Assembly (NCBI GenBank): GCA_017410365.1
Contig: JAFQQY010000020.1
Span: forward strand, 1 to 64,000
Length of the DNA: 64,000 bases
From: Prevotella sp.
Lineage (GTDB): Bacteria > Bacteroidota > Bacteroidia > Bacteroidales > Bacteroidaceae
Reading direction: 5' to 3'
Shown: positions 1 to 64,000 of the stretch, piece by piece
How the letters are laid out: every line of letters begins with the position of its first letter
Position numbering within the stretch: the first letter of the stretch is position 1
The notes under the pieces: model-generated
Told to the model about the DNA's origin: nothing
Databases searched by the model: none
The model's input: the letters and a program-made list of their open reading frames with translations, nothing else
Translations under genes and position numbers: made by a program

Positions 1-161
1 ATTTTTGAGAAGATTTTTTATGTGTTCTAAAGGAGTATAGCGGGCTATACGACTGAAGAGACATGAAAAATATGCCAAAAAGAATAGACAAAAGTGCAAA
101 AAGTATTTCTTAATATCACATTTACGGTCTAATGAACGATTGGGGTTTAAGGACTTAAGAA

Positions 162-200
162 AGCAGGGATATTGGCTACTAAGAGCTAAATATCCCTGCT
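162..200. terminator. Hairpin, probable terminator
   Basis: A perfect 11-bp stem pairs AGCAGGGATAT (162-172) with ATATCCCTGCT (190-200) around a 17-nt loop. Only short T-rich tails follow on either strand, so an intrinsic terminator is likely but the direction is uncertain. Confidence 0.5.
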
Positions 201-353
201 ATTATTTTACTTATGGGATATAGCTTACTCCCATGCATCCCAATAACTGCCGATTGGCTTGGCACATATCCATACAGTCATTACAAACATCATTCTCGCT
301 TGGATTATTCTATACCATAGGTTTAGTTTGCGCGAACAAAATCAACCGATTTT

Positions 354-384
354 ATTGTGATTGTTAAGAAATACACTATCTTTG
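354..384 (+). promoter_or_regulatory. Promoter of the AbiE operon
   Basis: A -7 element TATCTTTG lies at 377-384, matching the Bacteroidales consensus TAnnTTTG. ATTG at 354-357, 19 bp upstream, is a near match to the -33 TTTG. The first start codon of the operon is at 414. Confidence 0.6.
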
Positions 385-413
385 CAGTTGAATTTAATCA
401 GTTAATATAAACT

Positions 414-1178
414 ATGAGTTTAGAATATCAAAGTAAATTAAACCAGCTGCTTGTGCTTGGAAAGAAAAACGGACTCTTTTTCTCTGAATGGTTAAGGAAA
501 AATGGTTATTCAGATCAGTTGATAAGAAAGTATCGACAATCCGGATGGCTTGCGACCTTGGATAAAGGAGTTATGTATCGTACTGGAGATTCATTATCTT
601 CATTCGCAGCTTTGTCCTGTTACAATGAACAGCTAAATAAAAAGGTGAGAGTGGCTGCGCATTCGGCATTGGAACTTTTCGGTTTCAATCATTATGTTCC
701 GATGGGAAAGCCTTTACTTATGGTTGCCTATCATAATTCTAATATACCCAAATGGATGGCAAGTGATTCTTTTGATAAGAATTTCAAACCATTTAGCACT
801 AAAATAATCGAAGTTTCCCAAACAACTACCGTACATATAGAGGGTGTTGATGTTTTGGTATCTTCTCCAGAACAAGCTTTTATGGAATGCTTGCTTTTGG
901 CTCCAGAACAATATAATTATATAGACTTATACTATATAATGGAGCTATTAACTTCATTACGTGCCGATGTGGTGCAAACACTGCTTGAAAACATAAAAAA
1001 TCAGCGCGTTAAAAGAGTGTTCCTATATATGGCTGAAAAAGCTGGGCATTATTGGTTTGATATGCTGAATATAGATAAAATAAATCTCGGCACATCCAAA
1101 CAGCAATTAGTAGAGAATGGTATATATATAAAGAAGTATAGAATTACAATACCTAAAGAGTTAAAGGAATATGAATGA
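414..1178 (+). CDS. Type IV TA system antitoxin, AbiEi family
   Basis: This 254-residue protein resembles AbiEi antitoxins: an N-terminal winged-helix region (about residues 10-60, including a segment of the type SDQLIRKYRQSGWLATLDKG) and an AbiEi C-terminal domain. In known AbiE systems the antitoxin represses its own promoter and neutralises the AbiEii nucleotidyltransferase without stable binding. The call is strengthened by the next gene, an AbiEii toxin that overlaps this one by 8 nt. The consensus promoter directly upstream would allow autorepression. The pair could act in phage abortive infection or element maintenance; the sequence does not tell which. Confidence 0.8.
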   Translation: MSLEYQSKLNQLLVLGKKNGLFFSEWLRKNGYSDQLIRKYRQSGWLATLDKGVMYRTGDSLSSFAALSCYNEQLNKKVRVAAHSALELFGFNHYVPMGKPLLMVAYHNSNIPKWMASDSFDKNFKPFSTKIIEVSQTTTVHIEGVDVLVSSPEQAFMECLLLAPEQYNYIDLYYIMELLTSLRADVVQTLLENIKNQRVKRVFLYMAEKAGHYWFDMLNIDKINLGTSKQQLVENGIYIKKYRITIPKELKEYE

Positions 1179-2085
1179 TATATACAAAAAACAAGTAGCC
1201 CTTTTGATACGCATTATGCCATCAGTATATCGTATCAAGGATTTTGCGGTTCACGGAGGAACAGCCATCAATCTGTTTAATAAGAATATGCCTCGTTACT
1301 CTGTGGATATTGATTTGACCTATATTCCAATACAGGAAAGAGAAGAGAGTTTGAAAACCATTAATGAGCATCTAAAAACTCTTAAAGCCAATATAGAGAA
1401 GTCTATTCCTGGTATTAGAGTAGTTCACAAATATGATGTATGGAAACTGCTATGTACACTCAACGGGGCAACCGTTAAAATTGAAGTTAACAGCACAAAA
1501 AGAGGTATCATTGGAGAAACAGAGGATAAAATGCTTTGCGAAAAGGCTCAACAAGAGTTTAGTATGGCGTGTAAGGCTCGAACTGTTTCTTATTCACAAT
1601 TATATGGCGGTAAGATAACTGCGGCATTAAGTCGCCAACATCCACGAGACCTGTTTGATTGCAAGTATATGGAAATATCATCTTTCAATGATGTAAAAGA
1701 TGGTTTTATGCTATGCTTGCTCGGTAGCGACAAACCTATTATTGAATCTTTGCAACCAAATGCCATTGACCAAACTGATGCTTTAGAAAAACAATTTAAG
1801 GGTATGTCCGATGTTGAATTTAGTTATGCCGATTATGAAAAAGCAAGAGTAAATCTGATTGCACAAGTCAATACAGCATTAACAGAGGCAGACAAAGACT
1901 TTATTATATCATTTGAAGAAGGAACTCCTGATTGGGACAAGTGCTGTGCGGGAGATTTGAATAACTACCCATCAGTTAAATGGAAGCTGCAGAACATCGT
2001 CAAACTGAAAGAGGCAAATCCGCAGAAGCACCAACAAGGCATTGAGCGATTGAAGCAATTCTTTAGTAGAACAACAGAAGGTTAA
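1171..2085 (+). CDS. Type IV TA system toxin, AbiEii/AbiGii nucleotidyltransferase
   Basis: The 304-residue product has the DNA polymerase beta-like nucleotidyltransferase core of AbiEii toxins. It shows Gly29-Gly30 followed by Ser44 and the metal-binding pair Asp46/Asp48 in YSVDIDLTY, and the typical later segment with Lys148 and Arg159-Asp160 (GGKITAALSRQHPRDLFD). Related toxins modify tRNA or other RNA acceptors with nucleotides and stop growth. The start overlaps the antitoxin stop by 8 nt, consistent with translational coupling. All expected active-site residues are present, so the toxin is probably functional. Confidence 0.85.
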   Translation: MNDIYKKQVALLIRIMPSVYRIKDFAVHGGTAINLFNKNMPRYSVDIDLTYIPIQEREESLKTINEHLKTLKANIEKSIPGIRVVHKYDVWKLLCTLNGATVKIEVNSTKRGIIGETEDKMLCEKAQQEFSMACKARTVSYSQLYGGKITAALSRQHPRDLFDCKYMEISSFNDVKDGFMLCLLGSDKPIIESLQPNAIDQTDALEKQFKGMSDVEFSYADYEKARVNLIAQVNTALTEADKDFIISFEEGTPDWDKCCAGDLNNYPSVKWKLQNIVKLKEANPQKHQQGIERLKQFFSRTTEG

Positions 2086-2365
2086 CATTATTTTTCTTGA
2101 GGAAGTGTAGTTTACCGTCTGCCCAATTATGATTATCCCTAAAAATATTCCTCCTATGAATAGAAACGAGAACAGCGTACATTTAACCCCAATGCGCTAA
2201 GAATGATTCCGATGATGGGCAGCTGACCCTATGAGATTATTTCTATGGACAGCAGTGGAAGCCTTATATAATTAAAGGTGTGCATACGAAAACCGCCGCA
2301 ACGTGGAAAGTTGCAGCGGGGACAATTAATATGTTCGGCCAAAAGTTAACTGGCGATGCCATTGA
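2086..2365. other. Intergenic stretch after AbiE, no gene recognised
   Basis: Six-frame reading shows only short interrupted frames. An imperfect hairpin lies at about 2291-2319 (CCGCCGCAAC with GTTGCAGCGG, one mismatch). It could be the shared end of the converging AbiE and WG-repeat transcripts or the remnant of a decayed gene. Confidence 0.35.
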
Positions 2366-4273
2366 TTAAGGAGTCCATGTTTCCCAACTTGATTTAGGAC
2401 ATGTTCCTCCATGGCTTACAATTGTTTCTCTGACATTCTTCATTTTTGCCTGAATATCTTTTCGCTGTGATTCATTATAAGAATCCATATTGGCATTCAT
2501 TTTTATCAGTTGAGATTCATAATTGCTATATACAGCCTTTTGAGACTGATAGTTAGCGGCCATCCATTTTGCATTCCGATCCGAATTGGTATCGTTAGAC
2601 GAATTATTTCTATTTGACGATGATTCTTGAGGCGAAAATGTTTCATTATTGCCATATCCCGAATTACTAACATTGTTATCGTTTTTTATGGTAGAAATGG
2701 TAGAATATAAAGCTACTGAAGAATTAATAAACTGAGCCAAATAATCCCAACCTGTTGATGTGGAAGCTTCTGACTTGACATAATATCCATCATGAAAATC
2801 CCAAGCATTCGCATATCCCCTATGAGCCTTATTTCTATATTGTATAATATTAAAATCATACGAATCCCCTATTAGTTCTTTCGCCTTTCCATAGAAACTT
2901 ATTGCATTTTTATAATCTTCTTGATTCATATAATATGCACCTAATGAACATAAAACCTCCAAATTATACGGGTTTACCTTTGCAAGCTTTATCATTTTAT
3001 TGTATTTTTTAGTGGTATTATCTTCTCCTCTTAAATCTTTTAATAGGGACATTTCTAAATCACAATAACCATAAATATTAATTTCCCCTATTTCTGTACC
3101 CAATCGTACTGTACTATATCCATTAGATTCAAAAGGAGAGATCTCGTCATAAACACATGGTACAATTTCAATTTGGCTATCCAAATTAAATAAACCATAT
3201 TTGCCATTTTTAACGACTCTTACGATATTGTGCTCTGGTTCAAAAATTGCTTCATATATATGCGGTATGATTTCTTTTCCCTCAGAATCTTTAGCCCCAA
3301 ACAAACTGTCTTCTTTTAAAATACAAACATCATAATTACCACTATTTATTAATGTATCATTATTTGCTTCCTCCAGTTTGTCCGCTAGACGTTCCTTGAT
3401 TTCTTTGTAAACGCCAAGTTTCGCATTTTTTAGAGCAAATGATGTAGGTTTTATTGAACGTAGTTTCGAATTATAGTACTTATCTTTCACTGGTTTCTTC
3501 TTATTGAATGGTTTTATTATGTTATTGGCAAGGTCTATAACACCCCATTTCCCATCTTTTTTAACATTGGCAACCATTCCATCCCATTTCTCAGAATAGT
3601 AACAATAGGTAAACGCACAAGCTTCTTCATATTGCGGTTCTATAATAAATTTGCCCAAGGCATCTATATACCCCCACTTCCCTTCATATTTTACTGCCGC
3701 TATAAACATCGGCCGATTAATTTCGCTAATTTTTCGATTGTTTTTGAAGTATAAATACCCATCCTCCAAATTACAATATTGTCCACTTATGTTGATAGTT
3801 GTTTTTGTTTCATTAACATCCTCCATAGTAAAAAATAGTTTACCCCATTTTTTCAAATTCATTTTTGATTCAGCCTCCCGTTCTTTATCGATAACTGTAC
3901 TGAGACTGTATATTATATCATCCGAAGACAAATTAATATCGTCAAAAATGGCAGGGCATATAAGTTTGTTATAAGAATTCACGAATCCCCATTTCCCCTT
4001 TATTTTAACAGCTGCATATCCATTATCTGCAGTTAAAGAGGCCGCCTCATATTGTGGATAAATATAAGTACAATCATAATATTTAAATCCCCATAAACCG
4101 TTTTCTTCGTAAGCGCAATACGGAGAATGTTGACTAAATTGGCTTGGAGTGTATGAATATTGTGCGCTAAGTTTTGGTATTGAGCATAATAATCCGATAG
4201 CCAAGAGGAAAATCTGTTTTGTGTACTTAAATGCAAAACGAGATATAAAATATGAAAAGACTACATTTCTCAT
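2366..4273 (-). CDS. Exported WG-repeat protein
   Basis: This protein of about 635 residues has many WG (KWG) repeats in its first two thirds. Recurrent signatures are GKWGFVNSYNKLICPAIFDDI-like, GKWGYIDALGKFIIEPQYEEA-like and GKWGVIDLANNIIKPF-like units, each about 50 residues with the bulky-Gly pair WG and a final proline-aromatic turn. After residue 430 there is a TPR-like helical stretch (YNLEVLCSLGAYYMNQEDY), then a Ser/Asn-rich linker and a charged C-terminus. I moved the start to 4273 because that Met precedes a normal signal peptide ending near SAQYS; the longer frame would overlap the upstream gene. WG repeats are predicted interaction scaffolds; function is unknown. It probably shares a transcript with the gene at 4306-5091. 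Confidence 0.75.
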   Translation of the reverse strand: MRNVVFSYFISRFAFKYTKQIFLLAIGLLCSIPKLSAQYSYTPSQFSQHSPYCAYEENGLWGFKYYDCTYIYPQYEAASLTADNGYAAVKIKGKWGFVNSYNKLICPAIFDDINLSSDDIIYSLSTVIDKEREAESKMNLKKWGKLFFTMEDVNETKTTINISGQYCNLEDGYLYFKNNRKISEINRPMFIAAVKYEGKWGYIDALGKFIIEPQYEEACAFTYCYYSEKWDGMVANVKKDGKWGVIDLANNIIKPFNKKKPVKDKYYNSKLRSIKPTSFALKNAKLGVYKEIKERLADKLEEANNDTLINSGNYDVCILKEDSLFGAKDSEGKEIIPHIYEAIFEPEHNIVRVVKNGKYGLFNLDSQIEIVPCVYDEISPFESNGYSTVRLGTEIGEINIYGYCDLEMSLLKDLRGEDNTTKKYNKMIKLAKVNPYNLEVLCSLGAYYMNQEDYKNAISFYGKAKELIGDSYDFNIIQYRNKAHRGYANAWDFHDGYYVKSEASTSTGWDYLAQFINSSVALYSTISTIKNDNNVSNSGYGNNETFSPQESSSNRNNSSNDTNSDRNAKWMAANYQSQKAVYSNYESQLIKMNANMDSYNESQRKDIQAKMKNVRETIVSHGGTCPKSSWETWTP

Positions 4274-4305
4274 TTCTTTTATATTTATTATCAAACAATT
4301 AATTA

Positions 4306-5091
4306 TTAGAATGTATGGACTGCGCAAGTCCCCATATCATCTTCGCTTTTTTTTCTCTGAATATCATAGATGTCTAAATAACCTTTGCTGAACTTATTCG
4401 TAACATACTGAAGTTTTCTAAAACCAGCATCGGCATGATGTACAGAAGAAGAAATGAGTCCATTATAAGCGATCAAGAGCAACTCTCTTTTAATCAACTC
4501 ATTGTCAGATAATTCGCTCCCTTTTTTATAAAACTTAGATCCTGTAATTGTATAATCCCCACCTAATCCCCCTGTATAGAATTGGGCAAAGAGAGCTAAC
4601 TCCTTGTCCCCTGGAATAAACCACCCGTCACCTAATTGTTCAGCCCAATGCTCCCAAGGGAAATAGGTTTGCATAGAATAGCCCTTTTCACTACAATATT
4701 TTTTAATCGCAGTTGCATTCTTTTCTCCATCGTCTCCTAAAAGGGGGATTAGTTCCGTAAAGATAGATTTTTTAGCGTCCTTCTTATCCAATCCTGCTTT
4801 TTTATAATTATCAAAATCAAGAACGTTTGTTTTATAGACTTTAGCTTGTTCTTCGGATAAAAGTTTCTTCTTAATAAGTTTCCCTATTTCTTTATTGTCC
4901 ATTGCAGGTAGCGACATTGCCAATCCATGCTCTTGGCTATCATCAACATAGAAGATAAAAGCAGGGACACCATTGATTTCTATATAGTCCCCAACTTTGT
5001 GTGCATATGAAAACACTGAAGGTAATGACAACAAGAAAAATAATTGTAGTAATTTTGTTTTAAGCATAAACTTACTCATTAAAGGTTTCAT
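4306..5091 (-). CDS. Secreted protein with Lcl/DUF1566-like end, function unknown
   Basis: The 261-residue product has an N-terminal signal peptide (hydrophobic run with a likely cut after FSYA); Met1, Met5 or Met9 could each be the start. The middle contains a GDGWFIPGDKELALFAQ segment, which resembles the W-h-hP-xxxEL motif of Lcl C-terminal/DUF1566 and formylglycine-generating-like domains. I do not recognise the family more exactly. It lies 32 bp upstream of the WG-repeat protein in the same direction, so the two are likely co-expressed and exported. A structured leader or separate RNA lies immediately upstream (5145-5504). Confidence 0.55.
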   Translation of the reverse strand: MKPLMSKFMLKTKLLQLFFLLSLPSVFSYAHKVGDYIEINGVPAFIFYVDDSQEHGLAMSLPAMDNKEIGKLIKKKLLSEEQAKVYKTNVLDFDNYKKAGLDKKDAKKSIFTELIPLLGDDGEKNATAIKKYCSEKGYSMQTYFPWEHWAEQLGDGWFIPGDKELALFAQFYTGGLGGDYTITGSKFYKKGSELSDNELIKRELLLIAYNGLISSSVHHADAGFRKLQYVTNKFSKGYLDIYDIQRKKSEDDMGTCAVHTF

Positions 5092-5144
5092 TGCCTATGA
5101 ACTCCCAAATTCAGCGTTAATAAATTCAGTAAAGTTTAGGAAAT

Positions 5145-5504
5145 AAAAAAGACGTGGGAGTTTATTCCTCCGCGCTTATCCTTGCAGTCAGGCCTTCGCA
5201 TTGCCCCCAAATCACGGATAAGCAACGCAAGCCAGCCCACGCCAAGCGATATTATACATATAGAACCCACCCTGATGCCATAATTAAAAAGAATATAATT
5301 ATAGCATAGAGCGGTCGGTATATAATACACCCACGCAGACGCTTCAGTTGCATTACACCTGTGATTTGGATTCAAAGTTGCGAAGTTTGACCGCACAGAT
5401 AATAACGTCCGAAAACGTCCTTTCCGAGGCGTGCCCTACAAACGGCTGTCGCCTCTATTCCATCAATGTCTTGACCCGCCCTGTCCGCTATGGACTGGCT
5501 TAGT
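5145..5504 (-). ncRNA. Probable structured RNA of about 360 nt with its own promoter
   Basis: The region is bounded by a consensus promoter on the right and a T-tract on the left (minus strand 5150-5145). Its GC content is higher than the AT-rich surroundings. Perfect local stems are visible: GTCC/GGAC (5483-5486 with 5492-5495), GAGGCG/CGCCTC (5426-5431 with 5450-5455), GCGGTC/GACCGC (5311-5316 with 5389-5394), GCTTATCC/GGATAAGC (5174-5181 with 5216-5223) and CGTGGG/CCCACG (5153-5158 with 5236-5241). The last two are nested and end beside the T-tract. An open frame of 86 codons crosses part of it (5136-5396), but its start lies inside the stems and it looks like a chance frame. I find no RNase P, tmRNA or SRP signature. 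It may be a stand-alone RNA or a leader of the gene at 5091. Confidence 0.45.
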
Positions 5505-5510
5505 CAACGG

Positions 5511-5542
5511 CAAAGATAGAAAATATAAATAAAATAAACAAA
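5511..5542 (-). promoter_or_regulatory. Consensus Bacteroidales promoter for the 5.15-5.50 kb RNA
   Basis: Read on the minus strand, TTTG (5542-5539) is followed after exactly 20 nt by TATCTTTG (5518-5511). Both elements match the primary sigma factor consensus perfectly. The expected transcription start is near 5504. Confidence 0.7.
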
Positions 5543-5614
5543 TATTTGCGCATTTTTCTTCTATATTCACCATTGCATTCATACTATTTGCATTTACAAA
5601 ACATTATTTTCTCA

Positions 5615-5701
5615 TACATCCTACATTTTGGGACTTAACTTACTAATAAGTAATAGGTTAAGTGTAGTGTAGGTAAATTTCAAACCTACACTAATTGGGC
5701 A
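5615..5701. repeat. Dispersed intergenic repeat, copy A
   Basis: This segment matches 58754-58840 over most of its length: TACATCC, then TACATTTT, a GGGA and TTAACTTA block, a variable middle, TTAAGTG, and a final inverted pair. In this copy AGTGTAGGT (5666-5674) pairs perfectly with ACCTACACT (5684-5692). Both copies lie in gene-free DNA. The identity of the element is unknown. Confidence 0.6.
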
Positions 5702-5769
5702 TTTGATTATCAACGGTCTTTCATCATCCTAACAGGACGTTTCAGCTTTCCCAAACGGCTGTTTTGCTA

Positions 5770-5901
5770 TCGTAACTGCATCGGTTATCAGTCGTTAAAC
5801 TACAATATGATTAGTCCGAAGTGCTTTCGGACTGTCAGTCCGTGACGCTCGGACTGACAGTTTGTGACGTTCTGACTGATAGTCCGAGCGGCGCGGACTG
5901 A
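5770..5901. repeat. Six tandem 22-bp units, partly palindromic
   Basis: The interval divides exactly into six 22-bp units (5770, 5792, 5814, 5836, 5858, 5880). The later units begin with CAGT or TAGT and end with ACTGA. Each of the last units is internally self-complementary, for example AGTCCG with CGGACT, and CTGTCAGTCCG (5832-5842) pairs with CGGACTGACAG (5850-5860). The first unit carries the string TAACTGCATCGGTTA, which recurs at 58.9 kb, also at 22-bp spacing. Another 22-bp array lies at 35.2 kb. Confidence 0.7.
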
Positions 5902-5986
5902 TTAAAACCAGTTCGTCTTTACATCAGAATCCAGTCCTTTTAGATGATATTTTCAGAAAATAAGGAGGCTTTATTTTAGGAACACT

Positions 5987-7228
5987 TTACTTTATTATCA
6001 TAGTTGACAGTTTGTCCGGCGCAAAAACCTCTTGCGCCACACGCTGAATATCATCGGCCGTCAGGTTATCAATCTGGGTAAACAGACGGTCGGTATCTTT
6101 TTCCCATCCGTAGTGAAGGAAACTCTTGCCAAAATCCAAAGCGTAGTTTTCATTGTTGTCGCAGGCTATGGCTATCTGTCCCTTTATCTGCCTCTTAGCT
6201 GCTGCAAGTTGTGCGGCACTGAGTGGCTTTTCCATTATACGCTCAAGTTCGCGCATCACCAGTTTTCGGCACTTGTCAATATCGTGCGGGTCGCAACCAA
6301 AATATACAGACCACATTCCCGTGTCAGAATATGTTGTCATCGTGCTTTCTACGGTATACACCAAACCGTGGCGTTCACGCAGCGAAAGGTTGAGCCTTGC
6401 ACTCATGCCCGGTCCGCCAAGTATATTGTTAAGCAGATATAGTGGCATGCGCTTCTCGTCGTGGGCACTATAAGTCCTGTTGCCTATCATCACGTGTGCC
6501 TGATGCGTACCTTTTTCTATGACTGTTTCCTTGGGAGTATATATAGGTAGCAGGCTCTTGTCTGCCGGTTCGGCATCGCCAATCACCGCTTCACAATCAG
6601 GGAAATCTGCGGTCGCCTTTTCCAGCATGCGCACCAAGCGCTTCGGGTCTACATCGCCATATGCAAAAAACACCATATTCTCAGGACAATAATAACGACG
6701 GGCAAACTTACTTATGTCTTCGGATGTATATTTACGCAACTGCTCAGCCGTGCCGAGTATGCTATGCCCCAACGGATGGCCTGCAAAAAGACTATTCTCA
6801 AATTCGTCGTATATAAGTTCGGCAGGCGAATCGTTGTAGCTCTCTATCTCGTCGCATATCACCTCTGTCTCCTTTGTTATCTCCGACTGCGGATATGTGC
6901 TGTGGAACACCATATCGGTAAGCAAATCTACAGCCTTTGCCACATGGTCCTTCAGAACGGCTGCGTAGTAAACGGTATTCTCTTTGTTGGTGAAAGCATT
7001 CAGGTCGCCTCCCACCCCATCAAGACACTTTATGATATCTATAGCCTTGCGCCTTGACGTACCCTTGAACGAAGCGTGCTCACAGAAATGAGCGAGTCCT
7101 TCCTCACCGGACAGTTCGTCTCGTGTGCCTACATTTATCTCATAGCCGCAATAGACCACCTGCGACAGCATCGGTTTGTGTATGATACGCAGTCCGTTGG
7201 ACAGTTGATATGTGTTATATTTCGTCAT
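5987..7228 (-). CDS. M16 family zinc metallopeptidase
   Basis: This 413-residue protein is a one-unit (processing-peptidase sized) M16 peptidase. The inverted zinc motif HxxEH is at residues 47-51 (HFCEH) and the third ligand fits Glu127, 76 residues further on, in VICDEIESYNDS. The second inactive-type M16 domain follows from about residue 175. There is no signal peptide, so it is probably cytoplasmic; Bacteroidales homologues of this size are usually annotated as PqqL/YmxG-like. It is divergent from the PfkB gene, and its own promoter fits CAAAAATA (7237-7244, reverse of TATTTTTG) with a -33 CAAA at 7267-7270. Confidence 0.9.
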   Translation of the reverse strand: MTKYNTYQLSNGLRIIHKPMLSQVVYCGYEINVGTRDELSGEEGLAHFCEHASFKGTSRRKAIDIIKCLDGVGGDLNAFTNKENTVYYAAVLKDHVAKAVDLLTDMVFHSTYPQSEITKETEVICDEIESYNDSPAELIYDEFENSLFAGHPLGHSILGTAEQLRKYTSEDISKFARRYYCPENMVFFAYGDVDPKRLVRMLEKATADFPDCEAVIGDAEPADKSLLPIYTPKETVIEKGTHQAHVMIGNRTYSAHDEKRMPLYLLNNILGGPGMSARLNLSLRERHGLVYTVESTMTTYSDTGMWSVYFGCDPHDIDKCRKLVMRELERIMEKPLSAAQLAAAKRQIKGQIAIACDNNENYALDFGKSFLHYGWEKDTDRLFTQIDNLTADDIQRVAQEVFAPDKLSTMIIK

Positions 7229-7254
7229 TACGGCTGCAAAAATAGTAAATTTAG

Positions 7255-7285
7255 TTTGTTAATTGGCAAAAAATTCTGATATTTG
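7255..7285 (+). promoter_or_regulatory. Promoter of the PfkB kinase/flavo-diiron operon
   Basis: TTTG at 7255-7258 is followed after 19 bp by GATATTTG (7278-7285), one base off TAnnTTTG. The start codon chosen for the downstream gene is at 7310. The divergent M16 promoter overlaps the same 40 bp. Confidence 0.55.
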
Positions 7286-7309
7286 CAATTCAAAACTAAA
7301 ATAAATATA

Positions 7310-8269
7310 ATGAGAAAAGTTATTGGAATAGGCGAAACCGTATTCGATATAATATTTAAGGAAGACAATCCTGTTGCAGCTGTACCCGGAGGCTCTACTT
7401 TCAATGCCATAATATCATTGGGCAGAGCGGGAATAAATACTACTTTCATAAGTGAAACCGGCGACGACCGCATAGGGCGAAGAATAATTGAGTTTCTAAA
7501 GGAGAATGGTGTGAATGCAGACAGCGTAAGCGTGTATCAAGGCACGAAGTCGCCACTGTCGCTGGCATTCCTGAACGAAAGAAACGATGCTGAGTACATT
7601 TTCTATAAAGACCATCCCAACGACCGACTTGACTTCATCCATCCCGCAATAGAGCGTGACGACATTGTCTTGATGGGTTCCTACTATGCCATTAATCCCG
7701 TGATACGCCAGCAGGTTGCCGCATTTCTGGATTACGCTAAAGCACAGGGAGCCATTATCTATTATGATGTAAACTACAGAGCGTCTCACAAACACGAGAT
7801 AATGAGACTAACACCAAACATCATCGAGAATTTGGAATATGCAGACATTGTGCGTGGCAGCAGCGAGGACTTCGAAATAATGTATAAAAAGAAGGATGCC
7901 GACTCTGTATATAAGAGCGAAATATCATTCTATACTAAGAAATTCATATACACACAAGGGTCAGAACCTGTTGAACTGCGTGCCGATGGCGGACTGAGCA
8001 AACAGTATACAATAGAGAAAACAGATACCGTAAGTACCATTGGCGCCGGTGACAATTTCAATGCCGGATTCATTTATGGAATGCTGAAGCATGGCATTAC
8101 GCGCGATATAATTGATACCGGACTAACCGAAGAGCAATGGGACGGCATCGTTAGTTGCGCCCTGCGCTTCTCTGCCAACGTATGCAAGAGCATAAACAAC
8201 TATATCGATAACGATTTTGCATCCGAAATAAAGCAAGAAATGGCCGATTTCATCGAAAAACAACAATAA
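7310..8269 (+). CDS. PfkB-family carbohydrate kinase (fructokinase-like)
   Basis: The protein of about 319 residues is a ribokinase-fold sugar kinase. Visible motifs are the N-terminal substrate loop GGSTFNAIISLGRAG and the C-terminal anion hole and catalytic Asp in STIGAGDNFNAGF (Asp248). The start was moved to the Met at 7310, since MRKVIGIGETVFD is the conserved beginning and the longer frame would start inside the promoter. The substrate cannot be read from sequence; fructose or a related ketose is likely. It is followed after 11 bp by a flavo-diiron protein, so the two probably form an operon with no obvious metabolic link. Confidence 0.85.
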   Translation: MRKVIGIGETVFDIIFKEDNPVAAVPGGSTFNAIISLGRAGINTTFISETGDDRIGRRIIEFLKENGVNADSVSVYQGTKSPLSLAFLNERNDAEYIFYKDHPNDRLDFIHPAIERDDIVLMGSYYAINPVIRQQVAAFLDYAKAQGAIIYYDVNYRASHKHEIMRLTPNIIENLEYADIVRGSSEDFEIMYKKKDADSVYKSEISFYTKKFIYTQGSEPVELRADGGLSKQYTIEKTDTVSTIGAGDNFNAGFIYGMLKHGITRDIIDTGLTEEQWDGIVSCALRFSANVCKSINNYIDNDFASEIKQEMADFIEKQQ

Positions 8270-8280
8270 TACATAACACT

Positions 8281-9477
8281 ATGAAAGAGATTACAAGCAA
8301 GATTCATTATGTAGGTGTGAACGACCGCAACAAGGAACTGTTCGAAGGCCTTTGGCCACTGCCAAATGGAGTGTCATATAACTCATATCTCATTGTTGAC
8401 GAGAAGATTTGTCTTGTCGATACCGTAGAGGCCACATTCTTTGTCAACTATATCAAGAACATTCAGAATGTCATTGGCGACCGCCCTATCGACTATCTCA
8501 TAATAAACCACATGGAGCCTGACCATAGCGGTTCTATTGCACTTATCAAGAAGTATTATCCTAATATCAAGGTCGTCGGCAACAAGAAAACCTTCGGCAT
8601 GATGCAGGGATTCTATGGCATCGGTGGCGATGAAATGGAGGTAAAAAACGGCGACAAGCTGTCGCTGGGTTCTTACGAACTGACTTTTGTTCTGACTCCG
8701 ATGGTTCACTGGCCAGAGACAATGATGACGCTGGCTACCGACCAAACCACAACTACGCTCTTCTCTGGCGATGCTTTTGGATGCTTCGGTGCTCTTAATG
8801 GCGGAATCGTAGATTCAGAAATAAACTGTGACGGTTTCTGGCTTGAGATGGTACGTTACTACAGTAATATCGTAGGCAAATACGGTACTCCTGTTCAGAA
8901 TGCACTAAAGAAACTGGCAGGTGTCAACCTCGATTACATCTGTTCTACCCATGGTCCTGTATGGCACGAGCATATTGGCAAGGTGGTAGACATGTACGAC
9001 CGAATGAGCCGCTATGAGACAGAGGAAGGACTGGTTATCTGCTACGGCACAATGTACGGCAATACCGAGCGTGCGGCCGAGGTTATAGCACAGGCGGCAA
9101 GCGAGGCGGGCATAAAGAATATCGTTATGCACAACGTTTCTAAGTCGCACCACTCTTACATCATCCGCGACGTGTTCCGTTATCGCGGACTCATTGTCGG
9201 TGCTCCGACATACAACACAGGACTGTATCACGAGATGGATGTGCTGCTGTCTGAGTTGGCACAGCGCGACATCAAGAACCACCTCCTTGGATGCTTCGGC
9301 AGTTATGGTTGGGCAAGCAAGGCGGTAGGCAAGATTCTTGAATGGAACGAGAACCACCTGCATTTCGAACATGTAGGCACTCCGGTGGAAATCAAACAGA
9401 GTCTCGATGCTGACACCACAGAACAGTGCGTTGCGCTTGGCAAGGCTATGGCGGAGAGGCTACATGTCGTTGTTTAA
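8281..9477 (+). CDS. Flavo-diiron protein (FprA/rubredoxin:oxygen oxidoreductase type)
   Basis: This 398-residue A-type flavoprotein reduces oxygen to water or NO to N2O in anaerobes. The metallo-beta-lactamase-like domain carries the diiron ligands His77-x-Glu79-x-Asp81 (plus His82), His143, Asp164 and His224. The flavodoxin domain starts near residue 250 with the FMN phosphate loop CYGTMYGNTERAAE. It needs a rubredoxin or similar electron donor; a rubredoxin gene is present at 41112 in this window, though not linked. The role fits oxygen tolerance of a strict anaerobe. Confidence 0.93.
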   Translation: MKEITSKIHYVGVNDRNKELFEGLWPLPNGVSYNSYLIVDEKICLVDTVEATFFVNYIKNIQNVIGDRPIDYLIINHMEPDHSGSIALIKKYYPNIKVVGNKKTFGMMQGFYGIGGDEMEVKNGDKLSLGSYELTFVLTPMVHWPETMMTLATDQTTTTLFSGDAFGCFGALNGGIVDSEINCDGFWLEMVRYYSNIVGKYGTPVQNALKKLAGVNLDYICSTHGPVWHEHIGKVVDMYDRMSRYETEEGLVICYGTMYGNTERAAEVIAQAASEAGIKNIVMHNVSKSHHSYIIRDVFRYRGLIVGAPTYNTGLYHEMDVLLSELAQRDIKNHLLGCFGSYGWASKAVGKILEWNENHLHFEHVGTPVEIKQSLDADTTEQCVALGKAMAERLHVVV

Positions 9478-9483
9478 ACATAA

Positions 9484-9597
9484 AGACATGTATTTATAAC
9501 GACCACGAATTACGCGAATTAAACTAATTATTTTTCGCATAGACATATATTTATAACTACAACGAATTAAACGAATTAGACTAATTATTTTTTCATA
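9484..9597. repeat. Two degenerate 57-bp repeats preceding the 97-bp array
   Basis: Two copies start at 9484 and 9541 with AGACAT(G/A)TATTTATAAC, continue with ACGAATTA-type strings and end in CTAATTATTTTT. They contain AACGAATTAAACGAATT, the inverse complement of the core of the adjacent array. Confidence 0.65.
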
Positions 9598-9603
9598 TAA
9601 CAT

Positions 9604-10138
9604 AAATTAATTGGTTAAATTCGTTTAATTCGTTGTTTAGATAAAAAATATACAACCACGAACTACGCTAACTAAACGAATTTCTTTGTCATAGAGCCAC
9701 AAATTAATTGGTTAAATTCGTGTAATTCGTTGTTTAGATAAAAAAATATACAACCACGAACTACGCTAACTAAACGAATTTCTTTGTCATAGAGCCACAA
9801 ATTAATTGGTTAAATTCGTGTAATTCGTTGTTTAGATAAAAAATATACAACCACGAACTACGCTAACTAAACGAATTTCTTTGTCATAGAGCCACAAATT
9901 AATTGGTTAAATTCGTTTAATTCGTTGTTTAGATAGAACAATATACAACCACGAACTACGCTAACTAAACGAATTTCTTTGTCATATAGCCACAAATTAA
10001 TTGGTTAAATTCGTTTAATTCGTTGTTTAGATAAATAAATATACAACCACGAACTACGCTAACTAAACGAATTTCTTTGTCATATAGCCACAAATTAATT
10101 GGTTAAATTCGTTTAATTCGTTGTTAGATAAAATAATT
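9604..10138. repeat. Tandem array, 97-98 bp period, about 5.5 copies
   Basis: Units begin at 9604, 9701, 9799, 9896, 9994 and 10092 (last one partial), each with AAATTAATTGGTTAAATTCG and ending in TTTGTCATA(G/T)(A/AT)GCCAC. Copies differ by a few bases or one-base length changes. Within each unit AAATTCGTTTA can pair with TAAACGAATTT, so each copy can form a hairpin. There are no open frames. The array fills the gap between the flavo-diiron gene and the LOG gene. A related string (AACGAATTAAACGAATTT) recurs at 24908 upstream of the flippase gene. Confidence 0.9.
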
Positions 10139-10148
10139 CGCGTTTTTG

Positions 10149-10679
10149 TCAACCCAACGCCCCCACAACATCCTCAAGGCAAGTTGCTACGCTAATCTGG
10201 TTGCGCCACGGTTTGCGAAGCATCTTTTTTTCGTTCATGTCGTCAAGGAGGGCAATCAAACTGTCCCAAAACCCGTTTATATTATAAAGTATAATAGGTT
10301 TCTGATGATAGCCTATGGTTGCCGAGGCGGCAACACAGAATATCTCGTCAAGCGTACCCACACCACCCGGCAACACCACAAACGCATCACTCTGCGCCAT
10401 CATCAACTGTTTGCGGTCGTTAAGGTTGTCAACAGGAATATTCACATCGATATAACTGCTTACCCTTCCGTGCTCCTCCAGTTTGGTAGGAATGACACCA
10501 ATCAGCCGGCCACCCTCCTCATGAGCAGCCTTAGCTATACACTCCATCAACCCCTGATTGCATCCGCCATAAACTATCGAATGACCGTTCTTTGCCAACC
10601 ATCGCCCCAGTTCGTCAGTTTTCTCAAAGAACTGCGGGTCAATATCATTGTTGGCAGAACAAAACACACATACTTTCAT
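10149..10679 (-). CDS. LOG-family (TIGR00730) nucleotide phosphoribohydrolase
   Basis: The 176-residue product has the Rossmann-like fold of LOG proteins, which cleave the N-glycosidic bond of nucleoside 5'-monophosphates (cytokinin riboside monophosphate in plants; physiological substrate in bacteria unclear). The diagnostic motif PGGVGTLDE is at residues 104-112 and Arg89-Lys90 lies in the conserved DRK segment. The longer open frame to 10898 is rejected because MKVCVFCSAN is the family's normal beginning and a perfect promoter lies just upstream of it. Confidence 0.9.
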   Translation of the reverse strand: MKVCVFCSANNDIDPQFFEKTDELGRWLAKNGHSIVYGGCNQGLMECIAKAAHEEGGRLIGVIPTKLEEHGRVSSYIDVNIPVDNLNDRKQLMMAQSDAFVVLPGGVGTLDEIFCVAASATIGYHQKPIILYNINGFWDSLIALLDDMNEKKMLRKPWRNQISVATCLEDVVGALG

Positions 10680-10715
10680 ATCTCTTTCATTTTTTGTTTT
10701 TGTCTCAAATAACAG

Positions 10716-10747
10716 CAAAGTTAATCCTTTTCTTGCAAATATCAAAA
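10716..10747 (-). promoter_or_regulatory. Promoter of the LOG gene
   Basis: On the minus strand TTTG (10747-10744) precedes TAACTTTG (10723-10716) by 20 nt, a perfect consensus. The start codon at 10679 is 36 nt downstream. Confidence 0.65.
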
Positions 10748-10936
10748 CGATAACTCGAAATATGCGATTGGTGGAATAATTTACCAAAGTGGTAAACGAA
10801 TCGCATACTGAGTATTTTTCCACTTTATGCAATAATTTTTGCGCCTTATTAATAATTAATATCAATAATTTTGCGTCGACAAAACCGATGATTACCAATA
10901 TAATATAAAAATAATTAACTCAAAAAACTATTATTT

Positions 10937-12130
10937 ATGAAAAAAATCTTTACTCTATGTGCAGCACTTTTCGTTGCTGTAATGGGCTTCGCTCAGGCGC
11001 AGCCTATTAATGTGGATTTGTCACAGATGCAACTGGATCCAAGCAGTCCTCATCAGACAGGCCACTGGAATGGCGAGCAGTTGGACTACTTCCAAACAGG
11101 TGACATCGCAAACATCCCACTTACAAACCCAACTGAAAGTGCTTACAAATTGTCATTCTCTTATGCAACAATCCTTACCGACTTTGAGGTAACAATCGAA
11201 ATCTACGGTGAAGATGGTGTTACTAAGTACACAGAAGAAATTGCACTTCCTGTAACAACTCCAACAGGAACAGAAAACGACTGGAGCTATTGGAAAGATA
11301 TTACTGCAACAAACGCAACACCAGTTCTTCCTGCAGGCAACTATACTATCTCTATTAAGTATGGTGAAGGTCTTTGGGACGGTGCGCCAAACAACTTCGG
11401 TGCAAACATCAAGAACATGGTTCTGACACCTGAGGCAGGTGGAACTCCTAGCACACCAGACACTCCATCAGATAGCGGAAGTGAGGTGACCGCAGATAAA
11501 CTTGTTGGTACAATCTCTAACACTACTGTAAATGCAGAAGCATGCGATGGCGCATCTTGGACATTCGTTAATGGCGAAGATCTCTACTTCGTATCAAACA
11601 GTAATGGTTCAAAGAACTTCTCTACAGCTGGTGACTATGTGAAATTCTCACGTAAACTTGATTTTACAATCGAAACTCCTGAAAATGTAATAGCCACAGC
11701 TGTTGAATTTATTGGCTATACTAATGCATCATGGGGCGATGGTAGTTATTCATATATTAGCAAGTTCAATGGCGAGGTTATAGATGCACATAACGACGAT
11801 AAGACATCAGATTTCATTAAAAATCGCCAGGCTAAGTATGGTTTCCCTGGTAGCGATGAAAAGAATGATGACGATACACAAAAAGTAGCTACACACAAGA
11901 TTGCTATTGCAAATCCAACAGCTGGAGCTAAGATTCCATTCTATATCGGTGGTACAAATCAGATTTGCGCTATCATCAATGTTTATGCAGCTGATGCAAC
12001 TGGTATCGAAAGTATTGTTTCATCTATAAAAGTATTAGATGGTGCTATTTACAATCTCTCAGGTCAGAAGGTTGGTAACGACTATAAGGGTATCGTAATC
12101 AAGAACGGTAAGAAATATCTTATGAAATAA
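10937..12130 (+). CDS. Secreted protein with Prevotella-type C-terminal tail
   Basis: The 397-residue product begins with a clear signal peptide (MKKIFTLCAALFVAVMGFAQA). Residues about 22-165 look like a beta-sandwich, and a Pro/Ser/Thr-rich linker (STPDTPSDSGS) separates it from a second beta-rich domain. The last 29 residues (YNLSGQKV...KGIVI.NGKKYLMK) match the short C-terminal tail also found on three other proteins in this window, which resembles the final strands of type IX secretion sorting domains. No catalytic motif is recognised. A carbohydrate-binding role next to the pectinesterase is inference. TAATTTTG at 10866-10873 is a possible promoter. Confidence 0.6.
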   Translation: MKKIFTLCAALFVAVMGFAQAQPINVDLSQMQLDPSSPHQTGHWNGEQLDYFQTGDIANIPLTNPTESAYKLSFSYATILTDFEVTIEIYGEDGVTKYTEEIALPVTTPTGTENDWSYWKDITATNATPVLPAGNYTISIKYGEGLWDGAPNNFGANIKNMVLTPEAGGTPSTPDTPSDSGSEVTADKLVGTISNTTVNAEACDGASWTFVNGEDLYFVSNSNGSKNFSTAGDYVKFSRKLDFTIETPENVIATAVEFIGYTNASWGDGSYSYISKFNGEVIDAHNDDKTSDFIKNRQAKYGFPGSDEKNDDDTQKVATHKIAIANPTAGAKIPFYIGGTNQICAIINVYAADATGIESIVSSIKVLDGAIYNLSGQKVGNDYKGIVIKNGKKYLMK

Positions 12131-12161
12131 TATAAGGTAGTTAAGTTAATAATGGTTATTT

Positions 12162-12196
12162 GGGGGATTTCCCGTGTGGGACATCCCCCTTTTTTC
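12162..12196 (+). terminator. Intrinsic terminator after the secreted protein gene
   Basis: GGGGGAT (12162-12168) pairs with ATCCCCC (12183-12189), with an inner CCC-GTGT-GGG stem, followed by seven Ts. It lies 31 bp after the upstream stop codon and 20 bp before the next start. Confidence 0.85.
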
Positions 12197-12216
12197 TTAA
12201 ATGCTTAATAGTGAAC

Positions 12217-15200
12217 ATGCGAATTTTAGGAAATATATCTAAGGGAGTAATGGTGCTGTTGGCGGCATGTATTACCTCCGCTGCCAGTGCACAGTCAGAA
12301 ATAGTACATTGGTCTTTCAACAAGCTCTACACAATATCTAATGGCGTGGGCACTCCAAACGCTACCGACTGTAAGAGCAACGGCAGCGTAAACCTGCACA
12401 ACGTAAAGCTTAAGCCTAATGCCATGCTTGGCACTGGCGAGTATTATCTTACCACCGTCCGCCCGACAAAGGGCGCAAACGATGTTGGTGCTCAGGACGA
12501 CAAAGGTGCGTATCATGAAGTGAACGCCATCAGTTGCGACGGAGCCGCACTGCACATGACAAGTCCGGTGCCAACACCAGAGGCAGAGAGCAACACATGG
12601 ATGTGGGGAACACAGGAGAACAAGTTCCCTAACGACACAAAGTATTCTTATCAAAATCCTTACAACTACTTCGAACTGGAAGTAAATACTCAGAACTATA
12701 AGGATATACAACTTAAATTAAAGGCTGCCGCCCATACAAGTCAGACACAATACTATGCGGTGGCATACTCAACAGACAGGTCTGCATGGACCATCATAGG
12801 CGATGAATACCTCACAGGTGCCAGTTACAACCAGTGGAAGACGACAACCGTTGACCTCCCTATTGCCAATATGGAGAAGGCATACATCCGCATCTTCCCC
12901 GCCGACAACTGGAAAGCCAACGCCAGCGTAAGTCAGGACAACCAGTTCAACCTCGACGATGTTCATATCCTTGGTACGCTGACAGCCGACAGGGCAGAAA
13001 TAACATCACTTTCTATCGACGGACAGACAGTGACGGCTGGTACAAACTACGACTATGAATGCCAGTTGCCTGCAGGCAACACAGCTGCAACCACCACAAT
13101 CAAGGTTGCATCAGCATTCGCCACAGTAAGCGCTACAGCAAAGGCAAAGAACGGAGCTGCAGTAAATGTAACAGATAATGGAGACGGAACATTCAGCTTG
13201 CCAACACCTGCTGAAAACACATATACCGTGGTGACATTCACGGTAGCGCCTAATTCCGGTGCAGTGGCAGAAAAAACAACCTATACTCTCTATCTATTCC
13301 AGAAAGGGAACATAACTCTTTCTTCGCTGACCATGGACGGAACTGCAGTTGATGCATCTATTCTCACTGCCATTAATACTGGTAACGCCTATACAGCTAC
13401 CATAACTGGCAAAATCTACACTGCAGAACCAGTAATAAAGGCGACAGTGGTTGATGGTTCTACACCAACAATTACATCAACCATTATTAATGGAACTGCT
13501 ACTTATAGCATAAAGGCAAGCGACCGTATATTTACTCTTATAATAGAAAATGTCTATGTTTACAACATGACAGAAAAAGACGAAATCGTAAATCTAAAAT
13601 ACCTAACTGAATACAAACTGAGCAAAACAAAATGGAGCAATGGACTTTATTCACTGGAAAGCGATAGTATTCATGGTATGAATGGCACCCGCTTCGTATT
13701 TGTTGCCGATGATGCAAATGCAACGACAGCCGACTATAAGTTTAGTGTACCAGAAGGAGTGGTAATCAAAAAGTTCTCTCTCATCAGTTATTCTGCAAGC
13801 CGTGGCAATGGCGATGGGATCGTGAAATTCTCTTCTGAAGGTGCAACAGTCCACTTGCCTACCTATGCCGGTTATAAGCGTGGCAAGGTTGGTGCTGTTG
13901 CAGTGATAATTGACAACCATCAGCCAGGAAAACCTGTAGAATTTACTATGACTACTAACGGTAGCCCTTATGCTGAAATTGAACTTGTAATTGAAAAGAC
14001 CGATCCAAAAACAGCTCCAAAGGTTATGGACAAAGCAGCATCTGTAACCAATAACCATGCAACAATCTCTATTATGTTTGATCGTGAGATGACTACTTCA
14101 TCAGCTACGATTGACACTAAAACAGTTATAGCAACAGGCGGAGCTGTACTCAACTTTAATGTTACAGATCTCGAATACAATAAGGTTTATACTCTTACCA
14201 TTCCTGCCGGCGGTGCAAAGGATGTTTTCGGTAACGCTACAACCGAAGCAATCAACTATGAGTTCCAGACAGGCAGCAAGCCTGTAGCTACCAAGGCTGC
14301 GTTCGACTATGTAGTAAGCAACAACGATGAGTTTAAGGCTGCACTTGCTGGTGTTAAGGCATCTAACTCTGCTGCTACAGCTGAGCGTAAGACAATCCTC
14401 ATTCTCGACGGCGATTACAACTTTGGTGCCGAAGAGCAACGCATCTATGCCAATAACGTTTCGCTCATCGGTCAGAGTCGTAACGGCGTCGTTATCCGTG
14501 GCACTCGCAATGGTATCTCTAATCCTGTGCTCAACCTTCGCGACCGTAGCGGATTCTATCTGCAAGACCTCACACTGCAGAACGACTTCAACTGGCGCAT
14601 GGACAACAAGAACACGGGTCAGGCAGTGGCTGTATATGGTGGTAATAAGACTATCATGAAGAATGTTCGCATGCACAGTAACCAGGACACACAGGTTACA
14701 GGCGAGCGCTCTTATTTCGACAAGTGCGAGATTCACGGAACCGTTGACTTCATCTGTGGTGGAGGCGACAACTTCTACGACCAGTGCGACATCATTATCG
14801 AAGACCGTGGCGGCAATGTTATTGCTGCTCCAAACAGTGTGCCTACTCTGAAATGGGGCTATGTGTTCAGCAACTGTACTATATCAGCGGTAGAGGGAGC
14901 CAAAGAGGCTATCGACGGCAGCTACAACCTCGGACGCCCATGGCAGAACGAACCACGCATTGCCTACATCAACACTAAGATGAACATCCTGCCCGATGCT
15001 AACGGATGGACCGGCATGAGTACACTGACAACCCATTTCTACGAATACGGTTCTGTTGACAAGGACGGCAAGGCTATCGACCTCAGCGTGCGTGGCAACT
15101 CGCCGACAAGTGTAAACAAATACACTCCTATTCTCACCAAGGAGCAGGCGGAGGCACACACTATCTACAATGTCATGGCTACCAGCACCGACGGTTGGTT

Positions 15201-15573
15201 GCCGACCGACTATACCACACTGACATCGGCACCGAAGAATGTTAATGTGGAGGGTGGAAGGATTTCATGGGACAACGACGACCAAGTGCGTGCTTATGTA
15301 TTCTTCAAGGATGGCAAGTATGTTGGCAACACAGCCGAGAATTACTATTGCCCTGCAGAAATCGGCACCTATACCATACGCACCGCCAACGACATGGGTG
15401 GTCTGAGCACAGAGTTTGCCGAGGTTACCATAACAACAACAGGAATAGAGGTTGTGTCTTTTGACAACGGAAACAATACTAACAGCGGTTGGTACAACCT
15501 CAACGGCCAGCGCATAGACACTCCAAAGCGCGGAGTATTTATACACAATGGCAAGAAAATTGTAGTTAGATAA
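12217..15573 (+). CDS. Multidomain secreted pectinesterase
   Basis: The start is set at 12217 (MRILGNISK, a normal signal peptide), since the longer frame would begin inside the terminator; length about 1118 residues. After N-terminal beta-sandwich and Ig-like modules there is a Big_5-like Ig domain (APKVMDKAASVTNNHATISI region) and then a right-handed beta-helix pectinesterase domain (about residues 700-1000). Its catalytic signatures are all present: NQDTQV, GTVDFICGGG (around residue 841) and LGRPW (around 906). It should de-esterify methylated pectin outside the cell or on the surface. The last 29 residues form the YNLNGQRI...GVFIHNGKKIVVR tail shared with the preceding gene. No SusC/SusD genes are close. 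Confidence 0.85.
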   Translation: MRILGNISKGVMVLLAACITSAASAQSEIVHWSFNKLYTISNGVGTPNATDCKSNGSVNLHNVKLKPNAMLGTGEYYLTTVRPTKGANDVGAQDDKGAYHEVNAISCDGAALHMTSPVPTPEAESNTWMWGTQENKFPNDTKYSYQNPYNYFELEVNTQNYKDIQLKLKAAAHTSQTQYYAVAYSTDRSAWTIIGDEYLTGASYNQWKTTTVDLPIANMEKAYIRIFPADNWKANASVSQDNQFNLDDVHILGTLTADRAEITSLSIDGQTVTAGTNYDYECQLPAGNTAATTTIKVASAFATVSATAKAKNGAAVNVTDNGDGTFSLPTPAENTYTVVTFTVAPNSGAVAEKTTYTLYLFQKGNITLSSLTMDGTAVDASILTAINTGNAYTATITGKIYTAEPVIKATVVDGSTPTITSTIINGTATYSIKASDRIFTLIIENVYVYNMTEKDEIVNLKYLTEYKLSKTKWSNGLYSLESDSIHGMNGTRFVFVADDANATTADYKFSVPEGVVIKKFSLISYSASRGNGDGIVKFSSEGATVHLPTYAGYKRGKVGAVAVIIDNHQPGKPVEFTMTTNGSPYAEIELVIEKTDPKTAPKVMDKAASVTNNHATISIMFDREMTTSSATIDTKTVIATGGAVLNFNVTDLEYNKVYTLTIPAGGAKDVFGNATTEAINYEFQTGSKPVATKAAFDYVVSNNDEFKAALAGVKASNSAATAERKTILILDGDYNFGAEEQRIYANNVSLIGQSRNGVVIRGTRNGISNPVLNLRDRSGFYLQDLTLQNDFNWRMDNKNTGQAVAVYGGNKTIMKNVRMHSNQDTQVTGERSYFDKCEIHGTVDFICGGGDNFYDQCDIIIEDRGGNVIAAPNSVPTLKWGYVFSNCTISAVEGAKEAIDGSYNLGRPWQNEPRIAYINTKMNILPDANGWTGMSTLTTHFYEYGSVDKDGKAIDLSVRGNSPTSVNKYTPILTKEQAEAHTIYNVMATSTDGWLPTDYTTLTSAPKNVNVEGGRISWDNDDQVRAYVFFKDGKYVGNTAENYYCPAEIGTYTIRTANDMGGLSTEFAEVTITTTGIEVVSFDNGNNTNSGWYNLNGQRIDTPKRGVFIHNGKKIVVR

Positions 15574-15582
15574 AAATAGAAA

Positions 15583-15626
15583 GGGAGATAAAGGACGTCT
15601 GCTTAAGGTAATGTCCTTTATCTCCC
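15583..15626. terminator. Bidirectional terminator between converging genes
   Basis: A perfect 14-bp stem pairs GGGAGATAAAGGAC (15583-15596) with GTCCTTTATCTCCC (15613-15626). It lies between the pectinesterase and the helicase stops. A short period-10 run (CTCTAACTTC, CTCTAACTCC) follows before the helicase stop. Confidence 0.8.
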
Positions 15627-15664
15627 ACATCTTCTTCTATCTCCCTCTAACTTCCTCTAACTCC

Positions 15665-17794
15665 TTATTTCTCAACATATCCTTTCACCATCCTCAGAAT
15701 CTCCTCGCCGAACATCTTCAGCGTTTTCTTGCCGAAGCCAGGCATGCGTAGCAGTTCCTTTTCTGTTGTGGGCAACTCGTTTGTTATGCCTATCAGCGAG
15801 CGCTGGGTGATGATGCCATATACAGGGCGTTCCAGTTCTTCGGCACGTTTGGCTCGCCACCTGCGCAGTTGGTTAAACAGTATTGGGTTCTTGATGTCGG
15901 CGTTGCGGTCAACGTCAATCTTGCCCTCCGCCTTAGTCTTCCTTGCCTCTCGCTTCTCCTTTTGTTCGGCCTGCAACACACCGATGGCTTTGTCTTTCAG
16001 ATATGCCGATACGTTAAAGCCCTTTTCCATGATGCGTCCAAGCAGATAGCGTTTCAGGGCAAACGACTGCTGCAGGTTATACACCGCCTCGTCTGTCTTC
16101 TCCTTCGTGTCCTTGTTGTCGCTGTCTATCTGCGTACTCTCAATGAGCGGCTTGACAATCTCGTCGAGCTTGTTTGCAAAATATGTCGCCCCCTTGCTAA
16201 TCCGTTCTGCCAGCAGTTTGTCTTTGGCGTAATCGCCAGATTGGTTTACGAGCTGCGTGTATTGGGTGTTGAACGTGGCTGCCACTCCGCCAATCTCCCT
16301 TGCAAACTGATTGTCCTTCTCCTTGTAGCTGTCGAGCAGCGTTGGGTATATCTTGTAGAAATGCTCCGTCAACAGTCGCAATATACGTTGCATGTCTGCC
16401 CCCAGCGACTTAAAGCTGAACAGTTCCGACAGCATCTCCAGATAATAGCTGCGCTCAAAGTCGTTCAGATGGGTTGCCGTATGCTGCGCCTGTGCCAGTT
16501 CCGTGTTCATATATTGCGTCACCGCCACGTCTGTCTTCACCGCCGCAGGCGAAAGCGGGGCAGTAAGCAACAGACCTTCGAGCGAGCGCAAGCGGCTCAG
16601 TGCCACATACACCTGACCGGCAGCAAAGGCTGCGTTCACATCGATTACGGCACGGTCGAAGGTCAGTCCCTGACTCTTATGTACGGTTATCGCCCATGCC
16701 AGTCGCAGCGGATATTGGCGGAACTCGCCGTCTATCTCCTCGCGTATCTCCTTGGTCTCTTTGTCGATGACATAGCGCGCGTTTGTCCAGACGTCGGGCG
16801 TCACCTCCACCTCCGTGTCGTCGTCGAGTCCTCGCACCTTTATGTGCTCGTCGTCGAGTGATGTTATGATGCCCAGCTTGCCGTTATAGTAGCGTGCCCC
16901 TTGCGTGTCGTTCTTCAGGAACATCACCTGACAACCATTTTTCAGTTCGAGCGTCTTCTCAGCCGGATACGACGACTCTGGGAATGTGCCTGTTATCTCT
17001 GCCTCGTAGGTATAGCGTTTCCCTTTCAAACTGTCCATGCGCTGCTCATTGTAGTTGTTTGCCGTGAGGTTGTGCGTGGTCAGTCTTATCACTCCCTCGC
17101 TGTTCAGCACCTTCTCCTCCTTGCAGTATCTGCTATTCAGCATTGCCAGTCCGTTGGCAGTCAGCCGGTTCTCCCTCACCTCGTTAAGTATGTCCACGAA
17201 AGTGGTGTCCGTCTGTCGGTAAACGTGTTGCAGTTCAATGGTCACATGCCTTGTCTGCTGCAGAGCCTTGCTTCCGAAGAAATATGGCGTGGTGTAATAC
17301 TCGCGCAGCAAAGTCCAGTCGCTCTCCCTTGCCACAGGCGCCAGCTGACTCAAGTCGCCTATCATCAGCAGTTGCACACCGCCAAACGGTCGGTTCCTGT
17401 CCTTATGCAGTCGCAACACGGCATCAATCTGGTCGAGCAGGTCGGCACGCACCATCGAAATCTCGTCGATTACCAACAGATCGAGAGTGCGGATAATCCT
17501 TTTCTTCTCCTTACTGAATCGGAACCTCTCGTCCTTTGTGTTGAACGAGCTGCCCGGAACGTAGGGGGCCAGAGGGAACTGGAAGAAGGAATGGATGGTA
17601 ACGCCTCCGGCATTGATTGCTGCCACGCCCGTAGGTGCCACCACAATCATTCGCTTTGGCGAGCGTTCTTTGAGTCTTCGCAGAAAGGTTGTCTTGCCTG
17701 TGCCTGCCTTTCCAGTGAGAAACACGTTCACTCCAGTCCTTTCTACAAACTGCCATGCCAGTTCCAGTTGTTCGTTAACGCACTCTTTCGCCAT
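15665..17794 (-). CDS. PIF1-like helicase with C-terminal HRDC domain
   Basis: This 709-residue protein is an SF1B helicase. Walker A is GKAGTGKT (residues 28-35), Walker B LLVIDEISM, followed by the GGVQLLMIGDLSQLAPV segment typical of PIF1/RecD-type proteins and the late motif VHKSQGLTFDRAVIDV. The C-terminus (LERPVYGIITQRSLIGI...LLRMPGFGKKTLKMFGEEIL) is an HRDC-like nucleic-acid-binding domain. Known relatives unwind G-quadruplexes, R-loops or forked DNA 5' to 3'. It has no partner gene here. The promoter region (17795-18011) is shared with the divergent DEAD-box gene. Confidence 0.88.
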   Translation of the reverse strand: MAKECVNEQLELAWQFVERTGVNVFLTGKAGTGKTTFLRRLKERSPKRMIVVAPTGVAAINAGGVTIHSFFQFPLAPYVPGSSFNTKDERFRFSKEKKRIIRTLDLLVIDEISMVRADLLDQIDAVLRLHKDRNRPFGGVQLLMIGDLSQLAPVARESDWTLLREYYTTPYFFGSKALQQTRHVTIELQHVYRQTDTTFVDILNEVRENRLTANGLAMLNSRYCKEEKVLNSEGVIRLTTHNLTANNYNEQRMDSLKGKRYTYEAEITGTFPESSYPAEKTLELKNGCQVMFLKNDTQGARYYNGKLGIITSLDDEHIKVRGLDDDTEVEVTPDVWTNARYVIDKETKEIREEIDGEFRQYPLRLAWAITVHKSQGLTFDRAVIDVNAAFAAGQVYVALSRLRSLEGLLLTAPLSPAAVKTDVAVTQYMNTELAQAQHTATHLNDFERSYYLEMLSELFSFKSLGADMQRILRLLTEHFYKIYPTLLDSYKEKDNQFAREIGGVAATFNTQYTQLVNQSGDYAKDKLLAERISKGATYFANKLDEIVKPLIESTQIDSDNKDTKEKTDEAVYNLQQSFALKRYLLGRIMEKGFNVSAYLKDKAIGVLQAEQKEKREARKTKAEGKIDVDRNADIKNPILFNQLRRWRAKRAEELERPVYGIITQRSLIGITNELPTTEKELLRMPGFGKKTLKMFGEEILRMVKGYVEK

Positions 17795-17916
17795 ATTCTT
17801 GTTATTGTATTTTGTTTATGCAAAGATAATACAAAGATACTCGTTTTTATTTGTGTGGCAAAGTTTTGGGGAATTTTTATTCATAAGTCTCGGCACATGC
17901 TTTGGTATCAAACCAT

Positions 17917-17966
17917 AATCTTTAATCCCTAATCTTTAATCTTTTACAAATTATTCTTCATTCTTC
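17917..17966. repeat. Period-7 tandem repeats upstream of the DEAD-box gene
   Basis: AATCTTT, AATCCCT, AATCTTT, AATCTTT occupy 17917-17944 in exact 7-bp steps, and ATTCTTC is repeated at 17953-17966. The second run is part of a promoter-bearing segment also found upstream of the gene at 24974-26203. Confidence 0.75.
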
Positions 17967-17992
17967 ATTTAAATTACTACCTTTGCACCAGA
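17954..17992 (+). promoter_or_regulatory. Promoter module of the DEAD-box helicase, shared with spmAB-like gene
   Basis: The -7 element TACCTTTG (17978-17985) is a perfect consensus. The segment TCTTCATTCTTCATTTA, two variable bases, then TTACTACCTTTGCACCAGA is identical, apart from those two bases, to the segment upstream of the gene at 24974-26203 (minus strand, 26248-26210). The presumed start codon follows about 20 bp after the predicted transcription start. Confidence 0.65.
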
Positions 17993-18011
17993 TTTTTAAG
18001 TACTTATAAAT

Positions 18012-19898
18012 TTGAAGACATTTGAAGAACTTGGTGTCAGCGAAGAGATTCGCCGCGCCATTGAAGAACTGGGCTTTGTTCATCCAATGCCCGTACAGGA
18101 GGAAGTTATCCCTTATTTACTTGGTAATCGCAACGACGTTATTGCCCTGGCACAGACAGGAACGGGCAAGACGGCGGCTTTCGGCATACCCGTTCTGCAA
18201 CGCATAGACCCGTCGAGCAAGGAGACGCAGGCACTGGTGCTCAGTCCTACGCGCGAACTCTGCTTGCAGATTGCCGACGACCTGCGCGACTTCTCCAAGC
18301 ACATGGAGGGCATTCACATCGTGGCTGTATATGGAGGAGCGTCGATAGAAAACCAGATACGACAGTTGCGCCACGGAGCACAGATTATCGTTGCCACACC
18401 GGGACGACTCATCGACCTGATGCACCGAGGCAAGGCAAACCTGAAAAAGGTTTATAACGTGGTGCTCGACGAGGCTGACGAGATGCTCAACATGGGATTC
18501 TCTGAAAGCATCAACGAGATATTCGAGGGAGTGCCACAAGACCGCAACACGCTGCTCTTCTCGGCAACCATGAGCAAGGAGATAGAGAAGATAGCACGCA
18601 ACTACCTCACCGACCACAAGGAGATTGTGGTGGGCAGCCGCAACGAGGGAGCAGAGAACGTGAACCACATTTATTATATGGTGAACGCGAAGGACAAGTA
18701 CCTGGCACTGAAGCGTGTCGTTGACCACAACCCGCGCATCTTCGCCATCATCTTCTGCCGCACGAAACTGGAGACACAGGAGATTGCCGACAAACTGATT
18801 CGCGACGGCTACAATGCCGAATCGCTGCACGGCGACCTCAGTCAGCAGCAGCGCGACCTCACCATGCAGAAGTTCCGCCAGCACCTCACGCAGTTGCTCG
18901 TGGCCACCGACGTGGCGGCGCGCGGACTTGATGTTGACGACCTTACACACGTCATCAACTTCGGCATGCCAGACGATATAGAGTCATACACCCACCGCAG
19001 CGGACGAACAGGTCGTGCGGGAAAGAAGGGTACATCTATCGCCATCGTCCACACACGCGAGAAGCACAAGATACGCGAGGTGGAGAAGACCATCGGCAAG
19101 CAGTTTGTGGCAGGCACCATTCCTACGCCGCAGGAAATCTGCACAAAGCAGCTCTACAAGGTGATGGACGAGATAGTGAAGGTAGATGTTGACGACGAGC
19201 AGATTGCTCCGTTCATGACAGAGATAAACCGCCACTTCGAGTATTTCGACAAGGAGGACGTAATAAAGAAAATCGTGGCGCGCGAGTTTGGCCGCTTCAT
19301 CGCCTACTATGCCAACGCTCCGGAGCTGTCGCCTATAGAGAAGAAGGAGAAAGGCAAGAAACAAGATTCTAAGGGCAAGAAGCAGGGTTCAAGCAAACCG
19401 CAGGAGGGTTACAGGAAACTGTTCATCAACCTTGGCAAGGCCGACGGATTCTATCCTGGCGAGATAATGCAGTATCTCAACAAGTATGTCAAGGGTCGTC
19501 AGGAGGTTGGTCATATCGACCTACTCAATAAGTTCTGCTACATCGAAGTGCCCGAGGAAGATGCCAACAAGGTGATGAAGGCTCTCAACGGCACTGTTTA
19601 TAAGGGAAGGGAAGTGCGCTGCAACGATAGCGACACTCCAAAGCCTTCTTCAAAGGGCGAGGGGAGCAGGAAGCGTGGCGGTCAAGGCCGTCGAGACGAT
19701 GATTTTCGTGGAAGCGAGAAGCAAACTGGTCGCCGCGGCAAGCGCAAAGCAGAGGCAGACAACTTCCAGAACCCACAGCATAAGTTCAAGAAAGAAGACT
19801 GGATGCAGTTCCTCAATCCTAAAGGCATGAAACTGAAAGGCGAAGAGCCCGACTTCAGCGAAGAGGGATGGGCACGCCGCCGACCGAAGAAGAAGTAA
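18012..19898 (+). CDS. DEAD-box RNA helicase with DbpA-type RNA-binding domain
   Basis: The 628-residue protein has every DEAD-box motif: Q motif (FVHPMPVQ), AQTGTGKTAA, PTRELCLQ, DEADEML, SATM, and HRSGRTGRAGKKG. A DbpA/RRM-like domain (YRKLFINLGKADGFYPGEI) follows at about residues 465-545, then a basic Lys/Arg-rich tail. This is the DeaD/CsdA layout, acting in ribosome assembly and mRNA unwinding in the cytoplasm. The start is a TTG: the frame opens at 18000 and the Q-motif region would be lost with the next ATG, so TTG at 18012 is the only reasonable start. The terminator at 19917-19957 ends it. Confidence 0.92.
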   Translation: MKTFEELGVSEEIRRAIEELGFVHPMPVQEEVIPYLLGNRNDVIALAQTGTGKTAAFGIPVLQRIDPSSKETQALVLSPTRELCLQIADDLRDFSKHMEGIHIVAVYGGASIENQIRQLRHGAQIIVATPGRLIDLMHRGKANLKKVYNVVLDEADEMLNMGFSESINEIFEGVPQDRNTLLFSATMSKEIEKIARNYLTDHKEIVVGSRNEGAENVNHIYYMVNAKDKYLALKRVVDHNPRIFAIIFCRTKLETQEIADKLIRDGYNAESLHGDLSQQQRDLTMQKFRQHLTQLLVATDVAARGLDVDDLTHVINFGMPDDIESYTHRSGRTGRAGKKGTSIAIVHTREKHKIREVEKTIGKQFVAGTIPTPQEICTKQLYKVMDEIVKVDVDDEQIAPFMTEINRHFEYFDKEDVIKKIVAREFGRFIAYYANAPELSPIEKKEKGKKQDSKGKKQGSSKPQEGYRKLFINLGKADGFYPGEIMQYLNKYVKGRQEVGHIDLLNKFCYIEVPEEDANKVMKALNGTVYKGREVRCNDSDTPKPSSKGEGSRKRGGQGRRDDDFRGSEKQTGRRGKRKAEADNFQNPQHKFKKEDWMQFLNPKGMKLKGEEPDFSEEGWARRRPKKK

Positions 19899-19916
19899 GA
19901 CTATACAATACAGATT

Positions 19917-19957
19917 AAAAAATATCTATAGACATTAATGTTTATAGATATTTTTTT
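19917..19957 (+). terminator. Intrinsic terminator of the DEAD-box gene
   Basis: AAAAAATATCTATA (19917-19930) pairs with TATAGATATTTTTT (19943-19956), and the T-run continues to 19957. The stem is AT-rich but long, and lies 18 bp after the stop codon. Confidence 0.8.
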
Positions 19958-19977
19958 GTATCTTTACACCCAAACTG

Positions 19978-20592
19978 ATGAAGGCCATTAAGTTAACTGT
20001 AGTTTTGCTTGCCATCATACTGATGGTAGGATGCCGCAAAAGCATAGAGCGAACCATGTTGCCTGAGCATGTGACACTAATGTCTGGCGACATCGTGCTG
20101 CGCTGTGGCAGCGGAATAACCAGCAGGGCTGTGCAGATGGCCGATGGTGGCGGCAGTTACTCGCACGTTGGCATAGTGGTCGATTCGGCTGGTATACTGA
20201 TGATTGTACACGCTGTACCTGATGAGCACGACAGCAAAGACGATATTGACAGGGTGAAGATGGACTCGCCTGAGAAGTTTTTCTCATCAGTGAGGACAAG
20301 CAACGGCAGAGTGATGAGATTTACCGACAGTACTATGGCAAGAAAGGCTGCCGATGCGGCTTACGCCATCTATAGAAGAGGCACACTCTTCGACCACGAC
20401 TATGATGCCAGCGACACTACCATGATGTATTGCTGCGAACTGGTGGAACATGCCTACAATAAGGTTGCAGGAATATCAGTAACTGACAGCATCAGGCACG
20501 ACGTTAATCTGCCGGCATTTAATCTCAAACAGGTGATGCTGCCGTCAGACTTCATAAGGTCGAGTCGTCTGAAGACAATAGCAACATTTTAA
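19978..20592 (+). CDS. YiiX/YebB-like NlpC/P60 cysteine hydrolase, lipoprotein
   Basis: The 204-residue product has a lipoprotein signal (LAIILMVGCRKS, Cys19). The fold is the permuted NlpC/P60 (YiiX) type: SGDIVLRCG near residue 37, the conserved SYSHVGIVVDS with its His, and MYCCELVEHAYNK carrying the candidate cysteine. Related proteins hydrolyse peptide or acyl bonds in the envelope; the substrate is unknown. The next gene (DUF4878 lipoprotein) starts 39 bp later in the same direction, so both may be transcribed together. Confidence 0.8.
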   Translation: MKAIKLTVVLLAIILMVGCRKSIERTMLPEHVTLMSGDIVLRCGSGITSRAVQMADGGGSYSHVGIVVDSAGILMIVHAVPDEHDSKDDIDRVKMDSPEKFFSSVRTSNGRVMRFTDSTMARKAADAAYAIYRRGTLFDHDYDASDTTMMYCCELVEHAYNKVAGISVTDSIRHDVNLPAFNLKQVMLPSDFIRSSRLKTIATF

Positions 20593-20631
20593 TTTACTTT
20601 ATTTTTATTCACTAACTAAAAAATTCAGATT

Positions 20632-21042
20632 ATGAGAAAAACTATTTTAGGTTTCATTGCCGTTGTGGCGATGATGTTGATTACTTGGAGTTGTGGCACA
20701 GCCAACACCCCAACAAGTGTGGCAGAAAAAGCTTTGGAGTATATTCAAGACAAGAACTATGAGGGCTACGTAGACCTTATTCAAATAGAAGAGAAAGAAG
20801 GACAGAACATCGAAGAACAGAAAGCTCAGCTGACAGCCTTGATATCAGAGAAGCTTGGCAAGACTTTCGACAAGAAACAGGGTATCAAGTCATGGGAGAT
20901 AGTAAGCGAAGAGCTGTCTGAAGACGGCAACAAGGCAACCGTAAAGGTGAACATCACATTCGGTGACGATTCTACTGAAGAACAGAAGTTAAAGACCATA
21001 AAGGATGCTGACGGCAACTGGAAGTTAGATGCAGGCAAATAA
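20632..21042 (+). CDS. DUF4878 lipoprotein
   Basis: This 136-residue lipoprotein (lipobox MLITWSCG) matches DUF4878, a small cystatin/NTF2-like fold: helix TSVAEKALEYIQDKNYEGYVD, then strands with SEELSEDGNKATVKVNITFGD and the end DADGNWKLDAGK. The family is common in Bacteroidales and its role in the periplasm is unknown. Confidence 0.85.
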   Translation: MRKTILGFIAVVAMMLITWSCGTANTPTSVAEKALEYIQDKNYEGYVDLIQIEEKEGQNIEEQKAQLTALISEKLGKTFDKKQGIKSWEIVSEELSEDGNKATVKVNITFGDDSTEEQKLKTIKDADGNWKLDAGK

Positions 21043-21070
21043 GCCATCGTTTCTTAACAGCTAAATATTG

Positions 21071-21153
21071 GGGTTGATTGTAATTGTTGATATTACTTTC
21101 AACCCTTATTTATGATATTAAGGTGCACCACGAATAATCATGATGCACCTTAA
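21071..21153. terminator. Two hairpins between converging genes
   Basis: GGGTTGA (21071-21077) pairs with TCAACCC (21099-21105), and TTAAGGTGCA (21118-21127) pairs perfectly with TGCACCTTAA (21144-21153). They separate the DUF4878 gene from the S46 peptidase gene and probably end both transcripts. Confidence 0.6.
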
Positions 21154-21178
21154 CGACATAAATAAATTTATTTTTACT

Positions 21179-23293
21179 TTACTTTGCATTAATCTCCTCG
21201 AGCAGGCGGTCGGCATGACCCCACTTGTCCATCATGTAGAGTACAAAACGGATGTCAACGCCGATGCAGCGTGCCAACTGCGAATCGAAAAGAAGGTCGC
21301 TTGACAAGCTATCCCAGTTACCATCAAAAGCCAAACCAATCAGTTCGCCCTTGCCGTTGAACATCGGCGAGCCGCTGTTGCCTCCGGTAATATCGTTGTT
21401 TGAAAGGAAGCAAAGCTGAAGGGTACCTGTTTCCTTGTCGCTGTATTTGCCGAAGTCCTTTGACGACATGAGTTCCTTCATTATTGGTTCTGCAAAATAT
21501 TCTACATTCTGGTCTGCCATATTCATCTTCTCTACAATGCTCGCAGCTGTTGTGTAGTAGCCCGAAGGCTTTCCGCCCAACATAAATTCCTTCACCTGTC
21601 CATAGCTCAGACGCATGGTGAAGTTGGCGTCGCTATAATTTGGCATGTCTTGCTCCATACGCAGCTTAGCAGCACAGAGATAGTGCTCCTGCAACTTTAT
21701 AGAATCGTTAATGGCACGAAGCGGCGCTACAAATTCAGACATTATCGTGCTGATATCTAAGCCCATCTGGACACCAGGATCTTTGTAGAAACTCTTCTTG
21801 TTCACATAAATCTTCTTGTCTTTCTGCATCAGCACCGATTTGTCGTAAAGATGATTCACGTAAGCCGAATAGTCGCCACCGAACTTCTCATCGATTGTAT
21901 TATAGAAGTCGGGCAGATATTTTGCGTCTACATGGCTACGATAGTTCTTAAGCAGCACTGCATACACTTCCTTGTCGAGTGCAGCATCCCACTTATCACT
22001 GTTGTCTTCGAACTGAACATACTGCTTCTTTTTCTTGTTTTTAGGTCCCTTGATAGCAGCGCCACTGTGTACTCTCATGGCGCGTGTTGCCAATTCGTTG
22101 GTTCTCACAAATGTCTCCATGAAATACATACGTGCCTTGATTATATCGAAGCGCTTGTCGTAAAGTCTTTTCATAAGGTCGAAATCAAGTTTGCCTTTCA
22201 GATAGCCTGTCGACTCCATGTACTGACGTATTTTCCGCTCGAAGTCGGCCTTTGTCTGCACCAGTCCGATGCTATCGATACATTTGTTCATGCCGAGTGA
22301 GTTCTTCCAATAGTTTGAACTCTGTGCGTAGGCTGTCTCATATTTTATGCGGACAGCATCACTGGCACGCATGTGCTTAATCATAACCTCTTGCTTAACG
22401 CCACGCACCTGTGCACGTGGAGCATTCTGAGCATCACGACGCTCGCGTATGCCGTAAGAAGAGAGATAGCGACTGGTAGAGCCAGGATAGCCGATGGTCA
22501 TTGAGAAATCTCCCTGCTTATAGCCCTGCAATGATACTGGCGCCCATGACTTAGGACGATAAGGCACATTGTCTTTTGAGTACTTGGCAGGTCCGTTGGT
22601 CTTTGGGTCTGCATAGATACGGAACACGGAAAAGTCACATGTCTGGCGTGGCCACATCCAGTTGTCGGTCTCGCCGCCGTACTTACCCATTGACTTTGGA
22701 ACGGTGAACACAAGGCGTACGTCGGTGAAATCGCGGTAGGTGGTGGCGAAATACTTGTTGCCCTCATAGAACGGCTTAACCTCTAAGCGCAGAGTGGAGT
22801 CGTTCTTCTTTACCTCTTTTGACCATGCGTTTTCGATAGAATCGAGGAAAAAGGCCTGTCTTGATGGCATCATGTTATGGATGCCCATGCCAACAATCTT
22901 GTCTGTCACGTCTTTCTGCTCCACCATGAAGCTAACGAAAAGATTCTCGTTTGGCAGTTCCTCTTCGTAAGACTTGGCATAGAATCCGTTGCGCATGTAG
23001 TCGTGCTCAACGGTAGAGTGCTTGTTTATGGCACCGAAACCGCAATGGTGGTTGGTGAAAACGAGTCCGTTTGGTGAAACGACAACGCCAGAACAGAAGC
23101 CGCCGAAGTTAACACAGGCGTTCTTGATGGCGTTCTCATCGCTGTAAAGTCCGCTGTACGGCATGGTAAATCCCTCTGCCTGCATCTGTTCATAGACTGC
23201 CTGAGGCAGGTTGTAGAGTGTCCACATGCCCTCATCGGCCTTTGCCTGACCGAAAGCGAGCAGCGACACTAATGCTAATGTAAGTTTTTTCAT
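21179..23293 (-). CDS. dpp7: S46 dipeptidyl-peptidase, DPP7 type
   Basis: The 704-residue protein has a signal peptide and the chymotrypsin-like halves of family S46. The His motif is FTNHHCGFGAI (His82/His83) and the nucleophile is Ser640 in GGNSGSPMF. In Porphyromonas gingivalis the residue 18 positions after the serine sets specificity: Arg in DPP11 (acidic P1) and Gly in DPP7 (hydrophobic P1). Here that residue is Gly658 (LAFDGNW), so DPP7-like specificity is predicted. It acts in the periplasm, removing dipeptides from imported oligopeptides for amino-acid fermentation. Confidence 0.9.
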   Translation of the reverse strand: MKKLTLALVSLLAFGQAKADEGMWTLYNLPQAVYEQMQAEGFTMPYSGLYSDENAIKNACVNFGGFCSGVVVSPNGLVFTNHHCGFGAINKHSTVEHDYMRNGFYAKSYEEELPNENLFVSFMVEQKDVTDKIVGMGIHNMMPSRQAFFLDSIENAWSKEVKKNDSTLRLEVKPFYEGNKYFATTYRDFTDVRLVFTVPKSMGKYGGETDNWMWPRQTCDFSVFRIYADPKTNGPAKYSKDNVPYRPKSWAPVSLQGYKQGDFSMTIGYPGSTSRYLSSYGIRERRDAQNAPRAQVRGVKQEVMIKHMRASDAVRIKYETAYAQSSNYWKNSLGMNKCIDSIGLVQTKADFERKIRQYMESTGYLKGKLDFDLMKRLYDKRFDIIKARMYFMETFVRTNELATRAMRVHSGAAIKGPKNKKKKQYVQFEDNSDKWDAALDKEVYAVLLKNYRSHVDAKYLPDFYNTIDEKFGGDYSAYVNHLYDKSVLMQKDKKIYVNKKSFYKDPGVQMGLDISTIMSEFVAPLRAINDSIKLQEHYLCAAKLRMEQDMPNYSDANFTMRLSYGQVKEFMLGGKPSGYYTTAASIVEKMNMADQNVEYFAEPIMKELMSSKDFGKYSDKETGTLQLCFLSNNDITGGNSGSPMFNGKGELIGLAFDGNWDSLSSDLLFDSQLARCIGVDIRFVLYMMDKWGHADRLLEEINAK

Positions 23294-23340
23294 TATCTTT
23301 TTTATTTTTTGTGATTATCTTATTTTGTTTCTGGGTTTAG

Positions 23341-23390
23341 GATAACTAGGACTCTCTATGATTTCTTAGGATTTCCTAGAGAGTCCTAGG
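23341..23390. repeat. Period-10 CTAGG-type array
   Basis: Five 10-bp units in exact register contain ACTAGG, TTCTTAGG, TTTCCTAG and TCCTAGG. The array lies between the flippase stop and the S46 start, 47 bp upstream of the S46 start codon. Similar arrays lie at 33.4, 44.2, 53.3 and 53.8 kb. Confidence 0.8.
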
Positions 23391-23404
23391 CCCTCAATCC
23401 TTCT

Positions 23405-23433
23405 CCCCTCCTTCGGAGGGGCTGGGGGAGGAC
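23405..23433. repeat. G-rich REP-like hairpin
   Basis: CCCCTCC (23405-23411) and GGAGGGG (23415-23421) form a 7-bp stem with a TTC loop, followed by CTGGGGGAGGAC. The same plan occurs at 41709, 49764, 49803 and (reversed) 54991. It abuts the flippase stop codon. Confidence 0.75.
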
Positions 23434-24879
23434 TCATTTCTTTCCCCTAAAATACTTCCCTATCACCGGCAACGATGAGGGCGGCAGGTCGCGGTGCAAG
23501 ACATACGACACGAAGAAGGCAATCACTACTGTGTTGAGCAGCAACGAGTCGTATTTCTCCATGAAATGGTAGGAAATGGCGGCTAAGACCAGATACCAGG
23601 CAATATCGCCCAACGGATATCTGATGGGGTAATAACGCTGACCAACGAAATAGGACAGCAGCATGGCAGTGCCATAACCGGCAACGCCCGACCATGCACA
23701 GGCCATAAACCCGTATTGCGGAACGAAGATGACATTGCCAAGAATGAGTATCAGACAACCGGCTCCTGAGAACCATGCACCCCAGATGGTGCGGTCAGTG
23801 AGCTTATACCAGAACGACAGGTTGAAGTAGATGCCCATCATTATCTCTGCCACCATGACTATAGGCACAACCTTTAGGCCAGACCAGTAGTCGGGGGCAA
23901 TGATGTACTTCAGCAAGTCGATATATCCCACCACCATGAGGAAAGCCAGGAGGGTGAAGATGATGAAGTATTTCATTGCCTTTGCGTAGGTCTCGCGATT
24001 GTCCTTGTCCTTTGACTTGCCGAAGACAAACGGTTCGTAGGCATAGCGGAAGGCTTGCAGAATCATCGCCATAATCATGGCTATCTTGCTTGCCGCTCCG
24101 TAGATGCCGAGCTGCTCGTGGGCGTTCTCGCCTTCATAGACGTATGGGAAGAGAATCTTGTCGGCTGTCTGGTTGAGTATTCCTGCTATGCCGAGGATGA
24201 GTATCGGCCAACTGTAACTGAGCATCCGCTTGAGCAGTGCTTTATCAAACACATATTTGAAACCGGTCAGTTCGCGCCAGAAGCAGAAGGTGATGCTGGC
24301 GGTACATGCCAGGTTTATATAGAAAGCATAGCCGACATCGGTTGCCTTTCCGGTGAAATGGGGAATTACGACGAAGAAAAGGAGGTTGAGTGCTATGTTC
24401 ATGACGATGAACAGTAGTTTGAGTGCGGCAAACTTAATAGGACGCTTGTTCTGTCTCAGCCATGAGAAGGGTATGCACTGGAAGGCGTCAAGGGCCACTG
24501 TCACTGCCATTACCCATACGTATGAGGGGTGGTCGGCATAGCCTAATGCCGATGAAATGGGCGAAATGAACAGTAATACTACCAGCACGAAGAGCAGTGA
24601 GGTGGAGGCGATGGAGATGAGCGTTGTGGTATAGACGCGCTGCGGGTCCTCGCCTTCCTTGTTGGAAAAGCGGAAAAAGGTGGTCTCCATGCCGTAGGTG
24701 AGCAGGATAAGCAGCAATGCCACATAGGCATACATATTTGTGATGACCCCATAACCGCCGCTCTCTGCTGACAGCTTGGCGGTGTAAAGCGGCACAAGCA
24801 GATAATTGAGGAATCTGCCTATAATGCTGCTCAGTCCGTAGATGGCCGTATCCTTGGCCAGAGATTTGAGATTAGACAT
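23434..24879 (-). CDS. Oligosaccharide flippase family protein (Wzx-like, MOP superfamily)
   Basis: The 481-residue protein is very hydrophobic, with about 12-14 membrane segments. The N-terminus LAKDTAIYGLSSIIGRFLNYLLVPLYTAKL is characteristic of polysaccharide transport proteins (RfbX/Wzx), as is the FFRFSNKEG region. It should flip lipid-linked glycans across the inner membrane for lipopolysaccharide or capsule. No glycosyltransferase cluster is adjacent. Confidence 0.85.
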   Translation of the reverse strand: MSNLKSLAKDTAIYGLSSIIGRFLNYLLVPLYTAKLSAESGGYGVITNMYAYVALLLILLTYGMETTFFRFSNKEGEDPQRVYTTTLISIASTSLLFVLVVLLFISPISSALGYADHPSYVWVMAVTVALDAFQCIPFSWLRQNKRPIKFAALKLLFIVMNIALNLLFFVVIPHFTGKATDVGYAFYINLACTASITFCFWRELTGFKYVFDKALLKRMLSYSWPILILGIAGILNQTADKILFPYVYEGENAHEQLGIYGAASKIAMIMAMILQAFRYAYEPFVFGKSKDKDNRETYAKAMKYFIIFTLLAFLMVVGYIDLLKYIIAPDYWSGLKVVPIVMVAEIMMGIYFNLSFWYKLTDRTIWGAWFSGAGCLILILGNVIFVPQYGFMACAWSGVAGYGTAMLLSYFVGQRYYPIRYPLGDIAWYLVLAAISYHFMEKYDSLLLNTVVIAFFVSYVLHRDLPPSSLPVIGKYFRGKK

Positions 24880-24903
24880 TTGTTTGTGTACTACGAATGG
24901 ATT

Positions 24904-24930
24904 TTTTGAACAACGAATTAAACGAATTTA
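24904..24930. repeat. Single copy of the AACGAATTAAACGAATT string
   Basis: The string at 24908-24924 is identical to one at 9571-9587 and is the inverse complement of the core of the 97-bp array. It lies 25-45 bp upstream of the flippase start. Confidence 0.6.
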
Positions 24931-24973
24931 TCGAATTGTTTTTTGTTGAACCGCGACGTGTCGATACATTCTT

Positions 24974-26203
24974 TTAAAAGAACATATAGCAGATGAATAT
25001 TGCAGCAATGATGCCGGCAAGGTCGGCAAGCAAGCCGCAGGTTACGGCATGACGTGTATAGCGGACGCCGACACTGCCGAAATAGACGGCAAGGATATAG
25101 AACGTGGTATCGGTGGAACCTTGAAAAATACAGCTCAGACGACCGACGAACGAGTCGGCACCGTAGGTTGTCATGGCGTCAACCATCATGCCGCGGGCTC
25201 CGCTGCCCGATAGTGGTTTCATCAATGCCGTTGGCAATGCGCCTACAAAATCGCTGTTGGCACCGCAGGCTTCTATGGTCCATCGCACACCGTCAACAAT
25301 CATGTCCATGGCTCCCGATGCGCGGAAGACACCGATACCCACAAGTATGGCAACGAGGTATGGAATGATGCGCACAGCTGTCTGGAATCCGTCCTTCGCT
25401 CCCTCGATGAAAGCGTCATAAACATTCACCTTCTTTCGCATACCTGCAACGATGAAACCGATGATTATCGTCATCAGCATGATGTTCGCAACGGAGGTGC
25501 TGACAAGATTCATGCTGTCTTTGTCCATCTGACAGAATCCCCAGATGATGGCAGCCACGGCAAGACTCATGCCGCCCAGAGTAAGCAGGATAGTTTTGTT
25601 AAGCAGGTTGATGCGCTGGTAGAGACTGGTGACAATAACGCCTGCCAGTGTAGAGAAGAATGTGGCAAGCAGTATCGGAACGAACACGTCTGTTGGCTGT
25701 GCCGCTCCCATCTGTGCACGATAAACGAGGATGCTGATGGGTATGAGGGTAAGTCCGCTGGTGTTGAGCACCAGGAACATTATCATGGGGTTGGTGGCAG
25801 TGTCCTTCTTTGGATTCAGTTCTTGCAACTGCTCCATTGCTTTCAGTCCGAGCGGTGTGGCGGCATTGTCGAGTCCCAGCATATTGGCAGAGATATTCAT
25901 GAAGATGCTGCCCGTGACGGGATGTCCCTTGGGAATATCGGGAAAGAGTTTGGTGAATATAGGACTGAGCAGGCGTGCAAAAACATCGATGATTCCGCCC
26001 TTTTCTCCAATCTTCATGATACCGAGCCAAAGCGACAGTACACCAGTGAGACCAAGAGAAATCTCAAAAGCGGTCTTTGACGAAGCGAATGTGGAGTCCA
26101 TCATGGCAGGAAACACTTCATAATCCCCCATAAACACTAGTTTTATCACTGCAATAACAAATGCAATGATAAAGAATGCCACCCAAATATAATTCAGTAC
26201 CAT
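24974..26203 (-). CDS. SpmA-SpmB-like nucleoside-recognition membrane protein
   Basis: This protein of about 409 residues combines two gate-type (nucleoside recognition, PF07670) domains: the first around TAFEISLGLTGVLSLWLGIMKIGEKGG, the second around AFIEGAKDGFQTAVRIIPYL, with late signatures GSGARGMMVDAM and GSTDTTFYILAVYFGSVGV. That is the layout of fused spore maturation proteins A and B, which in non-sporulating Bacteroidota are transporters of unknown substrate. The start was moved from 26329 to 26203 because the extra N-terminus runs through the promoter. The leader would be only about 7 nt long. Confidence 0.85.
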   Translation of the reverse strand: MVLNYIWVAFFIIAFVIAVIKLVFMGDYEVFPAMMDSTFASSKTAFEISLGLTGVLSLWLGIMKIGEKGGIIDVFARLLSPIFTKLFPDIPKGHPVTGSIFMNISANMLGLDNAATPLGLKAMEQLQELNPKKDTATNPMIMFLVLNTSGLTLIPISILVYRAQMGAAQPTDVFVPILLATFFSTLAGVIVTSLYQRINLLNKTILLTLGGMSLAVAAIIWGFCQMDKDSMNLVSTSVANIMLMTIIIGFIVAGMRKKVNVYDAFIEGAKDGFQTAVRIIPYLVAILVGIGVFRASGAMDMIVDGVRWTIEACGANSDFVGALPTALMKPLSGSGARGMMVDAMTTYGADSFVGRLSCIFQGSTDTTFYILAVYFGSVGVRYTRHAVTCGLLADLAGIIAAIFICYMFF

Positions 26204-26209
26204 AGTTTT

Positions 26210-26248
26210 TCTGGTGCAAAGGTAGTAAAATAAATGAAGAATGAAGAG
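26210..26248 (-). promoter_or_regulatory. Promoter of the SpmAB-like gene, same module as upstream of the DEAD-box gene
   Basis: The -7 element is TACCTTTG (26224-26217). The 39-bp segment differs from 17954-17992 only at two adjacent bases. A period-7 AATGAAG array (26233-26260) covers its upstream half. Confidence 0.65.
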
Positions 26249-26260
26249 TGAAAAATGAAG
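26233..26260. repeat. Period-7 array AATGAAG
   Basis: Four 7-bp units, AATGAAG, AATGAAG, AGTGAAA, AATGAAG, overlap the -33 region of the SpmAB-like gene. The reverse complement (CTTCATT) occurs at the same place in the DEAD-box promoter. Confidence 0.75.
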
Positions 26261-26370
26261 AATCTTTTTAAATAAAAACCACGAAGTTGATGACCGAATA
26301 CAGACTAATGAAGACGAGTTGATGAGCAAAACGCCATTCCTTCACCCTCCCAAATAAAAAAACTACTAAC

Positions 26371-26401
26371 AAAAAAGAGTGCCCGCATCACGCGGACACT
26401 C
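26371..26401 (-). terminator. Intrinsic terminator of the LruC lipoprotein gene
   Basis: GAGTGCCCGC and GCGGACACTC form a 10-bp stem with one mismatch and an ATCAC loop (26377-26401). Read on the minus strand it is followed by six Ts. It lies 30 bp past the stop codon at 26431. Confidence 0.85.
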
Positions 26402-26430
26402 CTTTAAGTTTATAGTATTTGATGTTTAAA

Positions 26431-27696
26431 TTAATACCACTTAACGTTCTGATTAGTTACGTAATTTGTGAACTCTGGATATTTTTGCTCAATAGACTGA
26501 CGCTCATTACACCAGTTATAATATGTATTTACAGCAATCTTTCCAGGAGCCTTACCTGTAACAGCTTCAAGTTCTATCCATTCTCCATCTTTCTGAACTT
26601 TCACAGGGATGTTATTAACATTATAATTAAAAGACCCCTTTATGGTAAACTCTACAGCCCCCTTAACTATACCATTTCCTGTATTTACCATCACATCTTT
26701 ATCAACACCAAAAGCCTCATGTATTTCGATATCGCCAACTGTAAGAGGTAGTGTTCCACCAGCTGCAAGAAGAACAATTCGAGCACCTTCACTATTGAAT
26801 TCTACATCAAAAACAACATCATTGAAATCGAAGTCACCATCCTCATTTACACTTAAATCTTCTGCAATAACTCTACAATTAGTATTAAAATCGCCAGAAG
26901 CCCTTTTAATACCTGGAGTAATACATACCACCCAATCATTATAATAACCATCAAGTTTTACCTCATCAACAGTAACACCATCTCCTTCCAATTTGTAATG
27001 AGAATAATCAAGACCTACAAAATATCTTCCTCCTAATGAAGGGTCTATTACATCGCCTGGAATAATTACATAATCATGCTTGTATTCATTTGTATAAGAG
27101 TTGTGATAACCAAAAGATGTTGTGCTACTCTCAATCATAAAGCCGATACTGTCTTTGTAGTATACTTTACGATCATTAAAATCTTTTGCTACATCCTCAT
27201 CTAAGCCGCCTGCCCAAACTAAAGGGAGTTGTTGTATACCTCCATTCATATTCGGCATAACCTCACCGTCAGGAGCCCATTCCTGAGAACCGCAAAGGAA
27301 TTGGTTCATGTTTTCTGCATAATCTGTTGCTCCAACGTTCTGATAGAAGAAATAACTATATTCTATAGCAACACCTTTTGGTTGGTTATTTGCGGCAAAC
27401 CAATCATTAACCTTTTTTATCTGCTCAACTGTTAGTGGTCCAGGAACTAAATATTCACCTCCCCACATATTAGCATCAGAGCGCCAACCGCGAGTTTTTA
27501 CATCAGAAGCCACCGGTGCAAAACCCCAATTGTGATCTGCAGCTGGTTCACCGAACTTTGCTTTAAATGCAGCCTCATACTTTGCTTTTGCTTCAGATGC
27601 TTCTGGATCGAAGAGATCCTCGTCATTGTTACAGCTTACAGCAACAAAAGCCAATGCTAATGCTGCAATACCTTTCATCAAATACTTTCTACTCAT
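26431..27696 (-). CDS. LruC-domain lipoprotein
   Basis: The 421-residue lipoprotein (lipobox ALAFVAVSC) carries the N-terminal DHNWGF motif of Bacteroidales LruC/DUF4842 proteins and the acidic core DGDFDFNDVVFDVEF. The rest is beta-rich. LruC proteins are surface or periplasmic and of unknown function. The gene is divergent from a second LruC lipoprotein (28088), sharing a 391-bp control region with a -7 TAACTTTG on the minus strand at 27767-27760. Confidence 0.8.
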   Translation of the reverse strand: MSRKYLMKGIAALALAFVAVSCNNDEDLFDPEASEAKAKYEAAFKAKFGEPAADHNWGFAPVASDVKTRGWRSDANMWGGEYLVPGPLTVEQIKKVNDWFAANNQPKGVAIEYSYFFYQNVGATDYAENMNQFLCGSQEWAPDGEVMPNMNGGIQQLPLVWAGGLDEDVAKDFNDRKVYYKDSIGFMIESSTTSFGYHNSYTNEYKHDYVIIPGDVIDPSLGGRYFVGLDYSHYKLEGDGVTVDEVKLDGYYNDWVVCITPGIKRASGDFNTNCRVIAEDLSVNEDGDFDFNDVVFDVEFNSEGARIVLLAAGGTLPLTVGDIEIHEAFGVDKDVMVNTGNGIVKGAVEFTIKGSFNYNVNNIPVKVQKDGEWIELEAVTGKAPGKIAVNTYYNWCNERQSIEQKYPEFTNYVTNQNVKWY

Positions 27697-28087
27697 AATA
27701 ATTTAGAGATTTTAAATTGTTAATTAAATTTGGTTTAAGTTTTTATCAATTTCGTGGTGCAAAGTTAGGACAATTTTCAATCGCATATAATGTTTACTTG
27801 TTAAAAGTTGTGAAATGAATCAAAAAATAAGTGTTTTTGAACAATTTTGCAACACATCAATAACAAAATTACAAATATTCTCATGATTTCCTATTAAAAC
27901 AAAACTCCAAACTAATTAACAATCAGTCAGTATGTCATTGAATATGAATCTTGACATTTAAAGTTTTTCAAGCAAAAGAAATGTTAAAATAATGTACACG
28001 CATACATATATAAAGTAATTTTTATTATATTTGCAACGATATATCAATTAATCAATACTCTGAGTATAGAAAAAAACATTTATCATT
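27697..28087. promoter_or_regulatory. Divergent control region of two LruC lipoprotein genes
   Basis: A minus-strand -7 TAACTTTG (27767-27760) faces the left gene and a plus-strand TATATTTG (28026-28033) faces the right gene. Neither has a good -33 TTTG at normal spacing, which may mean activator dependence. The stretch between is very AT-rich and has no reading frame. Confidence 0.5.
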
Positions 28088-30460
28088 ATGAAGTGCAACT
28101 ATAAATCATTAATCTTCCTTGGGCTTATATCGTTAGGGTTTGTTTCTTGTGACGATGAAGATTACTTCGACAAAGAGCGTTATCAAGAGCTTATCAGCCA
28201 AGCATTCCCTGTTGACAAGGTTGACTCAACACACGATTGGAAAACAGTCAGCTCAGTTCTTGCTGACATAACAGTCAATATGGTAGACCCTTGCACAGTG
28301 AAGATTTACAACAGCAACCCTCTTAGTGGCAAAGCTGCTGTACTAATGGAGCGTAAGGTCGAAAGCGGAGGTGCATTTCAGCAAGCATTTAGTTGCGAAA
28401 CTGTTCTATCAACATTATATATAGCCATGATTGATTCTAAGGGCTACGTATATGTAAAGCCAGCAAAGGTTGAAAATGGACGAATTATTGCTTCTGTTGG
28501 TACATTTGACACTTCCTCAGCAAAGCGCAGAACAATGGAGACTGGAAATCTGCCAACTGCTACCCTAGATGTAACTGCAGAGGAATTTCTCGATGGCGCA
28601 GTAGAAGTGAACAAAGAAAACAGTGTAGCTAACTGGGCTGACGACCCAAACTATGCCCTAAAACTGAAGATCACAGGAGAATGGAACGGAAACATACCTG
28701 TTTTAGGAAGCGAAGGTGATGCTGCACGTACACTATATGTATCTGGAACGTGGACAATTTCTGGAGAACAAAAGCTTGGTGGCGTTGGCAAGATTATGAT
28801 TGCTAATGGCGGTAAGATAATAATTCCTGAAGATTCAAAACTTGCCACCGACAATGGAGGTCGTGTTATCGTGCTTGTAGGCGGCGCTATTGAAGGCAAC
28901 GGCCTGTTGGAATTCTCAAATGGCAGCGACTTCTCATACAACGCTGGTTCTATAAATTTAGGAACCCTCAACAATAACGGTGGCAAATTCTTCAACTACG
29001 GTTCTGTTATGGTTGACCGCCTAGAAGAAAGTACAGGAATCGGCATGTATGTTAACTGGGGAAACACCACGATGAAAACCACTAGCAAAAATATTGTTGT
29101 TTACAATGGTTGCCGTATGGAAATAACAGAAAACTTCGACGAACCTACAAAAGTAGTTTTGGCACCATCTAGTTTCCTCAATGCAGCAAAACTCAGTTAT
29201 GCAAGTGGTTCCATATACGTAGGAAGCAATGCTATATTCAATGTATCTGGAGACGCTTCATTCAACGGTTGTACATTGTCTGGACCTTCTACTGGAGATT
29301 ATGGCGTAATGCAGCTTGGTTCTGTTTCTTTCGTTAATGTTTGGGATACAAGAATGCAGGTTATAAACAACCTCTATATTAGTATTGAAAAAGAACTTGC
29401 TGACGGTGACAACAACACCTACAACCAATGGAACACCAGTCCATACACAAAGTTGACGGTAGACGTCATGAACAAAGACAATAACGGCAATGCACAAGGT
29501 AATGGCAACGCTATGCAAATAGCCCCTGGCGGAGCAAACATTGTCATTGAACCGTCTGAATGTAATCCAGGTTATTCGAGTGAAGCCCCAGACCTTGTTG
29601 AAGAACCTTTCGGTATGCGTTTCTGCTTTGAAGACAATTTCCCAATGGAGGGTGACTATGAGTTCAATGACGTTGTTCTAACAGTTACTCCTGCTATTTC
29701 CGGGAAAACAGTCAACCTCACCGTATCGCTCGATGCTGTGGGAGCGACAGAACAGATTGCTGCAGCCATTCGCGTTGCTGGCGTTTTGCCAACTGAAGTT
29801 GTTTCAGTAACAGCAGACGGTTCTTTCGACTTCACAAATCGCCCTGTAGGCTCTGCCCCTATCATTGATTCTGAAGAAATAATATTGCCAAGCACTCTTA
29901 ATGCTTCTGGCAACCTTGTAATCAACCTGTTCAACGATGCCCATCTGGCAATGGGACGCCAGGCAGAGAAACACGGTTTAGGAGTTGCCATGGAGACAAA
30001 CGGAAATGTGCGCCGCTGGTTCTACAATACCGTTGAACGCGACAATGCTTTAGAGTCAAAAGTCAACGATGTGCCTCCTGTTGTTGTAACATATACATTG
30101 GAAATGAACTCAGAGAGCGCTGCACAGCGTTTCGTTGCAGGAAATATCGATGCATTCATAGTTGAAGGCTACAACGGTGGTTATTGGGAGGTGCACACCT
30201 ATCCATTCAAGACATCTCAAGTGCTTCTTGAATATGCCGGCAAAGACCTTAGCTATTACACCGACAATTATGTATGGGCCGTACAAGTGCCAGCTACATT
30301 TAAATATCCAAAAGAATGGACAAGCATAGGAGCTTTCAAGAACAATATGCTTACCGGTGCTTACCAGACCAACGGCCATTCATTCGGAGAATGGGCAACA
30401 GACAAGACGAAAGCAACCGACTGGTACAATTATCCTACTAAAGGTATGATATACGAATAA
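28088..30460 (+). CDS. Large LruC-domain lipoprotein with pectate-lyase-like repeat region
   Basis: The 790-residue lipoprotein (lipobox SLGFVSCD) has the HDWKTV motif near residue 50, matching the left-hand gene's HNWGF. A long Gly/Asn-rich segment (about 190-450, rich in NGG, NNGGKF, NYGSV) is typical of a beta-solenoid. The LruC acid core FPMEGDYEFNDVVLTV lies near residue 520. Probably surface-exposed; the paired divergent arrangement suggests the two lipoproteins work together. Function unknown. Confidence 0.78.
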   Translation: MKCNYKSLIFLGLISLGFVSCDDEDYFDKERYQELISQAFPVDKVDSTHDWKTVSSVLADITVNMVDPCTVKIYNSNPLSGKAAVLMERKVESGGAFQQAFSCETVLSTLYIAMIDSKGYVYVKPAKVENGRIIASVGTFDTSSAKRRTMETGNLPTATLDVTAEEFLDGAVEVNKENSVANWADDPNYALKLKITGEWNGNIPVLGSEGDAARTLYVSGTWTISGEQKLGGVGKIMIANGGKIIIPEDSKLATDNGGRVIVLVGGAIEGNGLLEFSNGSDFSYNAGSINLGTLNNNGGKFFNYGSVMVDRLEESTGIGMYVNWGNTTMKTTSKNIVVYNGCRMEITENFDEPTKVVLAPSSFLNAAKLSYASGSIYVGSNAIFNVSGDASFNGCTLSGPSTGDYGVMQLGSVSFVNVWDTRMQVINNLYISIEKELADGDNNTYNQWNTSPYTKLTVDVMNKDNNGNAQGNGNAMQIAPGGANIVIEPSECNPGYSSEAPDLVEEPFGMRFCFEDNFPMEGDYEFNDVVLTVTPAISGKTVNLTVSLDAVGATEQIAAAIRVAGVLPTEVVSVTADGSFDFTNRPVGSAPIIDSEEIILPSTLNASGNLVINLFNDAHLAMGRQAEKHGLGVAMETNGNVRRWFYNTVERDNALESKVNDVPPVVVTYTLEMNSESAAQRFVAGNIDAFIVEGYNGGYWEVHTYPFKTSQVLLEYAGKDLSYYTDNYVWAVQVPATFKYPKEWTSIGAFKNNMLTGAYQTNGHSFGEWATDKTKATDWYNYPTKGMIYE

Positions 30461-30462
30461 AC

Positions 30463-30490
30463 AAAAAAAGGAGCGATTGCTCCTTTTTTT
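30463..30490 (+). terminator. Intrinsic terminator of the large LruC gene
   Basis: AAGGAGC and GCTCCTT form a 7-bp stem with a GATT loop, flanked by A- and T-runs, starting 3 bp after the stop codon. It would work in both directions. Confidence 0.92.
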
Positions 30491-30551
30491 ATTGCCTATA
30501 CATTATTATATATATAATATGTTTAAACCAAACGAATACCATCAGTGTAGA

Positions 30552-31433
30552 CTAATCTTCTATTCTTGATGTCATCTCGCTGCGCACGCCTTTATAATTT
30601 TTAAGGAATGCTTTTGCCGAACCGAAACTCAAGAACATGTCCAAGCGCACAGGAATATGGTTCTGGTCGTCTGTTATATAGAAACGTATCAGCTCGTGGT
30701 TCTTTCCATCCTCACGCTCAATGAACGAGAAAACCAGACAGCGGTATTTCTCATCCGTTCCGTCAATCTTGAAATTCTCCTTACCTCTAAATTTAAGCCA
30801 AGAGTTAGATAGCTTGCGTGCATCGCTGATAGGCATTGGAATAATATCACCTTTCTTGTAGTTAGAAGCATCGAAATTGCGCGCTCTGAGAAATATGCTC
30901 ATCATATCGTAGATACAATCCTGATACTCCGACTCTCTCCACTCATGCTTTCCGCGATGTGTCAAGCGGTGCTGCTTTAGATGGCAGTTGCCATTAGGAT
31001 ACGAATACCACAGCTCGTCCACATAATAGCGCTTTCCTTCTTCTGCACCCTTGCGGTAATACAAAGGCGAAAGGTCTTCCGTGCAGTATGACAGCAAAGT
31101 GTCACGCATTACGAAAAACTTATCCAACTTATTGTTTCCGCGCGTTATCAGACTGCTTTTATATGCCGGCTGCCCCTCGTAGTTGGTCAGTTGTGTGCTC
31201 ATAGAAGCCGTGCCTACCTTTACCCAAATGAATTTCCAGTTGAAATAAAGGTCATAATAAAGAAACTCGCCCGACTTGAAAGCAGTATTCTCTATTCCAC
31301 ACTGCGCCGAAGCTGTTGTTATAGCCGGATTATATTGCAATGACGAATTGCCAACAAACTGTATTGCCACAAGCAGAAGCAACACTTTGGTCCGCAACCT
31401 TGAATAAACATGCTCTGACTTAATCATAACCAT
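30552..31433 (-). CDS. DUF3108 exported protein
   Basis: This 293-residue protein begins with a hydrophobic export signal and contains the DUF3108 beta-barrel-like domain (FKSGEFLYYDLYFNWKFIW, then VGTASMST, and a C-terminal PVRLDMFLSFGSAKAFLKNYKG). DUF3108 proteins occur in many Gram-negatives and are predicted periplasmic. It follows the Ig-like lipoprotein after 28 bp, so they are probably one operon. Confidence 0.85.
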   Translation of the reverse strand: MVMIKSEHVYSRLRTKVLLLLVAIQFVGNSSLQYNPAITTASAQCGIENTAFKSGEFLYYDLYFNWKFIWVKVGTASMSTQLTNYEGQPAYKSSLITRGNNKLDKFFVMRDTLLSYCTEDLSPLYYRKGAEEGKRYYVDELWYSYPNGNCHLKQHRLTHRGKHEWRESEYQDCIYDMMSIFLRARNFDASNYKKGDIIPMPISDARKLSNSWLKFRGKENFKIDGTDEKYRCLVFSFIEREDGKNHELIRFYITDDQNHIPVRLDMFLSFGSAKAFLKNYKGVRSEMTSRIED

Positions 31434-31461
31434 TGTATTAATGGATTAATAATACCTATTG

Positions 31462-33408
31462 TCATCTGTATTTCATACCTCTGACATACTCTATTCCCAA
31501 TTCTTTGGCTCGGTCGAAGTTTCTGTTGCGCAACTGCTTCGCCTTGTCCGGTTTCTGCTTCGTGATAGCCATTGGCTTCTGTCGGTTCAGCGGCACAGCC
31601 GTTACGTTCCAATCGTGCGTTACATCCCACTTCGCCTTGCACTCTATCTCCTTCGGATTATAGTAAACCGCCTCTGGCATCAAACCAGCCTCAAAGTCGC
31701 CAGTGTCCCATTTGCCGTTGCCGTTCCTATCCGAGAAGGCGCGCATGTAATACTTTCCTGGATTAACGTAATAGAATTCAGCAACACCGTTGACCACCCT
31801 CGCCCTCTTGACGGCCGCATCTGAGTTGTTAAGAATCTCCACCACCAGACAAGTGTCTTCGATTCCGCTGACGTTAACCACCAGTGTGCTGTACTCGTCG
31901 AGCGAGCGGACCTTGATGCCCTTTTTCTCAGGAACATTCACCAGTCCGTAGATGCTCTCGAAAATAGCTGAATCGAACTCCAAACTATATTCCACATCGG
32001 GAATCCATTCTGCCTTCACCTCATACTCCCTCAGCTTTCCTTCCACCTTAGCCATCTCAAACTCTGCCCTATACCACAGCGTGTCTATCTTGTAATAAAG
32101 ATTCACTCCACTAGTATCGCACTTAGCCAGCGGCACAGGCATCTCCATCAGGAAGTTCTTATCAGGATCGAGCGACGATGAAGTCTTGAAACCGATTTCA
32201 AGATGCGGTGTCGGCATTATAGAATCGTATTCCTGTCCCTTCTTCTTTGCCTTTTCCTGCTTCTTCTGCCACTCCTCTATCTCCTTTGCACGCTGCTTCA
32301 TACGCTTTTCATACGATTCCTTTGGCAGCGCCTCTATAGTGTCGGTCTTACTGACCAGCAAACCGGTCGTGTCGGTCATCATATACTGAAGTTCGAAGCG
32401 CAACGTGTCTTGATTCACCAGTGTCGTATCGCGCAACCAGTATGTTATGGTGTCGTTGTCTTCAGATGCCTCTATCACGAAAGCGCTGTCTGTATCGAAA
32501 TTCATTCCGCGCATCTGCGGCAATGAGTCGCTGCCATAGGTGAAATAAAGCGTAAACTTATGCGGTTCCTTTCGCTCAGTCTTCAGCAAAAAGCGGTCGG
32601 TTTGCTCATGCGTAAATGCCGTCAGCACCACATTGTCTGGATAATAATGAATATATGGCACCCTGATAATGGAGTCGATGCGCAGCGAGTCGCGCCACAC
32701 GGTGTCCTGTCTGATATCCGGACCGCAACTAGGTTCGTATGTCTGAGTGCCAAATGCTATCATCTCGCTTCGCTGGCTGAACTTGAAGTCGCCGTCGACA
32801 TCATTCAGCGCATACACTCTATATTTTCCTGGCGCAACACCCCTGATAATATACTTGCCCCTACTGTCTGTACGCGATATTCTCATCAGCGGCTTGCTCT
32901 TGAACACCGTATCGCTCAGGTCGTCATAAAGACCGACCATTATTCCCTTTATCGGTTCCAGATTCGATGCATCGAGCACTGTCCCTGCCACCTCAAACGT
33001 GTCAATCTCCGTTCCCGTAGAGAAGCAATAGGTATAGTTGCCCATAGGATTGTTCTCGTTGTTGTCTGATATGGCATCAGAGAAGTCTATCGTGTAGGTC
33101 GTTCTTTCTTTTAGCGTGTCTTTCAGTTCAACCACAATATTCTTTCCGGCAGCCTTTATCTCCGGCATCTCCAATTGTGGCGGCGACACGATGACCTTAT
33201 TCGTGGCGTCTTCCAATTTGATGAACTCATCAAAACTGATGGTCACCTTCTGCTCTTTCACATTAGTAGCCTTTTCTTTTGGATATGTGCTTATGATGCG
33301 TGGCGGCGTATCGTCATACCATCCGCCGTCTGGATTTCCCATTCTGGCACATGAAACAAGCACCAGCAAGGCTGACAAGATTATCAGATTTAATTGTCTT
33401 TTCTTCAA
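31462..33408 (-). CDS. Ig-like (Big_5) domain lipoprotein
   Basis: The 648-residue lipoprotein (lipobox LLVLVSCA) starts with an SbsA-type Big_5 domain (PPRIISTYPKEKATNVKEQK at about 33-52). A carboxypeptidase-regulatory-like fold follows (GTVLDASNLEPIKGIMVGLY...GKYRVYALNDVDGDFKF). A Lys-rich coiled segment (RMKQRAKEIEEWQKKQEKAKKK) and a final calcium-loop-like DRNGNGKWDTGDF complete it. This architecture is conserved in Bacteroidota; the role is unknown, presumably outer-membrane associated. Confidence 0.8.
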   Translation of the reverse strand: MKKRQLNLIILSALLVLVSCARMGNPDGGWYDDTPPRIISTYPKEKATNVKEQKVTISFDEFIKLEDATNKVIVSPPQLEMPEIKAAGKNIVVELKDTLKERTTYTIDFSDAISDNNENNPMGNYTYCFSTGTEIDTFEVAGTVLDASNLEPIKGIMVGLYDDLSDTVFKSKPLMRISRTDSRGKYIIRGVAPGKYRVYALNDVDGDFKFSQRSEMIAFGTQTYEPSCGPDIRQDTVWRDSLRIDSIIRVPYIHYYPDNVVLTAFTHEQTDRFLLKTERKEPHKFTLYFTYGSDSLPQMRGMNFDTDSAFVIEASEDNDTITYWLRDTTLVNQDTLRFELQYMMTDTTGLLVSKTDTIEALPKESYEKRMKQRAKEIEEWQKKQEKAKKKGQEYDSIMPTPHLEIGFKTSSSLDPDKNFLMEMPVPLAKCDTSGVNLYYKIDTLWYRAEFEMAKVEGKLREYEVKAEWIPDVEYSLEFDSAIFESIYGLVNVPEKKGIKVRSLDEYSTLVVNVSGIEDTCLVVEILNNSDAAVKRARVVNGVAEFYYVNPGKYYMRAFSDRNGNGKWDTGDFEAGLMPEAVYYNPKEIECKAKWDVTHDWNVTAVPLNRQKPMAITKQKPDKAKQLRNRNFDRAKELGIEYVRGMKYR

Positions 33409-33440
33409 TTTTCTTTTTGTTTTGTTTATAGAATAGGAAG

Positions 33441-33519
33441 GCCTAGGCTGGCCTAGGTCATCCTAGGAGCTCCTAGAATTTCCTAGGATTTCCTAGGATT
33501 TCCTAAATCTCCTAGATTA
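33441..33519. repeat. Period-10 CCTAGG array between GH3 and the Ig-like lipoprotein
   Basis: Eight units in exact 10-bp register, such as TCCTAGGAGC, TCCTAGAATT, TCCTAGGATT. The array runs into the GH3 stop codon (33517-33519). It contains five CCTAGG palindromes. Confidence 0.9.
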
Positions 33520-35031
33520 TTTATTCAAATGCAGCAAGACATCTATGTGCTCGCGCGAATTGCTCAGGCGTGGCACCTTGTTCTGGCCGCCCAGTTTTCC
33601 GCGCAACTTCATCCACTCGTTGAAAAGTCCCTGACGCGCCACTACGATGTCCAGATGCTGCAGGGTGATGTCCTTATATCGCTTTGCCTCGTAGTCGCTG
33701 TTCAGCTCCTGAAGCTTGTTATCAAGCAGCTGCTCAAACTCCTTTATGTCGGCTGGCGCCTTGGCAAACTCTATAAGCCACTGATGGCGGCATTTTGCAT
33801 TGTCATCCATAAACACAGGCGCTGCCGTATATTCGCTCACCTCTGCTCCTGTTTTCTGACAAGCGTATGCCAGTCCCTGCTCGGCATTGTCTACAATCAG
33901 TTCCTCGCCAAAGGCATTTATGAAGTGCTTTGTTCTGCCTGTAATGACAAACTTATACGGATTAGTGCTTGTAAACTTCACCGTATCGCCCAATATATAT
34001 CTCCACAGGCCACAAGCCGTAGATATGACCATTGCGTAGTTCTTGCCCTGCTCAACTCCCCATATCGGCACTATGGTCGGATTCTCCTTGTCAAACTCGT
34101 CCATCGGTATGAACTCGTAGAACACGCCATAGTCGAGCATGAGCATCATCGACTTGTCTGTCGGGTCGTTCTGTATACCAAAGAATCCCTCACTGGCATT
34201 ATACGTCTCCATATAGTGCATGTTTGGCGATGTTATCAACTGCTCGTATTGCTTGCGGTACGGAGTGAATGCCACGCCGCCGTGGAAGAACACTTCGATA
34301 TTTGGCCACACCTCCTCAAGATGCTTCTTGCCCGTAATCTCCATCATGCAGGTAAGCACCGACATCATCCACGACGGCACACCACTGATATTGGTCACGT
34401 TCTTGTTCATTGCCTCGCGTGCTATACGCTCACGCTTTATCTCAAAGTCGCTGATAAGCGCCGTCTGCTTCTTGGGCACGCGCACCAGATTTACCAGCGG
34501 ATTGATGTTCTCTATCAGTATGGCACTGAGGTCGCCCACCAGTGAGCCTGGCAAGTTGTAGTTGGGTGCATGGCTGCCACCGAGTATCAGTGCGCGACCG
34601 TCGAACAGGCGACTCTTAGGATTGTTCTGCAGATACCATGCCACGCTGTCGCGACCTCCGCAGTAGTGCAGATGCTTTAGTCCTTCGGGACTTACTGGAA
34701 TGAACTTCGACTTATCGTTGGTCGTACCCGACGATTTGGCATACCATTTTACTTTCCCCGGCCAGAGAATACCGCTCTCGCCGTGACGCATTCTGTCTAT
34801 ATCGCCTTTCAGTTCTTCGTATGTATTTATTGGCGTATGCTTTATAAAGTCGTCGTATCCTTTGGCAGCACCAAAAAGATGGTTGCGTCCGTATTCTGTA
34901 TCCTTAGCCTTGGCCAGCAAATCAGCCAGCACTTTCTGCTGCAGTTCTGCTGCTTGAGTGTCGTGCTTCAGCAATTCACGCTGTCTTGGCTCAAAAACCT
35001 TTCTTACAATCTTTGTTAAACTCATTTCCAA
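33517..35031 (-). CDS. GH3-family acyl-acid amido synthetase-like protein
   Basis: The 504-residue protein belongs to the GH3 (auxin-responsive promoter) family of adenylate-forming enzymes. Visible signatures are KWYAKSSGTTNDKSKFIPVS (ATP P-loop with SSGTT), YNASEGFFGIQ (motif 2) and GLWRYILGDTVKFTS (motif 3). Plant members join amino acids to jasmonate or auxin. Bacterial homologues are widespread in Bacteroidota with unknown substrates, probably carboxylic acids. TAACTTTG (minus, 35056-35049) is its likely promoter. Confidence 0.9.
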   Translation of the reverse strand: MEMSLTKIVRKVFEPRQRELLKHDTQAAELQQKVLADLLAKAKDTEYGRNHLFGAAKGYDDFIKHTPINTYEELKGDIDRMRHGESGILWPGKVKWYAKSSGTTNDKSKFIPVSPEGLKHLHYCGGRDSVAWYLQNNPKSRLFDGRALILGGSHAPNYNLPGSLVGDLSAILIENINPLVNLVRVPKKQTALISDFEIKRERIAREAMNKNVTNISGVPSWMMSVLTCMMEITGKKHLEEVWPNIEVFFHGGVAFTPYRKQYEQLITSPNMHYMETYNASEGFFGIQNDPTDKSMMLMLDYGVFYEFIPMDEFDKENPTIVPIWGVEQGKNYAMVISTACGLWRYILGDTVKFTSTNPYKFVITGRTKHFINAFGEELIVDNAEQGLAYACQKTGAEVSEYTAAPVFMDDNAKCRHQWLIEFAKAPADIKEFEQLLDNKLQELNSDYEAKRYKDITLQHLDIVVARQGLFNEWMKLRGKLGGQNKVPRLSNSREHIDVLLHLNK

Positions 35032-35208
35032 TATGTTGGTTTAAGGTGCAAAGTTAGCCTAAACTTTTGTAATAGACTAACAATTCACATTATTTAAGGT
35101 AACATGCCATGCTGATAAACAGCAAAAGCAGGGAAACACCAAACGGCATTTCACTGCTCATGACTAAGTTTTTTTTAAGCTGCGATACGCCTGCGCAACG
35201 TTCGAAAT

Positions 35209-35297
35209 CAGTAAGTGGGCCACTTACTGCCAGTCAGAAGGCCAAAAACTGTCAGTCAGAACGCCACTTACTGACAGTCAGAACGGCAAAAAACTGT
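35209..35297. repeat. Four tandem 22-bp units with CAGT...ACTG ends
   Basis: Units start at 35209, 35231, 35253 and 35275 (the last is 23 bp). All begin CAGT and end ACTG plus one base; three begin CAGTCAGAA. The first is a near-perfect palindrome (CAGTAAGTG, GGC, CACTTACTG). The period and ends match the array at 5770-5901, but the interiors differ. Confidence 0.8.
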
Positions 35298-35334
35298 AAG
35301 TACCGTGCCCGCCAACCTCCGTTTCCACACAAAA

Positions 35335-35356
35335 ATAGCGCACCGAAATGCGCTAT
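35335..35356 (-). terminator. Intrinsic terminator of the acpP-fabF-rnc operon
   Basis: ATAGCGCA (35335-35342) pairs with TGCGCTAT (35349-35356) around a 6-nt loop. On the minus strand TTTTTG follows. It lies 41 bp after the rnc stop codon. Confidence 0.85.
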
Positions 35357-35396
35357 CTCATAATTCCCATTGCCCGCTTTGGACTGTATAATCTTA

Positions 35397-36425
35397 CTAT
35401 TCCTGCTTGTATGCCTCAGCTTCGGCAGCAGCAATAATGTCTTCCTTGCTCATTTCCTTCGGCTTGGCGGTGATGTCAGATAAGTCGAACTCCTCCGCAT
35501 CCGGCTGCTTCACCTCTTTCTGCCTAGTATTATCCGCCAGTTTGGTTTCCGCTACAGGTTGTTCGGCAACTTCTTCCAGTAGCTTGGTGACAATGAAGTC
35601 TTTCTCTTCTATGTTAGGAACAGTGAGCACCGGCTCTTCTTCCATCTTGGTGCGGTTGGCTTTTGCTGCAAAGACGGCATCAACAAACTGCGGTTCGCGG
35701 CGGAGTCGCTGTAGAGTCTCCTTCGACGCCAACTGCTGGCTCTCCTTCTTTGAGTAGCCTTTGCCCTTGCCACACTCTATGCCTTCTATCACTGCCTGAT
35801 ATTCAAAGACAGGACTTCCGCCATCTTCTTTCGTCTGCATCAGCAATTTAAAGTCGATGCTTACCTTGTTCTTCTGTCCCCACTCTATCAGTTTCGACTT
35901 GAAGTTAACCTCCTTATAAGCCACCTTGTCGATGTTGATGAGCTGCTTGAGGATGCGCTTCTGCATGAACTGCATGCAAGCACCATATCCACGGTCGAGA
36001 TAAATGGCTCCGACAAGCGCCTCAAAGGCATTGCCGCCCATATAGCTGTTGTGCGACGACGAGTGTCCGGCAGACAGTATCAGCTTGTCGAGCCCCATCT
36101 CATGCGCCAGTTTGCCAAGCGTCTCGCGCTGTACAAGCTTTGAACGTGTGTTGGTAAGGAATCCCTCGCGCTTGCCCTCAAAATGCTTATAGACAATGTC
36201 GCCCACCACGGCATCAAGCACAGCATCGCCCAAGAACTCCAGACGCTCGTTATTCACAGGCTTTCCCTTGGCGTTGCGACGCGCTATGCTCTTATGCATC
36301 AGCGCCATCTTGTAGTGCTCGATGTTGTGCGGATAGAATCCGAGGATATCGTATAAAGACACATAAAGCTCCTTATCCTTGCGGAAGAGGAGCTTTATAC
36401 GGTCGATAATATTATTATTCAGCAT
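35397..36425 (-). CDS. rnc: Ribonuclease III
   Basis: The 342-residue protein has the RNase III signature NNERLEFLGDAVLD with catalytic Glu63 and Asp67, and the second acidic site around Glu135 (GNAFEALVGA). The double-stranded-RNA-binding domain covers about 183-250. About 90 residues of acidic, low-complexity C-terminal extension follow (LLEEVAEQPVAETKL...), longer than the roughly 230 residues usual for this enzyme. It processes rRNA and structured mRNAs. Its start overlaps the fabF stop by 11 nt, so translation is probably coupled. Confidence 0.95.
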   Translation of the reverse strand: MLNNNIIDRIKLLFRKDKELYVSLYDILGFYPHNIEHYKMALMHKSIARRNAKGKPVNNERLEFLGDAVLDAVVGDIVYKHFEGKREGFLTNTRSKLVQRETLGKLAHEMGLDKLILSAGHSSSHNSYMGGNAFEALVGAIYLDRGYGACMQFMQKRILKQLINIDKVAYKEVNFKSKLIEWGQKNKVSIDFKLLMQTKEDGGSPVFEYQAVIEGIECGKGKGYSKKESQQLASKETLQRLRREPQFVDAVFAAKANRTKMEEEPVLTVPNIEEKDFIVTKLLEEVAEQPVAETKLADNTRQKEVKQPDAEEFDLSDITAKPKEMSKEDIIAAAEAEAYKQE

Positions 36426-37677
36426 ACTTCTTGAATACTACACAAGCATTGTGGCCGCCGAAACCGAATGTGTTGCTCAAAGCAGCACGCACCTCGCGCT
36501 TCTGTGCGGTGTTGAATGTGAAGTTCAGGTTATAGTCAATCTGCTCGTCCTCGTCGCCTTCCTCGTGGTTGATTGTTGGAGGAATGATATCGTTCTGAAC
36601 AGCCAGAACAGTAGCCATGGCCTCTACAGCACCGGCAGCTCCGAGCAAGTGGCCAGTCATTGACTTTGTTGAAGAGATGTTGAGCTTGAATGCTGCATCG
36701 CCGAACACGTCCTTGATAGCCTTTGCCTCAGAGATGTCGCCTACAGGAGTTGATGTACCGTGTACGTTGATGTAGTCGATGTCCTCTGGCTGCAGGTTAG
36801 CATCCTCAAGAGCCATCTGCATAACGAGCTTTGCACCGAGACCTTCTGGGTGGCTGGCAGTGATGTGGTGAGCGTCAGCGCTCATACCGGCACCAACCAT
36901 CTCTGCATAAATCTTTGCGCCACGTGCCTTTGCGTGCTCAAGTTCCTCAAGTATGAGACAACCGGCACCCTCGGCCATGATGAAACCGTCGCGACTTGCA
37001 CTGAACGGGCGTGATGCGCGCTGTGGGTCGTCGTTGCGTGTTGACAAAGCGTGCATAGCGTTGAAACCGCCTACGCCACAAGCGCAGATAGCAGCCTCAG
37101 CACCACCGCTAAGTATCATGTTGGCCTTGCCAAGACGAATGAGGTTGAAAGCATCTGCCAATGCGTTGCTTGAAGAAGCACAAGCAGATGTTGTGGTGTA
37201 GTTAGGACCATGGAAACCATAGTTGATACTAATCTGTCCGGCAGCGATGTCGGCAATCATCTTAGGGATGAAGAATGGGTTGAACTTAGGTCCGTTCTCC
37301 TCGTTCTTGCCATAGTACTTCACTTCTTCCTCGAAGGTCTTGATACCACCAATACCAACACCAAAGATAACACCTACGCGGTTCTTGTCTAATGTTTCAA
37401 GATCAACACCGCTGTCCTTTACTGCCTGCTCGGCAGAGATAATGGCAAGCTGTGTGTAGCGGTCCATCTTGCGTGCTTCCTTGCGGTCGATATAGTCGTT
37501 TACGTTCAAGTTCTTTACCTCGCAGGCAAACTGTGTCTTGAACTTAGAAGCGTCAAATAATGTAATAGGCGCTGCTCCGCTTACACCATTGATAAGGCTG
37601 TTCCATGTATCTTCAGGATTGTTGCCCACCGGTGTTACGGCTCCAAGGCCTGTTACAACTACTCTCTTTAATTCCAT
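36415..37677 (-). CDS. fabF: 3-oxoacyl-ACP synthase II
   Basis: This 420-residue condensing enzyme elongates acyl-ACP with malonyl-ACP in fatty-acid synthesis. The Cys-His-His triad is Cys166 (TTTSACASSS), His306 (NVHGTSTPVGD) and His343 (SMTGHLLGAAGA). It sits between acpP and rnc, the usual Bacteroidales order acpP-fabF-rnc. A hairpin plus T-tract between acpP and fabF could lower its expression relative to ACP. Confidence 0.97.
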   Translation of the reverse strand: MELKRVVVTGLGAVTPVGNNPEDTWNSLINGVSGAAPITLFDASKFKTQFACEVKNLNVNDYIDRKEARKMDRYTQLAIISAEQAVKDSGVDLETLDKNRVGVIFGVGIGGIKTFEEEVKYYGKNEENGPKFNPFFIPKMIADIAAGQISINYGFHGPNYTTTSACASSSNALADAFNLIRLGKANMILSGGAEAAICACGVGGFNAMHALSTRNDDPQRASRPFSASRDGFIMAEGAGCLILEELEHAKARGAKIYAEMVGAGMSADAHHITASHPEGLGAKLVMQMALEDANLQPEDIDYINVHGTSTPVGDISEAKAIKDVFGDAAFKLNISSTKSMTGHLLGAAGAVEAMATVLAVQNDIIPPTINHEEGDEDEQIDYNLNFTFNTAQKREVRAALSNTFGFGGHNACVVFKKYAE

Positions 37678-37748
37678 ATCATTAATTGTTGAAAAAATCA
37701 GAATGCAGGAACAAACAATAAGTGTTGCCTAAAAAACTAATGCAAATA

Positions 37749-37806
37749 AAAAAAGAATGGAGAATCTGCTCCTTCCTGCATCAGCGCTGATGTGGAAGCA
37801 GATTCT
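37749..37806 (-). terminator. Attenuator-like hairpin between acpP and fabF
   Basis: AGAATCTGCT (37761-37770) pairs perfectly with AGCAGATTCT (37797-37806), with an inner perfect palindrome CATCAGCGCTGATG (37779-37792). In the direction of transcription it is followed by CATTCTTTTTTTATTTG. This fits a partial terminator within the operon. Confidence 0.7.
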
Positions 37807-37845
37807 TCATCCTTTAATTTTTCATTCCTTCATTCAGAATGAATA

Positions 37846-38082
37846 TTATTTTGCGCTAGCCTCGATGTATGCGATAGCATCACCTACAGTACCGATCTTC
37901 TCAGCCTGATCGTCTGGAATGTTAACGCCGAACTCCTTCTCAAACTCCATGATGAGCTCTACTGTATCGAGTGAATCAGCACCAAGGTCGTTTGTGAAGC
38001 TTGCTTCTGGCTTTACTTCAGCCTCGTCTACACCAAGTTTATCAACGATAATTGCCTTTACTTTGCTTTCAATTTCTGACAT
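37846..38082 (-). CDS. acpP: Acyl carrier protein
   Basis: A 78-residue, acidic four-helix protein with the phosphopantetheine attachment site Ser37 in [13 protein letters not shown]. It carries acyl chains for fatty-acid and lipid A synthesis. It is the first gene of acpP-fabF-rnc. CAAAGTAA at 38136-38143 (minus strand TTACTTTG) is a one-mismatch -7 element. Confidence 0.97.
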
Positions 38083-38188
38083 GATTTTTTCTTTTTAAAG
38101 TGTTAATAATTACTTCTTATTCAAAATTTTCGGTGCAAAGTAACACATTTTTATTCATACTTGCAAATAATTTGTGCAAAAAAGCACC

Positions 38189-39217
38189 TTATTCTGCACA
38201 CTGATGGGGTGTTTGTGCATAAATATGCTCTCTTCGCAACGGATAATCGCCGCGCAAATGCTCAAAAGCATCAGGATTAGACTTCAACCGGAGGCTGTCG
38301 TCATGCGGATTATATAGTTGCAGAGGATTGCCTGTATAGACAAACGAGGCCGGCAGCGACGGGGGCGCTATCGGTTCGGGAATCTTTATTCCGAAATGGC
38401 GGCAGAGTGCCTGCACCGACATGTTGGTGGCATTGGCTTTGCCGTCGGCAGAATAGCCTGCAATATGTGGCGTGCCGATGTACACCTTATTTAATAATGC
38501 GCAGTCTATGGCTGGCTCGCCCTCCCACGTATCTATTATAGCCTGGCTCACGGTTCCATTATTGAGGGCACGATGCAAGGCTTGCTCATCCACCACACCG
38601 CCACGGCTACTATTGATGATGAACGGACGGCGACGAAGACGACCGAAGAACTCATCGTCGGCAATATGCCAAGTAGGATAGCTGCCACCCCGCTCCATCG
38701 GCACATGGAAGGTTATGACATCTGCCTGCTGCTCAATCTCTGCCAAAGAAACAAAACCGGGATTGCCCAAAGGCGGGTCGCAAACCAGAACGCGCATGCC
38801 TAGTTCGCTGCCTACCTTGCAAACCAAAGAACCCACATGTCCGCATCCCACAACACCCAGCGTGGCTTCTGACAGGTTCAGCCCTTGTTCTTCGGCAAGC
38901 AACAGCAATACCGAACGCACATACTGCGCCACAGAAGAGGCATTGCAGCCAGGGCAGTTGGTCCAGGCTATGCCTGCCTTGTCAAGATAGGCTGTGTCCA
39001 GATGGTCGTAACCGATGGTGGCTGTGGCAATGAACTTGACTGTACTGCCTGCCAGCAAACGCTCGTCGCAACGGGTACGGGTACGCACTATCAGGGCATC
39101 AGCATCTCTTACATCGCTGGCACAGATATCTGCACCTTTCTTATATATAGCCTCAACGGCGATTTCGCGCAGGGCTTCCTGCATATAGGGTATCTTATCG
39201 TCAATTATTATCTTCAT
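38189..39217 (-). CDS. pdxB: 4-phosphoerythronate dehydrogenase
   Basis: The 342-residue protein is a D-2-hydroxyacid dehydrogenase: NAD-binding motif LGVVGCGHVGSLVCKVG, catalytic Arg in NSSRGGVVDEQAL, acidic residue and His in GTPHIAGYSADGKANAT. The C-terminal extension of about 60 residues after the HIAGYS motif is typical of PdxB rather than SerA. It catalyses the second step of deoxyxylulose-5-phosphate-independent pyridoxal phosphate synthesis. Promoter: TACTTTTG on the minus strand (39233-39226). Confidence 0.92.
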   Translation of the reverse strand: MKIIIDDKIPYMQEALREIAVEAIYKKGADICASDVRDADALIVRTRTRCDERLLAGSTVKFIATATIGYDHLDTAYLDKAGIAWTNCPGCNASSVAQYVRSVLLLLAEEQGLNLSEATLGVVGCGHVGSLVCKVGSELGMRVLVCDPPLGNPGFVSLAEIEQQADVITFHVPMERGGSYPTWHIADDEFFGRLRRRPFIINSSRGGVVDEQALHRALNNGTVSQAIIDTWEGEPAIDCALLNKVYIGTPHIAGYSADGKANATNMSVQALCRHFGIKIPEPIAPPSLPASFVYTGNPLQLYNPHDDSLRLKSNPDAFEHLRGDYPLRREHIYAQTPHQCAE

Positions 39218-39308
39218 AGCAACGGCAAAAGTACATAAAATATCAGTAAAAATATTCGGTTATGATGCAAAAAGATAATAATTAGTTGGTTATTTGAAAA
39301 AGTTTGAG

Positions 39309-39316
39309 TAGATTTG
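39309..39316 (+). promoter_or_regulatory. -7 element of the DUF4254 gene
   Basis: TAGATTTG fits TAnnTTTG exactly and precedes the start codon at 39351 by 34 bp. The -33 element is weak. Confidence 0.5.
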
Positions 39317-39350
39317 CATCTTAAAATAAGAACTATATAAAATATAAAAC

Positions 39351-39956
39351 ATGTCATTTACTGAACACAGCAACAAGGTTTTCAATCAGGCTATTCGTGA
39401 TTACCACCTGACAGACAACGTAGACACTCCTATGCACAACCCATACGATCGTGAGTCGATAGACTACAATCTGTATATGAAGTGCTGGATTGACACTGTA
39501 CAGTGGCACCTTGAAGACATTATCCGCGACCCGCACATCGACCCGACAGAAGCACTAGGACTGAAAAGACGCATAGACCGCAGCAATCAGGACAGAACGG
39601 ATCTTGTGGAGCAGATAGACAGCTACTTCCGCCAGCAGTATAGCACTGTAAAGCCTATGTCTGACGCCCGACTGAACACTGAGAGTCCGGCTTGGGCTGT
39701 CGACCGCTTGTCTATTTTGGCATTGAAGATATATCACATGCAAGAGCAGGTGGACCGTAAAGATGCCTCAGATGAGCATAAACAGAAGTGCGCTGCAAAA
39801 CTGGAGGTACTGCTCGAACAGCAGAAAGACTTATCGCTAGCTATCGACCAGCTGCTTGAGGACATTGAAGCCGGACGCATCTACATGAAGGTTTACAGAC
39901 AGATGAAGATGTATAACGACCCGGCTACAAACCCAGTACTCTATAAGAACAAATAA
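39351..39956 (+). CDS. DUF4254 protein
   Basis: This 201-residue soluble protein is mostly helical and rich in polar residues (LEDIIRDPHIDPTEALGLKRRIDRSNQDR, then DARLNTESPAWAVDRLSILALKIYHM). It matches DUF4254, a Bacteroidota family usually found next to glycosyltransferase family 9 genes, as here (next gene 60 bp downstream). A role in lipopolysaccharide or glycan synthesis is inferred from that context only. Confidence 0.82.
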   Translation: MSFTEHSNKVFNQAIRDYHLTDNVDTPMHNPYDRESIDYNLYMKCWIDTVQWHLEDIIRDPHIDPTEALGLKRRIDRSNQDRTDLVEQIDSYFRQQYSTVKPMSDARLNTESPAWAVDRLSILALKIYHMQEQVDRKDASDEHKQKCAAKLEVLLEQQKDLSLAIDQLLEDIEAGRIYMKVYRQMKMYNDPATNPVLYKNK

Positions 39957-40016
39957 GTACATCATAATACCGGTTACATCTAAAGGTTAACTCAGGTAAA
40001 AGCAACAACGGCAATC

Positions 40017-41069
40017 ATGAAAAAAGAGCACATACTGGTCATCAGATTCTCGGCTTTAGGCGATGTGGCTATGGCTGTGCCTGTGGTCTATTCGCTTGCC
40101 ACGACATACCCCGACCTGAGAATTACCGTACTAAGCAGGGCTTTTGCACGCACCTTCTTCGAAGATTTGGCTCCTAATGTAAACTTCATGGAGGCAGACT
40201 TGAAAGGCGAGTACAAGGGTGTCAAAGGACTGAATGCTCTCTATCGCCGACTGGTGGCAAAGCATTTTACGGCGGTTGCCGATTTGCACAACGTGCTGCG
40301 CTCCGACTATCTGAGAATGAGGTTCAACATCGGCAGATATAAGGTGGCACATATAGACAAGCACCGTAAAGGCAGGCGCAAGCTTACAGCCTTCTCCGGC
40401 AAGGTTCTTGTGCAACAGCCAACTTCGTTCAAGAAATATGCCGATGTGTTCGCAAAGCTCGGTTATCCTATCAATCCGCAATTCTGCTCGCTATTTCCGC
40501 CCGAAGGGGGCAACATCAACTTGCTGCCTGCCATTGTAGGACCGAAGAAATCATACGAGAAATGGGTTGGCATAGCGCCATTTGCAGCCCACGAGGGCAA
40601 GATATACCCGCCACGGCTAATGAAGCAGGTGATAAAGATGCTCCTAGACAAGCATAAGGACCTGAGGATATTCTTGTTTGGGCGCGGGAAACAAGAGGAA
40701 GAGACCTTTACTGAATGGTGCAACGAAATACCTCAGTGCACATACGTAGGAAAGCACGTGGAGACCATGCATCAAGAACTGATTCTTATCAGTCATCTGG
40801 ACTTGATGGTATCTATGGACAGTGCAAATATGCACTTGGCTTCGCTCACCAACACTCCTGTAGTAAGCGTTTGGGGAGCAACACATCCTTACGCAGGATT
40901 CATGGGATGGTGTCAGAGTGCAGACAATGCTGTACAGATTGACTTGCCTTGCCGTCCGTGCAGCATATACGGCAACAAAGAATGCGTAAGGGGCGACTAT
41001 GCATGCATGCGCAACATTGCTCCAGAGCAGATACTCGAGAAAATAGAGAATATCCTGAATAGGGATTAA
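40017..41069 (+). CDS. Glycosyltransferase family 9 (heptosyltransferase-like)
   Basis: The 350-residue protein has the GT9 layout: N-terminal VIRFSALGDVAMAVPV, and in the second Rossmann half VGIAPFAAHEGKIYP and the nucleotide-sugar region SMDSANMHLASLTNTPVVSVWGATHP. Members add heptose or related sugars from ADP- or other nucleotide-sugars to the lipopolysaccharide core on the cytoplasmic face. It follows the DUF4254 gene and precedes rubredoxin by 42 bp. Confidence 0.9.
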   Translation: MKKEHILVIRFSALGDVAMAVPVVYSLATTYPDLRITVLSRAFARTFFEDLAPNVNFMEADLKGEYKGVKGLNALYRRLVAKHFTAVADLHNVLRSDYLRMRFNIGRYKVAHIDKHRKGRRKLTAFSGKVLVQQPTSFKKYADVFAKLGYPINPQFCSLFPPEGGNINLLPAIVGPKKSYEKWVGIAPFAAHEGKIYPPRLMKQVIKMLLDKHKDLRIFLFGRGKQEEETFTEWCNEIPQCTYVGKHVETMHQELILISHLDLMVSMDSANMHLASLTNTPVVSVWGATHPYAGFMGWCQSADNAVQIDLPCRPCSIYGNKECVRGDYACMRNIAPEQILEKIENILNRD

Positions 41070-41111
41070 GACAAAGATTATACATCATTTTATAAAGAAA
41101 GGAAGATTATT

Positions 41112-41270
41112 ATGAAAAAGTACATTTGCGATGTTTGCGGATACGTTTACGATCCGGCAACAGGTGATCCAGAGAATGGCATTAACCCAGGCACAGCATT
41201 CGAAGATATTCCAGAAGATTGGGTTTGCCCATTGTGTGCTGTAGGCAAAGATGAATTCTCAGAGGAATAG
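41112..41270 (+). CDS. Rubredoxin
   Basis: This 52-residue protein (ATG 41112, TAG 41268) has the four iron ligands Cys6, Cys9, Cys39 and Cys42 in CDVCGY and CPLCAVGK, and the usual [12 protein letters not shown] and DIPEDWVCP segments. It is a one-electron carrier and the expected donor to the flavo-diiron protein at 8281-9477. Short length fits type I rubredoxins exactly. Confidence 0.97.
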
Positions 41271-41317
41271 ATTCAAGTCCTAATCCGAGCATTAGATTTG
41301 GATTTAGATTAAAAACG

Positions 41318-41353
41318 AAGCGGATGTGTCAGCTTATACTGGTACATCCGCTT
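41318..41353 (+). terminator. Terminator after rubredoxin
   Basis: AAGCGGATGT (41318-41327) pairs perfectly with ACATCCGCTT (41344-41353), then TATTATC. It lies between converging genes and probably ends the DUF4254-GT9-rubredoxin transcript. Confidence 0.75.
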
Positions 41354-41402
41354 TATTATCTACTTAATTATTCCCAATAGGCAAACTTCACCCGGAAGAA
41401 TA

Positions 41403-42182
41403 CTATAGCAAAAAAACAGACTCTGGTCCCATATTGAAAAGCAGGTCAAGAATACTTAGGTTAGGTTGGAAACCGTGCTTGCGTTCATACACCTGATAGT
41501 AGCGGCGAGGAACAAAGTCTGCATCGTCTGCCGGATGCTTAGGATTGATGGCGGAACGGAAGTCGATTGGATTGGATGAGAGATGAGGGATGAGGGATGA
41601 GGGATTGGTTGCCATGCTATCGTCTGCACTCCTGCACTCCTGCACTCCTGCACTCCCAATTTTGGATGAGAGATGAGGGATGAGAGATGAGGGATTACTT
41701 GTTAAGCTCCCTCTCCAAGGAGAGGGCGGGGGGAGAGGCCTAACTCCTTCACTCCTAAAATACTCCTCTGTCTCCCTAATATTCGGCTGTATGTCTATCA
41801 GCTCGCACACCTTATGGCATATCTCCATGTTGAAATCATAGAGGAAATCGTACTGACGTTCATAGAACGGACGGAAATCGTCTTGATAATAATCGAAGAA
41901 CGGCGACTCGTTGTAGGCACTCATCAAAGCAAACCAGTGCTGATGGCGCCAATTGCCGTGGTTGCTTATACGAATATCTTTTATCAGATTGCTCGAAGAC
42001 CGCTCTACCGGCACCGTAAGCGTCTGCAGGCCGTTGGTTGTTGCTATCACACAACGATTGCGATAGGTTTGCTTCTGGAATGTCTCCTGACGCTCCATTA
42101 ACACCTCTTCGCTGCGATATAGTTTCTGATACCACTGAACAGGTCCGCAATATGTTGTGGAAAGCAATGTCTTCATAGTCAT
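41403..42182 (-). CDS. WbqC-family protein carrying an in-frame repeat insertion
   Basis: The 259-residue product begins with the WbqC core (TTYCGPVQWYQKLYRSE...RNRCVIATTNGLQTLTVPVE...QHWFALMSAYNESPFFDYY), a family tied to glycan synthesis. The core ends near residue 145 and resumes near 205 (IDFRSAINPKHP...YYQVYERKHGFQPNLSILDLLFNMGPES). Residues about 146-204 are encoded by repeats (41571-41747), giving a duplicated NPSSLIPHLSS peptide (163-173 and 193-203). The frame is kept throughout, so the protein may be functional with a disordered loop. The start codon directly follows the stop of the upstream lepB-like gene (TAG|ATG). Confidence 0.85.
   Translation of the reverse strand: MTMKTLLSTTYCGPVQWYQKLYRSEEVLMERQETFQKQTYRNRCVIATTNGLQTLTVPVERSSSNLIKDIRISNHGNWRHQHWFALMSAYNESPFFDYYQDDFRPFYERQYDFLYDFNMEICHKVCELIDIQPNIRETEEYFRSEGVRPLPPPSPWRGSLTSNPSSLIPHLSSKIGSAGVQECRSADDSMATNPSSLIPHLSSNPIDFRSAINPKHPADDADFVPRRYYQVYERKHGFQPNLSILDLLFNMGPESVFLL
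41571..41747. repeat. Composite repeat block inside the wbqC-like gene
   Basis: From left to right: period-7 GGATGAG array (41574-41608), period-8 CTGCACTC x4 (41624-41655; AGGAGTGC on the coding strand), a second period-7 GGATGAG/AGATGAG array (41664-41698), and a G-rich hairpin CCCTCTCC/GGAGAGGG (41709-41726) with a GGGGGGAGAGG tail. Each module has relatives elsewhere in the window. Confidence 0.9.
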
Positions 42183-42725
42183 CTATTTCAAAAGAAACAG
42201 CCTATCCTTATCATAACCCTTATAAAAAGGCAGACTGTCGTTATGGTTATAAAGCACCATGAACACACGGCCTATGATATGGCTCTCACCTACGTAGCCA
42301 AACAGATTGCTGTCGATAGTATCATTTGGGTTTAAATCTTCAAGCCAGTAGTAATTCTCATTCGCACAACAGAACAACCCTGGAACAACATACTTGGCTC
42401 CTTTATAAGTGATGGTATCGCCAGGAATATGCTTGCACCTAAAGACATACATCCCTTTCATGGATTTATGGGGGTCCTCAACAGCTATAATATCACCACG
42501 TTTAACCTCGCTCTTCAGTAGGCGCCCATAGCGGAACAGTCCTTCTTCGCTGCCTGTGCGAAGTCCATAACTCCAACGGTTCACCAGTATACGGTCGCCC
42601 TTCATAAATTCCGGCTGTAGTCCTCGACCTTCAAGGACATACATTGAATAAACCAAGCCCTTGAACAGAAACAATATTGCTGCTGCCACAATAAAGGGAG
42701 CCAGAACCTTAAGAGCCTTTCGCAT
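42183..42725 (-). CDS. Signal peptidase I-like protein lacking the catalytic dyad
   Basis: The 180-residue protein has the S26 fold order: N-terminal membrane helix (LAPFIVAAAILFLFKGLVYSMYV), box B equivalent EGRGLQPEFMKGDRILVNR, box D equivalent FRCKHIPGDTI and box E-like YVGESHIIGRVF. In the canonical P-S-x-S-M-x-P motif the nucleophile position is Gly35, and the general-base Lys position (six before the Pro of PGD) is Phe95, while the following Arg96 is kept. It therefore appears inactive. It lies 5 bp downstream of the intact lepB and may regulate or assist it. Confidence 0.75.
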   Translation of the reverse strand: MRKALKVLAPFIVAAAILFLFKGLVYSMYVLEGRGLQPEFMKGDRILVNRWSYGLRTGSEEGLFRYGRLLKSEVKRGDIIAVEDPHKSMKGMYVFRCKHIPGDTITYKGAKYVVPGLFCCANENYYWLEDLNPNDTIDSNLFGYVGESHIIGRVFMVLYNHNDSLPFYKGYDKDRLFLLK

Positions 42726-42730
42726 AGGGA

Positions 42731-44155
42731 TTATTTTATATTGTCTACAAAACTGAACAGGCGACTCCAGCGAATGCCAGCAAATCCGCCACGGTCAGGG
42801 TCGCTAGACCACCAGATGAAGATCGGCTTGCCAACGATATGGTCTTCAGGCACAAAGCCCCAGTAGCGTGAGTCGGCAGAATTGTGACGGTTGTCGCCCA
42901 TCATCCAATAGTAGTCCATCTTGAAGGTATAGCTCTTTGCCTCCTTGCCATTGATGATTATCTTGCCATCCTTCACCTTAAGGTCATTGCCTTCGTACAC
43001 CTTGATAGGACGTTCGTAAATGGCGATATTGTCGAGAGTAAGGTCGATGGATTCGCCCTTCTTCGGAATCCACACCGGTCCGTAGTTGTCTCGTGTCCAG
43101 TGCATATTGCCGTTGAGCGGATATATCTCTTTGTCGTCTGCGGCTGTGTTCAGTCTGATGCTTTCAACGATATCGCTGCGCTTTTCCAGTTCTTCCTTAA
43201 TCTTTTTGGTCATCGGCATGTATCCATTTACATTCAGGCTGGCAAGTTCCTCCATGGTAATGCCCAGTTCTTCCATCATCTCTTCTGGTATTCTCTGCTT
43301 CAGCTTGACATAGTAAGTATACTGAACATTGTCGGGTTCCTTGTTTTCCTTACCATCGAGATAGATTATGTGGTCTTTAATCTGCAAGGTTTGCCCTGGA
43401 AGACCAACACAACGCTTTACGTAGTTTTCGCGACGATCGACAGGACGGGTAATCACCTCACCATATTCGGCTTGGTTGGCCCAAATCTTATTGCGTCCTG
43501 CATTATAAATAATGTTGAAAAAATCCTGACGCTGTTCATAAGAGAGAGAATCTGGATTTGGACGCTGAGGATAAATCTGATAGCCGATGCCATAGCACAT
43601 CTGATAGTAGTCGAATGCCTGATACTGCATAGAAGAACAAAGGGTATCGCCGGCGGGATAGTTGAACACTACGATATCATTCAACTGGATATCGCCCAAT
43701 CCCTTGGCACGACGGTACTCCCACTGTGGCCATTCTATATAAGACTTACACTCTATTACTGGCAACGTATGCTGGGTAAGCGGCATGGTGAGCGGTGTCT
43801 GTGGAATGCGCGGACCGTAACTCATCTTAGAAACAAAGAGATAGTCGCCAGTGAGCAATGACTTCTCGAGCGAGCTAGAAGGAATTACATAGTTCTGGAA
43901 GAAAAAGAGGTTGATGAAATATACAGCAACCAAAGCGAACACAATGGCATCAACCCACGACATTATGAAGCGAAGCGGATTCTCACGCTCTTTCCACCAT
44001 CCCCAATTTATCTTCTTGGATATGTAGGCATCATAGATAAATGGTACTACAATAAGGCCAAGCCAACTCTCCAGCCAATAGCAGAAAAGCAGCCACGCTA
44101 TAAGCACTAAAATGAATTTTATCCACTGTATCGTTTTATTTTCTTGTTTCTTCAT
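42731..44155 (-). CDS. lepB: Signal peptidase I
   Basis: This 474-residue membrane peptidase removes signal peptides in the periplasm. Two or three N-terminal membrane helices are followed by the serine box VIPSSSLEKSLLTGDYLFV (Ser95) and the lysine box NYVKRCVGLPG (Lys247), then the late boxes GDNRHNSADSRYWGFVPEDHI. The spacing between Ser and Lys boxes is much longer than in E. coli because of a Tyr-rich insertion (about 115-240), as usual in Bacteroidales. Order dapB-lepB-lepB2-wbqC suggests one operon. Confidence 0.95.
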   Translation of the reverse strand: MKKQENKTIQWIKFILVLIAWLLFCYWLESWLGLIVVPFIYDAYISKKINWGWWKERENPLRFIMSWVDAIVFALVAVYFINLFFFQNYVIPSSSLEKSLLTGDYLFVSKMSYGPRIPQTPLTMPLTQHTLPVIECKSYIEWPQWEYRRAKGLGDIQLNDIVVFNYPAGDTLCSSMQYQAFDYYQMCYGIGYQIYPQRPNPDSLSYEQRQDFFNIIYNAGRNKIWANQAEYGEVITRPVDRRENYVKRCVGLPGQTLQIKDHIIYLDGKENKEPDNVQYTYYVKLKQRIPEEMMEELGITMEELASLNVNGYMPMTKKIKEELEKRSDIVESIRLNTAADDKEIYPLNGNMHWTRDNYGPVWIPKKGESIDLTLDNIAIYERPIKVYEGNDLKVKDGKIIINGKEAKSYTFKMDYYWMMGDNRHNSADSRYWGFVPEDHIVGKPIFIWWSSDPDRGGFAGIRWSRLFSFVDNIK

Positions 44156-44178
44156 TTTTTATTTTTTAGTTATTTGGA

Positions 44179-44226
44179 GGTTTTAGGAAGCCATAGGGTT
44201 AACTAAGAGTTCCTAGGATTTCTAGT
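44179..44226. repeat. Period-10 CTAGG-type array between dapB and lepB
   Basis: About five degenerate 10-bp units (GGTTTTAGGA, AGCCATAGGG, TTAACTAAGA, GTTCCTAGGA, TTTCTAG). It fits between the dapB stop (44230) and the lepB start (44155). Confidence 0.6.
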
Positions 44227-44229
44227 TTT

Positions 44230-44985
44230 TCAAAACTTAAACATATCAGATATTGTCAGCAGTCCGTTGTGCTCTGCCGTATATTCTGCTGCCAGCACAG
44301 CTCCAAGAGCAAAGCCCTGGCGCGAATGTGCATCGTGGGTGATTGTTATTGAATCGGCTTCAGAGTCATATTTAATAGTATGGATGCCTGGTACTTCGCC
44401 ACGACGGATGCTGTCGATGCGCAGACTGCCTGCCTCAACGTCCTTAGAACCATCTATTGTTCTGTCAGGATTCTGCACCGTACCCACTGCCCATTTGTCT
44501 AAGCGGTCGATATTCTCAATCACTTCTTCTGCCAATGTGATGGCTGTACCGCTCGGGTGGTCCAATTTGTGTACGTGGTGCACTTCTTCCATCTCAACGT
44601 CATACTGCTGGAATCCGTTCATAATCTTAGCCAAATAACGGTTTACGGCAGAGAAAATGGCAACACCAATAGAGAAGTTTGATGCCCAAAACAAGGTATT
44701 ACCTTCTTCATTGCACATACGGCGCACGTCATCGCCATGCTCTTTCATCCATCCTGTAGAACCAGAAACCACCTTTACGCCCTTGGCAAATGCCTTCAGG
44801 TAGTTACCATATGCCGCCTGCGGAGCTGTAAACTCAATGGCCACATCGGCAGAAGCAAAAGCCTCGCTGTCGAAGTCCTGCTGGTTGTCTACATCAATAA
44901 TACTCACGATTTCATGCCCACGGCTAATGGCTATCTGCTCTATCATCTTGCCCATCTTGCCGTAGCCTATTAATGCTATCTTCAT
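44230..44985 (-). CDS. dapB: 4-hydroxy-tetrahydrodipicolinate reductase
   Basis: The 251-residue enzyme of lysine/diaminopimelate synthesis shows the nucleotide-binding motif LIGYGKMGKMIE and the signature EEVHHVHKLDHPSGTA with catalytic His and Lys. CAAAGTTA at 45009-45016 (minus strand TAACTTTG) is its likely promoter. It heads the run dapB-lepB-lepB2-wbqC. Confidence 0.95.
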   Translation of the reverse strand: MKIALIGYGKMGKMIEQIAISRGHEIVSIIDVDNQQDFDSEAFASADVAIEFTAPQAAYGNYLKAFAKGVKVVSGSTGWMKEHGDDVRRMCNEEGNTLFWASNFSIGVAIFSAVNRYLAKIMNGFQQYDVEMEEVHHVHKLDHPSGTAITLAEEVIENIDRLDKWAVGTVQNPDRTIDGSKDVEAGSLRIDSIRRGEVPGIHTIKYDSEADSITITHDAHSRQGFALGAVLAAEYTAEHNGLLTISDMFKF

Positions 44986-45091
44986 TTCTAATTCGAATTA
45001 AAACGGGACAAAGTTAATGAATTTTGCTCACTTAATCCCCTTTCTTTAAAGAAATTATCAAAAAACTATCGCTATAATTATTGCATTTTCT

Positions 45092-46423
45092 TTATTGCAT
45101 CATATATTTCATTATGCTGCCGCTAATCTGTCGCAATGATATTTCGCAAAGCTTGGTATTGTATTCTGCCACAAGTATTCGCTCTTCTGCATCGAGCAAA
45201 CTCTGTTGTGCCTCGCGCATCTCAATACCAGAGAGATCGCCAAGCATATAACGCTCGTGGGCTATATAGTGGTTTTCTTCTGCCGTGACAAGGTTCTGTC
45301 GTTCAAGTGCCAGCAGGCGCAGGTTGTTCTTATAGGCCTGCCACAGGTCGGCAAGGTCGGCACGCAACGACTGCTCCAGTTGCAGGCGAGCCATGTCGGC
45401 GTTATCAATATTGATACGAGCGTTGCGGCGCTGACTGCTTCGTTTGCCGTCAAACAGGGTCATGCCCATCTTCACTCCGAAGGTGGCACCCCAGTTGTCG
45501 CGGCTCTTTGTTGCTCCCTCGCTGAAGTTATCGTGTGAATAACTGTAACCGCCGTTCAACTTTATGTACGGGAAGTCGCGACTCATCGTTGCCTTATAGT
45601 CAAGTTCCGCCAGACGGATGTTCTGCGATGCATTCAAGAGCGATGCGTTTGTACGCATTGTGGCATTGAGAAGGGTGTCGAACACCAGTTTGTCGTCAAC
45701 GTTGATAGAGGTATCCGGCACGCTGATGGCTGTGGTCATATCTTTGACAGCCATCAGTTCATAGAGGCGGATGCGCGAAGAGGCGAGCAGTTCGTGCTGC
45801 TTCAGACTCTGTGCCGAGTCGGCATTGAAGTCAACCTGTGCCTGCTGGAGGTCGAGGCGCGACGCACTGCCTATGGTGTAACGTTCAAGCACTATGCGCA
45901 GACGCTCTTTCGAGAGTTTTACGGCATTGTGCAGATTACGCATACGGATGCGTTGCTGAATGAAATTGTAGTATTCCGATGTCAGTTCTGCCACATAGTC
46001 CTCTATGGCCAGTCGGGTGCGTGTCTGTCCCTGACGACGCAGTTCCTGCAACTTACTGTAGTTAGCCTGAATCTTGAATCCGTCGAAGATGGTCCAGTCG
46101 AGATTGATGCCGGCAGAATAGCCGTGGTCGAAGGAGTTGCGGTTCTTTGTCACCGTTCCGTCGGTACGCGACTTGGTGTCGGTGTTCATTGACGAACCGT
46201 CATAGCCGGCAGTTGCACTGAGTGTAGGCAGATAGCCGGCATTAGCCAGATTGGCATTGTTGTCGGCCATGCGCTCCTCGTTTCTTACGATGCGCAGGTC
46301 GTAGTTGTTCTTCAGACCCGTCTCTATGAACTTCGGCAGCGACCCTATCATCGTTTCTTGTGCCCATGCATCGGCAAATGGAGCCATGAACAGGGCCAAT
46401 AAGCATATTCTAATATATTTCAT
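45092..46423 (-). CDS. TolC-family outer-membrane efflux protein
   Basis: The 443-residue protein has a signal peptide (LLALFMAPFADAWA) and two repeats of the outer-membrane efflux protein domain with long coiled helices (IRMRNLHNAVKLSKERLRIVLERYTIGSASRLDLQQAQVD; ERYMLGDLSGIEMREAQQSLLDAEERIL). It forms the outer-membrane channel for the RND pump encoded 11 bp upstream. Confidence 0.93.
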   Translation of the reverse strand: MKYIRICLLALFMAPFADAWAQETMIGSLPKFIETGLKNNYDLRIVRNEERMADNNANLANAGYLPTLSATAGYDGSSMNTDTKSRTDGTVTKNRNSFDHGYSAGINLDWTIFDGFKIQANYSKLQELRRQGQTRTRLAIEDYVAELTSEYYNFIQQRIRMRNLHNAVKLSKERLRIVLERYTIGSASRLDLQQAQVDFNADSAQSLKQHELLASSRIRLYELMAVKDMTTAISVPDTSINVDDKLVFDTLLNATMRTNASLLNASQNIRLAELDYKATMSRDFPYIKLNGGYSYSHDNFSEGATKSRDNWGATFGVKMGMTLFDGKRSSQRRNARINIDNADMARLQLEQSLRADLADLWQAYKNNLRLLALERQNLVTAEENHYIAHERYMLGDLSGIEMREAQQSLLDAEERILVAEYNTKLCEISLRQISGSIMKYMMQ

Positions 46424-46434
46424 CTTTACGCTAT

Positions 46435-49400
46435 TTATTCTTTATGGGAATTACTTGCACCATCTTTCTTCGATGGGACTGAAGCTGTTCCTATATTAGT
46501 TGACACATAAGAGTAGATGGCTGGCACGATGAACATGGTGAGCAATGTAGAGATAAGCATACCGCCCACCACTGCCGTACCCATAGCAATACGACCGTTA
46601 CAGCCCTCGCCGGTGGCGAACATCAGCGGCATGAGTCCGAGGATGGTCGAAACACTGGTCATGAGAATAGGGCGCAAACGCTGTATTGACGCCTCGCGGA
46701 TGGCTGTCATCTTGTCTTCGCCTGCCTTCTGGCGCTGATTGGCAAACTCAACGATAAGAATACCGTTCTTCGCCACCAGTCCGATGAGCATGATGATACC
46801 AATCTGACTGTATATGTTCATTGTTATTCCGCCCACAAGCATGAATATCAGTGCTCCGCAGATGGCGAGAGGCACGGTGAGCATGATGACAAACGGGTCT
46901 TTGAAACTCTCGAACTGGGCTGCAAGAATAAGGTAGATGAGCAGCAGAGCGAGGGCAAAGGCGAATATCAGACTTGACGAACTTTCACGAAACTCCTTCG
47001 AATCGCCGGCAAGTGCAGTACGGAAGGTATCGTCGAGCACTTCCTTGGCTATCTTGTCCATTTCATCGAGACCCTCGCCAATGGTCTTGCCGTCAGCCAA
47101 ACCTGCCGAGATTGTGGCAGACACGAATCGGTTGTAGCGGTAGAGCTTTGGCGGAGCGATGCTCTCAACCAGGTCTACCAGGTTTTCCATCTGTACCATC
47201 TTACCGTCGGCAGAACGCATGTAGATGGCCTTGAGGTTGGTTGGGTCGTTGCGCTGCTGGCGGTTAATCTCACCCACAATCTCATACTGCTTTCCGTTCA
47301 TATACAGATAACCCATACGCTGTCCGCTGAGTCCGTACTGCAAAGTCTGTGCGATATCCTTCGTACTCACACCCATAAGGTTGGCTTTCTCACGGTTGAC
47401 GCTCAGTCTTACCTCCGGTTTTGAGAACTTCAAATCGACGTCGGCCATCTGGAACGTAGGATTGTCATAAACCTTTGCCATGAATGCCGGCAGCACCTTC
47501 TGCAGTTTCTCGATGTTTGTGGCCTGCAGTACGTATTGCACTGGCATGGCACCACGCCTGCCGCCGAAGGTACTCTGCTGCTGAACGAAGGCACGGGCAT
47601 CGGTCTTAGTGCGCACGGCTTTCGACAGTTTTTCTGCCACCTCCATCTGAGTATAGTCGCGCTCGGCAAGGTCTTTCAGCGTAATCTGAATATTTCCCGA
47701 ACCTTCCGACACGCGTGCAGTGATAAACGCTGCATCAGGCATCAGCGAGTCGGCCAGTCGGTTGATGTCTTCGGTGTAATCGCGCATATATTCGTAGGTC
47801 ACACCCTCCGGTCCCATGGTGCGGATGGTTATGCTCGAGCGGTCCTCAAGCGGTGCCATCTCCGCCGGCACGCTAACCCACATCCAGACACAGGCTACAA
47901 GTGCCACCACCATGATGGCAATGGCCGTGAAACGCTTGCGCAGGAAGGCATCGAGCATGCGAGAATATACATTATTGAGTCCTGTGAAGAACGGTTCTGT
48001 CTTGCGGTAGAACCAGTTTTGCTCCTTGCGCCTTACAAGCAGTTTCGTGGCTAGCATCGGCGTGAAGGTAAGTGCGGCGAATGAGGAGATGATTACCGAA
48101 CCGGCAACCACGAAACTGAACTCTCGGAAGAGTCGGCCGGTTGTTCCCTCCATGAACACGATGGGCAGGAACACCGCCACCAGCGTGATGGTGGTAGAGA
48201 TGACGGCAAAGAATATCTCCTTGGCTCCCTCGATACCCGCCTCAAAGGGTTTCATGCCTCGCTCTATTCGTATATAGATGTTCTCGGTCATAACGATGGC
48301 ATCATCGACCACCAGTCCGACGGAGAGCACGATGGCAAGCATCGAAAGCACGTTGATGGAGAAGCCGCACAGATACATCACGAAGAATGCACCGATGAGC
48401 GACACAGGAATAACGATACAGGGGATGAGCGTAACGCGCCAGTCGCGCAGGAAGAGGAAGATAATGATGATTACGAGCAGGAAGGCTTCGTAAACGGTTG
48501 TCTCCACCTCACTGATTGAGGCACGGATGAAACGTGTGTTGTCGAAACCGTAGTCGAAGTGTACATCCTCTGGCAGGTCTTTCTTCATCATCTCCATACG
48601 CTCATGCACGGCGTCGGCAATATCTATATGGTTGGCTCCCGGCTGCGGAACGACAACGACACCCACCATAGGCACACCGTTCATCTTCATATAGCTCTTG
48701 ATATCGCGTGGCGACAGTTCGGCACGACCGATGTCGCTGAACCTCACCATGCGACTGCCGTCTTCCTTGATAACGAGGTTGTTGAACTCCTCCGTGGTGT
48801 GCATTTGTCCCATGGTGCGGATACTGAGTTCGGTGGTATTGCCCTCGATGGTTCCCGATGGCAGCTCCACATTCTCACGGTCGAGGGCATTCTTCACGTC
48901 CATAGGCGTAATGCCATAACCAGACATCTTCACAGGGTCGAGCCACAGGCGCATGCAATATCTTTTCTCACCCCATATCATAACGCTCGAAACGTCTTGA
49001 ATGGTTTGCAACTGCTCCTTCACCGTAAGGTCGGCTATCTCACTGAGTTCCAACAGCGAGCGCTTGTCGCTCTGTATGGCCACCATAAGTATCGGACGCG
49101 CATCGGCATCGGCCTTCGACACTGTTGGCGGGTCGCAGTCGCGCGGCAACCACCGTTGTGCTCTCGACACCTTGTCGCGCACGTCGTTGGCAGCCGTTTC
49201 CAAATCTACCGAGAGTTCAAACTCAACCGTTATACGACTGTTTCCTTGCTGACTGACACTGGTCAGGGAGCGGATGCCAGGAATACCGTTGATGTTCTGC
49301 TCAAGGGGTTCGGTTATCTGATTCTCTATTACGTCGGCGTTTGCACCCGGATACGAGCACGACACAGATATTATAGGGTTATCCACCGACGGATATTCTC

Positions 49401-49503
49401 TTACGCCCAGCGTTGCGTAGCCGATAGCTCCGAAGAGGAGTATTATCAGCGTGAGCACCGTGGCAAGCACCGGGCGGCGTATTGAAAGTTCGGATATGTT
49501 CAT
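46435..49503 (-). CDS. RND efflux transporter permease (HAE1/AcrB type)
   Basis: This 1022-residue inner-membrane pump has the RND layout: N-terminal LSIRRPVLATVLTLIILLFGAIGY, two large periplasmic loops, and 12 membrane helices. The proton-relay helix 4 carries the Asp pair in LSVGLVVDDAIVMTENIY, and GIEGAKEIFFAVISTTITLVAVFLPIVFMEG follows. Substrates cannot be predicted; drugs, bile salts or other amphiphiles are typical. Its start is preceded by a 330-bp repeat-filled gap after the adaptor gene, an unusual spacing within such an operon. Confidence 0.95.
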   Translation of the reverse strand: MNISELSIRRPVLATVLTLIILLFGAIGYATLGVREYPSVDNPIISVSCSYPGANADVIENQITEPLEQNINGIPGIRSLTSVSQQGNSRITVEFELSVDLETAANDVRDKVSRAQRWLPRDCDPPTVSKADADARPILMVAIQSDKRSLLELSEIADLTVKEQLQTIQDVSSVMIWGEKRYCMRLWLDPVKMSGYGITPMDVKNALDRENVELPSGTIEGNTTELSIRTMGQMHTTEEFNNLVIKEDGSRMVRFSDIGRAELSPRDIKSYMKMNGVPMVGVVVVPQPGANHIDIADAVHERMEMMKKDLPEDVHFDYGFDNTRFIRASISEVETTVYEAFLLVIIIIFLFLRDWRVTLIPCIVIPVSLIGAFFVMYLCGFSINVLSMLAIVLSVGLVVDDAIVMTENIYIRIERGMKPFEAGIEGAKEIFFAVISTTITLVAVFLPIVFMEGTTGRLFREFSFVVAGSVIISSFAALTFTPMLATKLLVRRKEQNWFYRKTEPFFTGLNNVYSRMLDAFLRKRFTAIAIMVVALVACVWMWVSVPAEMAPLEDRSSITIRTMGPEGVTYEYMRDYTEDINRLADSLMPDAAFITARVSEGSGNIQITLKDLAERDYTQMEVAEKLSKAVRTKTDARAFVQQQSTFGGRRGAMPVQYVLQATNIEKLQKVLPAFMAKVYDNPTFQMADVDLKFSKPEVRLSVNREKANLMGVSTKDIAQTLQYGLSGQRMGYLYMNGKQYEIVGEINRQQRNDPTNLKAIYMRSADGKMVQMENLVDLVESIAPPKLYRYNRFVSATISAGLADGKTIGEGLDEMDKIAKEVLDDTFRTALAGDSKEFRESSSSLIFAFALALLLIYLILAAQFESFKDPFVIMLTVPLAICGALIFMLVGGITMNIYSQIGIIMLIGLVAKNGILIVEFANQRQKAGEDKMTAIREASIQRLRPILMTSVSTILGLMPLMFATGEGCNGRIAMGTAVVGGMLISTLLTMFIVPAIYSYVSTNIGTASVPSKKDGASNSHKE

Positions 49504-49835
49504 GTTTGTTGTTTTTTAGTTGACGAGTAAACGAGTTGACAAGTTGACGAGTTGACGAGTTGACGAGTTGACAAGTTATTTGCATCTGAAGCTATTGTCC
49601 TTTGACTTCCTTTGATTCCTTAATTCAGTCTCACCCAATATTAGGAGTGTAGGAGTGAAGGAGTGGCGCTTCGCTTAGGAGTGTAGACAATACTCAGGGA
49701 GTTCAGGAATTCAGGAGTTCAGACGTATGCTTGGTATGCATGCGCTCCATTTTCATCTGATTTCCCTTCCTTTCGGGAGGGGATAGGGGTAGGTTCCTAT
49801 TTCCCCCTCCCCTCGGTGAGGTTAGGAGGGGACTT
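49504..49835. repeat. Composite repeat block inside the RND operon
   Basis: The 332-bp gap between adaptor and permease is almost wholly repeats: period-8 GTTGACGA x7 (49519-49574), AGGAGTGN units at 49643-49666 and 49677-49684 followed by AGACAATA, a period-8 CAGGAATT/CAGGAGTT run ending CAGACG (49695-49725), and two G-rich hairpins (49764-49790 and 49803-49832). No reading frame is supported. Confidence 0.85.
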
Positions 49836-50912
49836 CTACTCCACCTTTACCACTACAGGCTGACCCTGGCGCAACTGCATCGTACCGCTCACTATCACGG
49901 TGTCGCCGATGCTCAAGCCACGGAGCACCTGTACCTGGGCATCAGTGCGCAGACCTTTGGTTATCTCTACAGCCTCAGCCTTGCCGTTCTTGCAGAGGAA
50001 CACCTTGTCGATACCCATCTCAGAAACGATGGCCTCACTCGGTACTGCCAGCGTGCGGTCGTACTTGCGTGTGGTAAGGTTGACATTGACATAACGTCCC
50101 GGCACCAGTTTGCCATCGGTGTTCGGATAGAGTGCACGGACGGTATATGTACGGGTTTCGGGGTCAACACGAGAGTCAGAGGCATAGACCTTCGCACTGC
50201 GTGGCGTAAGGTCGCCCTCGGCTGTAAACGTAAGGTCAGTGCCTGCCGGCAGCGTTCCGGCATATCGCTCTGGCACACTGAACTCCACCTTCAGCGGTGT
50301 CATCTTGGTGAGCATCGCTACGGCGGTACTGGTTGTGGCGTATGCACCAACACTGACCTGACGAAGACCGATAACTCCTGAGAACGGTGCACGCAACTCA
50401 GTCTGTGCTATCTGTGCCTTCACACCGTCAATCTCTGCCTTCAGGGCCGTGAGGTTGGCCTCAGCCTCCTGAAAGGCTTCTTTACTAACAGCCTCTTTCT
50501 CAAGCAGTGCCTTGGCACGGTACACACGGTCGTGCATCAATTTCAACTGTGCTTCCTTCTTTCGCAACTCTGCCTGTAGCGGAGCATCGTTGATTTTTGC
50601 GAGCAACTGTCCGCGCTCAACATGTGCTCCTTCCTTGAAATAAATATCGGTAATCTTTCCTGAAGTCTCGAACGAGAGGTTCACTTCCTCATCGGGCACA
50701 AGACTGCCACTAATGAAAATGCCATCGGTAAGTTCCTGTTCGCCCATCACCACGGCTCTAACATTAAGTGTCTTCGACTGTCTTCCTTTGCCGCTAGGAA
50801 CTCCCCCGGTCTTCAGTTCTTCATTCTCGTGAGGCATTAGCGAGTTGTAGCCAACAATCGACAGACCAACAACGACAACTCCCACGATACCCCATTTAGT
50901 GTATTTATTCAT
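49836..50912 (-). CDS. RND efflux periplasmic adaptor (AcrA/MdtA type)
   Basis: The 358-residue protein has an N-terminal membrane anchor (WGIVGVVVVGLSIVGY), a lipoyl/barrel-sandwich domain split by a helical hairpin (GKITDIYFKEGAHVERGQLLAKI and LRAPFSGVIGLRQVSVGAYAT) and a beta-barrel with membrane-proximal end (VPGRYVNVNLTTRKYDRTLAVPSEAIV). It links permease and outer-membrane channel. It is the first gene of adaptor-permease-TolC, and no regulator gene is adjacent. Confidence 0.93.
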   Translation of the reverse strand: MNKYTKWGIVGVVVVGLSIVGYNSLMPHENEELKTGGVPSGKGRQSKTLNVRAVVMGEQELTDGIFISGSLVPDEEVNLSFETSGKITDIYFKEGAHVERGQLLAKINDAPLQAELRKKEAQLKLMHDRVYRAKALLEKEAVSKEAFQEAEANLTALKAEIDGVKAQIAQTELRAPFSGVIGLRQVSVGAYATTSTAVAMLTKMTPLKVEFSVPERYAGTLPAGTDLTFTAEGDLTPRSAKVYASDSRVDPETRTYTVRALYPNTDGKLVPGRYVNVNLTTRKYDRTLAVPSEAIVSEMGIDKVFLCKNGKAEAVEITKGLRTDAQVQVLRGLSIGDTVIVSGTMQLRQGQPVVVKVE

Positions 50913-51103
50913 AACATATTTTTTAATTAATTTGTTCTTAAAATCGATATAGACACAATAATGCCCACATATTTAATATATGACGTGATTTTAGTAAAAT
51001 AGTATTAATTCGACTTTCATATTTCAAATACTTTAACAAATAACAGCCTGATATTTTATGTATTTTAAGCATTCGCCTGTTAAGAAATGAAAAAATCAGA
51101 TGT

Positions 51104-51138
51104 TTTGTTGGTTATGAGGAAAATAGTTTTTACATTTG
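51104..51138 (+). promoter_or_regulatory. Promoter of the exported nitroreductase gene
   Basis: TTTG (51104-51107) and TACATTTG (51131-51138) are separated by 23 bp, slightly longer than usual. The start codon is at 51193. Confidence 0.45.
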
Positions 51139-51192
51139 TCCTCGTAAATATTAAACAACACTATTTTAAAACAAATCAAAAATCGTTATCCT

Positions 51193-51831
51193 ATGAAGAA
51201 AATCGTATTGACATTAGCTGCAATGCTGATTGCATTGACTGGTGCAATGGCACAGAATGCTCCTGAGGTAATCAAACTGAACAAGCCTAACTATGACGAA
51301 GGCATGACTCTCTTGAATGCACTGAAGAACCGTAAGTCGTCAAAGGGATTCACAGAGAAAGAAATCTCACTGCAAGACATCTCCAACATGATGTGGGCGG
51401 CACTTGGAGTAAACCGTCCCGACGGAAAGCGCACCGCTCCTACCGGTTCTAACAGACAGGAAATAGAACTGTATGCCTTCTTCAAGCATGGTGCCTACTA
51501 CTACAATTACAAGAACCACACTCTCGAACTCGTTGCCAAGGGTGACCACCGTGCCATAACCGGACGTGCCGATGCTCAGAAGGCTTATCTCAACCTGCTC
51601 TTCATCGCCGATACCGACAAGACCGGTCCTGGTCACAGGCCTGGCGATGCCAACACCGTTTCGTATGTCAACGTGGGTTATGTTTCGCAGAATGTGTATC
51701 TCTATTGCGCAAGTGCCGGCATTGGCAGCAGGGCCCGCGGCGGATGGAACCAGCAGAAAGTGGTCGAGACTCTGAAGTTGAAGGACTCGATGATTGTCGT
51801 ACTGGGACAGACTGTGGGATATTGCGAGTAA
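51193..51831 (+). CDS. Exported SagB/ThcOx-type nitroreductase-family protein
   Basis: The 212-residue product has a clear signal peptide (MKKIVLTLAAMLIALTGAMAQN), then a nitroreductase-fold domain: NRKSSKGFTEKEISLQDISNMMWAALGVNRPDGKRTAPTGSNRQ and the late IGSRARGGWNQQKVVETLKLKDSMIVVLGQTVGY. These match SagB-like FMN oxidoreductases. Export is unusual because such enzymes need FMN and reductant, usually in the cytoplasm. Substrate unknown. It stands alone. Confidence 0.82.
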   Translation: MKKIVLTLAAMLIALTGAMAQNAPEVIKLNKPNYDEGMTLLNALKNRKSSKGFTEKEISLQDISNMMWAALGVNRPDGKRTAPTGSNRQEIELYAFFKHGAYYYNYKNHTLELVAKGDHRAITGRADAQKAYLNLLFIADTDKTGPGHRPGDANTVSYVNVGYVSQNVYLYCASAGIGSRARGGWNQQKVVETLKLKDSMIVVLGQTVGYCE

Positions 51832-51939
51832 TTTGTCGTTTGACTAAATTTGGCTACTAAAAGAAATACCCGAATGGCGCTATGAATAGGCGCCATTTTT
51901 ATTTTATTCCAAAAATCAGTGGTTTATCGTTTTTTTTAG

Positions 51940-51947
51940 TATATTTG
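51940..51947 (+). promoter_or_regulatory. -7 element of the DUF2851 gene
   Basis: TATATTTG matches TAnnTTTG exactly, 26 bp before the start codon at 51974. A -33 element is not clear. Confidence 0.5.
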
Positions 51948-51973
51948 CAAATTGATAATAACCACAACAGACT

Positions 51974-53272
51974 ATGGAACAACTGCTGCACTACTGCTGG
52001 AAACACAGACTGATGGGTACAGGCAACTTGCTGACCATCGACGGCAAGACGGTGGAGGTGATTGATACTGGACTGCACAATAGCAATGCCGGACCTGATT
52101 TCTTCAACGCCAAGGTGAAGATTGACGGCACGCTATGGGTGGGCAATGTTGAGATTCACGACCGTGCCAGTCATTGGTTTGCCCACGGTCACGACAAGGA
52201 CAGTGCCTACAACAATGTGGTGATGCACGTTGTGGGCGAGGCTGATGCCATTGTCACTACTGCCGACGGCAAGACTATCCCTCAAGTGGTGGTCAGCGTT
52301 CCTCAGCATGTTGCCGACAATTATCAGGAACTGCTGCGCACCGACTCTTACCCGCCTTGCTATAAGATTGTACCGGAACTGTCGGCACTGACCATACACT
52401 CATGGATGAGTGCGCTGCAGACGGAAAGACTGGAACAAAAGACCATTGCCATCGAGGAAAGGGTAAAGCAGTGCGGCGGCGCATGGGAGGAAGCCTATTT
52501 CATGACTCTTGCCCGCAACTACGGCTTCGGCATCAACGGCGATGCCTTTGAGCAATGGGCCAGATGCATTCCTCTTTCTGCTGTGGGCAAGCACCGCGAC
52601 GACCTATTTCAGATAGAAGCGATATTCCTTGGACAGGCTGGTCTGCTCGACATCGATGAAATCGCCGAGAAATATCGCAGCAAGGTGATGGCGGATGAAT
52701 ACTTCACCCGCCTCGTCAACGAGTACAGGTATCTGGCTCATAAGTTCTCACTTACGCCTATGGACAGCAAGATGTGGCGCTTTCTGAGGTTGCGCCCGCA
52801 GAACTTTCCTCTTATACGCATATCACAGCTTGCCACTCTCTATCACGAGAGACGCACCAACCTGAGCATGCTTGCTGAATGTCAGTCGTTGAACGACCTT
52901 CGCCAGATGCTCACAACGCATGTCTCACCATACTGGGAAACCCACTATTCATTCGGTTCAGAGAGCAGCAAGAGCAAGAAGAATCTTTCTGCTGCATCCA
53001 TCGACCTGCTGATAATAAATACTGCCATACCTATGCTCTTCGCTTATGGCAGGCACCTGCACAAAGAGGATTTGTGCGACAGGGCTTTCGACATCCTCGA
53101 CCAACTGAAGGCCGAGAATAATAACATCGTGCGCATGTGGCAGGAGTGCGGAATGGAGGTAAAGACCGCCGGCGACAGCCAGGCACTGATACAGCTGAAG
53201 AAGGAATACTGCGACCGACGCGAATGCCTAAGATGTCGCATCGGGTATGAGTATCTTAAAGGGGATAGATGA
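51974..53272 (+). CDS. DUF2851 protein
   Basis: This 432-residue cytoplasmic protein begins with the DUF2851 signature (EQLLHYCWKHRLM, then VIDTGLHNSNAGPDFFNAKVKIDGTLWVGNVEIHDRASHW), a nuclease-like arrangement of Asp, Glu and Lys residues. The C-terminal half is helical and ends in a Cys-rich CDRRECLRCRIGYEYLK. It is conserved across Bacteroidota; function unknown, though the GNVEIH segment hints at a PD-(D/E)xK-like fold (inference). Confidence 0.85.
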   Translation: MEQLLHYCWKHRLMGTGNLLTIDGKTVEVIDTGLHNSNAGPDFFNAKVKIDGTLWVGNVEIHDRASHWFAHGHDKDSAYNNVVMHVVGEADAIVTTADGKTIPQVVVSVPQHVADNYQELLRTDSYPPCYKIVPELSALTIHSWMSALQTERLEQKTIAIEERVKQCGGAWEEAYFMTLARNYGFGINGDAFEQWARCIPLSAVGKHRDDLFQIEAIFLGQAGLLDIDEIAEKYRSKVMADEYFTRLVNEYRYLAHKFSLTPMDSKMWRFLRLRPQNFPLIRISQLATLYHERRTNLSMLAECQSLNDLRQMLTTHVSPYWETHYSFGSESSKSKKNLSAASIDLLIINTAIPMLFAYGRHLHKEDLCDRAFDILDQLKAENNNIVRMWQECGMEVKTAGDSQALIQLKKEYCDRRECLRCRIGYEYLKGDR

Positions 53273-53290
53273 TCTAGCTTAATAGATTTC

Positions 53291-53357
53291 CTAGAGAATC
53301 CTAGGCCTTCCTAGAGCCTCCTAGGTCTTCCTAGAGCTTCCTAGAACTTCCTAAAAA
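53291..53357. repeat. Period-10 CCTAGG array ending at the thioesterase start
   Basis: About 6.6 units in exact 10-bp register (CTAGAGAATC, CTAGGCCTTC, CTAGAGCCTC, CTAGGTCTTC, CTAGAGCTTC, CTAGAACTTC). It stops 5 bp before the start codon at 53363, covering the usual ribosome-binding region. Confidence 0.9.
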
Positions 53358-53362
53358 AGATT

Positions 53363-53782
53363 ATGAAACAAAAATACATATACGAAACAAAAATGATGGT
53401 TCGCGACTATGAGTGCGACATCGAGGGCATTGTGAACAATGCCAACTACCTTCACTACACAGAGCATACGCGCCATCTGTTCTTGAAGGCTTGCGGACTG
53501 AGTTTCGCAGAGATGCACCGCAAGGGCGTTGATGCTGTAGTGGCTCGAATGAACCTGCAATTCAAGACACCGCTCACTTGCGACGATGAGTTTATATCAC
53601 GGCTCGGATTGCATAAAGAGGGCATACGCTATGTCTTCAATCAGGACATCTACCGAGCCAGCGACGAGAAACTCTGCTTCCGCGGTGTAATAGAGATAGT
53701 GTGCTTGGTAAACGGCAAACTGGCTGACAGCGAAGACTATAACAAGGCCTTTGAGAGTTATCTGCAAGGACTAAACGCCTAA
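53363..53782 (+). CDS. Acyl-CoA thioesterase, 4-hydroxybenzoyl-CoA/YbgC type
   Basis: The 139-residue hotdog-fold protein carries the active-site segment VRDYECDIEGIVNNANYLHYTEHTRH with Asp in the position typical of YbgC-type thioesterases. It hydrolyses short or medium acyl-CoA or acyl-ACP. It lies in a same-strand run DUF2851-thioesterase-dprA-dusB whose junctions hold repeat arrays. Confidence 0.88.
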   Translation: MKQKYIYETKMMVRDYECDIEGIVNNANYLHYTEHTRHLFLKACGLSFAEMHRKGVDAVVARMNLQFKTPLTCDDEFISRLGLHKEGIRYVFNQDIYRASDEKLCFRGVIEIVCLVNGKLADSEDYNKAFESYLQGLNA

Positions 53783-53786
53783 GTCA

Positions 53787-53864
53787 ATCCTTCAATTCTT
53801 CAATCCTTCATCTAGGAAAGCCAGGATTTCCTATACACTCCCAAAATCTCCTATCCCTCCTAAA
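53787..53864. repeat. Period-8 and period-10 repeats ending at the dprA start codon
   Basis: TCCTTCAA-type units (TCCTTCAA, TTCTTCAA, TCCTTCAT; 53788-53811) are followed by about five degenerate period-10 CCTA units (53811-53864). The last base touches the ATG at 53865. Confidence 0.7.
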
Positions 53865-54986
53865 ATGCAAGAACTACTATACACCATGGCGCTGACGCGA
53901 ATAAGCAACTTCAATTTCGCAACAGCTTTGGCTCTGTACCAGCAACTGGGCAGTGCCACCGCCATTTATGAGCATCGCAATAATATCGGTGATGTCATCA
54001 GCGACTGCACGCCTCGCCTCATCGCGGCACTGAAAGACTGGGACGAACCGATGAAACGGGCAGAAATGGAGATGGAGTTCATCAAAAAGCACAACATAAA
54101 GGCACTCACTCCTGCCTCGCCCGACTACCCGCAAAGACTGACCGAGTGCTGCGATGCGCCGCTGGTGGTATATTTCAAGGGAAATGCCGACCTGAACAAC
54201 GCTAAAGTGCTCAATATCATCGGTACACGCAACTGCACCACTTACGGGCAAGACCTCATAAGAAGGTTCTGCAAAGAGCTAAAAGAGATGTGTCCTAACG
54301 TGCTTATTGTCAGCGGACTGGCTTACGGTGTGGATATTCATGCCCACCGTCAGGCACTGGAAAACAACTTCGAGACGATTGGTGTTCTTGCTCACGGACT
54401 CGATACCATCTATCCTTCTGCCCATAGAGATACGGCAAAGACAATGATAAACAAGGGCGGACTGCTCACTGAGTTCATGACAATGACAAAGGCCGACAAG
54501 GTGAACTTCGTCCGTCGAAACCGTATCGTTGCAGGAATGTCTGACGCCACCATACTTGTGGAGTCGGCAAACAAGGGTGGCGGACTGATTACCTGCAGCA
54601 TAGCACGCAGTTACAACCGTGACGTGTTTGCCTTTCCAGGAGCTGTGGGTGCGAAATATTCGGAGGGATGCAACCGACTGATTCGTGACAACGAGGCGGC
54701 ACTCATCACATCGGCTGAGGATTTTGTAAAGTCGATGGACTGGCAAGATGATGCGATATTGCAAAAGGCTAAGCAACAGGGCATCGAACGGAGCCTTTTC
54801 CCCGATTTCACCGATGAAGAGCAGGCAATAGTCGGCCTGCTCAACAAGAGAAACGACCTGCAGGCCAATATCATCGCCGTAGAAATAGGACAACCAATAA
54901 ATAAGGTTACAGCCCTACTCTTCCAACTGGAAATGAAGGGTGTTGTAAAACCGCTGGCTGGAGGTATGTATCATTTGATTAAATAG
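53865..54986 (+). CDS. dprA: DNA-processing protein A
   Basis: This 373-residue protein has the DprA/Smf Rossmann domain: VLNIIGTRNCTTYGQDLIRRF, VSGLAYGVDIHAHRQAL, GLDTIYPSAHRDTA, GGLLTEFM and FVRRNRIVAGMSDATILVES. N-terminal helix-hairpin-helix and C-terminal winged-helix regions complete it. It loads RecA on incoming single-stranded DNA in natural transformation. The start is immediately after the repeat array, so initiation cannot rely on a standard ribosome-binding site. Confidence 0.95.
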   Translation: MQELLYTMALTRISNFNFATALALYQQLGSATAIYEHRNNIGDVISDCTPRLIAALKDWDEPMKRAEMEMEFIKKHNIKALTPASPDYPQRLTECCDAPLVVYFKGNADLNNAKVLNIIGTRNCTTYGQDLIRRFCKELKEMCPNVLIVSGLAYGVDIHAHRQALENNFETIGVLAHGLDTIYPSAHRDTAKTMINKGGLLTEFMTMTKADKVNFVRRNRIVAGMSDATILVESANKGGGLITCSIARSYNRDVFAFPGAVGAKYSEGCNRLIRDNEAALITSAEDFVKSMDWQDDAILQKAKQQGIERSLFPDFTDEEQAIVGLLNKRNDLQANIIAVEIGQPINKVTALLFQLEMKGVVKPLAGGMYHLIK

Positions 54987-54990
54987 GGTA

Positions 54991-55018
54991 ACCTCCCCCA
55001 ACCCCTCCGAGGGAGGGG
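54991..55018. repeat. G-rich REP-like hairpin, reversed
   Basis: CCCCTCC (55002-55008) pairs with GGAGGGG (55012-55018). On the minus strand the tail is TTGGGGGAGGT, the same order as the copy at 23405. It lies 4 bp after the dprA stop. Confidence 0.7.
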
Positions 55019-55053
55019 AGAAGGGCAACTCATCAACATCAGAAACAAATAAC

Positions 55054-55105
55054 TAGTCAACTTGTCAACTCGTTTACTCGTCAACTAAAGTACCAACTCG
55101 TCAAC
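55054..55105. repeat. Period-8 TCGTCAAC array upstream of dusB
   Basis: Units TAGTCAAC, TTGTCAAC, TCGTTTAC, TCGTCAAC, then a spacer and TCGTCAAC. The reverse complement of 55056-55089 is identical to 49516-49549 apart from the last bases, including the odd unit GTAAACGA, so the two arrays share ancestry. It ends 8 bp before the dusB start codon. Confidence 0.9.
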
Positions 55106-55113
55106 TAAAAAAT

Positions 55114-56193
55114 ATGAAAATAGGAAACATAGAATTCGGCCCCAACCCTCTCTTCCTCGCACCGATGGAAGATGTTACAGACATTGGCTTCCGCCTGCTC
55201 TGCAAGCGTTTCGGAGCATCGATGGTCTATACCGAGTTTGTGAGCGCCGAAGCACTTATCCGCGACGTACAATCTACGGTGCGTAAGCTAACCATCAGCG
55301 ATGAGGAACGTCCCGTGGGCATACAGATTTACGGCAGAGACGTGGATGCCATGGTGGAGGCGGCAAAGATTGTGGAACAGGCAGGTCCTGACCTCATCGA
55401 CCTGAACTTCGGTTGTCCGGTGAAGAAAGTGGCTGGCAAGGGTGCCGGCGCTGGAATGCTGCAAAACATACCACGCATGTTGGAGATAACAAGCAAGGTA
55501 GTGGATGCAGTGAAGTTGCCCGTGACGGTAAAGACACGACTGGGCTGGGACAGTAACAACCTCATAATAACAGAACTGGCTGAGCAGTTGCAGGACTGTG
55601 GCATCAAGGCACTGACCATACATGGACGCACCAGGGCACAGATGTACACGGGTGATGCCGACTGGACCCTCATTGGCGAGATAAAGCACAACCCGCGCAT
55701 CCATATCCCCATCATCGGCAACGGTGACATCAAGACGGCAGAGGATGCAAAACGGGCTTTCGAGACTTACGGCGTGGATGCGGTGATGATTGGACGCGCC
55801 ACGTTCGGACAACCTTGGATATTCAAGGAGATTGGGGAGGCATTGGGTCCAAGGAGTGAAGGAGTGAAGGAGTGTAGGAGTGAAGACGATTGCTCACAAC
55901 CTCACTCAACCAACTTATCAACTCGTCAACTTATCAACTCGTCAACTGTAAACTCCTGCCTCTCACTTGACGACAAAATCGACATTCTCCTTGAGCAACT
56001 GAAGATAAATGTCGATAGAATCGACGAATATCGGGGCATCCTGCACACACGTCGCCATCTGGCGGCATCGCCGATTTTCAAGGGAATACCCGATTTCCGA
56101 CAGACACGCATCGCCATGCTTAGGGCAGAGACGATGGAGGAACTGACAAATATCATAGAAGAGATACGCATCCGACTGAAAAAAGAACAATGA
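55114..56193 (+). CDS. dusB: tRNA dihydrouridine synthase with in-frame repeat insertion
   Basis: The 359-residue TIM-barrel flavoprotein shows LAPMEDVTDIGFR, the catalytic-cysteine region DLNFGCPVKKVAGKGAGAG (Cys101), VTVKTRLGWD and IIGNGDIKTAEDA, followed by VMIGRATFGQPWIF. It reduces uridines in the tRNA D-loop. Residues about 245-282 (55846-55959) are encoded by repeats (SEGVKECRSEDD, then STNLSTRQLINSST) between the barrel and the helical tRNA-binding domain (LDDKIDILLEQL). The frame is preserved and all core motifs remain, so activity is plausible. The stop overlaps the next start (ATGA). Confidence 0.9.
   Translation: MKIGNIEFGPNPLFLAPMEDVTDIGFRLLCKRFGASMVYTEFVSAEALIRDVQSTVRKLTISDEERPVGIQIYGRDVDAMVEAAKIVEQAGPDLIDLNFGCPVKKVAGKGAGAGMLQNIPRMLEITSKVVDAVKLPVTVKTRLGWDSNNLIITELAEQLQDCGIKALTIHGRTRAQMYTGDADWTLIGEIKHNPRIHIPIIGNGDIKTAEDAKRAFETYGVDAVMIGRATFGQPWIFKEIGEALGPRSEGVKECRSEDDCSQPHSTNLSTRQLINSSTVNSCLSLDDKIDILLEQLKINVDRIDEYRGILHTRRHLAASPIFKGIPDFRQTRIAMLRAETMEELTNIIEEIRIRLKKEQ
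55846..55959. repeat. Repeat block inside dusB
   Basis: AGGAGTGA, AGGAGTGA, AGGAGTGT, AGGAGTGA (55852-55883) then AGACGATTGC; after a short link, TTATCAAC, TCGTCAAC, TTATCAAC, TCGTCAAC (55915-55946). Both modules match intergenic copies at 49.5-49.7 kb and 55.05 kb, and the first also matches the wbqC-like gene. Confidence 0.9.
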
Positions 56194-58721
56194 AACGACT
56201 GACAACATACATCCTGCTGGTACTTGCCTACTGCCAAATAGGTAAGGCACAGCCAATATGCAACGTGACAGAGTACGGCGAGAACGACGGACTGGCACAG
56301 TGGCACGTCACGCAGATAGTGCAAGACAAGCAAGGAATGATATGGATGTCAACGTGGAACGGACTCAACCGCTTCGACGGACAGAGTTTCCACTGTTTCA
56401 AGTCGCTACCAGGCGACGGTTGCAACATGTACACCGACCGTATAAGAAACATCTGGATTGACAGCAACGACAACATTCAGTGCATGGTTGACTACGGTAA
56501 CTACATGTTCGACACAAAGACTTACAGATTCAGCGAGTCGGACAGCACAAGGAAAATGCCCAACAAGAGCATTTCACTGAAAAACAAAATATATATAGAA
56601 TACACCGACAACTACGGCACGAAATGGCTTTTGCACAACAACGGCAAACTGGAATATATCGACCGCAATAGTGGAATGACGGTGGAATATCCACTGAAAA
56701 GTCTTACCAACGACTACAAATTCTGCTTCAGCGACAAACAGGGAAACCTTTGGCTATATGGCAATTACAATATCTACAAACTGAGTTTCAGTATCAACCC
56801 CACCGAAACCTTGCCACAAATGGGAGCAGGAGAGATAAGGAGTCTGATGCTTGACAACAAGAAACGCTATTGGGTTTCAAACAGAGACGACAAGACAGTG
56901 TGCCTCTTTGCTGCCGACAACAGTCTGATAGGCTATCTCGACCGCAACGGACGAGTAAGCAAGTCATACGTTTCATTCGGCAGTCCTGTATATTGCATCA
57001 CGCAGACCACCAACGGCACAATATGGCTGGGGAGCAAACCCGACGGACTGTTCCGACTGAGCGAGACCGCCAACGGCACGTTCAGCATCAGACAGATAGA
57101 AGGACTGAACAACAATAATGTTTACGACATAAAGGAAGACCGCCTCGGACGCCTGTGGCTGGCAACGCTTGGCGGTGGCATCAACTGCCTGCCCAACCCT
57201 CATGACGATGCGCCGAAGGTGGTAAATAGCGGCAACGGGTTCGCCAACTACCCCGAAAAGGATTTCCTAAAAACACGTAATATCCTGATTGTCAACGACA
57301 GCACTATTCTTGCTTCAAGCACCGACGGACTGATTGTTGTTGAGATTCAGGGAAAGACCGATTTGAAAAAAGCGCGATTCCATCGACATACGCGTGATGC
57401 CAACAGGGCAAGCAGTTTGAGTTGCAACGCCACCATGTTCGTGAGTAGAGACAACGGCGGGCGCATATTCGTTTGCACCGAGAGTGGCGGACTGAACATG
57501 ATTACGTCAAGCAATCTCTTTGCTGACACCCTGTCGTTCAAGCACTTCAATACCAATAGCGGACTGCCCACCGACGTGATGCTCTCGGCCACACCTTTAG
57601 ACAGCATGCTGCTCGTTGTGTGCAGCAACCGCATACTGCTTCTTAATCCCGACGACTCGTCTCACAGTGCCTACGACAGCCGTTTCTTCCAGCAACGCTG
57701 CCGTTTCTCCGATGCCCTGCCGTTGCAACTGCCAGACGGCAGATGGCTGCTTGCCACTCACGACGGAGCGTTCACCATCGACCAGCGTATGATAAGGAAG
57801 AGCGACTTCATTCCGCCTATCGCACTTACAAGCATTTCCATAGAGAACAGGCGCACGGAGATGGCTGTAAACAGCTTAGACACACTGCTTCTGAACAGTG
57901 ACGAGCGCAACGCAACAATCAACTTCGCCGCCCTCGACTATAGTTATGGCAGCAGCATCAGCTATGCCTTCCGACTGAACGAGGCTGACGACGAAAAGAC
58001 CGGATGGAACAACATCGGACACGACCGCTCTGTAACACTGCTCAACCTCGTGCCCGGCACATACCATTTGGAGATACGCTCGACAAATGGCGACGGCGTG
58101 TGGACAGACAACAACCGGCTGCTAACCATCATCGTCAAACCAAAATGGCACGAGACCATGTTTGCCCGCATCCTGTTCCTGCTCGTCTCCTTGGCAGTTA
58201 TCGCACTCATCGTATATACCATAATATATATAAAGCGCATAAACAAGCGTCAGGACGAAACGCTCCAGGCTTATCTGGCTCTGCTTTCAAGTCATGAGGA
58301 TATGAGGGTTTCTGGTCATGAGGTCGCTACACTTCAAAGTTATAAGGACGAAGGTTCTAATGACCTCATAACCTCACGACCTCATAACCTCGCAACCTCT
58401 CCCGAAGACGATGCCTTCATGCGTCGCGTTGTGGCGTTTGTAGAAGAGAATATCGGCAACGCCGACGTCAGCATAAGCGACATGGCAGATGCCGCAGCCG
58501 TCAGTCGAAGCGGTTTGCAGCGTAAGATGAAGCACCTGATGGGCATCACCCCACTCGACTTCCTCCGTGAGGCACGCATCAAACGTGCCTGTCAGTTGTT
58601 GGAGCAGTCGTCAAAACCCGTCAGCGACATCGCCTACGAATGCGGTTTCAGCGACCCGAAATACTTCAGTCGCAGTTTCAAATCATCAACGGGCAAGTCG
58701 CCGAGCGATTACCGAAAATAA
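56190..58721 (+). CDS. SusR-like membrane sensor with cytoplasmic AraC domain
   Basis: The 843-residue protein has a signal/anchor, a periplasmic two-component-regulator propeller (QDKQGMIWMSTWNGLNRFDG, TTNGTIWLGSKPDGLFRL, DRLGRLWLATLGGGINCL), a Y_Y_Y-like domain (YRLNEADDEKTGWNNIGH region) and one membrane helix at about 657-682. Unlike hybrid two-component systems it lacks histidine kinase and receiver domains and passes directly to an AraC helix-turn-helix (about 740-843, ISDMADAAAVSRSGLQRKMKHL). This is the plan of SusR. Residues about 700-738 are encoded by period-8 repeats. It is coupled to dusB by ATGA and no polysaccharide locus is adjacent, so its targets are unknown. Confidence 0.88.
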   Translation: MKRLTTYILLVLAYCQIGKAQPICNVTEYGENDGLAQWHVTQIVQDKQGMIWMSTWNGLNRFDGQSFHCFKSLPGDGCNMYTDRIRNIWIDSNDNIQCMVDYGNYMFDTKTYRFSESDSTRKMPNKSISLKNKIYIEYTDNYGTKWLLHNNGKLEYIDRNSGMTVEYPLKSLTNDYKFCFSDKQGNLWLYGNYNIYKLSFSINPTETLPQMGAGEIRSLMLDNKKRYWVSNRDDKTVCLFAADNSLIGYLDRNGRVSKSYVSFGSPVYCITQTTNGTIWLGSKPDGLFRLSETANGTFSIRQIEGLNNNNVYDIKEDRLGRLWLATLGGGINCLPNPHDDAPKVVNSGNGFANYPEKDFLKTRNILIVNDSTILASSTDGLIVVEIQGKTDLKKARFHRHTRDANRASSLSCNATMFVSRDNGGRIFVCTESGGLNMITSSNLFADTLSFKHFNTNSGLPTDVMLSATPLDSMLLVVCSNRILLLNPDDSSHSAYDSRFFQQRCRFSDALPLQLPDGRWLLATHDGAFTIDQRMIRKSDFIPPIALTSISIENRRTEMAVNSLDTLLLNSDERNATINFAALDYSYGSSISYAFRLNEADDEKTGWNNIGHDRSVTLLNLVPGTYHLEIRSTNGDGVWTDNNRLLTIIVKPKWHETMFARILFLLVSLAVIALIVYTIIYIKRINKRQDETLQAYLALLSSHEDMRVSGHEVATLQSYKDEGSNDLITSRPHNLATSPEDDAFMRRVVAFVEENIGNADVSISDMADAAAVSRSGLQRKMKHLMGITPLDFLREARIKRACQLLEQSSKPVSDIAYECGFSDPKYFSRSFKSSTGKSPSDYRK
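58288..58404. repeat. Inverted pair of period-8 arrays inside the sensor/AraC gene
   Basis: TCATGAGG, ATATGAGG, GTTTCTGG, TCATGAGG (58292-58323) is followed by ACCTCATA, ACCTCACG, ACCTCATA, ACCTCGCA, ACCTCTCC (58363-58402). The two arrays are reverse complements and could form a hairpin with a loop of about 36 nt. They encode the linker between membrane helix and DNA-binding domain. Confidence 0.9.
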
Positions 58722-58753
58722 CCTATATGCTAACGAATAATCGATGTTTTTCC

Positions 58754-58840
58754 TACATCCTACATTTTCGGGATTAACTTATTAACACACAGACGATTAA
58801 GTGCGATGTATGAGGATTTCAATCCTACACTATTTTGGCG
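58754..58840. repeat. Dispersed intergenic repeat, copy B
   Basis: TACATCC, TACATTTTCGGGATTAACTT, ATTAA, a variable middle, GATTAAGTG and TCCTACACT follow in the same order as in copy A (5615-5701). The terminal inverted pair is less perfect here (GGA with TCC, then ACACT). Confidence 0.6.
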
Positions 58841-58908
58841 TTTTTGCGCCCTAAAACGTAATTTATTCATCCAAACATGGTTTTTAGCATTCTTAAGTCG
58901 TTTGTCTG

Positions 58909-58952
58909 GCATAACTGCATCGGTTAGCAAGCGTAACTGCATCGGTTAGCTA
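58909..58952. repeat. Two tandem 22-bp units with TAACTGCATCGGTTA
   Basis: The units at 58909-58930 and 58931-58952 differ at few positions and both contain TAACTGCATCGGTTAGC. The same 15-bp core opens the 22-bp array at 5770. Confidence 0.8.
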
Positions 58953-59122
58953 CCACAAAAGACATACTTACATTCCCTAAATCGCCAAACTGCAAATTAC
59001 AGGATTTTTACAAAATTCTTGTAATGGTATTACACGCACCGAGTAATACCATTACAAGGCACGAATAAAAGCATTACATGGCGCATGTAAAAACTTTTGG
59101 CAACAATTTATCAGATTTTTGT

Positions 59123-59153
59123 TTTGCCGATAAGAAAAAAATACGTACATTTG
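59123..59153 (+). promoter_or_regulatory. Consensus promoter of the secreted-protein pair
   Basis: TTTG (59123-59126), 19 bp, TACATTTG (59146-59153): a perfect match to the Bacteroidales consensus. The start codon chosen is at 59200. Confidence 0.7.
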
Positions 59154-59199
59154 CGACATACAAACAATCTTAATGTTTACCTCATTAAAACTGCTGCTT

Positions 59200-60204
59200 A
59201 TGAGAAAATTATTTACAACTTTGTTTATTGTTTGCTTATTCACATGTACCATGTTCGGGCAAAGTTCCATTGAAGTCAATTTAGATAAAGCTTCATTAGA
59301 AGAGAGTTTGAAGGATGTAAAAGAAACAATCCACTACCTTACTTTATCTGGCAAGCCCAGGCCTGAAGATTTTGACTATCTCAGAAGTAAGATACTTTCC
59401 GATATAATAAAATTGGATTTGAGCGATGTTGACTTAGATACAATCCCTTCAAAAACCTTTTATGCAAAAATTAATTATACACCGCCTCGACCTCAGATTA
59501 TATTGCCGAAGACACTGAAACATTTGGCAGACAATGCACTAATGATAATAACTGATTATGGTTATGTTATATATGAATTAGCAAGTTCTACATATCCAAC
59601 TCTCGGCAAAGATGTTTATAATTCACCTAGGCAATATTACTCCAATAACATCAGACCATCTTCAGGTAACACCTCATTTATATTAGATAACAATATTTTG
59701 TATTCTTCAGACGGCATAACAGCCTATCATTATAACGGTGGTGGTGACGATGTGGTAAAGAAGGGAACGAGACTGATATATGGCAATTTCATGGAAAACG
59801 GGCAGTATGGTTCTGGATTTACCTTATCGGAGACAATAGATAGCATTGGTGACAGGGCTTTTGCCAATGTATATGTGGATGTTCGTATTGATGGCATTGG
59901 AAGAGCCGAGTTTATTTGTCTTGCTCCAATTCCTCCAAAACTTGGCAAGGATGTATTTTTAGGGTCTGACATCTGCATAGTACCTGTGTATGTGCCAGAT
60001 GAGAGTGTAGAACTCTATAGATCTACAGAAGGTTGGAAGGAACTTAGTATTGAACCATTGTCGAGTAGAAGAGTTAATGGCATAGAAGACATAACAACCG
60101 GCAAGCAATCATCTTCCGACATCTTCGACCTCCAAGGCCGAAAGGTAAAGAACCCGACCAAGGGACTTTATATCAAGGAGGGAACGAAGATTCTTGTAAA
60201 GTGA
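59200..60204 (+). CDS. Secreted BspA-like LRR protein with C-terminal tail
   Basis: The start at 59200 gives a normal signal peptide (MRKLFTTLFIVCLFTCTMFGQ); the longer frame starts inside the leader. The 334-residue protein contains LRR_5/BspA-like strands (IIKLDLSDVDLDTIPSKTF; ILPKTLKHLADNAL; TIDSIGDRAF). The C-terminus is FDLQGRKVKNPTKGLYIKEG with TKILVK. Function unknown; BspA-like proteins often mediate adhesion. It is followed after 19 bp by a gene with almost the same tail. Confidence 0.65.
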   Translation: MRKLFTTLFIVCLFTCTMFGQSSIEVNLDKASLEESLKDVKETIHYLTLSGKPRPEDFDYLRSKILSDIIKLDLSDVDLDTIPSKTFYAKINYTPPRPQIILPKTLKHLADNALMIITDYGYVIYELASSTYPTLGKDVYNSPRQYYSNNIRPSSGNTSFILDNNILYSSDGITAYHYNGGGDDVVKKGTRLIYGNFMENGQYGSGFTLSETIDSIGDRAFANVYVDVRIDGIGRAEFICLAPIPPKLGKDVFLGSDICIVPVYVPDESVELYRSTEGWKELSIEPLSSRRVNGIEDITTGKQSSSDIFDLQGRKVKNPTKGLYIKEGTKILVK

Positions 60205-60223
60205 AAAACTAAAAAAATAGGAT

Positions 60224-61678
60224 ATGAGATTATTTATAATAATGACTTTTACAATCTTGTGCTTAAACATTAGCGCACAAGATTCCATGATGCTGACCGA
60301 CAATCCTTACTGGATTTATAATTATGACTTTGATTATGATGAGAACAACAGCAATACGCATAGTAATTCAACATACGGTATAGGCATCAGTGTAAAAGGT
60401 GAGAAAAGCATAAAAGGAAAGATATATAAGAAATTATATCTGGTGGCATTACAATATGCCGGTTACTCAACACGTTCGACAGATAATGATGACACTAATT
60501 ATGCTTTGGCTTTGAGAGAAGAGAATGGTAAAGTGCTTGTCGATTATGATGAATATATGAATTACCTCCGCAAGGAATTTGTCAAGAACAACATTATTCC
60601 AAGAGGAGATTCGTTATTCATACCGTATCATGAAACACAAGAAGGAGAGCTGGTACTTTATGATTTCAACATGCAGATAGGCGATAAGTATAGTCATATA
60701 GAAGGCTATCAAGACATCTCTGTTGTTGATATTAATCAGATTGTGTTTGAAGACGGAAAGAATAGAAAATTGTTTACTTTAAGCAATGGGGTAAAGATAA
60801 TTGAAGGCATCGGGTGCATAAATAGTTGCGGATTGTTGTTCGACTATTTGAATCCCAGCAAGCCTTCATACAACTACGACAAACAGCACTTTGCTTATTT
60901 ATCACAATTCTCAAATGATGACATGATCATTTTGTACGAGGATATTATCACCAATATTCCTTCAGCAAAAGACACCTCATTTCTTGTTGAAGGCAGAACG
61001 TGGAATTATGAAATGCAAGATATGGTCATTGTTGATTCTGTAAATTTAAAAACCGAAAATGTCAACAGATATTTTAAATTAAAAATAGATGGCGATACAA
61101 TTTTCAAGAACGTCAATTGCAAGAAGATATATTACATTGAAAACGACAATACTTCTCTGTATGGATATGCCTATGAGGATGGACTTAAGGTTTATTTCTA
61201 TTTCTTAAAGTCAATGCAGAACTTTTGTAGCCAATCCAACAGCTGGGAACTGTTTTTTGATTTTGGAATAAAAAAGGATGAAGTGTTTTGTTCGGACTTG
61301 GCTTATATGAGTGATGTTGACACAATAGAAGTTAAAGGCAATAGATATGTGAGATACTGGATTGGTCCCAAAAAGAATGATAAAATAATAAAAACTTATC
61401 CAATAATCCATTCTATCGGAGGTTTCGGTGGTCTTCATAACAACACTTTCGTAATGGTATCTGGACTGCCTACTTATTCCTGCATGTCTATCTACGATGG
61501 CAGCAAATGTGTATTTGAACCATCTGACTATTGGGTATCTCCAATAACGACAAGTATAAAGAATATAACAACAAGCAAACCTTCCACCTCTTGCTTATAT
61601 GACATGCAAGGCCGAAAGGTGAAGAACCCAACCAAGGGACTTTATATTAAGGAAGGGAAGAAGGTTCTTGTTAAGTAA
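60224..61678 (+). CDS. Secreted protein of unknown function with C-terminal tail
   Basis: The 484-residue product has a signal peptide (LFIIMTFTILCLNISAQ) and a mostly beta, Asp/Tyr-rich body with no recognised motif. A repeated theme is short LVEGRTWNYEMQDMV-like strands, as in secreted Prevotella proteins of unknown role. The last 26 residues repeat the tail of the preceding protein (YDMQGRKVKNPTKGLYIKEG, KKVLVK), and the DNA encoding it is also very similar. Probably co-transcribed with the preceding gene. Confidence 0.6.
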   Translation: MRLFIIMTFTILCLNISAQDSMMLTDNPYWIYNYDFDYDENNSNTHSNSTYGIGISVKGEKSIKGKIYKKLYLVALQYAGYSTRSTDNDDTNYALALREENGKVLVDYDEYMNYLRKEFVKNNIIPRGDSLFIPYHETQEGELVLYDFNMQIGDKYSHIEGYQDISVVDINQIVFEDGKNRKLFTLSNGVKIIEGIGCINSCGLLFDYLNPSKPSYNYDKQHFAYLSQFSNDDMIILYEDIITNIPSAKDTSFLVEGRTWNYEMQDMVIVDSVNLKTENVNRYFKLKIDGDTIFKNVNCKKIYYIENDNTSLYGYAYEDGLKVYFYFLKSMQNFCSQSNSWELFFDFGIKKDEVFCSDLAYMSDVDTIEVKGNRYVRYWIGPKKNDKIIKTYPIIHSIGGFGGLHNNTFVMVSGLPTYSCMSIYDGSKCVFEPSDYWVSPITTSIKNITTSKPSTSCLYDMQGRKVKNPTKGLYIKEGKKVLVK

Positions 61679-61719
61679 AAAGGGAAAAGTGAACATTTAA
61701 AAATTTCATTACTCATAGT

Positions 61720-61747
61720 AGAGACGTCACGCGTGGCGTCTCTTTTT
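61720..61747 (+). terminator. Terminator, REP-like GTAG hairpin
   Basis: AGAGACGTCAC and GTGGCGTCTCT (61720-61743) form an 11-bp stem with one G-T pair, then TTTTTG. A GTAG precedes the stem, the layout of REP elements. It lies 42 bp after the stop. Confidence 0.8.
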
Positions 61748-61881
61748 GTTTTTCCCTCCATACGCTACCCTCTCTATAAAAATTAATTTTTATCTGCAAA
61801 TCTGTTTATTTGCGAATATGCTTGATAATAAAGAGCTTAGAGCATAACAAATTTTGACAGAATGACAAATGTTGAGTGTTT

Positions 61882-61909
61882 AACGATGAACGGTGAACGA
61901 TAAACGATG
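61882..61909. repeat. Period-7 array AACGATG
   Basis: AACGATG, AACGGTG, AACGATA, AACGATG in exact 7-bp steps. Confidence 0.8.
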
Positions 61910-62020
61910 AGCACCAAGTCGTTTCAGTATATACACCATATACTTTGGGAATATGATTCATAAACCTTTATTACTTCGTGCAGATTATGATGATATATGC
62001 ACCTAATTGCAAATCGATGA

Positions 62021-62263
62021 CTATGCCACCCTCATCAAATCGAGCAGTGAATAGACGCGAGTAAGATTTTCAAATGTGAAATATTGGTCGTCAAGAATCA
62101 TCCAGCGATTACGCTCTTTTACTGACATTTGCTTAATATCGGGAAAGAACGAAACTGGTACGATTATCTCACGACCATCAGTAAGACGGACAAGCATCTT
62201 GCCTCGATGGGCCGTGAAATTCAAATCGCGGATTCCAACTTTTACATTTTCTAACTTGCACAT
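62021..62263 (-). CDS. DUF2442 protein
   Basis: The 80-residue protein fits DUF2442 (LVRLTDGREIIVPVSFFPDIKQMSVKERNRW), a small family whose members often neighbour DUF4160 genes. Here a DUF4160 gene ends 13 bp upstream on the same strand. The pair resembles a toxin-antitoxin arrangement, but no function is established from the sequence. Confidence 0.85.
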   Translation of the reverse strand: MCKLENVKVGIRDLNFTAHRGKMLVRLTDGREIIVPVSFFPDIKQMSVKERNRWMILDDQYFTFENLTRVYSLLDLMRVA

Positions 62264-62276
62264 GATTAATTTCCTC

Positions 62277-62573
62277 CTATTTCTCTAAATCTATTGCAAC
62301 GGTCTTTTCTCCGTTAAATGTTTTGGTTATCTGTTCGTTTATATAATCCCAATGACGATTGATTGCATCGGTAAGCATATTGTTTTCCTTTGTAGAGAGT
62401 TCTGATTCAGCAATCTCTACACATTTTTCGCCATTACTTTCTATCCATATCTTTGCTAAAGAACGCATATGTCGCGTACCCTTGCGGAATACATGAACAT
62501 GTCGTCTATTATCATTTACATCCAATGAAATGGCAACAATAATAAACATTTTTAGAAATGCTAATTGCCCCAT
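62277..62573 (-). CDS. DUF4160 protein
   Basis: This 98-residue protein has the DUF4160 core (FIIVAISLDVNDNRRHVHVFRKG, then AKIWIESNGEKCVEIAESELS, and NRHWDYINEQI). It is tightly linked to the DUF2442 gene. Which of the two, if either, is toxic cannot be told. Confidence 0.82.
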   Translation of the reverse strand: MGQLAFLKMFIIVAISLDVNDNRRHVHVFRKGTRHMRSLAKIWIESNGEKCVEIAESELSTKENNMLTDAINRHWDYINEQITKTFNGEKTVAIDLEK

Positions 62574-62686
62574 ATTAAATCTTTATTTCAGATAGCACTA
62601 AATGTTCTCAATATATATATTTGCGCAAAAATACAAAACAATTCTGTAATATGCAAATATCAGACAATAAAAACAAAAGATTATTC

Positions 62687-62950
62687 TTAATATCCAGATA
62701 GCAGATTCCACAAGCCGTCTTCTGAAAGGATGCCACGCTTAAGGGACTTTGGCAATAGGCCGGCTTCATCGGCTGCAAAGTCTTCTTTCCACTCCCGACT
62801 GCTGTAATATGAGGCAAGTACGGCAAGCGACTGCCTCATCGCCCGCTGCTCTGCAAGGTTCCTGGGATGCTTGCTCTTCAACTGCAACACTTGGCAGTAG
62901 AGTCTTTCCATCCTGATTATGCGTTGGATATTTATTGTGTAGTTATTCAT
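62687..62950 (-). CDS. DUF4298 protein
   Basis: The 87-residue helical protein matches DUF4298: a start IIRMERLYCQVLQL and the conserved end YYSSREWKEDFAADEAGLLPKSLKRGILSEDGLWNLL. Function unknown. It begins 18 bp after the NhaC stop and may belong to that transcript. Confidence 0.82.
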   Translation of the reverse strand: MNNYTINIQRIIRMERLYCQVLQLKSKHPRNLAEQRAMRQSLAVLASYYSSREWKEDFAADEAGLLPKSLKRGILSEDGLWNLLSGY

Positions 62951-62968
62951 ATAACAATAACTATCTCC

Positions 62969-64000
62969 TTATTTAACAAATATTGCTTTCCTGAAATAGC
63001 GGTTGCATAGTCTTGCGACGAGAAGAGTCATCAGCGGACTGAGCCAATTGAAAAGACAATAGGGAAGATAGGCTATGGTTGCCACGCCGAGCACCGTTGA
63101 CTGGGTGACTCCACACGAGTTCCACGGAATCAATACCGAGGTGACGGAGATAGAATCCTCGAGCGAGCGACTGAGCAGACGCGGTTCAAGTCCGTTGCGC
63201 CGGTAGATATTCTTATATACATTTCCGCCAAGAATCAGCGACAGGTACTGGTCGGCAGTGCAGGCATTGAAGAACAATCCGCTACCGACAGTGGCACTGA
63301 CAATGGAGTTGACCGAATGAAGACGACGGGTGAAAGCACTGGTAATAGTGGAAATCATACCACCGCCAATCATCATTCCTCCGAAAAACATTGAACACAA
63401 AATGAGATAGATTGTAGGCAGCATGCCCTCTACACCGCCCGTTGCCACGAGCGAGTTGAGCATCTCGCTGCCTGTATCAACAGTGGTCTCAGTAAAAAGC
63501 ACTCCCATGACCACGGTTGCATCGGTCATCACTCCACTGCCCCCGCCAAGAACCTCCACTATCTGAGGCTGGAAAACGAACATGCCCACGAGTCCCATCA
63601 GTGTGCTTATACCAAGAGTGACCACCGTCTTCAGTTTCAGCAGTAAAAGAACGCACGTCAACAGAGGTATGAGCAACACCCACGGCGTGATATTGAACGA
63701 AGCCTGCAGATGCTCGGTAATCTCGATGGAATGGGACAAAACAGAAACAGGCGTCAGTTGTCCGACGATGAAATAGACTATCAAGGCGATGGTCATGCTC
63801 GGAATGGTGGTGATGAAAATATACTTGATATGCGCAAAGAGATCTACACCACACGACGAGGATGCCAGTACCGTGGTATCAGACAGGGGCGACATCTTAT
63901 CACCAAAATATGCGCCCGAGATAATAGCACCAGCTATCCACCCGTCGCTGAAGCCCAGCACCTGACCGATGCCCATCAGTGCCACGCCGATGGTGGCGAT
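62969..64000 (-). CDS. nhaC: Na+/H+ antiporter NhaC, 5' end beyond the window
   Basis: The open frame runs past position 64000, so only the C-terminal part is present (about 343 residues of a normal 450-480). Multiple membrane helices and the NhaC segments SGAYFGDKMSPLSDTTVLASSSCGVDLFAHIKY and SLEDSISVTSVLIPWNSCG identify it. It exchanges sodium (or malate/lactate in some members) for protons across the inner membrane. Confidence 0.9.
   Translation of the reverse strand: MATIGVALMGIGQVLGFSDGWIAGAIISGAYFGDKMSPLSDTTVLASSSCGVDLFAHIKYIFITTIPSMTIALIVYFIVGQLTPVSVLSHSIEITEHLQASFNITPWVLLIPLLTCVLLLLKLKTVVTLGISTLMGLVGMFVFQPQIVEVLGGGSGVMTDATVVMGVLFTETTVDTGSEMLNSLVATGGVEGMLPTIYLILCSMFFGGMMIGGGMISTITSAFTRRLHSVNSIVSATVGSGLFFNACTADQYLSLILGGNVYKNIYRRNGLEPRLLSRSLEDSISVTSVLIPWNSCGVTQSTVLGVATIAYLPYCLFNWLSPLMTLLVARLCNRYFRKAIFVK

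Follow-up and report, generated by a model that had tools for sequence, protein, structure and literature searches.

This locus raises the question of what the short-period repeats are that fill its gene junctions and enter some of its genes, and by which process they have come to lie there. In the window, i.e. the whole stretch of 64,000 nucleotides that was analysed, they were located with Tandem Repeats Finder, a second repeat finder and our own scan (Table 1). The modules of the original prediction are clear at 17.9, 26.2, 33.4, 41.6, 49.5-49.7, 53.3, 53.8, 55.05, 55.9, 58.3 and 61.9 kb; those at 23.3 and 44.2 kb are also present, but just as degenerate members of the CCTAGG decamer family. 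The 38 nt adjoining the TAATCTT array (17955-17992) are found again inverted at 26210-26247 (95%), 39 nt of the dprA-dus array (55051-55089) are 97% identical, inverted, to 49515-49553, and the modules at 41.6, 49.57, 49.7 and 55.87 kb fit one shared core model. The remnant between convergent genes has weak BLAST matches to arms and cores of its own genome, the best at 1e-11.

Table 1. Repeat modules of the window and the genes that carry them
Feature	Position	Strand	Details
Small remnant resembling the 10-bp-arm element	15570..15664		Between convergent genes; left arm ~15570-15593, core GACGTCTGCTTaaggtaatgtcc 15594-15616, right arm (CTTCTATCTC type) 15617-15664
Array called inside this remnant	15629-15662
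7-bp array TAATCTT	17916..17944
Degenerate CCTAGG decamer copy, then G-rich hairpin	23337..23421		Hairpin 23400-23421
7-bp array AATGAAG	26233..26263
TCCTAGGnnn 10-bp array	33434..33515		Co-directional gap
WbqC-family gene with composite in-frame insert	41403..42182	-	PF08889
Composite insert in WbqC	41571..41735		(GATGAGG)n 41575-41605; core CTATCGTCTGC 41617-41627; (CTGCACTC)n 41624-41656; (GATGAGA)n 41665-41695; G-rich hairpin 41709-41731
Degenerate CCTAGG decamer copy	44174..44222		Family D2
Composite module	49518..49820		(AGTTGACG)n 49518-49577; ctattgtcc core 49572-49609; 10-bp repeat 49598-49621; (TAGGAGTG)n 49642-49665; (GGAGTTCA)n 49698-49722; core AGACGTATGCTT from 49721; G-rich hairpins 49763-49820
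TCCTAGGnnn 10-bp array	53289..53356		Between DUF2851 gene and thioesterase-like gene
8-bp array TCAATCCT and degenerate tail	53784..53866		Between thioesterase-like gene and dprA
G-rich hairpin and (AACTCGTC)n array	54992..55089		Between dprA and dus; hairpin 54992-55021
Dus (tRNA-dihydrouridine synthase) gene with in-frame insert	55114..56193	+	PF01207
In-frame insert in Dus	55849..55957		(AAGGAGTG)n, core AGACGATTGCTC, (AACTTATCAACTCGTC)n; from about residue 246
Hybrid regulator gene (propeller, Y_Y_Y, AraC-type HTH)	56190..58721	+	HTH_18 at residues 765-843
In-frame repeats in regulator gene	58290..58404		tcatgaggatatgagg... and, inverted to it, array GACCTCATAACCTCAC; upstream of HTH match
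7-bp array AACGATG	61882..61910

Short-period arrays were scanned in 814,162 bases of this Prevotella-like MAG, consisting of the window and 40 sampled stretches. At threshold 12, 151 arrays were found versus 0 in one first-order Markov resample (168 versus 6 at threshold 11); units of period 7-10 are present in 145 of them (51, 47, 21 and 26 arrays for periods 7, 8, 9 and 10, respectively), while periods 5, 6, 11 and 12 together account for 6. Genome-wide, TCCTAGGNNNTCCTAGG, of the TCCTAGGnnn family, has 94 matches with at most one mismatch and its reversed pattern 0, and (GTCAACTY)x3, with at most two mismatches, has 263 and its control 0; as predicted, the units are commoner than in control sequence. 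Several unrelated units coexist within one genome, and a separate family of G-rich hairpins forms 45 clusters, versus 6 in the control. The density of period 7-10 arrays is 14.7 per 100 kb in this genome, 16.1 in 80 named loci, 5.8 in ten genus genomes and 1.7 in other genera of the order (287 kb, 19 genomes); G024 has 0 arrays across the 140 kb examined, indicating that array load varies between genomes.

The units form species 'dialects': a unit is shared by 48 of 321 array pairs within a genome and by 571 of 14,730 between genomes, and this within-genome sharing was reached in 0 of 1000 label shuffles. A role as DNA uptake sequences particular to each species, or as similar words retained through biased transformation, could explain such dialects, as units are shared within genomes and Neisseria uptake sequences occur as inverted pairs; however, the coexistence of unrelated units, their arrangement in tandem arrays and not as single words, and the termini and target duplications of one branch, described below, make this explanation very improbable. 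An inverted partner within 250 bp is present for 11 of 120 arrays in this genome (control 1), 21 of 69 in ten genus genomes (control 0) and 60 of 235 in named relatives (control 21). In unselected loci, neighbouring arrays of the same unit are inverted in 36 cases and direct in 24 (45 inverted, if the 9 from loci fetched for the element are counted), and in this genome in 3 and 2. Hairpin-templated correction between arms is not supported in general, unit order being matched in 3 of 34 pairs, or in 3 of 31 without the preselected loci L246, L261 and L262; these three include the striking pair L196 59-300.

Replication slippage at each site independently, with the similarity of units due to chance or composition, is quite unlikely to have produced these arrays. 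Slippage probably does act on arm length, since unit number differs between copies of one element, but the confinement of periods to 7-10, the recurrence of one unit 263 times, the dialects, and the termini and target duplications of one branch all speak against it, and as sole cause it is contradicted by unit recurrence, target duplications and dialects. The earlier claim that the modules are related copies holds for many of them, on account of shared units, cores and dialects.

At threshold 14 the scan gives 105 arrays with periods of 7-10, of which 84 lie between genes, although intergenic DNA makes up 10.0% of the sample. Arrays are found in 59 of 255 co-directional, 17 of 59 convergent and 8 of 71 divergent gaps, the last being poorer than the rest (Fisher P 0.017); their reported preference for co-directional junctions largely reflects the commonness of such gaps. 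An array stops 10 bp or less from a gene end in 31 of 99 cases, versus a mean of 22.7 when arrays are placed at random within these gaps, with 31 reached in 12 of 1000 simulations; stopping near start and stop codons is therefore a modest excess, weaker than had been claimed. Intergenic arrays are not significantly clustered (30 of 98 near another, versus a random mean of 24.6 and maximum of 39). In co-directional gaps the purine-rich strand is sense in 30 arrays and antisense in 30; a regulatory RNA reading was rejected on this strand neutrality and on the 0 matches of an Rfam search of the window at gathering scores. Selected binding sites, for example of a regulator acting on translation or transcription between cistrons, as has been suggested for TAACTGA repeats, are also unlikely: the excess at gene ends and the scarcity in divergent gaps are in their favour, and the accessible part of PMC4679880 argues for them in Beggiatoaceae, but they are opposed by the strand neutrality, by insertions inside coding stretches, and by units that differ by species at one junction where most loci compared have no array.

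Orthologous junctions show presence or absence of an array with changing units. The dprA-dus junction is kept in 38 of 80 loci, with an array in 10, and the thioesterase-dprA junction in 41 of 80, with an array in 8, and units differ at both; an old conserved array, named beforehand as the outcome adverse to a mobile element, was not seen at these two junctions. Ortholog alignments revealed that the same stretch of Dus, and likewise of WbqC, holds different arrays in different species; the WbqC segment has 81 residues here and 22-25 in 6 of 20 aligned sequences. These alignments bear out two of the three predicted in-frame copies; the third, putative one at 58.3 kb lies in an open frame of 843 codons, with the repeats upstream of the AraC-type HTH match. 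Of 398 genus genomes 344 were scored for dus, the best of them matching part of the gene at 81%, and a plasmid search with the dus region gave 4 records at 60-80% identity, with nothing on arrays.

A means of spread can be proposed for one branch, whose elements, mostly of 163-190 bp (n=22 measured, range 136-218) and forming a palindrome of ~170 bp, end in the terminal inverted repeats CTSAACTTTCGCA...TGCGAAACTTGAA and contain array arms in inverted orientation, with a short core at their loop and a small hairpin nested within. Both ends were placed in 22 of 27 loci tried, with 0 to 4 mismatches for both together, and ~7-bp target duplications flank them, perfect (7/7) in 8 of 22 and of at least 6/7 in 15 of 22; a swapped-flank control of 462 pairings gave 0.4% and 8.7%, respectively. 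The G045 element is repeated with 97-100% identity at the five places scored among 76 candidates, and 80 of 150 genus genomes, including the present one, contain matches to it. The end CTCAACTTTCGCAAGT, with at most 2 mismatches, occurs 123 times in G087 (control 1), 88 in G097 (6) and 74 in G009 (4); among inverted pairs, however, ends and duplication were found in only 5 of 56 (controls 0, 0 and 1), 3 of the 5 being known G045 loci. The transposon structure of this branch is invisible from the window alone.

The same ends are found on IS4-family sequences, which encode a transposase in an open frame of ~480 codons. The IS in G080 (L267) has ends TAACTGAACTTTCGCAAGTG identical in 20/20 positions, an 8-bp flanking repeat TTAGGTAA and a transposase matching NF049925 with 374 bits. 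Among 16 homologue loci examined, matching ends lie on both sides in 5 (L267, L273, L301, L302, L304) and on one side in 5; sequences with matching ends come from G080, G066 and three genomes of other genera, and in G077 such ends flank an interrupted copy on both sides. Shared ends, target duplications and the match to IS4-family ends thus indicate, at sequence level, that the CTSAACTTTCGCA branch is a MITE whose arms are tandem arrays, and which an IS4-family transposase presumably mobilises in trans. A search of 150 genus genomes found this transposase in 21, which include neither this MAG nor G045, a single-contig genome that has the element. REP-like elements moved by a RAYT/Y1 (TnpA_REP) transposase would also be short palindromes dispersed between genes, and the separate G-rich hairpin family is in their favour; Y1_Tnp is present in 87 of 150 genomes, with one or two in the octamer-rich G028, G029 and G086. 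However, no Y1_Tnp match was found in this genome (G000, 89.4% complete), which is among the richest in octamers, nor in the octamer-bearing G012, G026 and G046; unless the gene falls in the part missing from this MAG, its absence argues against such a mover, to which we give hardly any credence.

How far the MITE reading extends to the arrays of this genome is less direct. Its own element with 10-bp arms has 51 matches (40 of 109 candidates scored), 13 of which span at least 140 of 231 bases and are older copies, some with recognisable but decayed ends. A pattern search placed end-like sites in 5 of the 15 distinct copies, and a duplication of at least 6/7 is present in 1 of the 5 distinct testable ones, which does not exceed the control (30%). 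A terminus-like site within 150 bp was found for only 14 of 145 own arrays (control 6); the window's 8-bp GTCAACTC, 7-bp GGATGAG and 10-bp TCCTAGGnnn arrays gave no ends with target duplication, and the TCCTAGGnnn, TTAATGC and CCCATAAGC types were tied to no ends. The core model built from this genome had no match in 80 named loci or in 60 stretches of ten genus genomes, and its 15 matches at home are the 10 seed places and 5 new ones. Most own arrays are without recognisable ends, and a MITE origin for them is therefore an inference. Besides the IS4-linked branch, a copying process might place whichever 7-10 bp 'words' a genome currently uses at hundreds of end-less sites, possibly through short templated synthesis, e.g. 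by a reverse transcriptase or a primase with a short template; this would fit end-less arrays in gaps and in the same protein stretches, genome-specific units and the narrow range of periods, and is given a small chance of being right.

The explanation towards which we lean, with moderate confidence, is a Prevotella-wide superfamily of tiny palindromic elements, each arm of which repeats a 7-10 bp unit head to tail; one branch is a MITE, and the remainder would share its nature. Slippage in the repetitive stem would alter arm length and period, and each species would drift in this way to its own units, in a range that may include GGAGTTA, GGAGTTAA, GGAGTTAAA, GGAGATAGAA, GGAGTGAA and perhaps GAGTTGAC. 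The window modules would be members that are old, truncated or nested and no longer have their ends. Insertions would persist where harmless, i.e. in gaps, less often divergent ones, and in frame in tolerant protein stretches, if the strand is read without stop codons; no need is seen for a host function of the arrays. As the arrays of one branch are MITE arms and an IS4-family partner can be identified for them, the spread of arrays becomes testable in Prevotella isolates. The Dus and WbqC stretches represent a natural insertion experiment, with different in-frame units in several species, which shows how mobile DNA can turn into protein sequence with the frame kept open.

No paper on these Prevotella arrays was found in open-licence PubMed Central. 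The STRR heptanucleotide repeats of cyanobacteria are dispersed arrays of 7-bp units, and by this description resemble them. IS4-family insertion sequences (NF049925) have terminal inverted repeats in common with the elements described here, which are too short for a transposase. Rickettsia palindromic elements, described in the accessible text of PMC10969869 as palindromes of about 150 bp inserted in frame in unrelated genes, were rightly invoked in the original prediction, given the inserts in Dus and WbqC; by that description they differ in having no tandem-repeat arms, and here most copies are intergenic. The same prediction knew of no named family of this kind, and so missed two. Arrays of TAACTGA and related heptamers are intergenic in Beggiatoaceae, Cyanobacteria and five Bacteroidetes; according to the part of PMC4679880 available, they are built on one unit, lie for the most part close upstream of start codons in the genome chiefly studied, and had no exchange mechanism evident to the author. 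They share with the present arrays short units, intergenic location, patchy distribution, some copies inside genes and other heptamer arrays nearby, while here one branch has transposon structure and no strand preference is seen; for heptamer arrays of distant phyla that account gives no evident means of spread, and here one branch of such arrays forms MITE arms. BrickBuilt, a Porphyromonas gingivalis MITE with a 23-bp unit and 19 copies, always intergenic in the portion of PMC4596501 at hand, is likewise a Bacteroidales MITE with a tandem repeat and a leader and tail with inverted ends, and a second P. gingivalis element (464/PgRS) has a 41-nt repeat and similar terminal repeats (PMC4596501). 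As described there, BrickBuilt is set apart by unit length, since units here are of 7-10 bp and lie in two inverted arms; the present elements are genus-wide with changing units, occur also in frame inside genes, and have IS4-family sequences with matching ends identified.

Tandem arrays of short units were present in repeat scans of the window at the sites where the original prediction had placed its repeat modules. The window covers the initial 64 kb of contig C16 in a draft genome of 3.28 Mb (55 contigs, 89.4% complete), whose nearest named relatives in the dus search are mainly Prevotella and other Prevotellaceae. A sample of 814,162 bases, made of the window and 40 stretches picked regardless of arrays, was scanned for tandem periods of 5-13, with simple longest-ORF calls as gene models and one first-order Markov resample of each sequence as shuffle control. 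At threshold 12 the scan yielded 151 arrays, 145 of them with a period of 7-10, versus none in the resample, and at threshold 11 it yielded 168 versus 6; periods 5, 6, 11 and 12 were almost missing. Over the whole genome, 94 matches to the TCCTAGGnnn family and 263 to (GTCAACTY)x3 were counted versus none in the controls, as expected from the claim that such units recur beyond chance.

The in-frame copies were followed in two proteins. In an alignment of 81 Dus proteins (the window's and 80 from relatives), the window's insert starts at about residue 246, late in the Pfam Dus match (15-265), and the segment holding it counts 37 residues in 30 proteins and at least 69 in eight. Arrays were detected in this segment in 7 of the 17 sequences inspected at the DNA level, with different units, and one relative's locus (L021) has a G-rich hairpin where other species have arrays. 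The WbqC segment measures 81 residues in the window versus 22-25 in 6 of 20 aligned sequences, 7 of which 20 contain detected arrays, again with different units. An array of period 7 or 8 is read in each of the three frames, so survival is possible only for units or strands poor in stops; at one point of the window's dus array where the common unit would yield a stop, the sequence has a variant unit. The translated WbqC insert also matches parts of two other open frames of this genome (559 and 407 codons), which suggests more array insertions within genes.

Among 150 genomes of the genus, (GTCAACTY)x3 is found in 42, the window's own included, with 1 to 276 matches each, versus a single match in each of three genomes for the control. 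The density of period 7-10 arrays per 100 kb is 16.1 in the dus loci of the eighty named relatives (1.458 Mb), 5.8 in ten other genus genomes and 1.7 in a 287-kb sample from other genera of the order; one compared genome (G024) gave none in the 140 kb scanned. Units vary with the genome: in a set of 174 arrays from 51 loci, spaced by 400 bp or more, a unit is common to 48 of 321 within-genome pairs versus 571 of 14,730 between-genome pairs, a within-genome level reached by none of 1000 label shuffles. Old arrays conserved at orthologous junctions, the alternative explanation, were looked for at two of them: the dprA-dus junction is retained in 38 of the 80 loci, with an array in 10 and units not alike, and the thioesterase-dprA junction in 41, with an array in 8; neither is old and conserved.

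Inverted partners near arrays are commoner than in controls, and same-unit neighbouring arrays at unselected loci show a small inverted excess (36 inverted versus 24 direct). In a compared genome, G045, the same palindromic element of about 170 bp, with inverted arrays as arms, occurs at three sampled loci. With five candidates scored per genome, 80 of the 150 genus genomes gave matches to it, and nearly full-length copies, with arm units of 8 or 9 bp, are found in G087, G079, G080, G009 and G130. Both ends were found at 22 of 27 loci; the flanks of these 22 carry a perfect 7-bp repeat in 8 cases and at least 6/7 identity in 15, versus 0.4% and 8.7% in 462 swapped-flank pairings. The end sequence is strongly enriched in some genomes (123 versus 1 in G087, 88 versus 6 in G097, 74 versus 4 in G009), and in the window's genome gives 2 versus 1.

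In G080, two element-type ends, 1.6 kb apart and with 20 bases identical, surround one 479-codon frame, and the flanks of this insertion sequence repeat TTAGGTAA. The encoded protein is an IS4-family transposase (NF049925, 374 bits, cut-off 250). Element-type ends lie on both sides at 5 of 16 homologue loci (G080, G066 and three genomes of other genera) and on one side at 5 of 16; in three more distant homologues the ends resemble CTAAAGTTTCCCACC, and in G077 both ends flank an interrupted copy. The protein is encoded in 21 of 150 genus genomes and 12 of 119 order genomes; the homologue search found none in the window's MAG and, at the threshold applied, none in G045.

In the window's genome, with 40 of 109 candidates scored, an element with 10-bp arms has at least 51 matches, 13 of which span 140 or more of 231 bases and share the layout of the G045 element; a pattern search located TTCAACTTTCGCA-like ends in 5 of the 15 distinct copies, and target duplications around its copies did not exceed the control level. 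Four window modules share a core, AGACnATnGC, beside a GGAGTnnn-like arm, and several continue with a GTCAACTC or CTCATCC array. A core model built from twelve places in this genome has 15 matches in the own-genome sample (10 seed places, 5 new), none in reversed sequence and none in the 80 named loci and ten genus genomes; the core is thus, as far as tested, a feature of the window's genome. We infer that the modules are derived and in part nested superfamily members. No link to the element could be made for the TCCTAGGnnn, TTAATGC and CCCATAAGC types, and recognisable ends are absent from most own-genome arrays (14 of 145 lie near one, versus 6 in the control).

Arrays, elements and other repeats (window positions unless a locus or contig is named)
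Feature	Position	Sequence or unit	Remark
Array consensus words, own-genome sample, threshold 14		AACTCCT	12 arrays
		AACTCGTC or AACTTGTC	11 arrays jointly
		AAGGAGTG	4 arrays
		AACCTCAT	3 arrays
		GATAGAAGAA type, CCTAGG type	decamers
Dus-segment arrays	window	GGAGTGAA plus AACTCGTC
	L012	GGTACGAG	inverted second arm
	L015		9-bp unit
	L080	TCATCCC
	L088
	L070	GGAACGAG
	L019	CCCATTAAC
G-rich hairpins in Dus segment	L021 3103-3321		two, in frame; another Prevotella
WbqC-insert matches	C48:30620-31327; C35:170971-171063		window's genome
G045 element		CTGAACTTTCGCA / TGCGAAACTTGAA	outer repeats
		(AGTTAAAGG)n	arms, with inverse
		AAGACGTATGTCTTG...GACTGTTGTCTTAAC	core
		AGCGACCGTAGGGAGCGA	nested hairpin, right arm
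10-bp-arm element		GGAGATAGAA type	arms
		GACATTAG / GTATCGTC	core
		GCCGCTGAAAGCGGC	nested hairpin
Its small relative	15570-15664
AGACnATnGC modules	41.6, 49.57, 49.7, 55.87 kb
22-bp-period arrays	5826-5903; 35206-35283	ACTGACAGT / ACTGTCAGT	palindromic units; mutually inverted, 74%
57-bp repeat and 98-bp repeat (5.5 copies)	9484-10137	AACGAATTA	9-bp words, with inverse
Stretch akin to these	24894-24945
97-bp dispersed repeat	5608-5704; 58747-58843	CATCCTACATTTT	74% identical
G-rich hairpins	23400; 41709; 49763-49820; 54992	CCCCTC..GAGGGG type	also at sampled loci
38-nt inverted repeat pair	17955-17992 / 26210-26247	TACCTTTGCACC	connects array end with this sequence

Other repeats also occur. 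The 22-bp-period arrays fall outside the 7-10 bp class, the stretch of 57- and 98-bp repeats looks as if a hairpin element had been amplified in tandem, and 12-mers akin to CATCCTACATTTT are the commonest non-array words in the sampled genome, with up to 14 copies. The G-rich hairpins form a separate family with 45 clusters in 814 kb versus 6 when the pattern is reversed; 16 of these clusters have an array no more than 150 bp away, a zone that makes up 21% of intergenic bases. Moreover, TACCTTTGCACC resembles the Bacteroidetes TAnnTTTG promoter element, and arrays may therefore adjoin promoters.

As to placement, the purine-rich strand in co-directional gaps is sense in 30 cases and antisense in 30. 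The predicted hugging of gene ends stood (31 of 99 versus 22.7 expected, 12 of 1000 simulations), though as a modest excess, and divergent gaps are avoided (arrays in 8 of 71 versus 76 of 314 other gaps, Fisher P 0.017). Strand neutrality, the modest gene-end excess and the avoidance of divergent gaps are more in keeping with tolerated insertions than with a regulatory site. Insertions would persist where they are harmless, as their location suggests, while slippage may lengthen the arms and let their words drift; arm-to-arm correction found no support in the comparison of arms. The short palindromes themselves would be transposed by an IS4-family enzyme, as the ends and duplications support for one branch.
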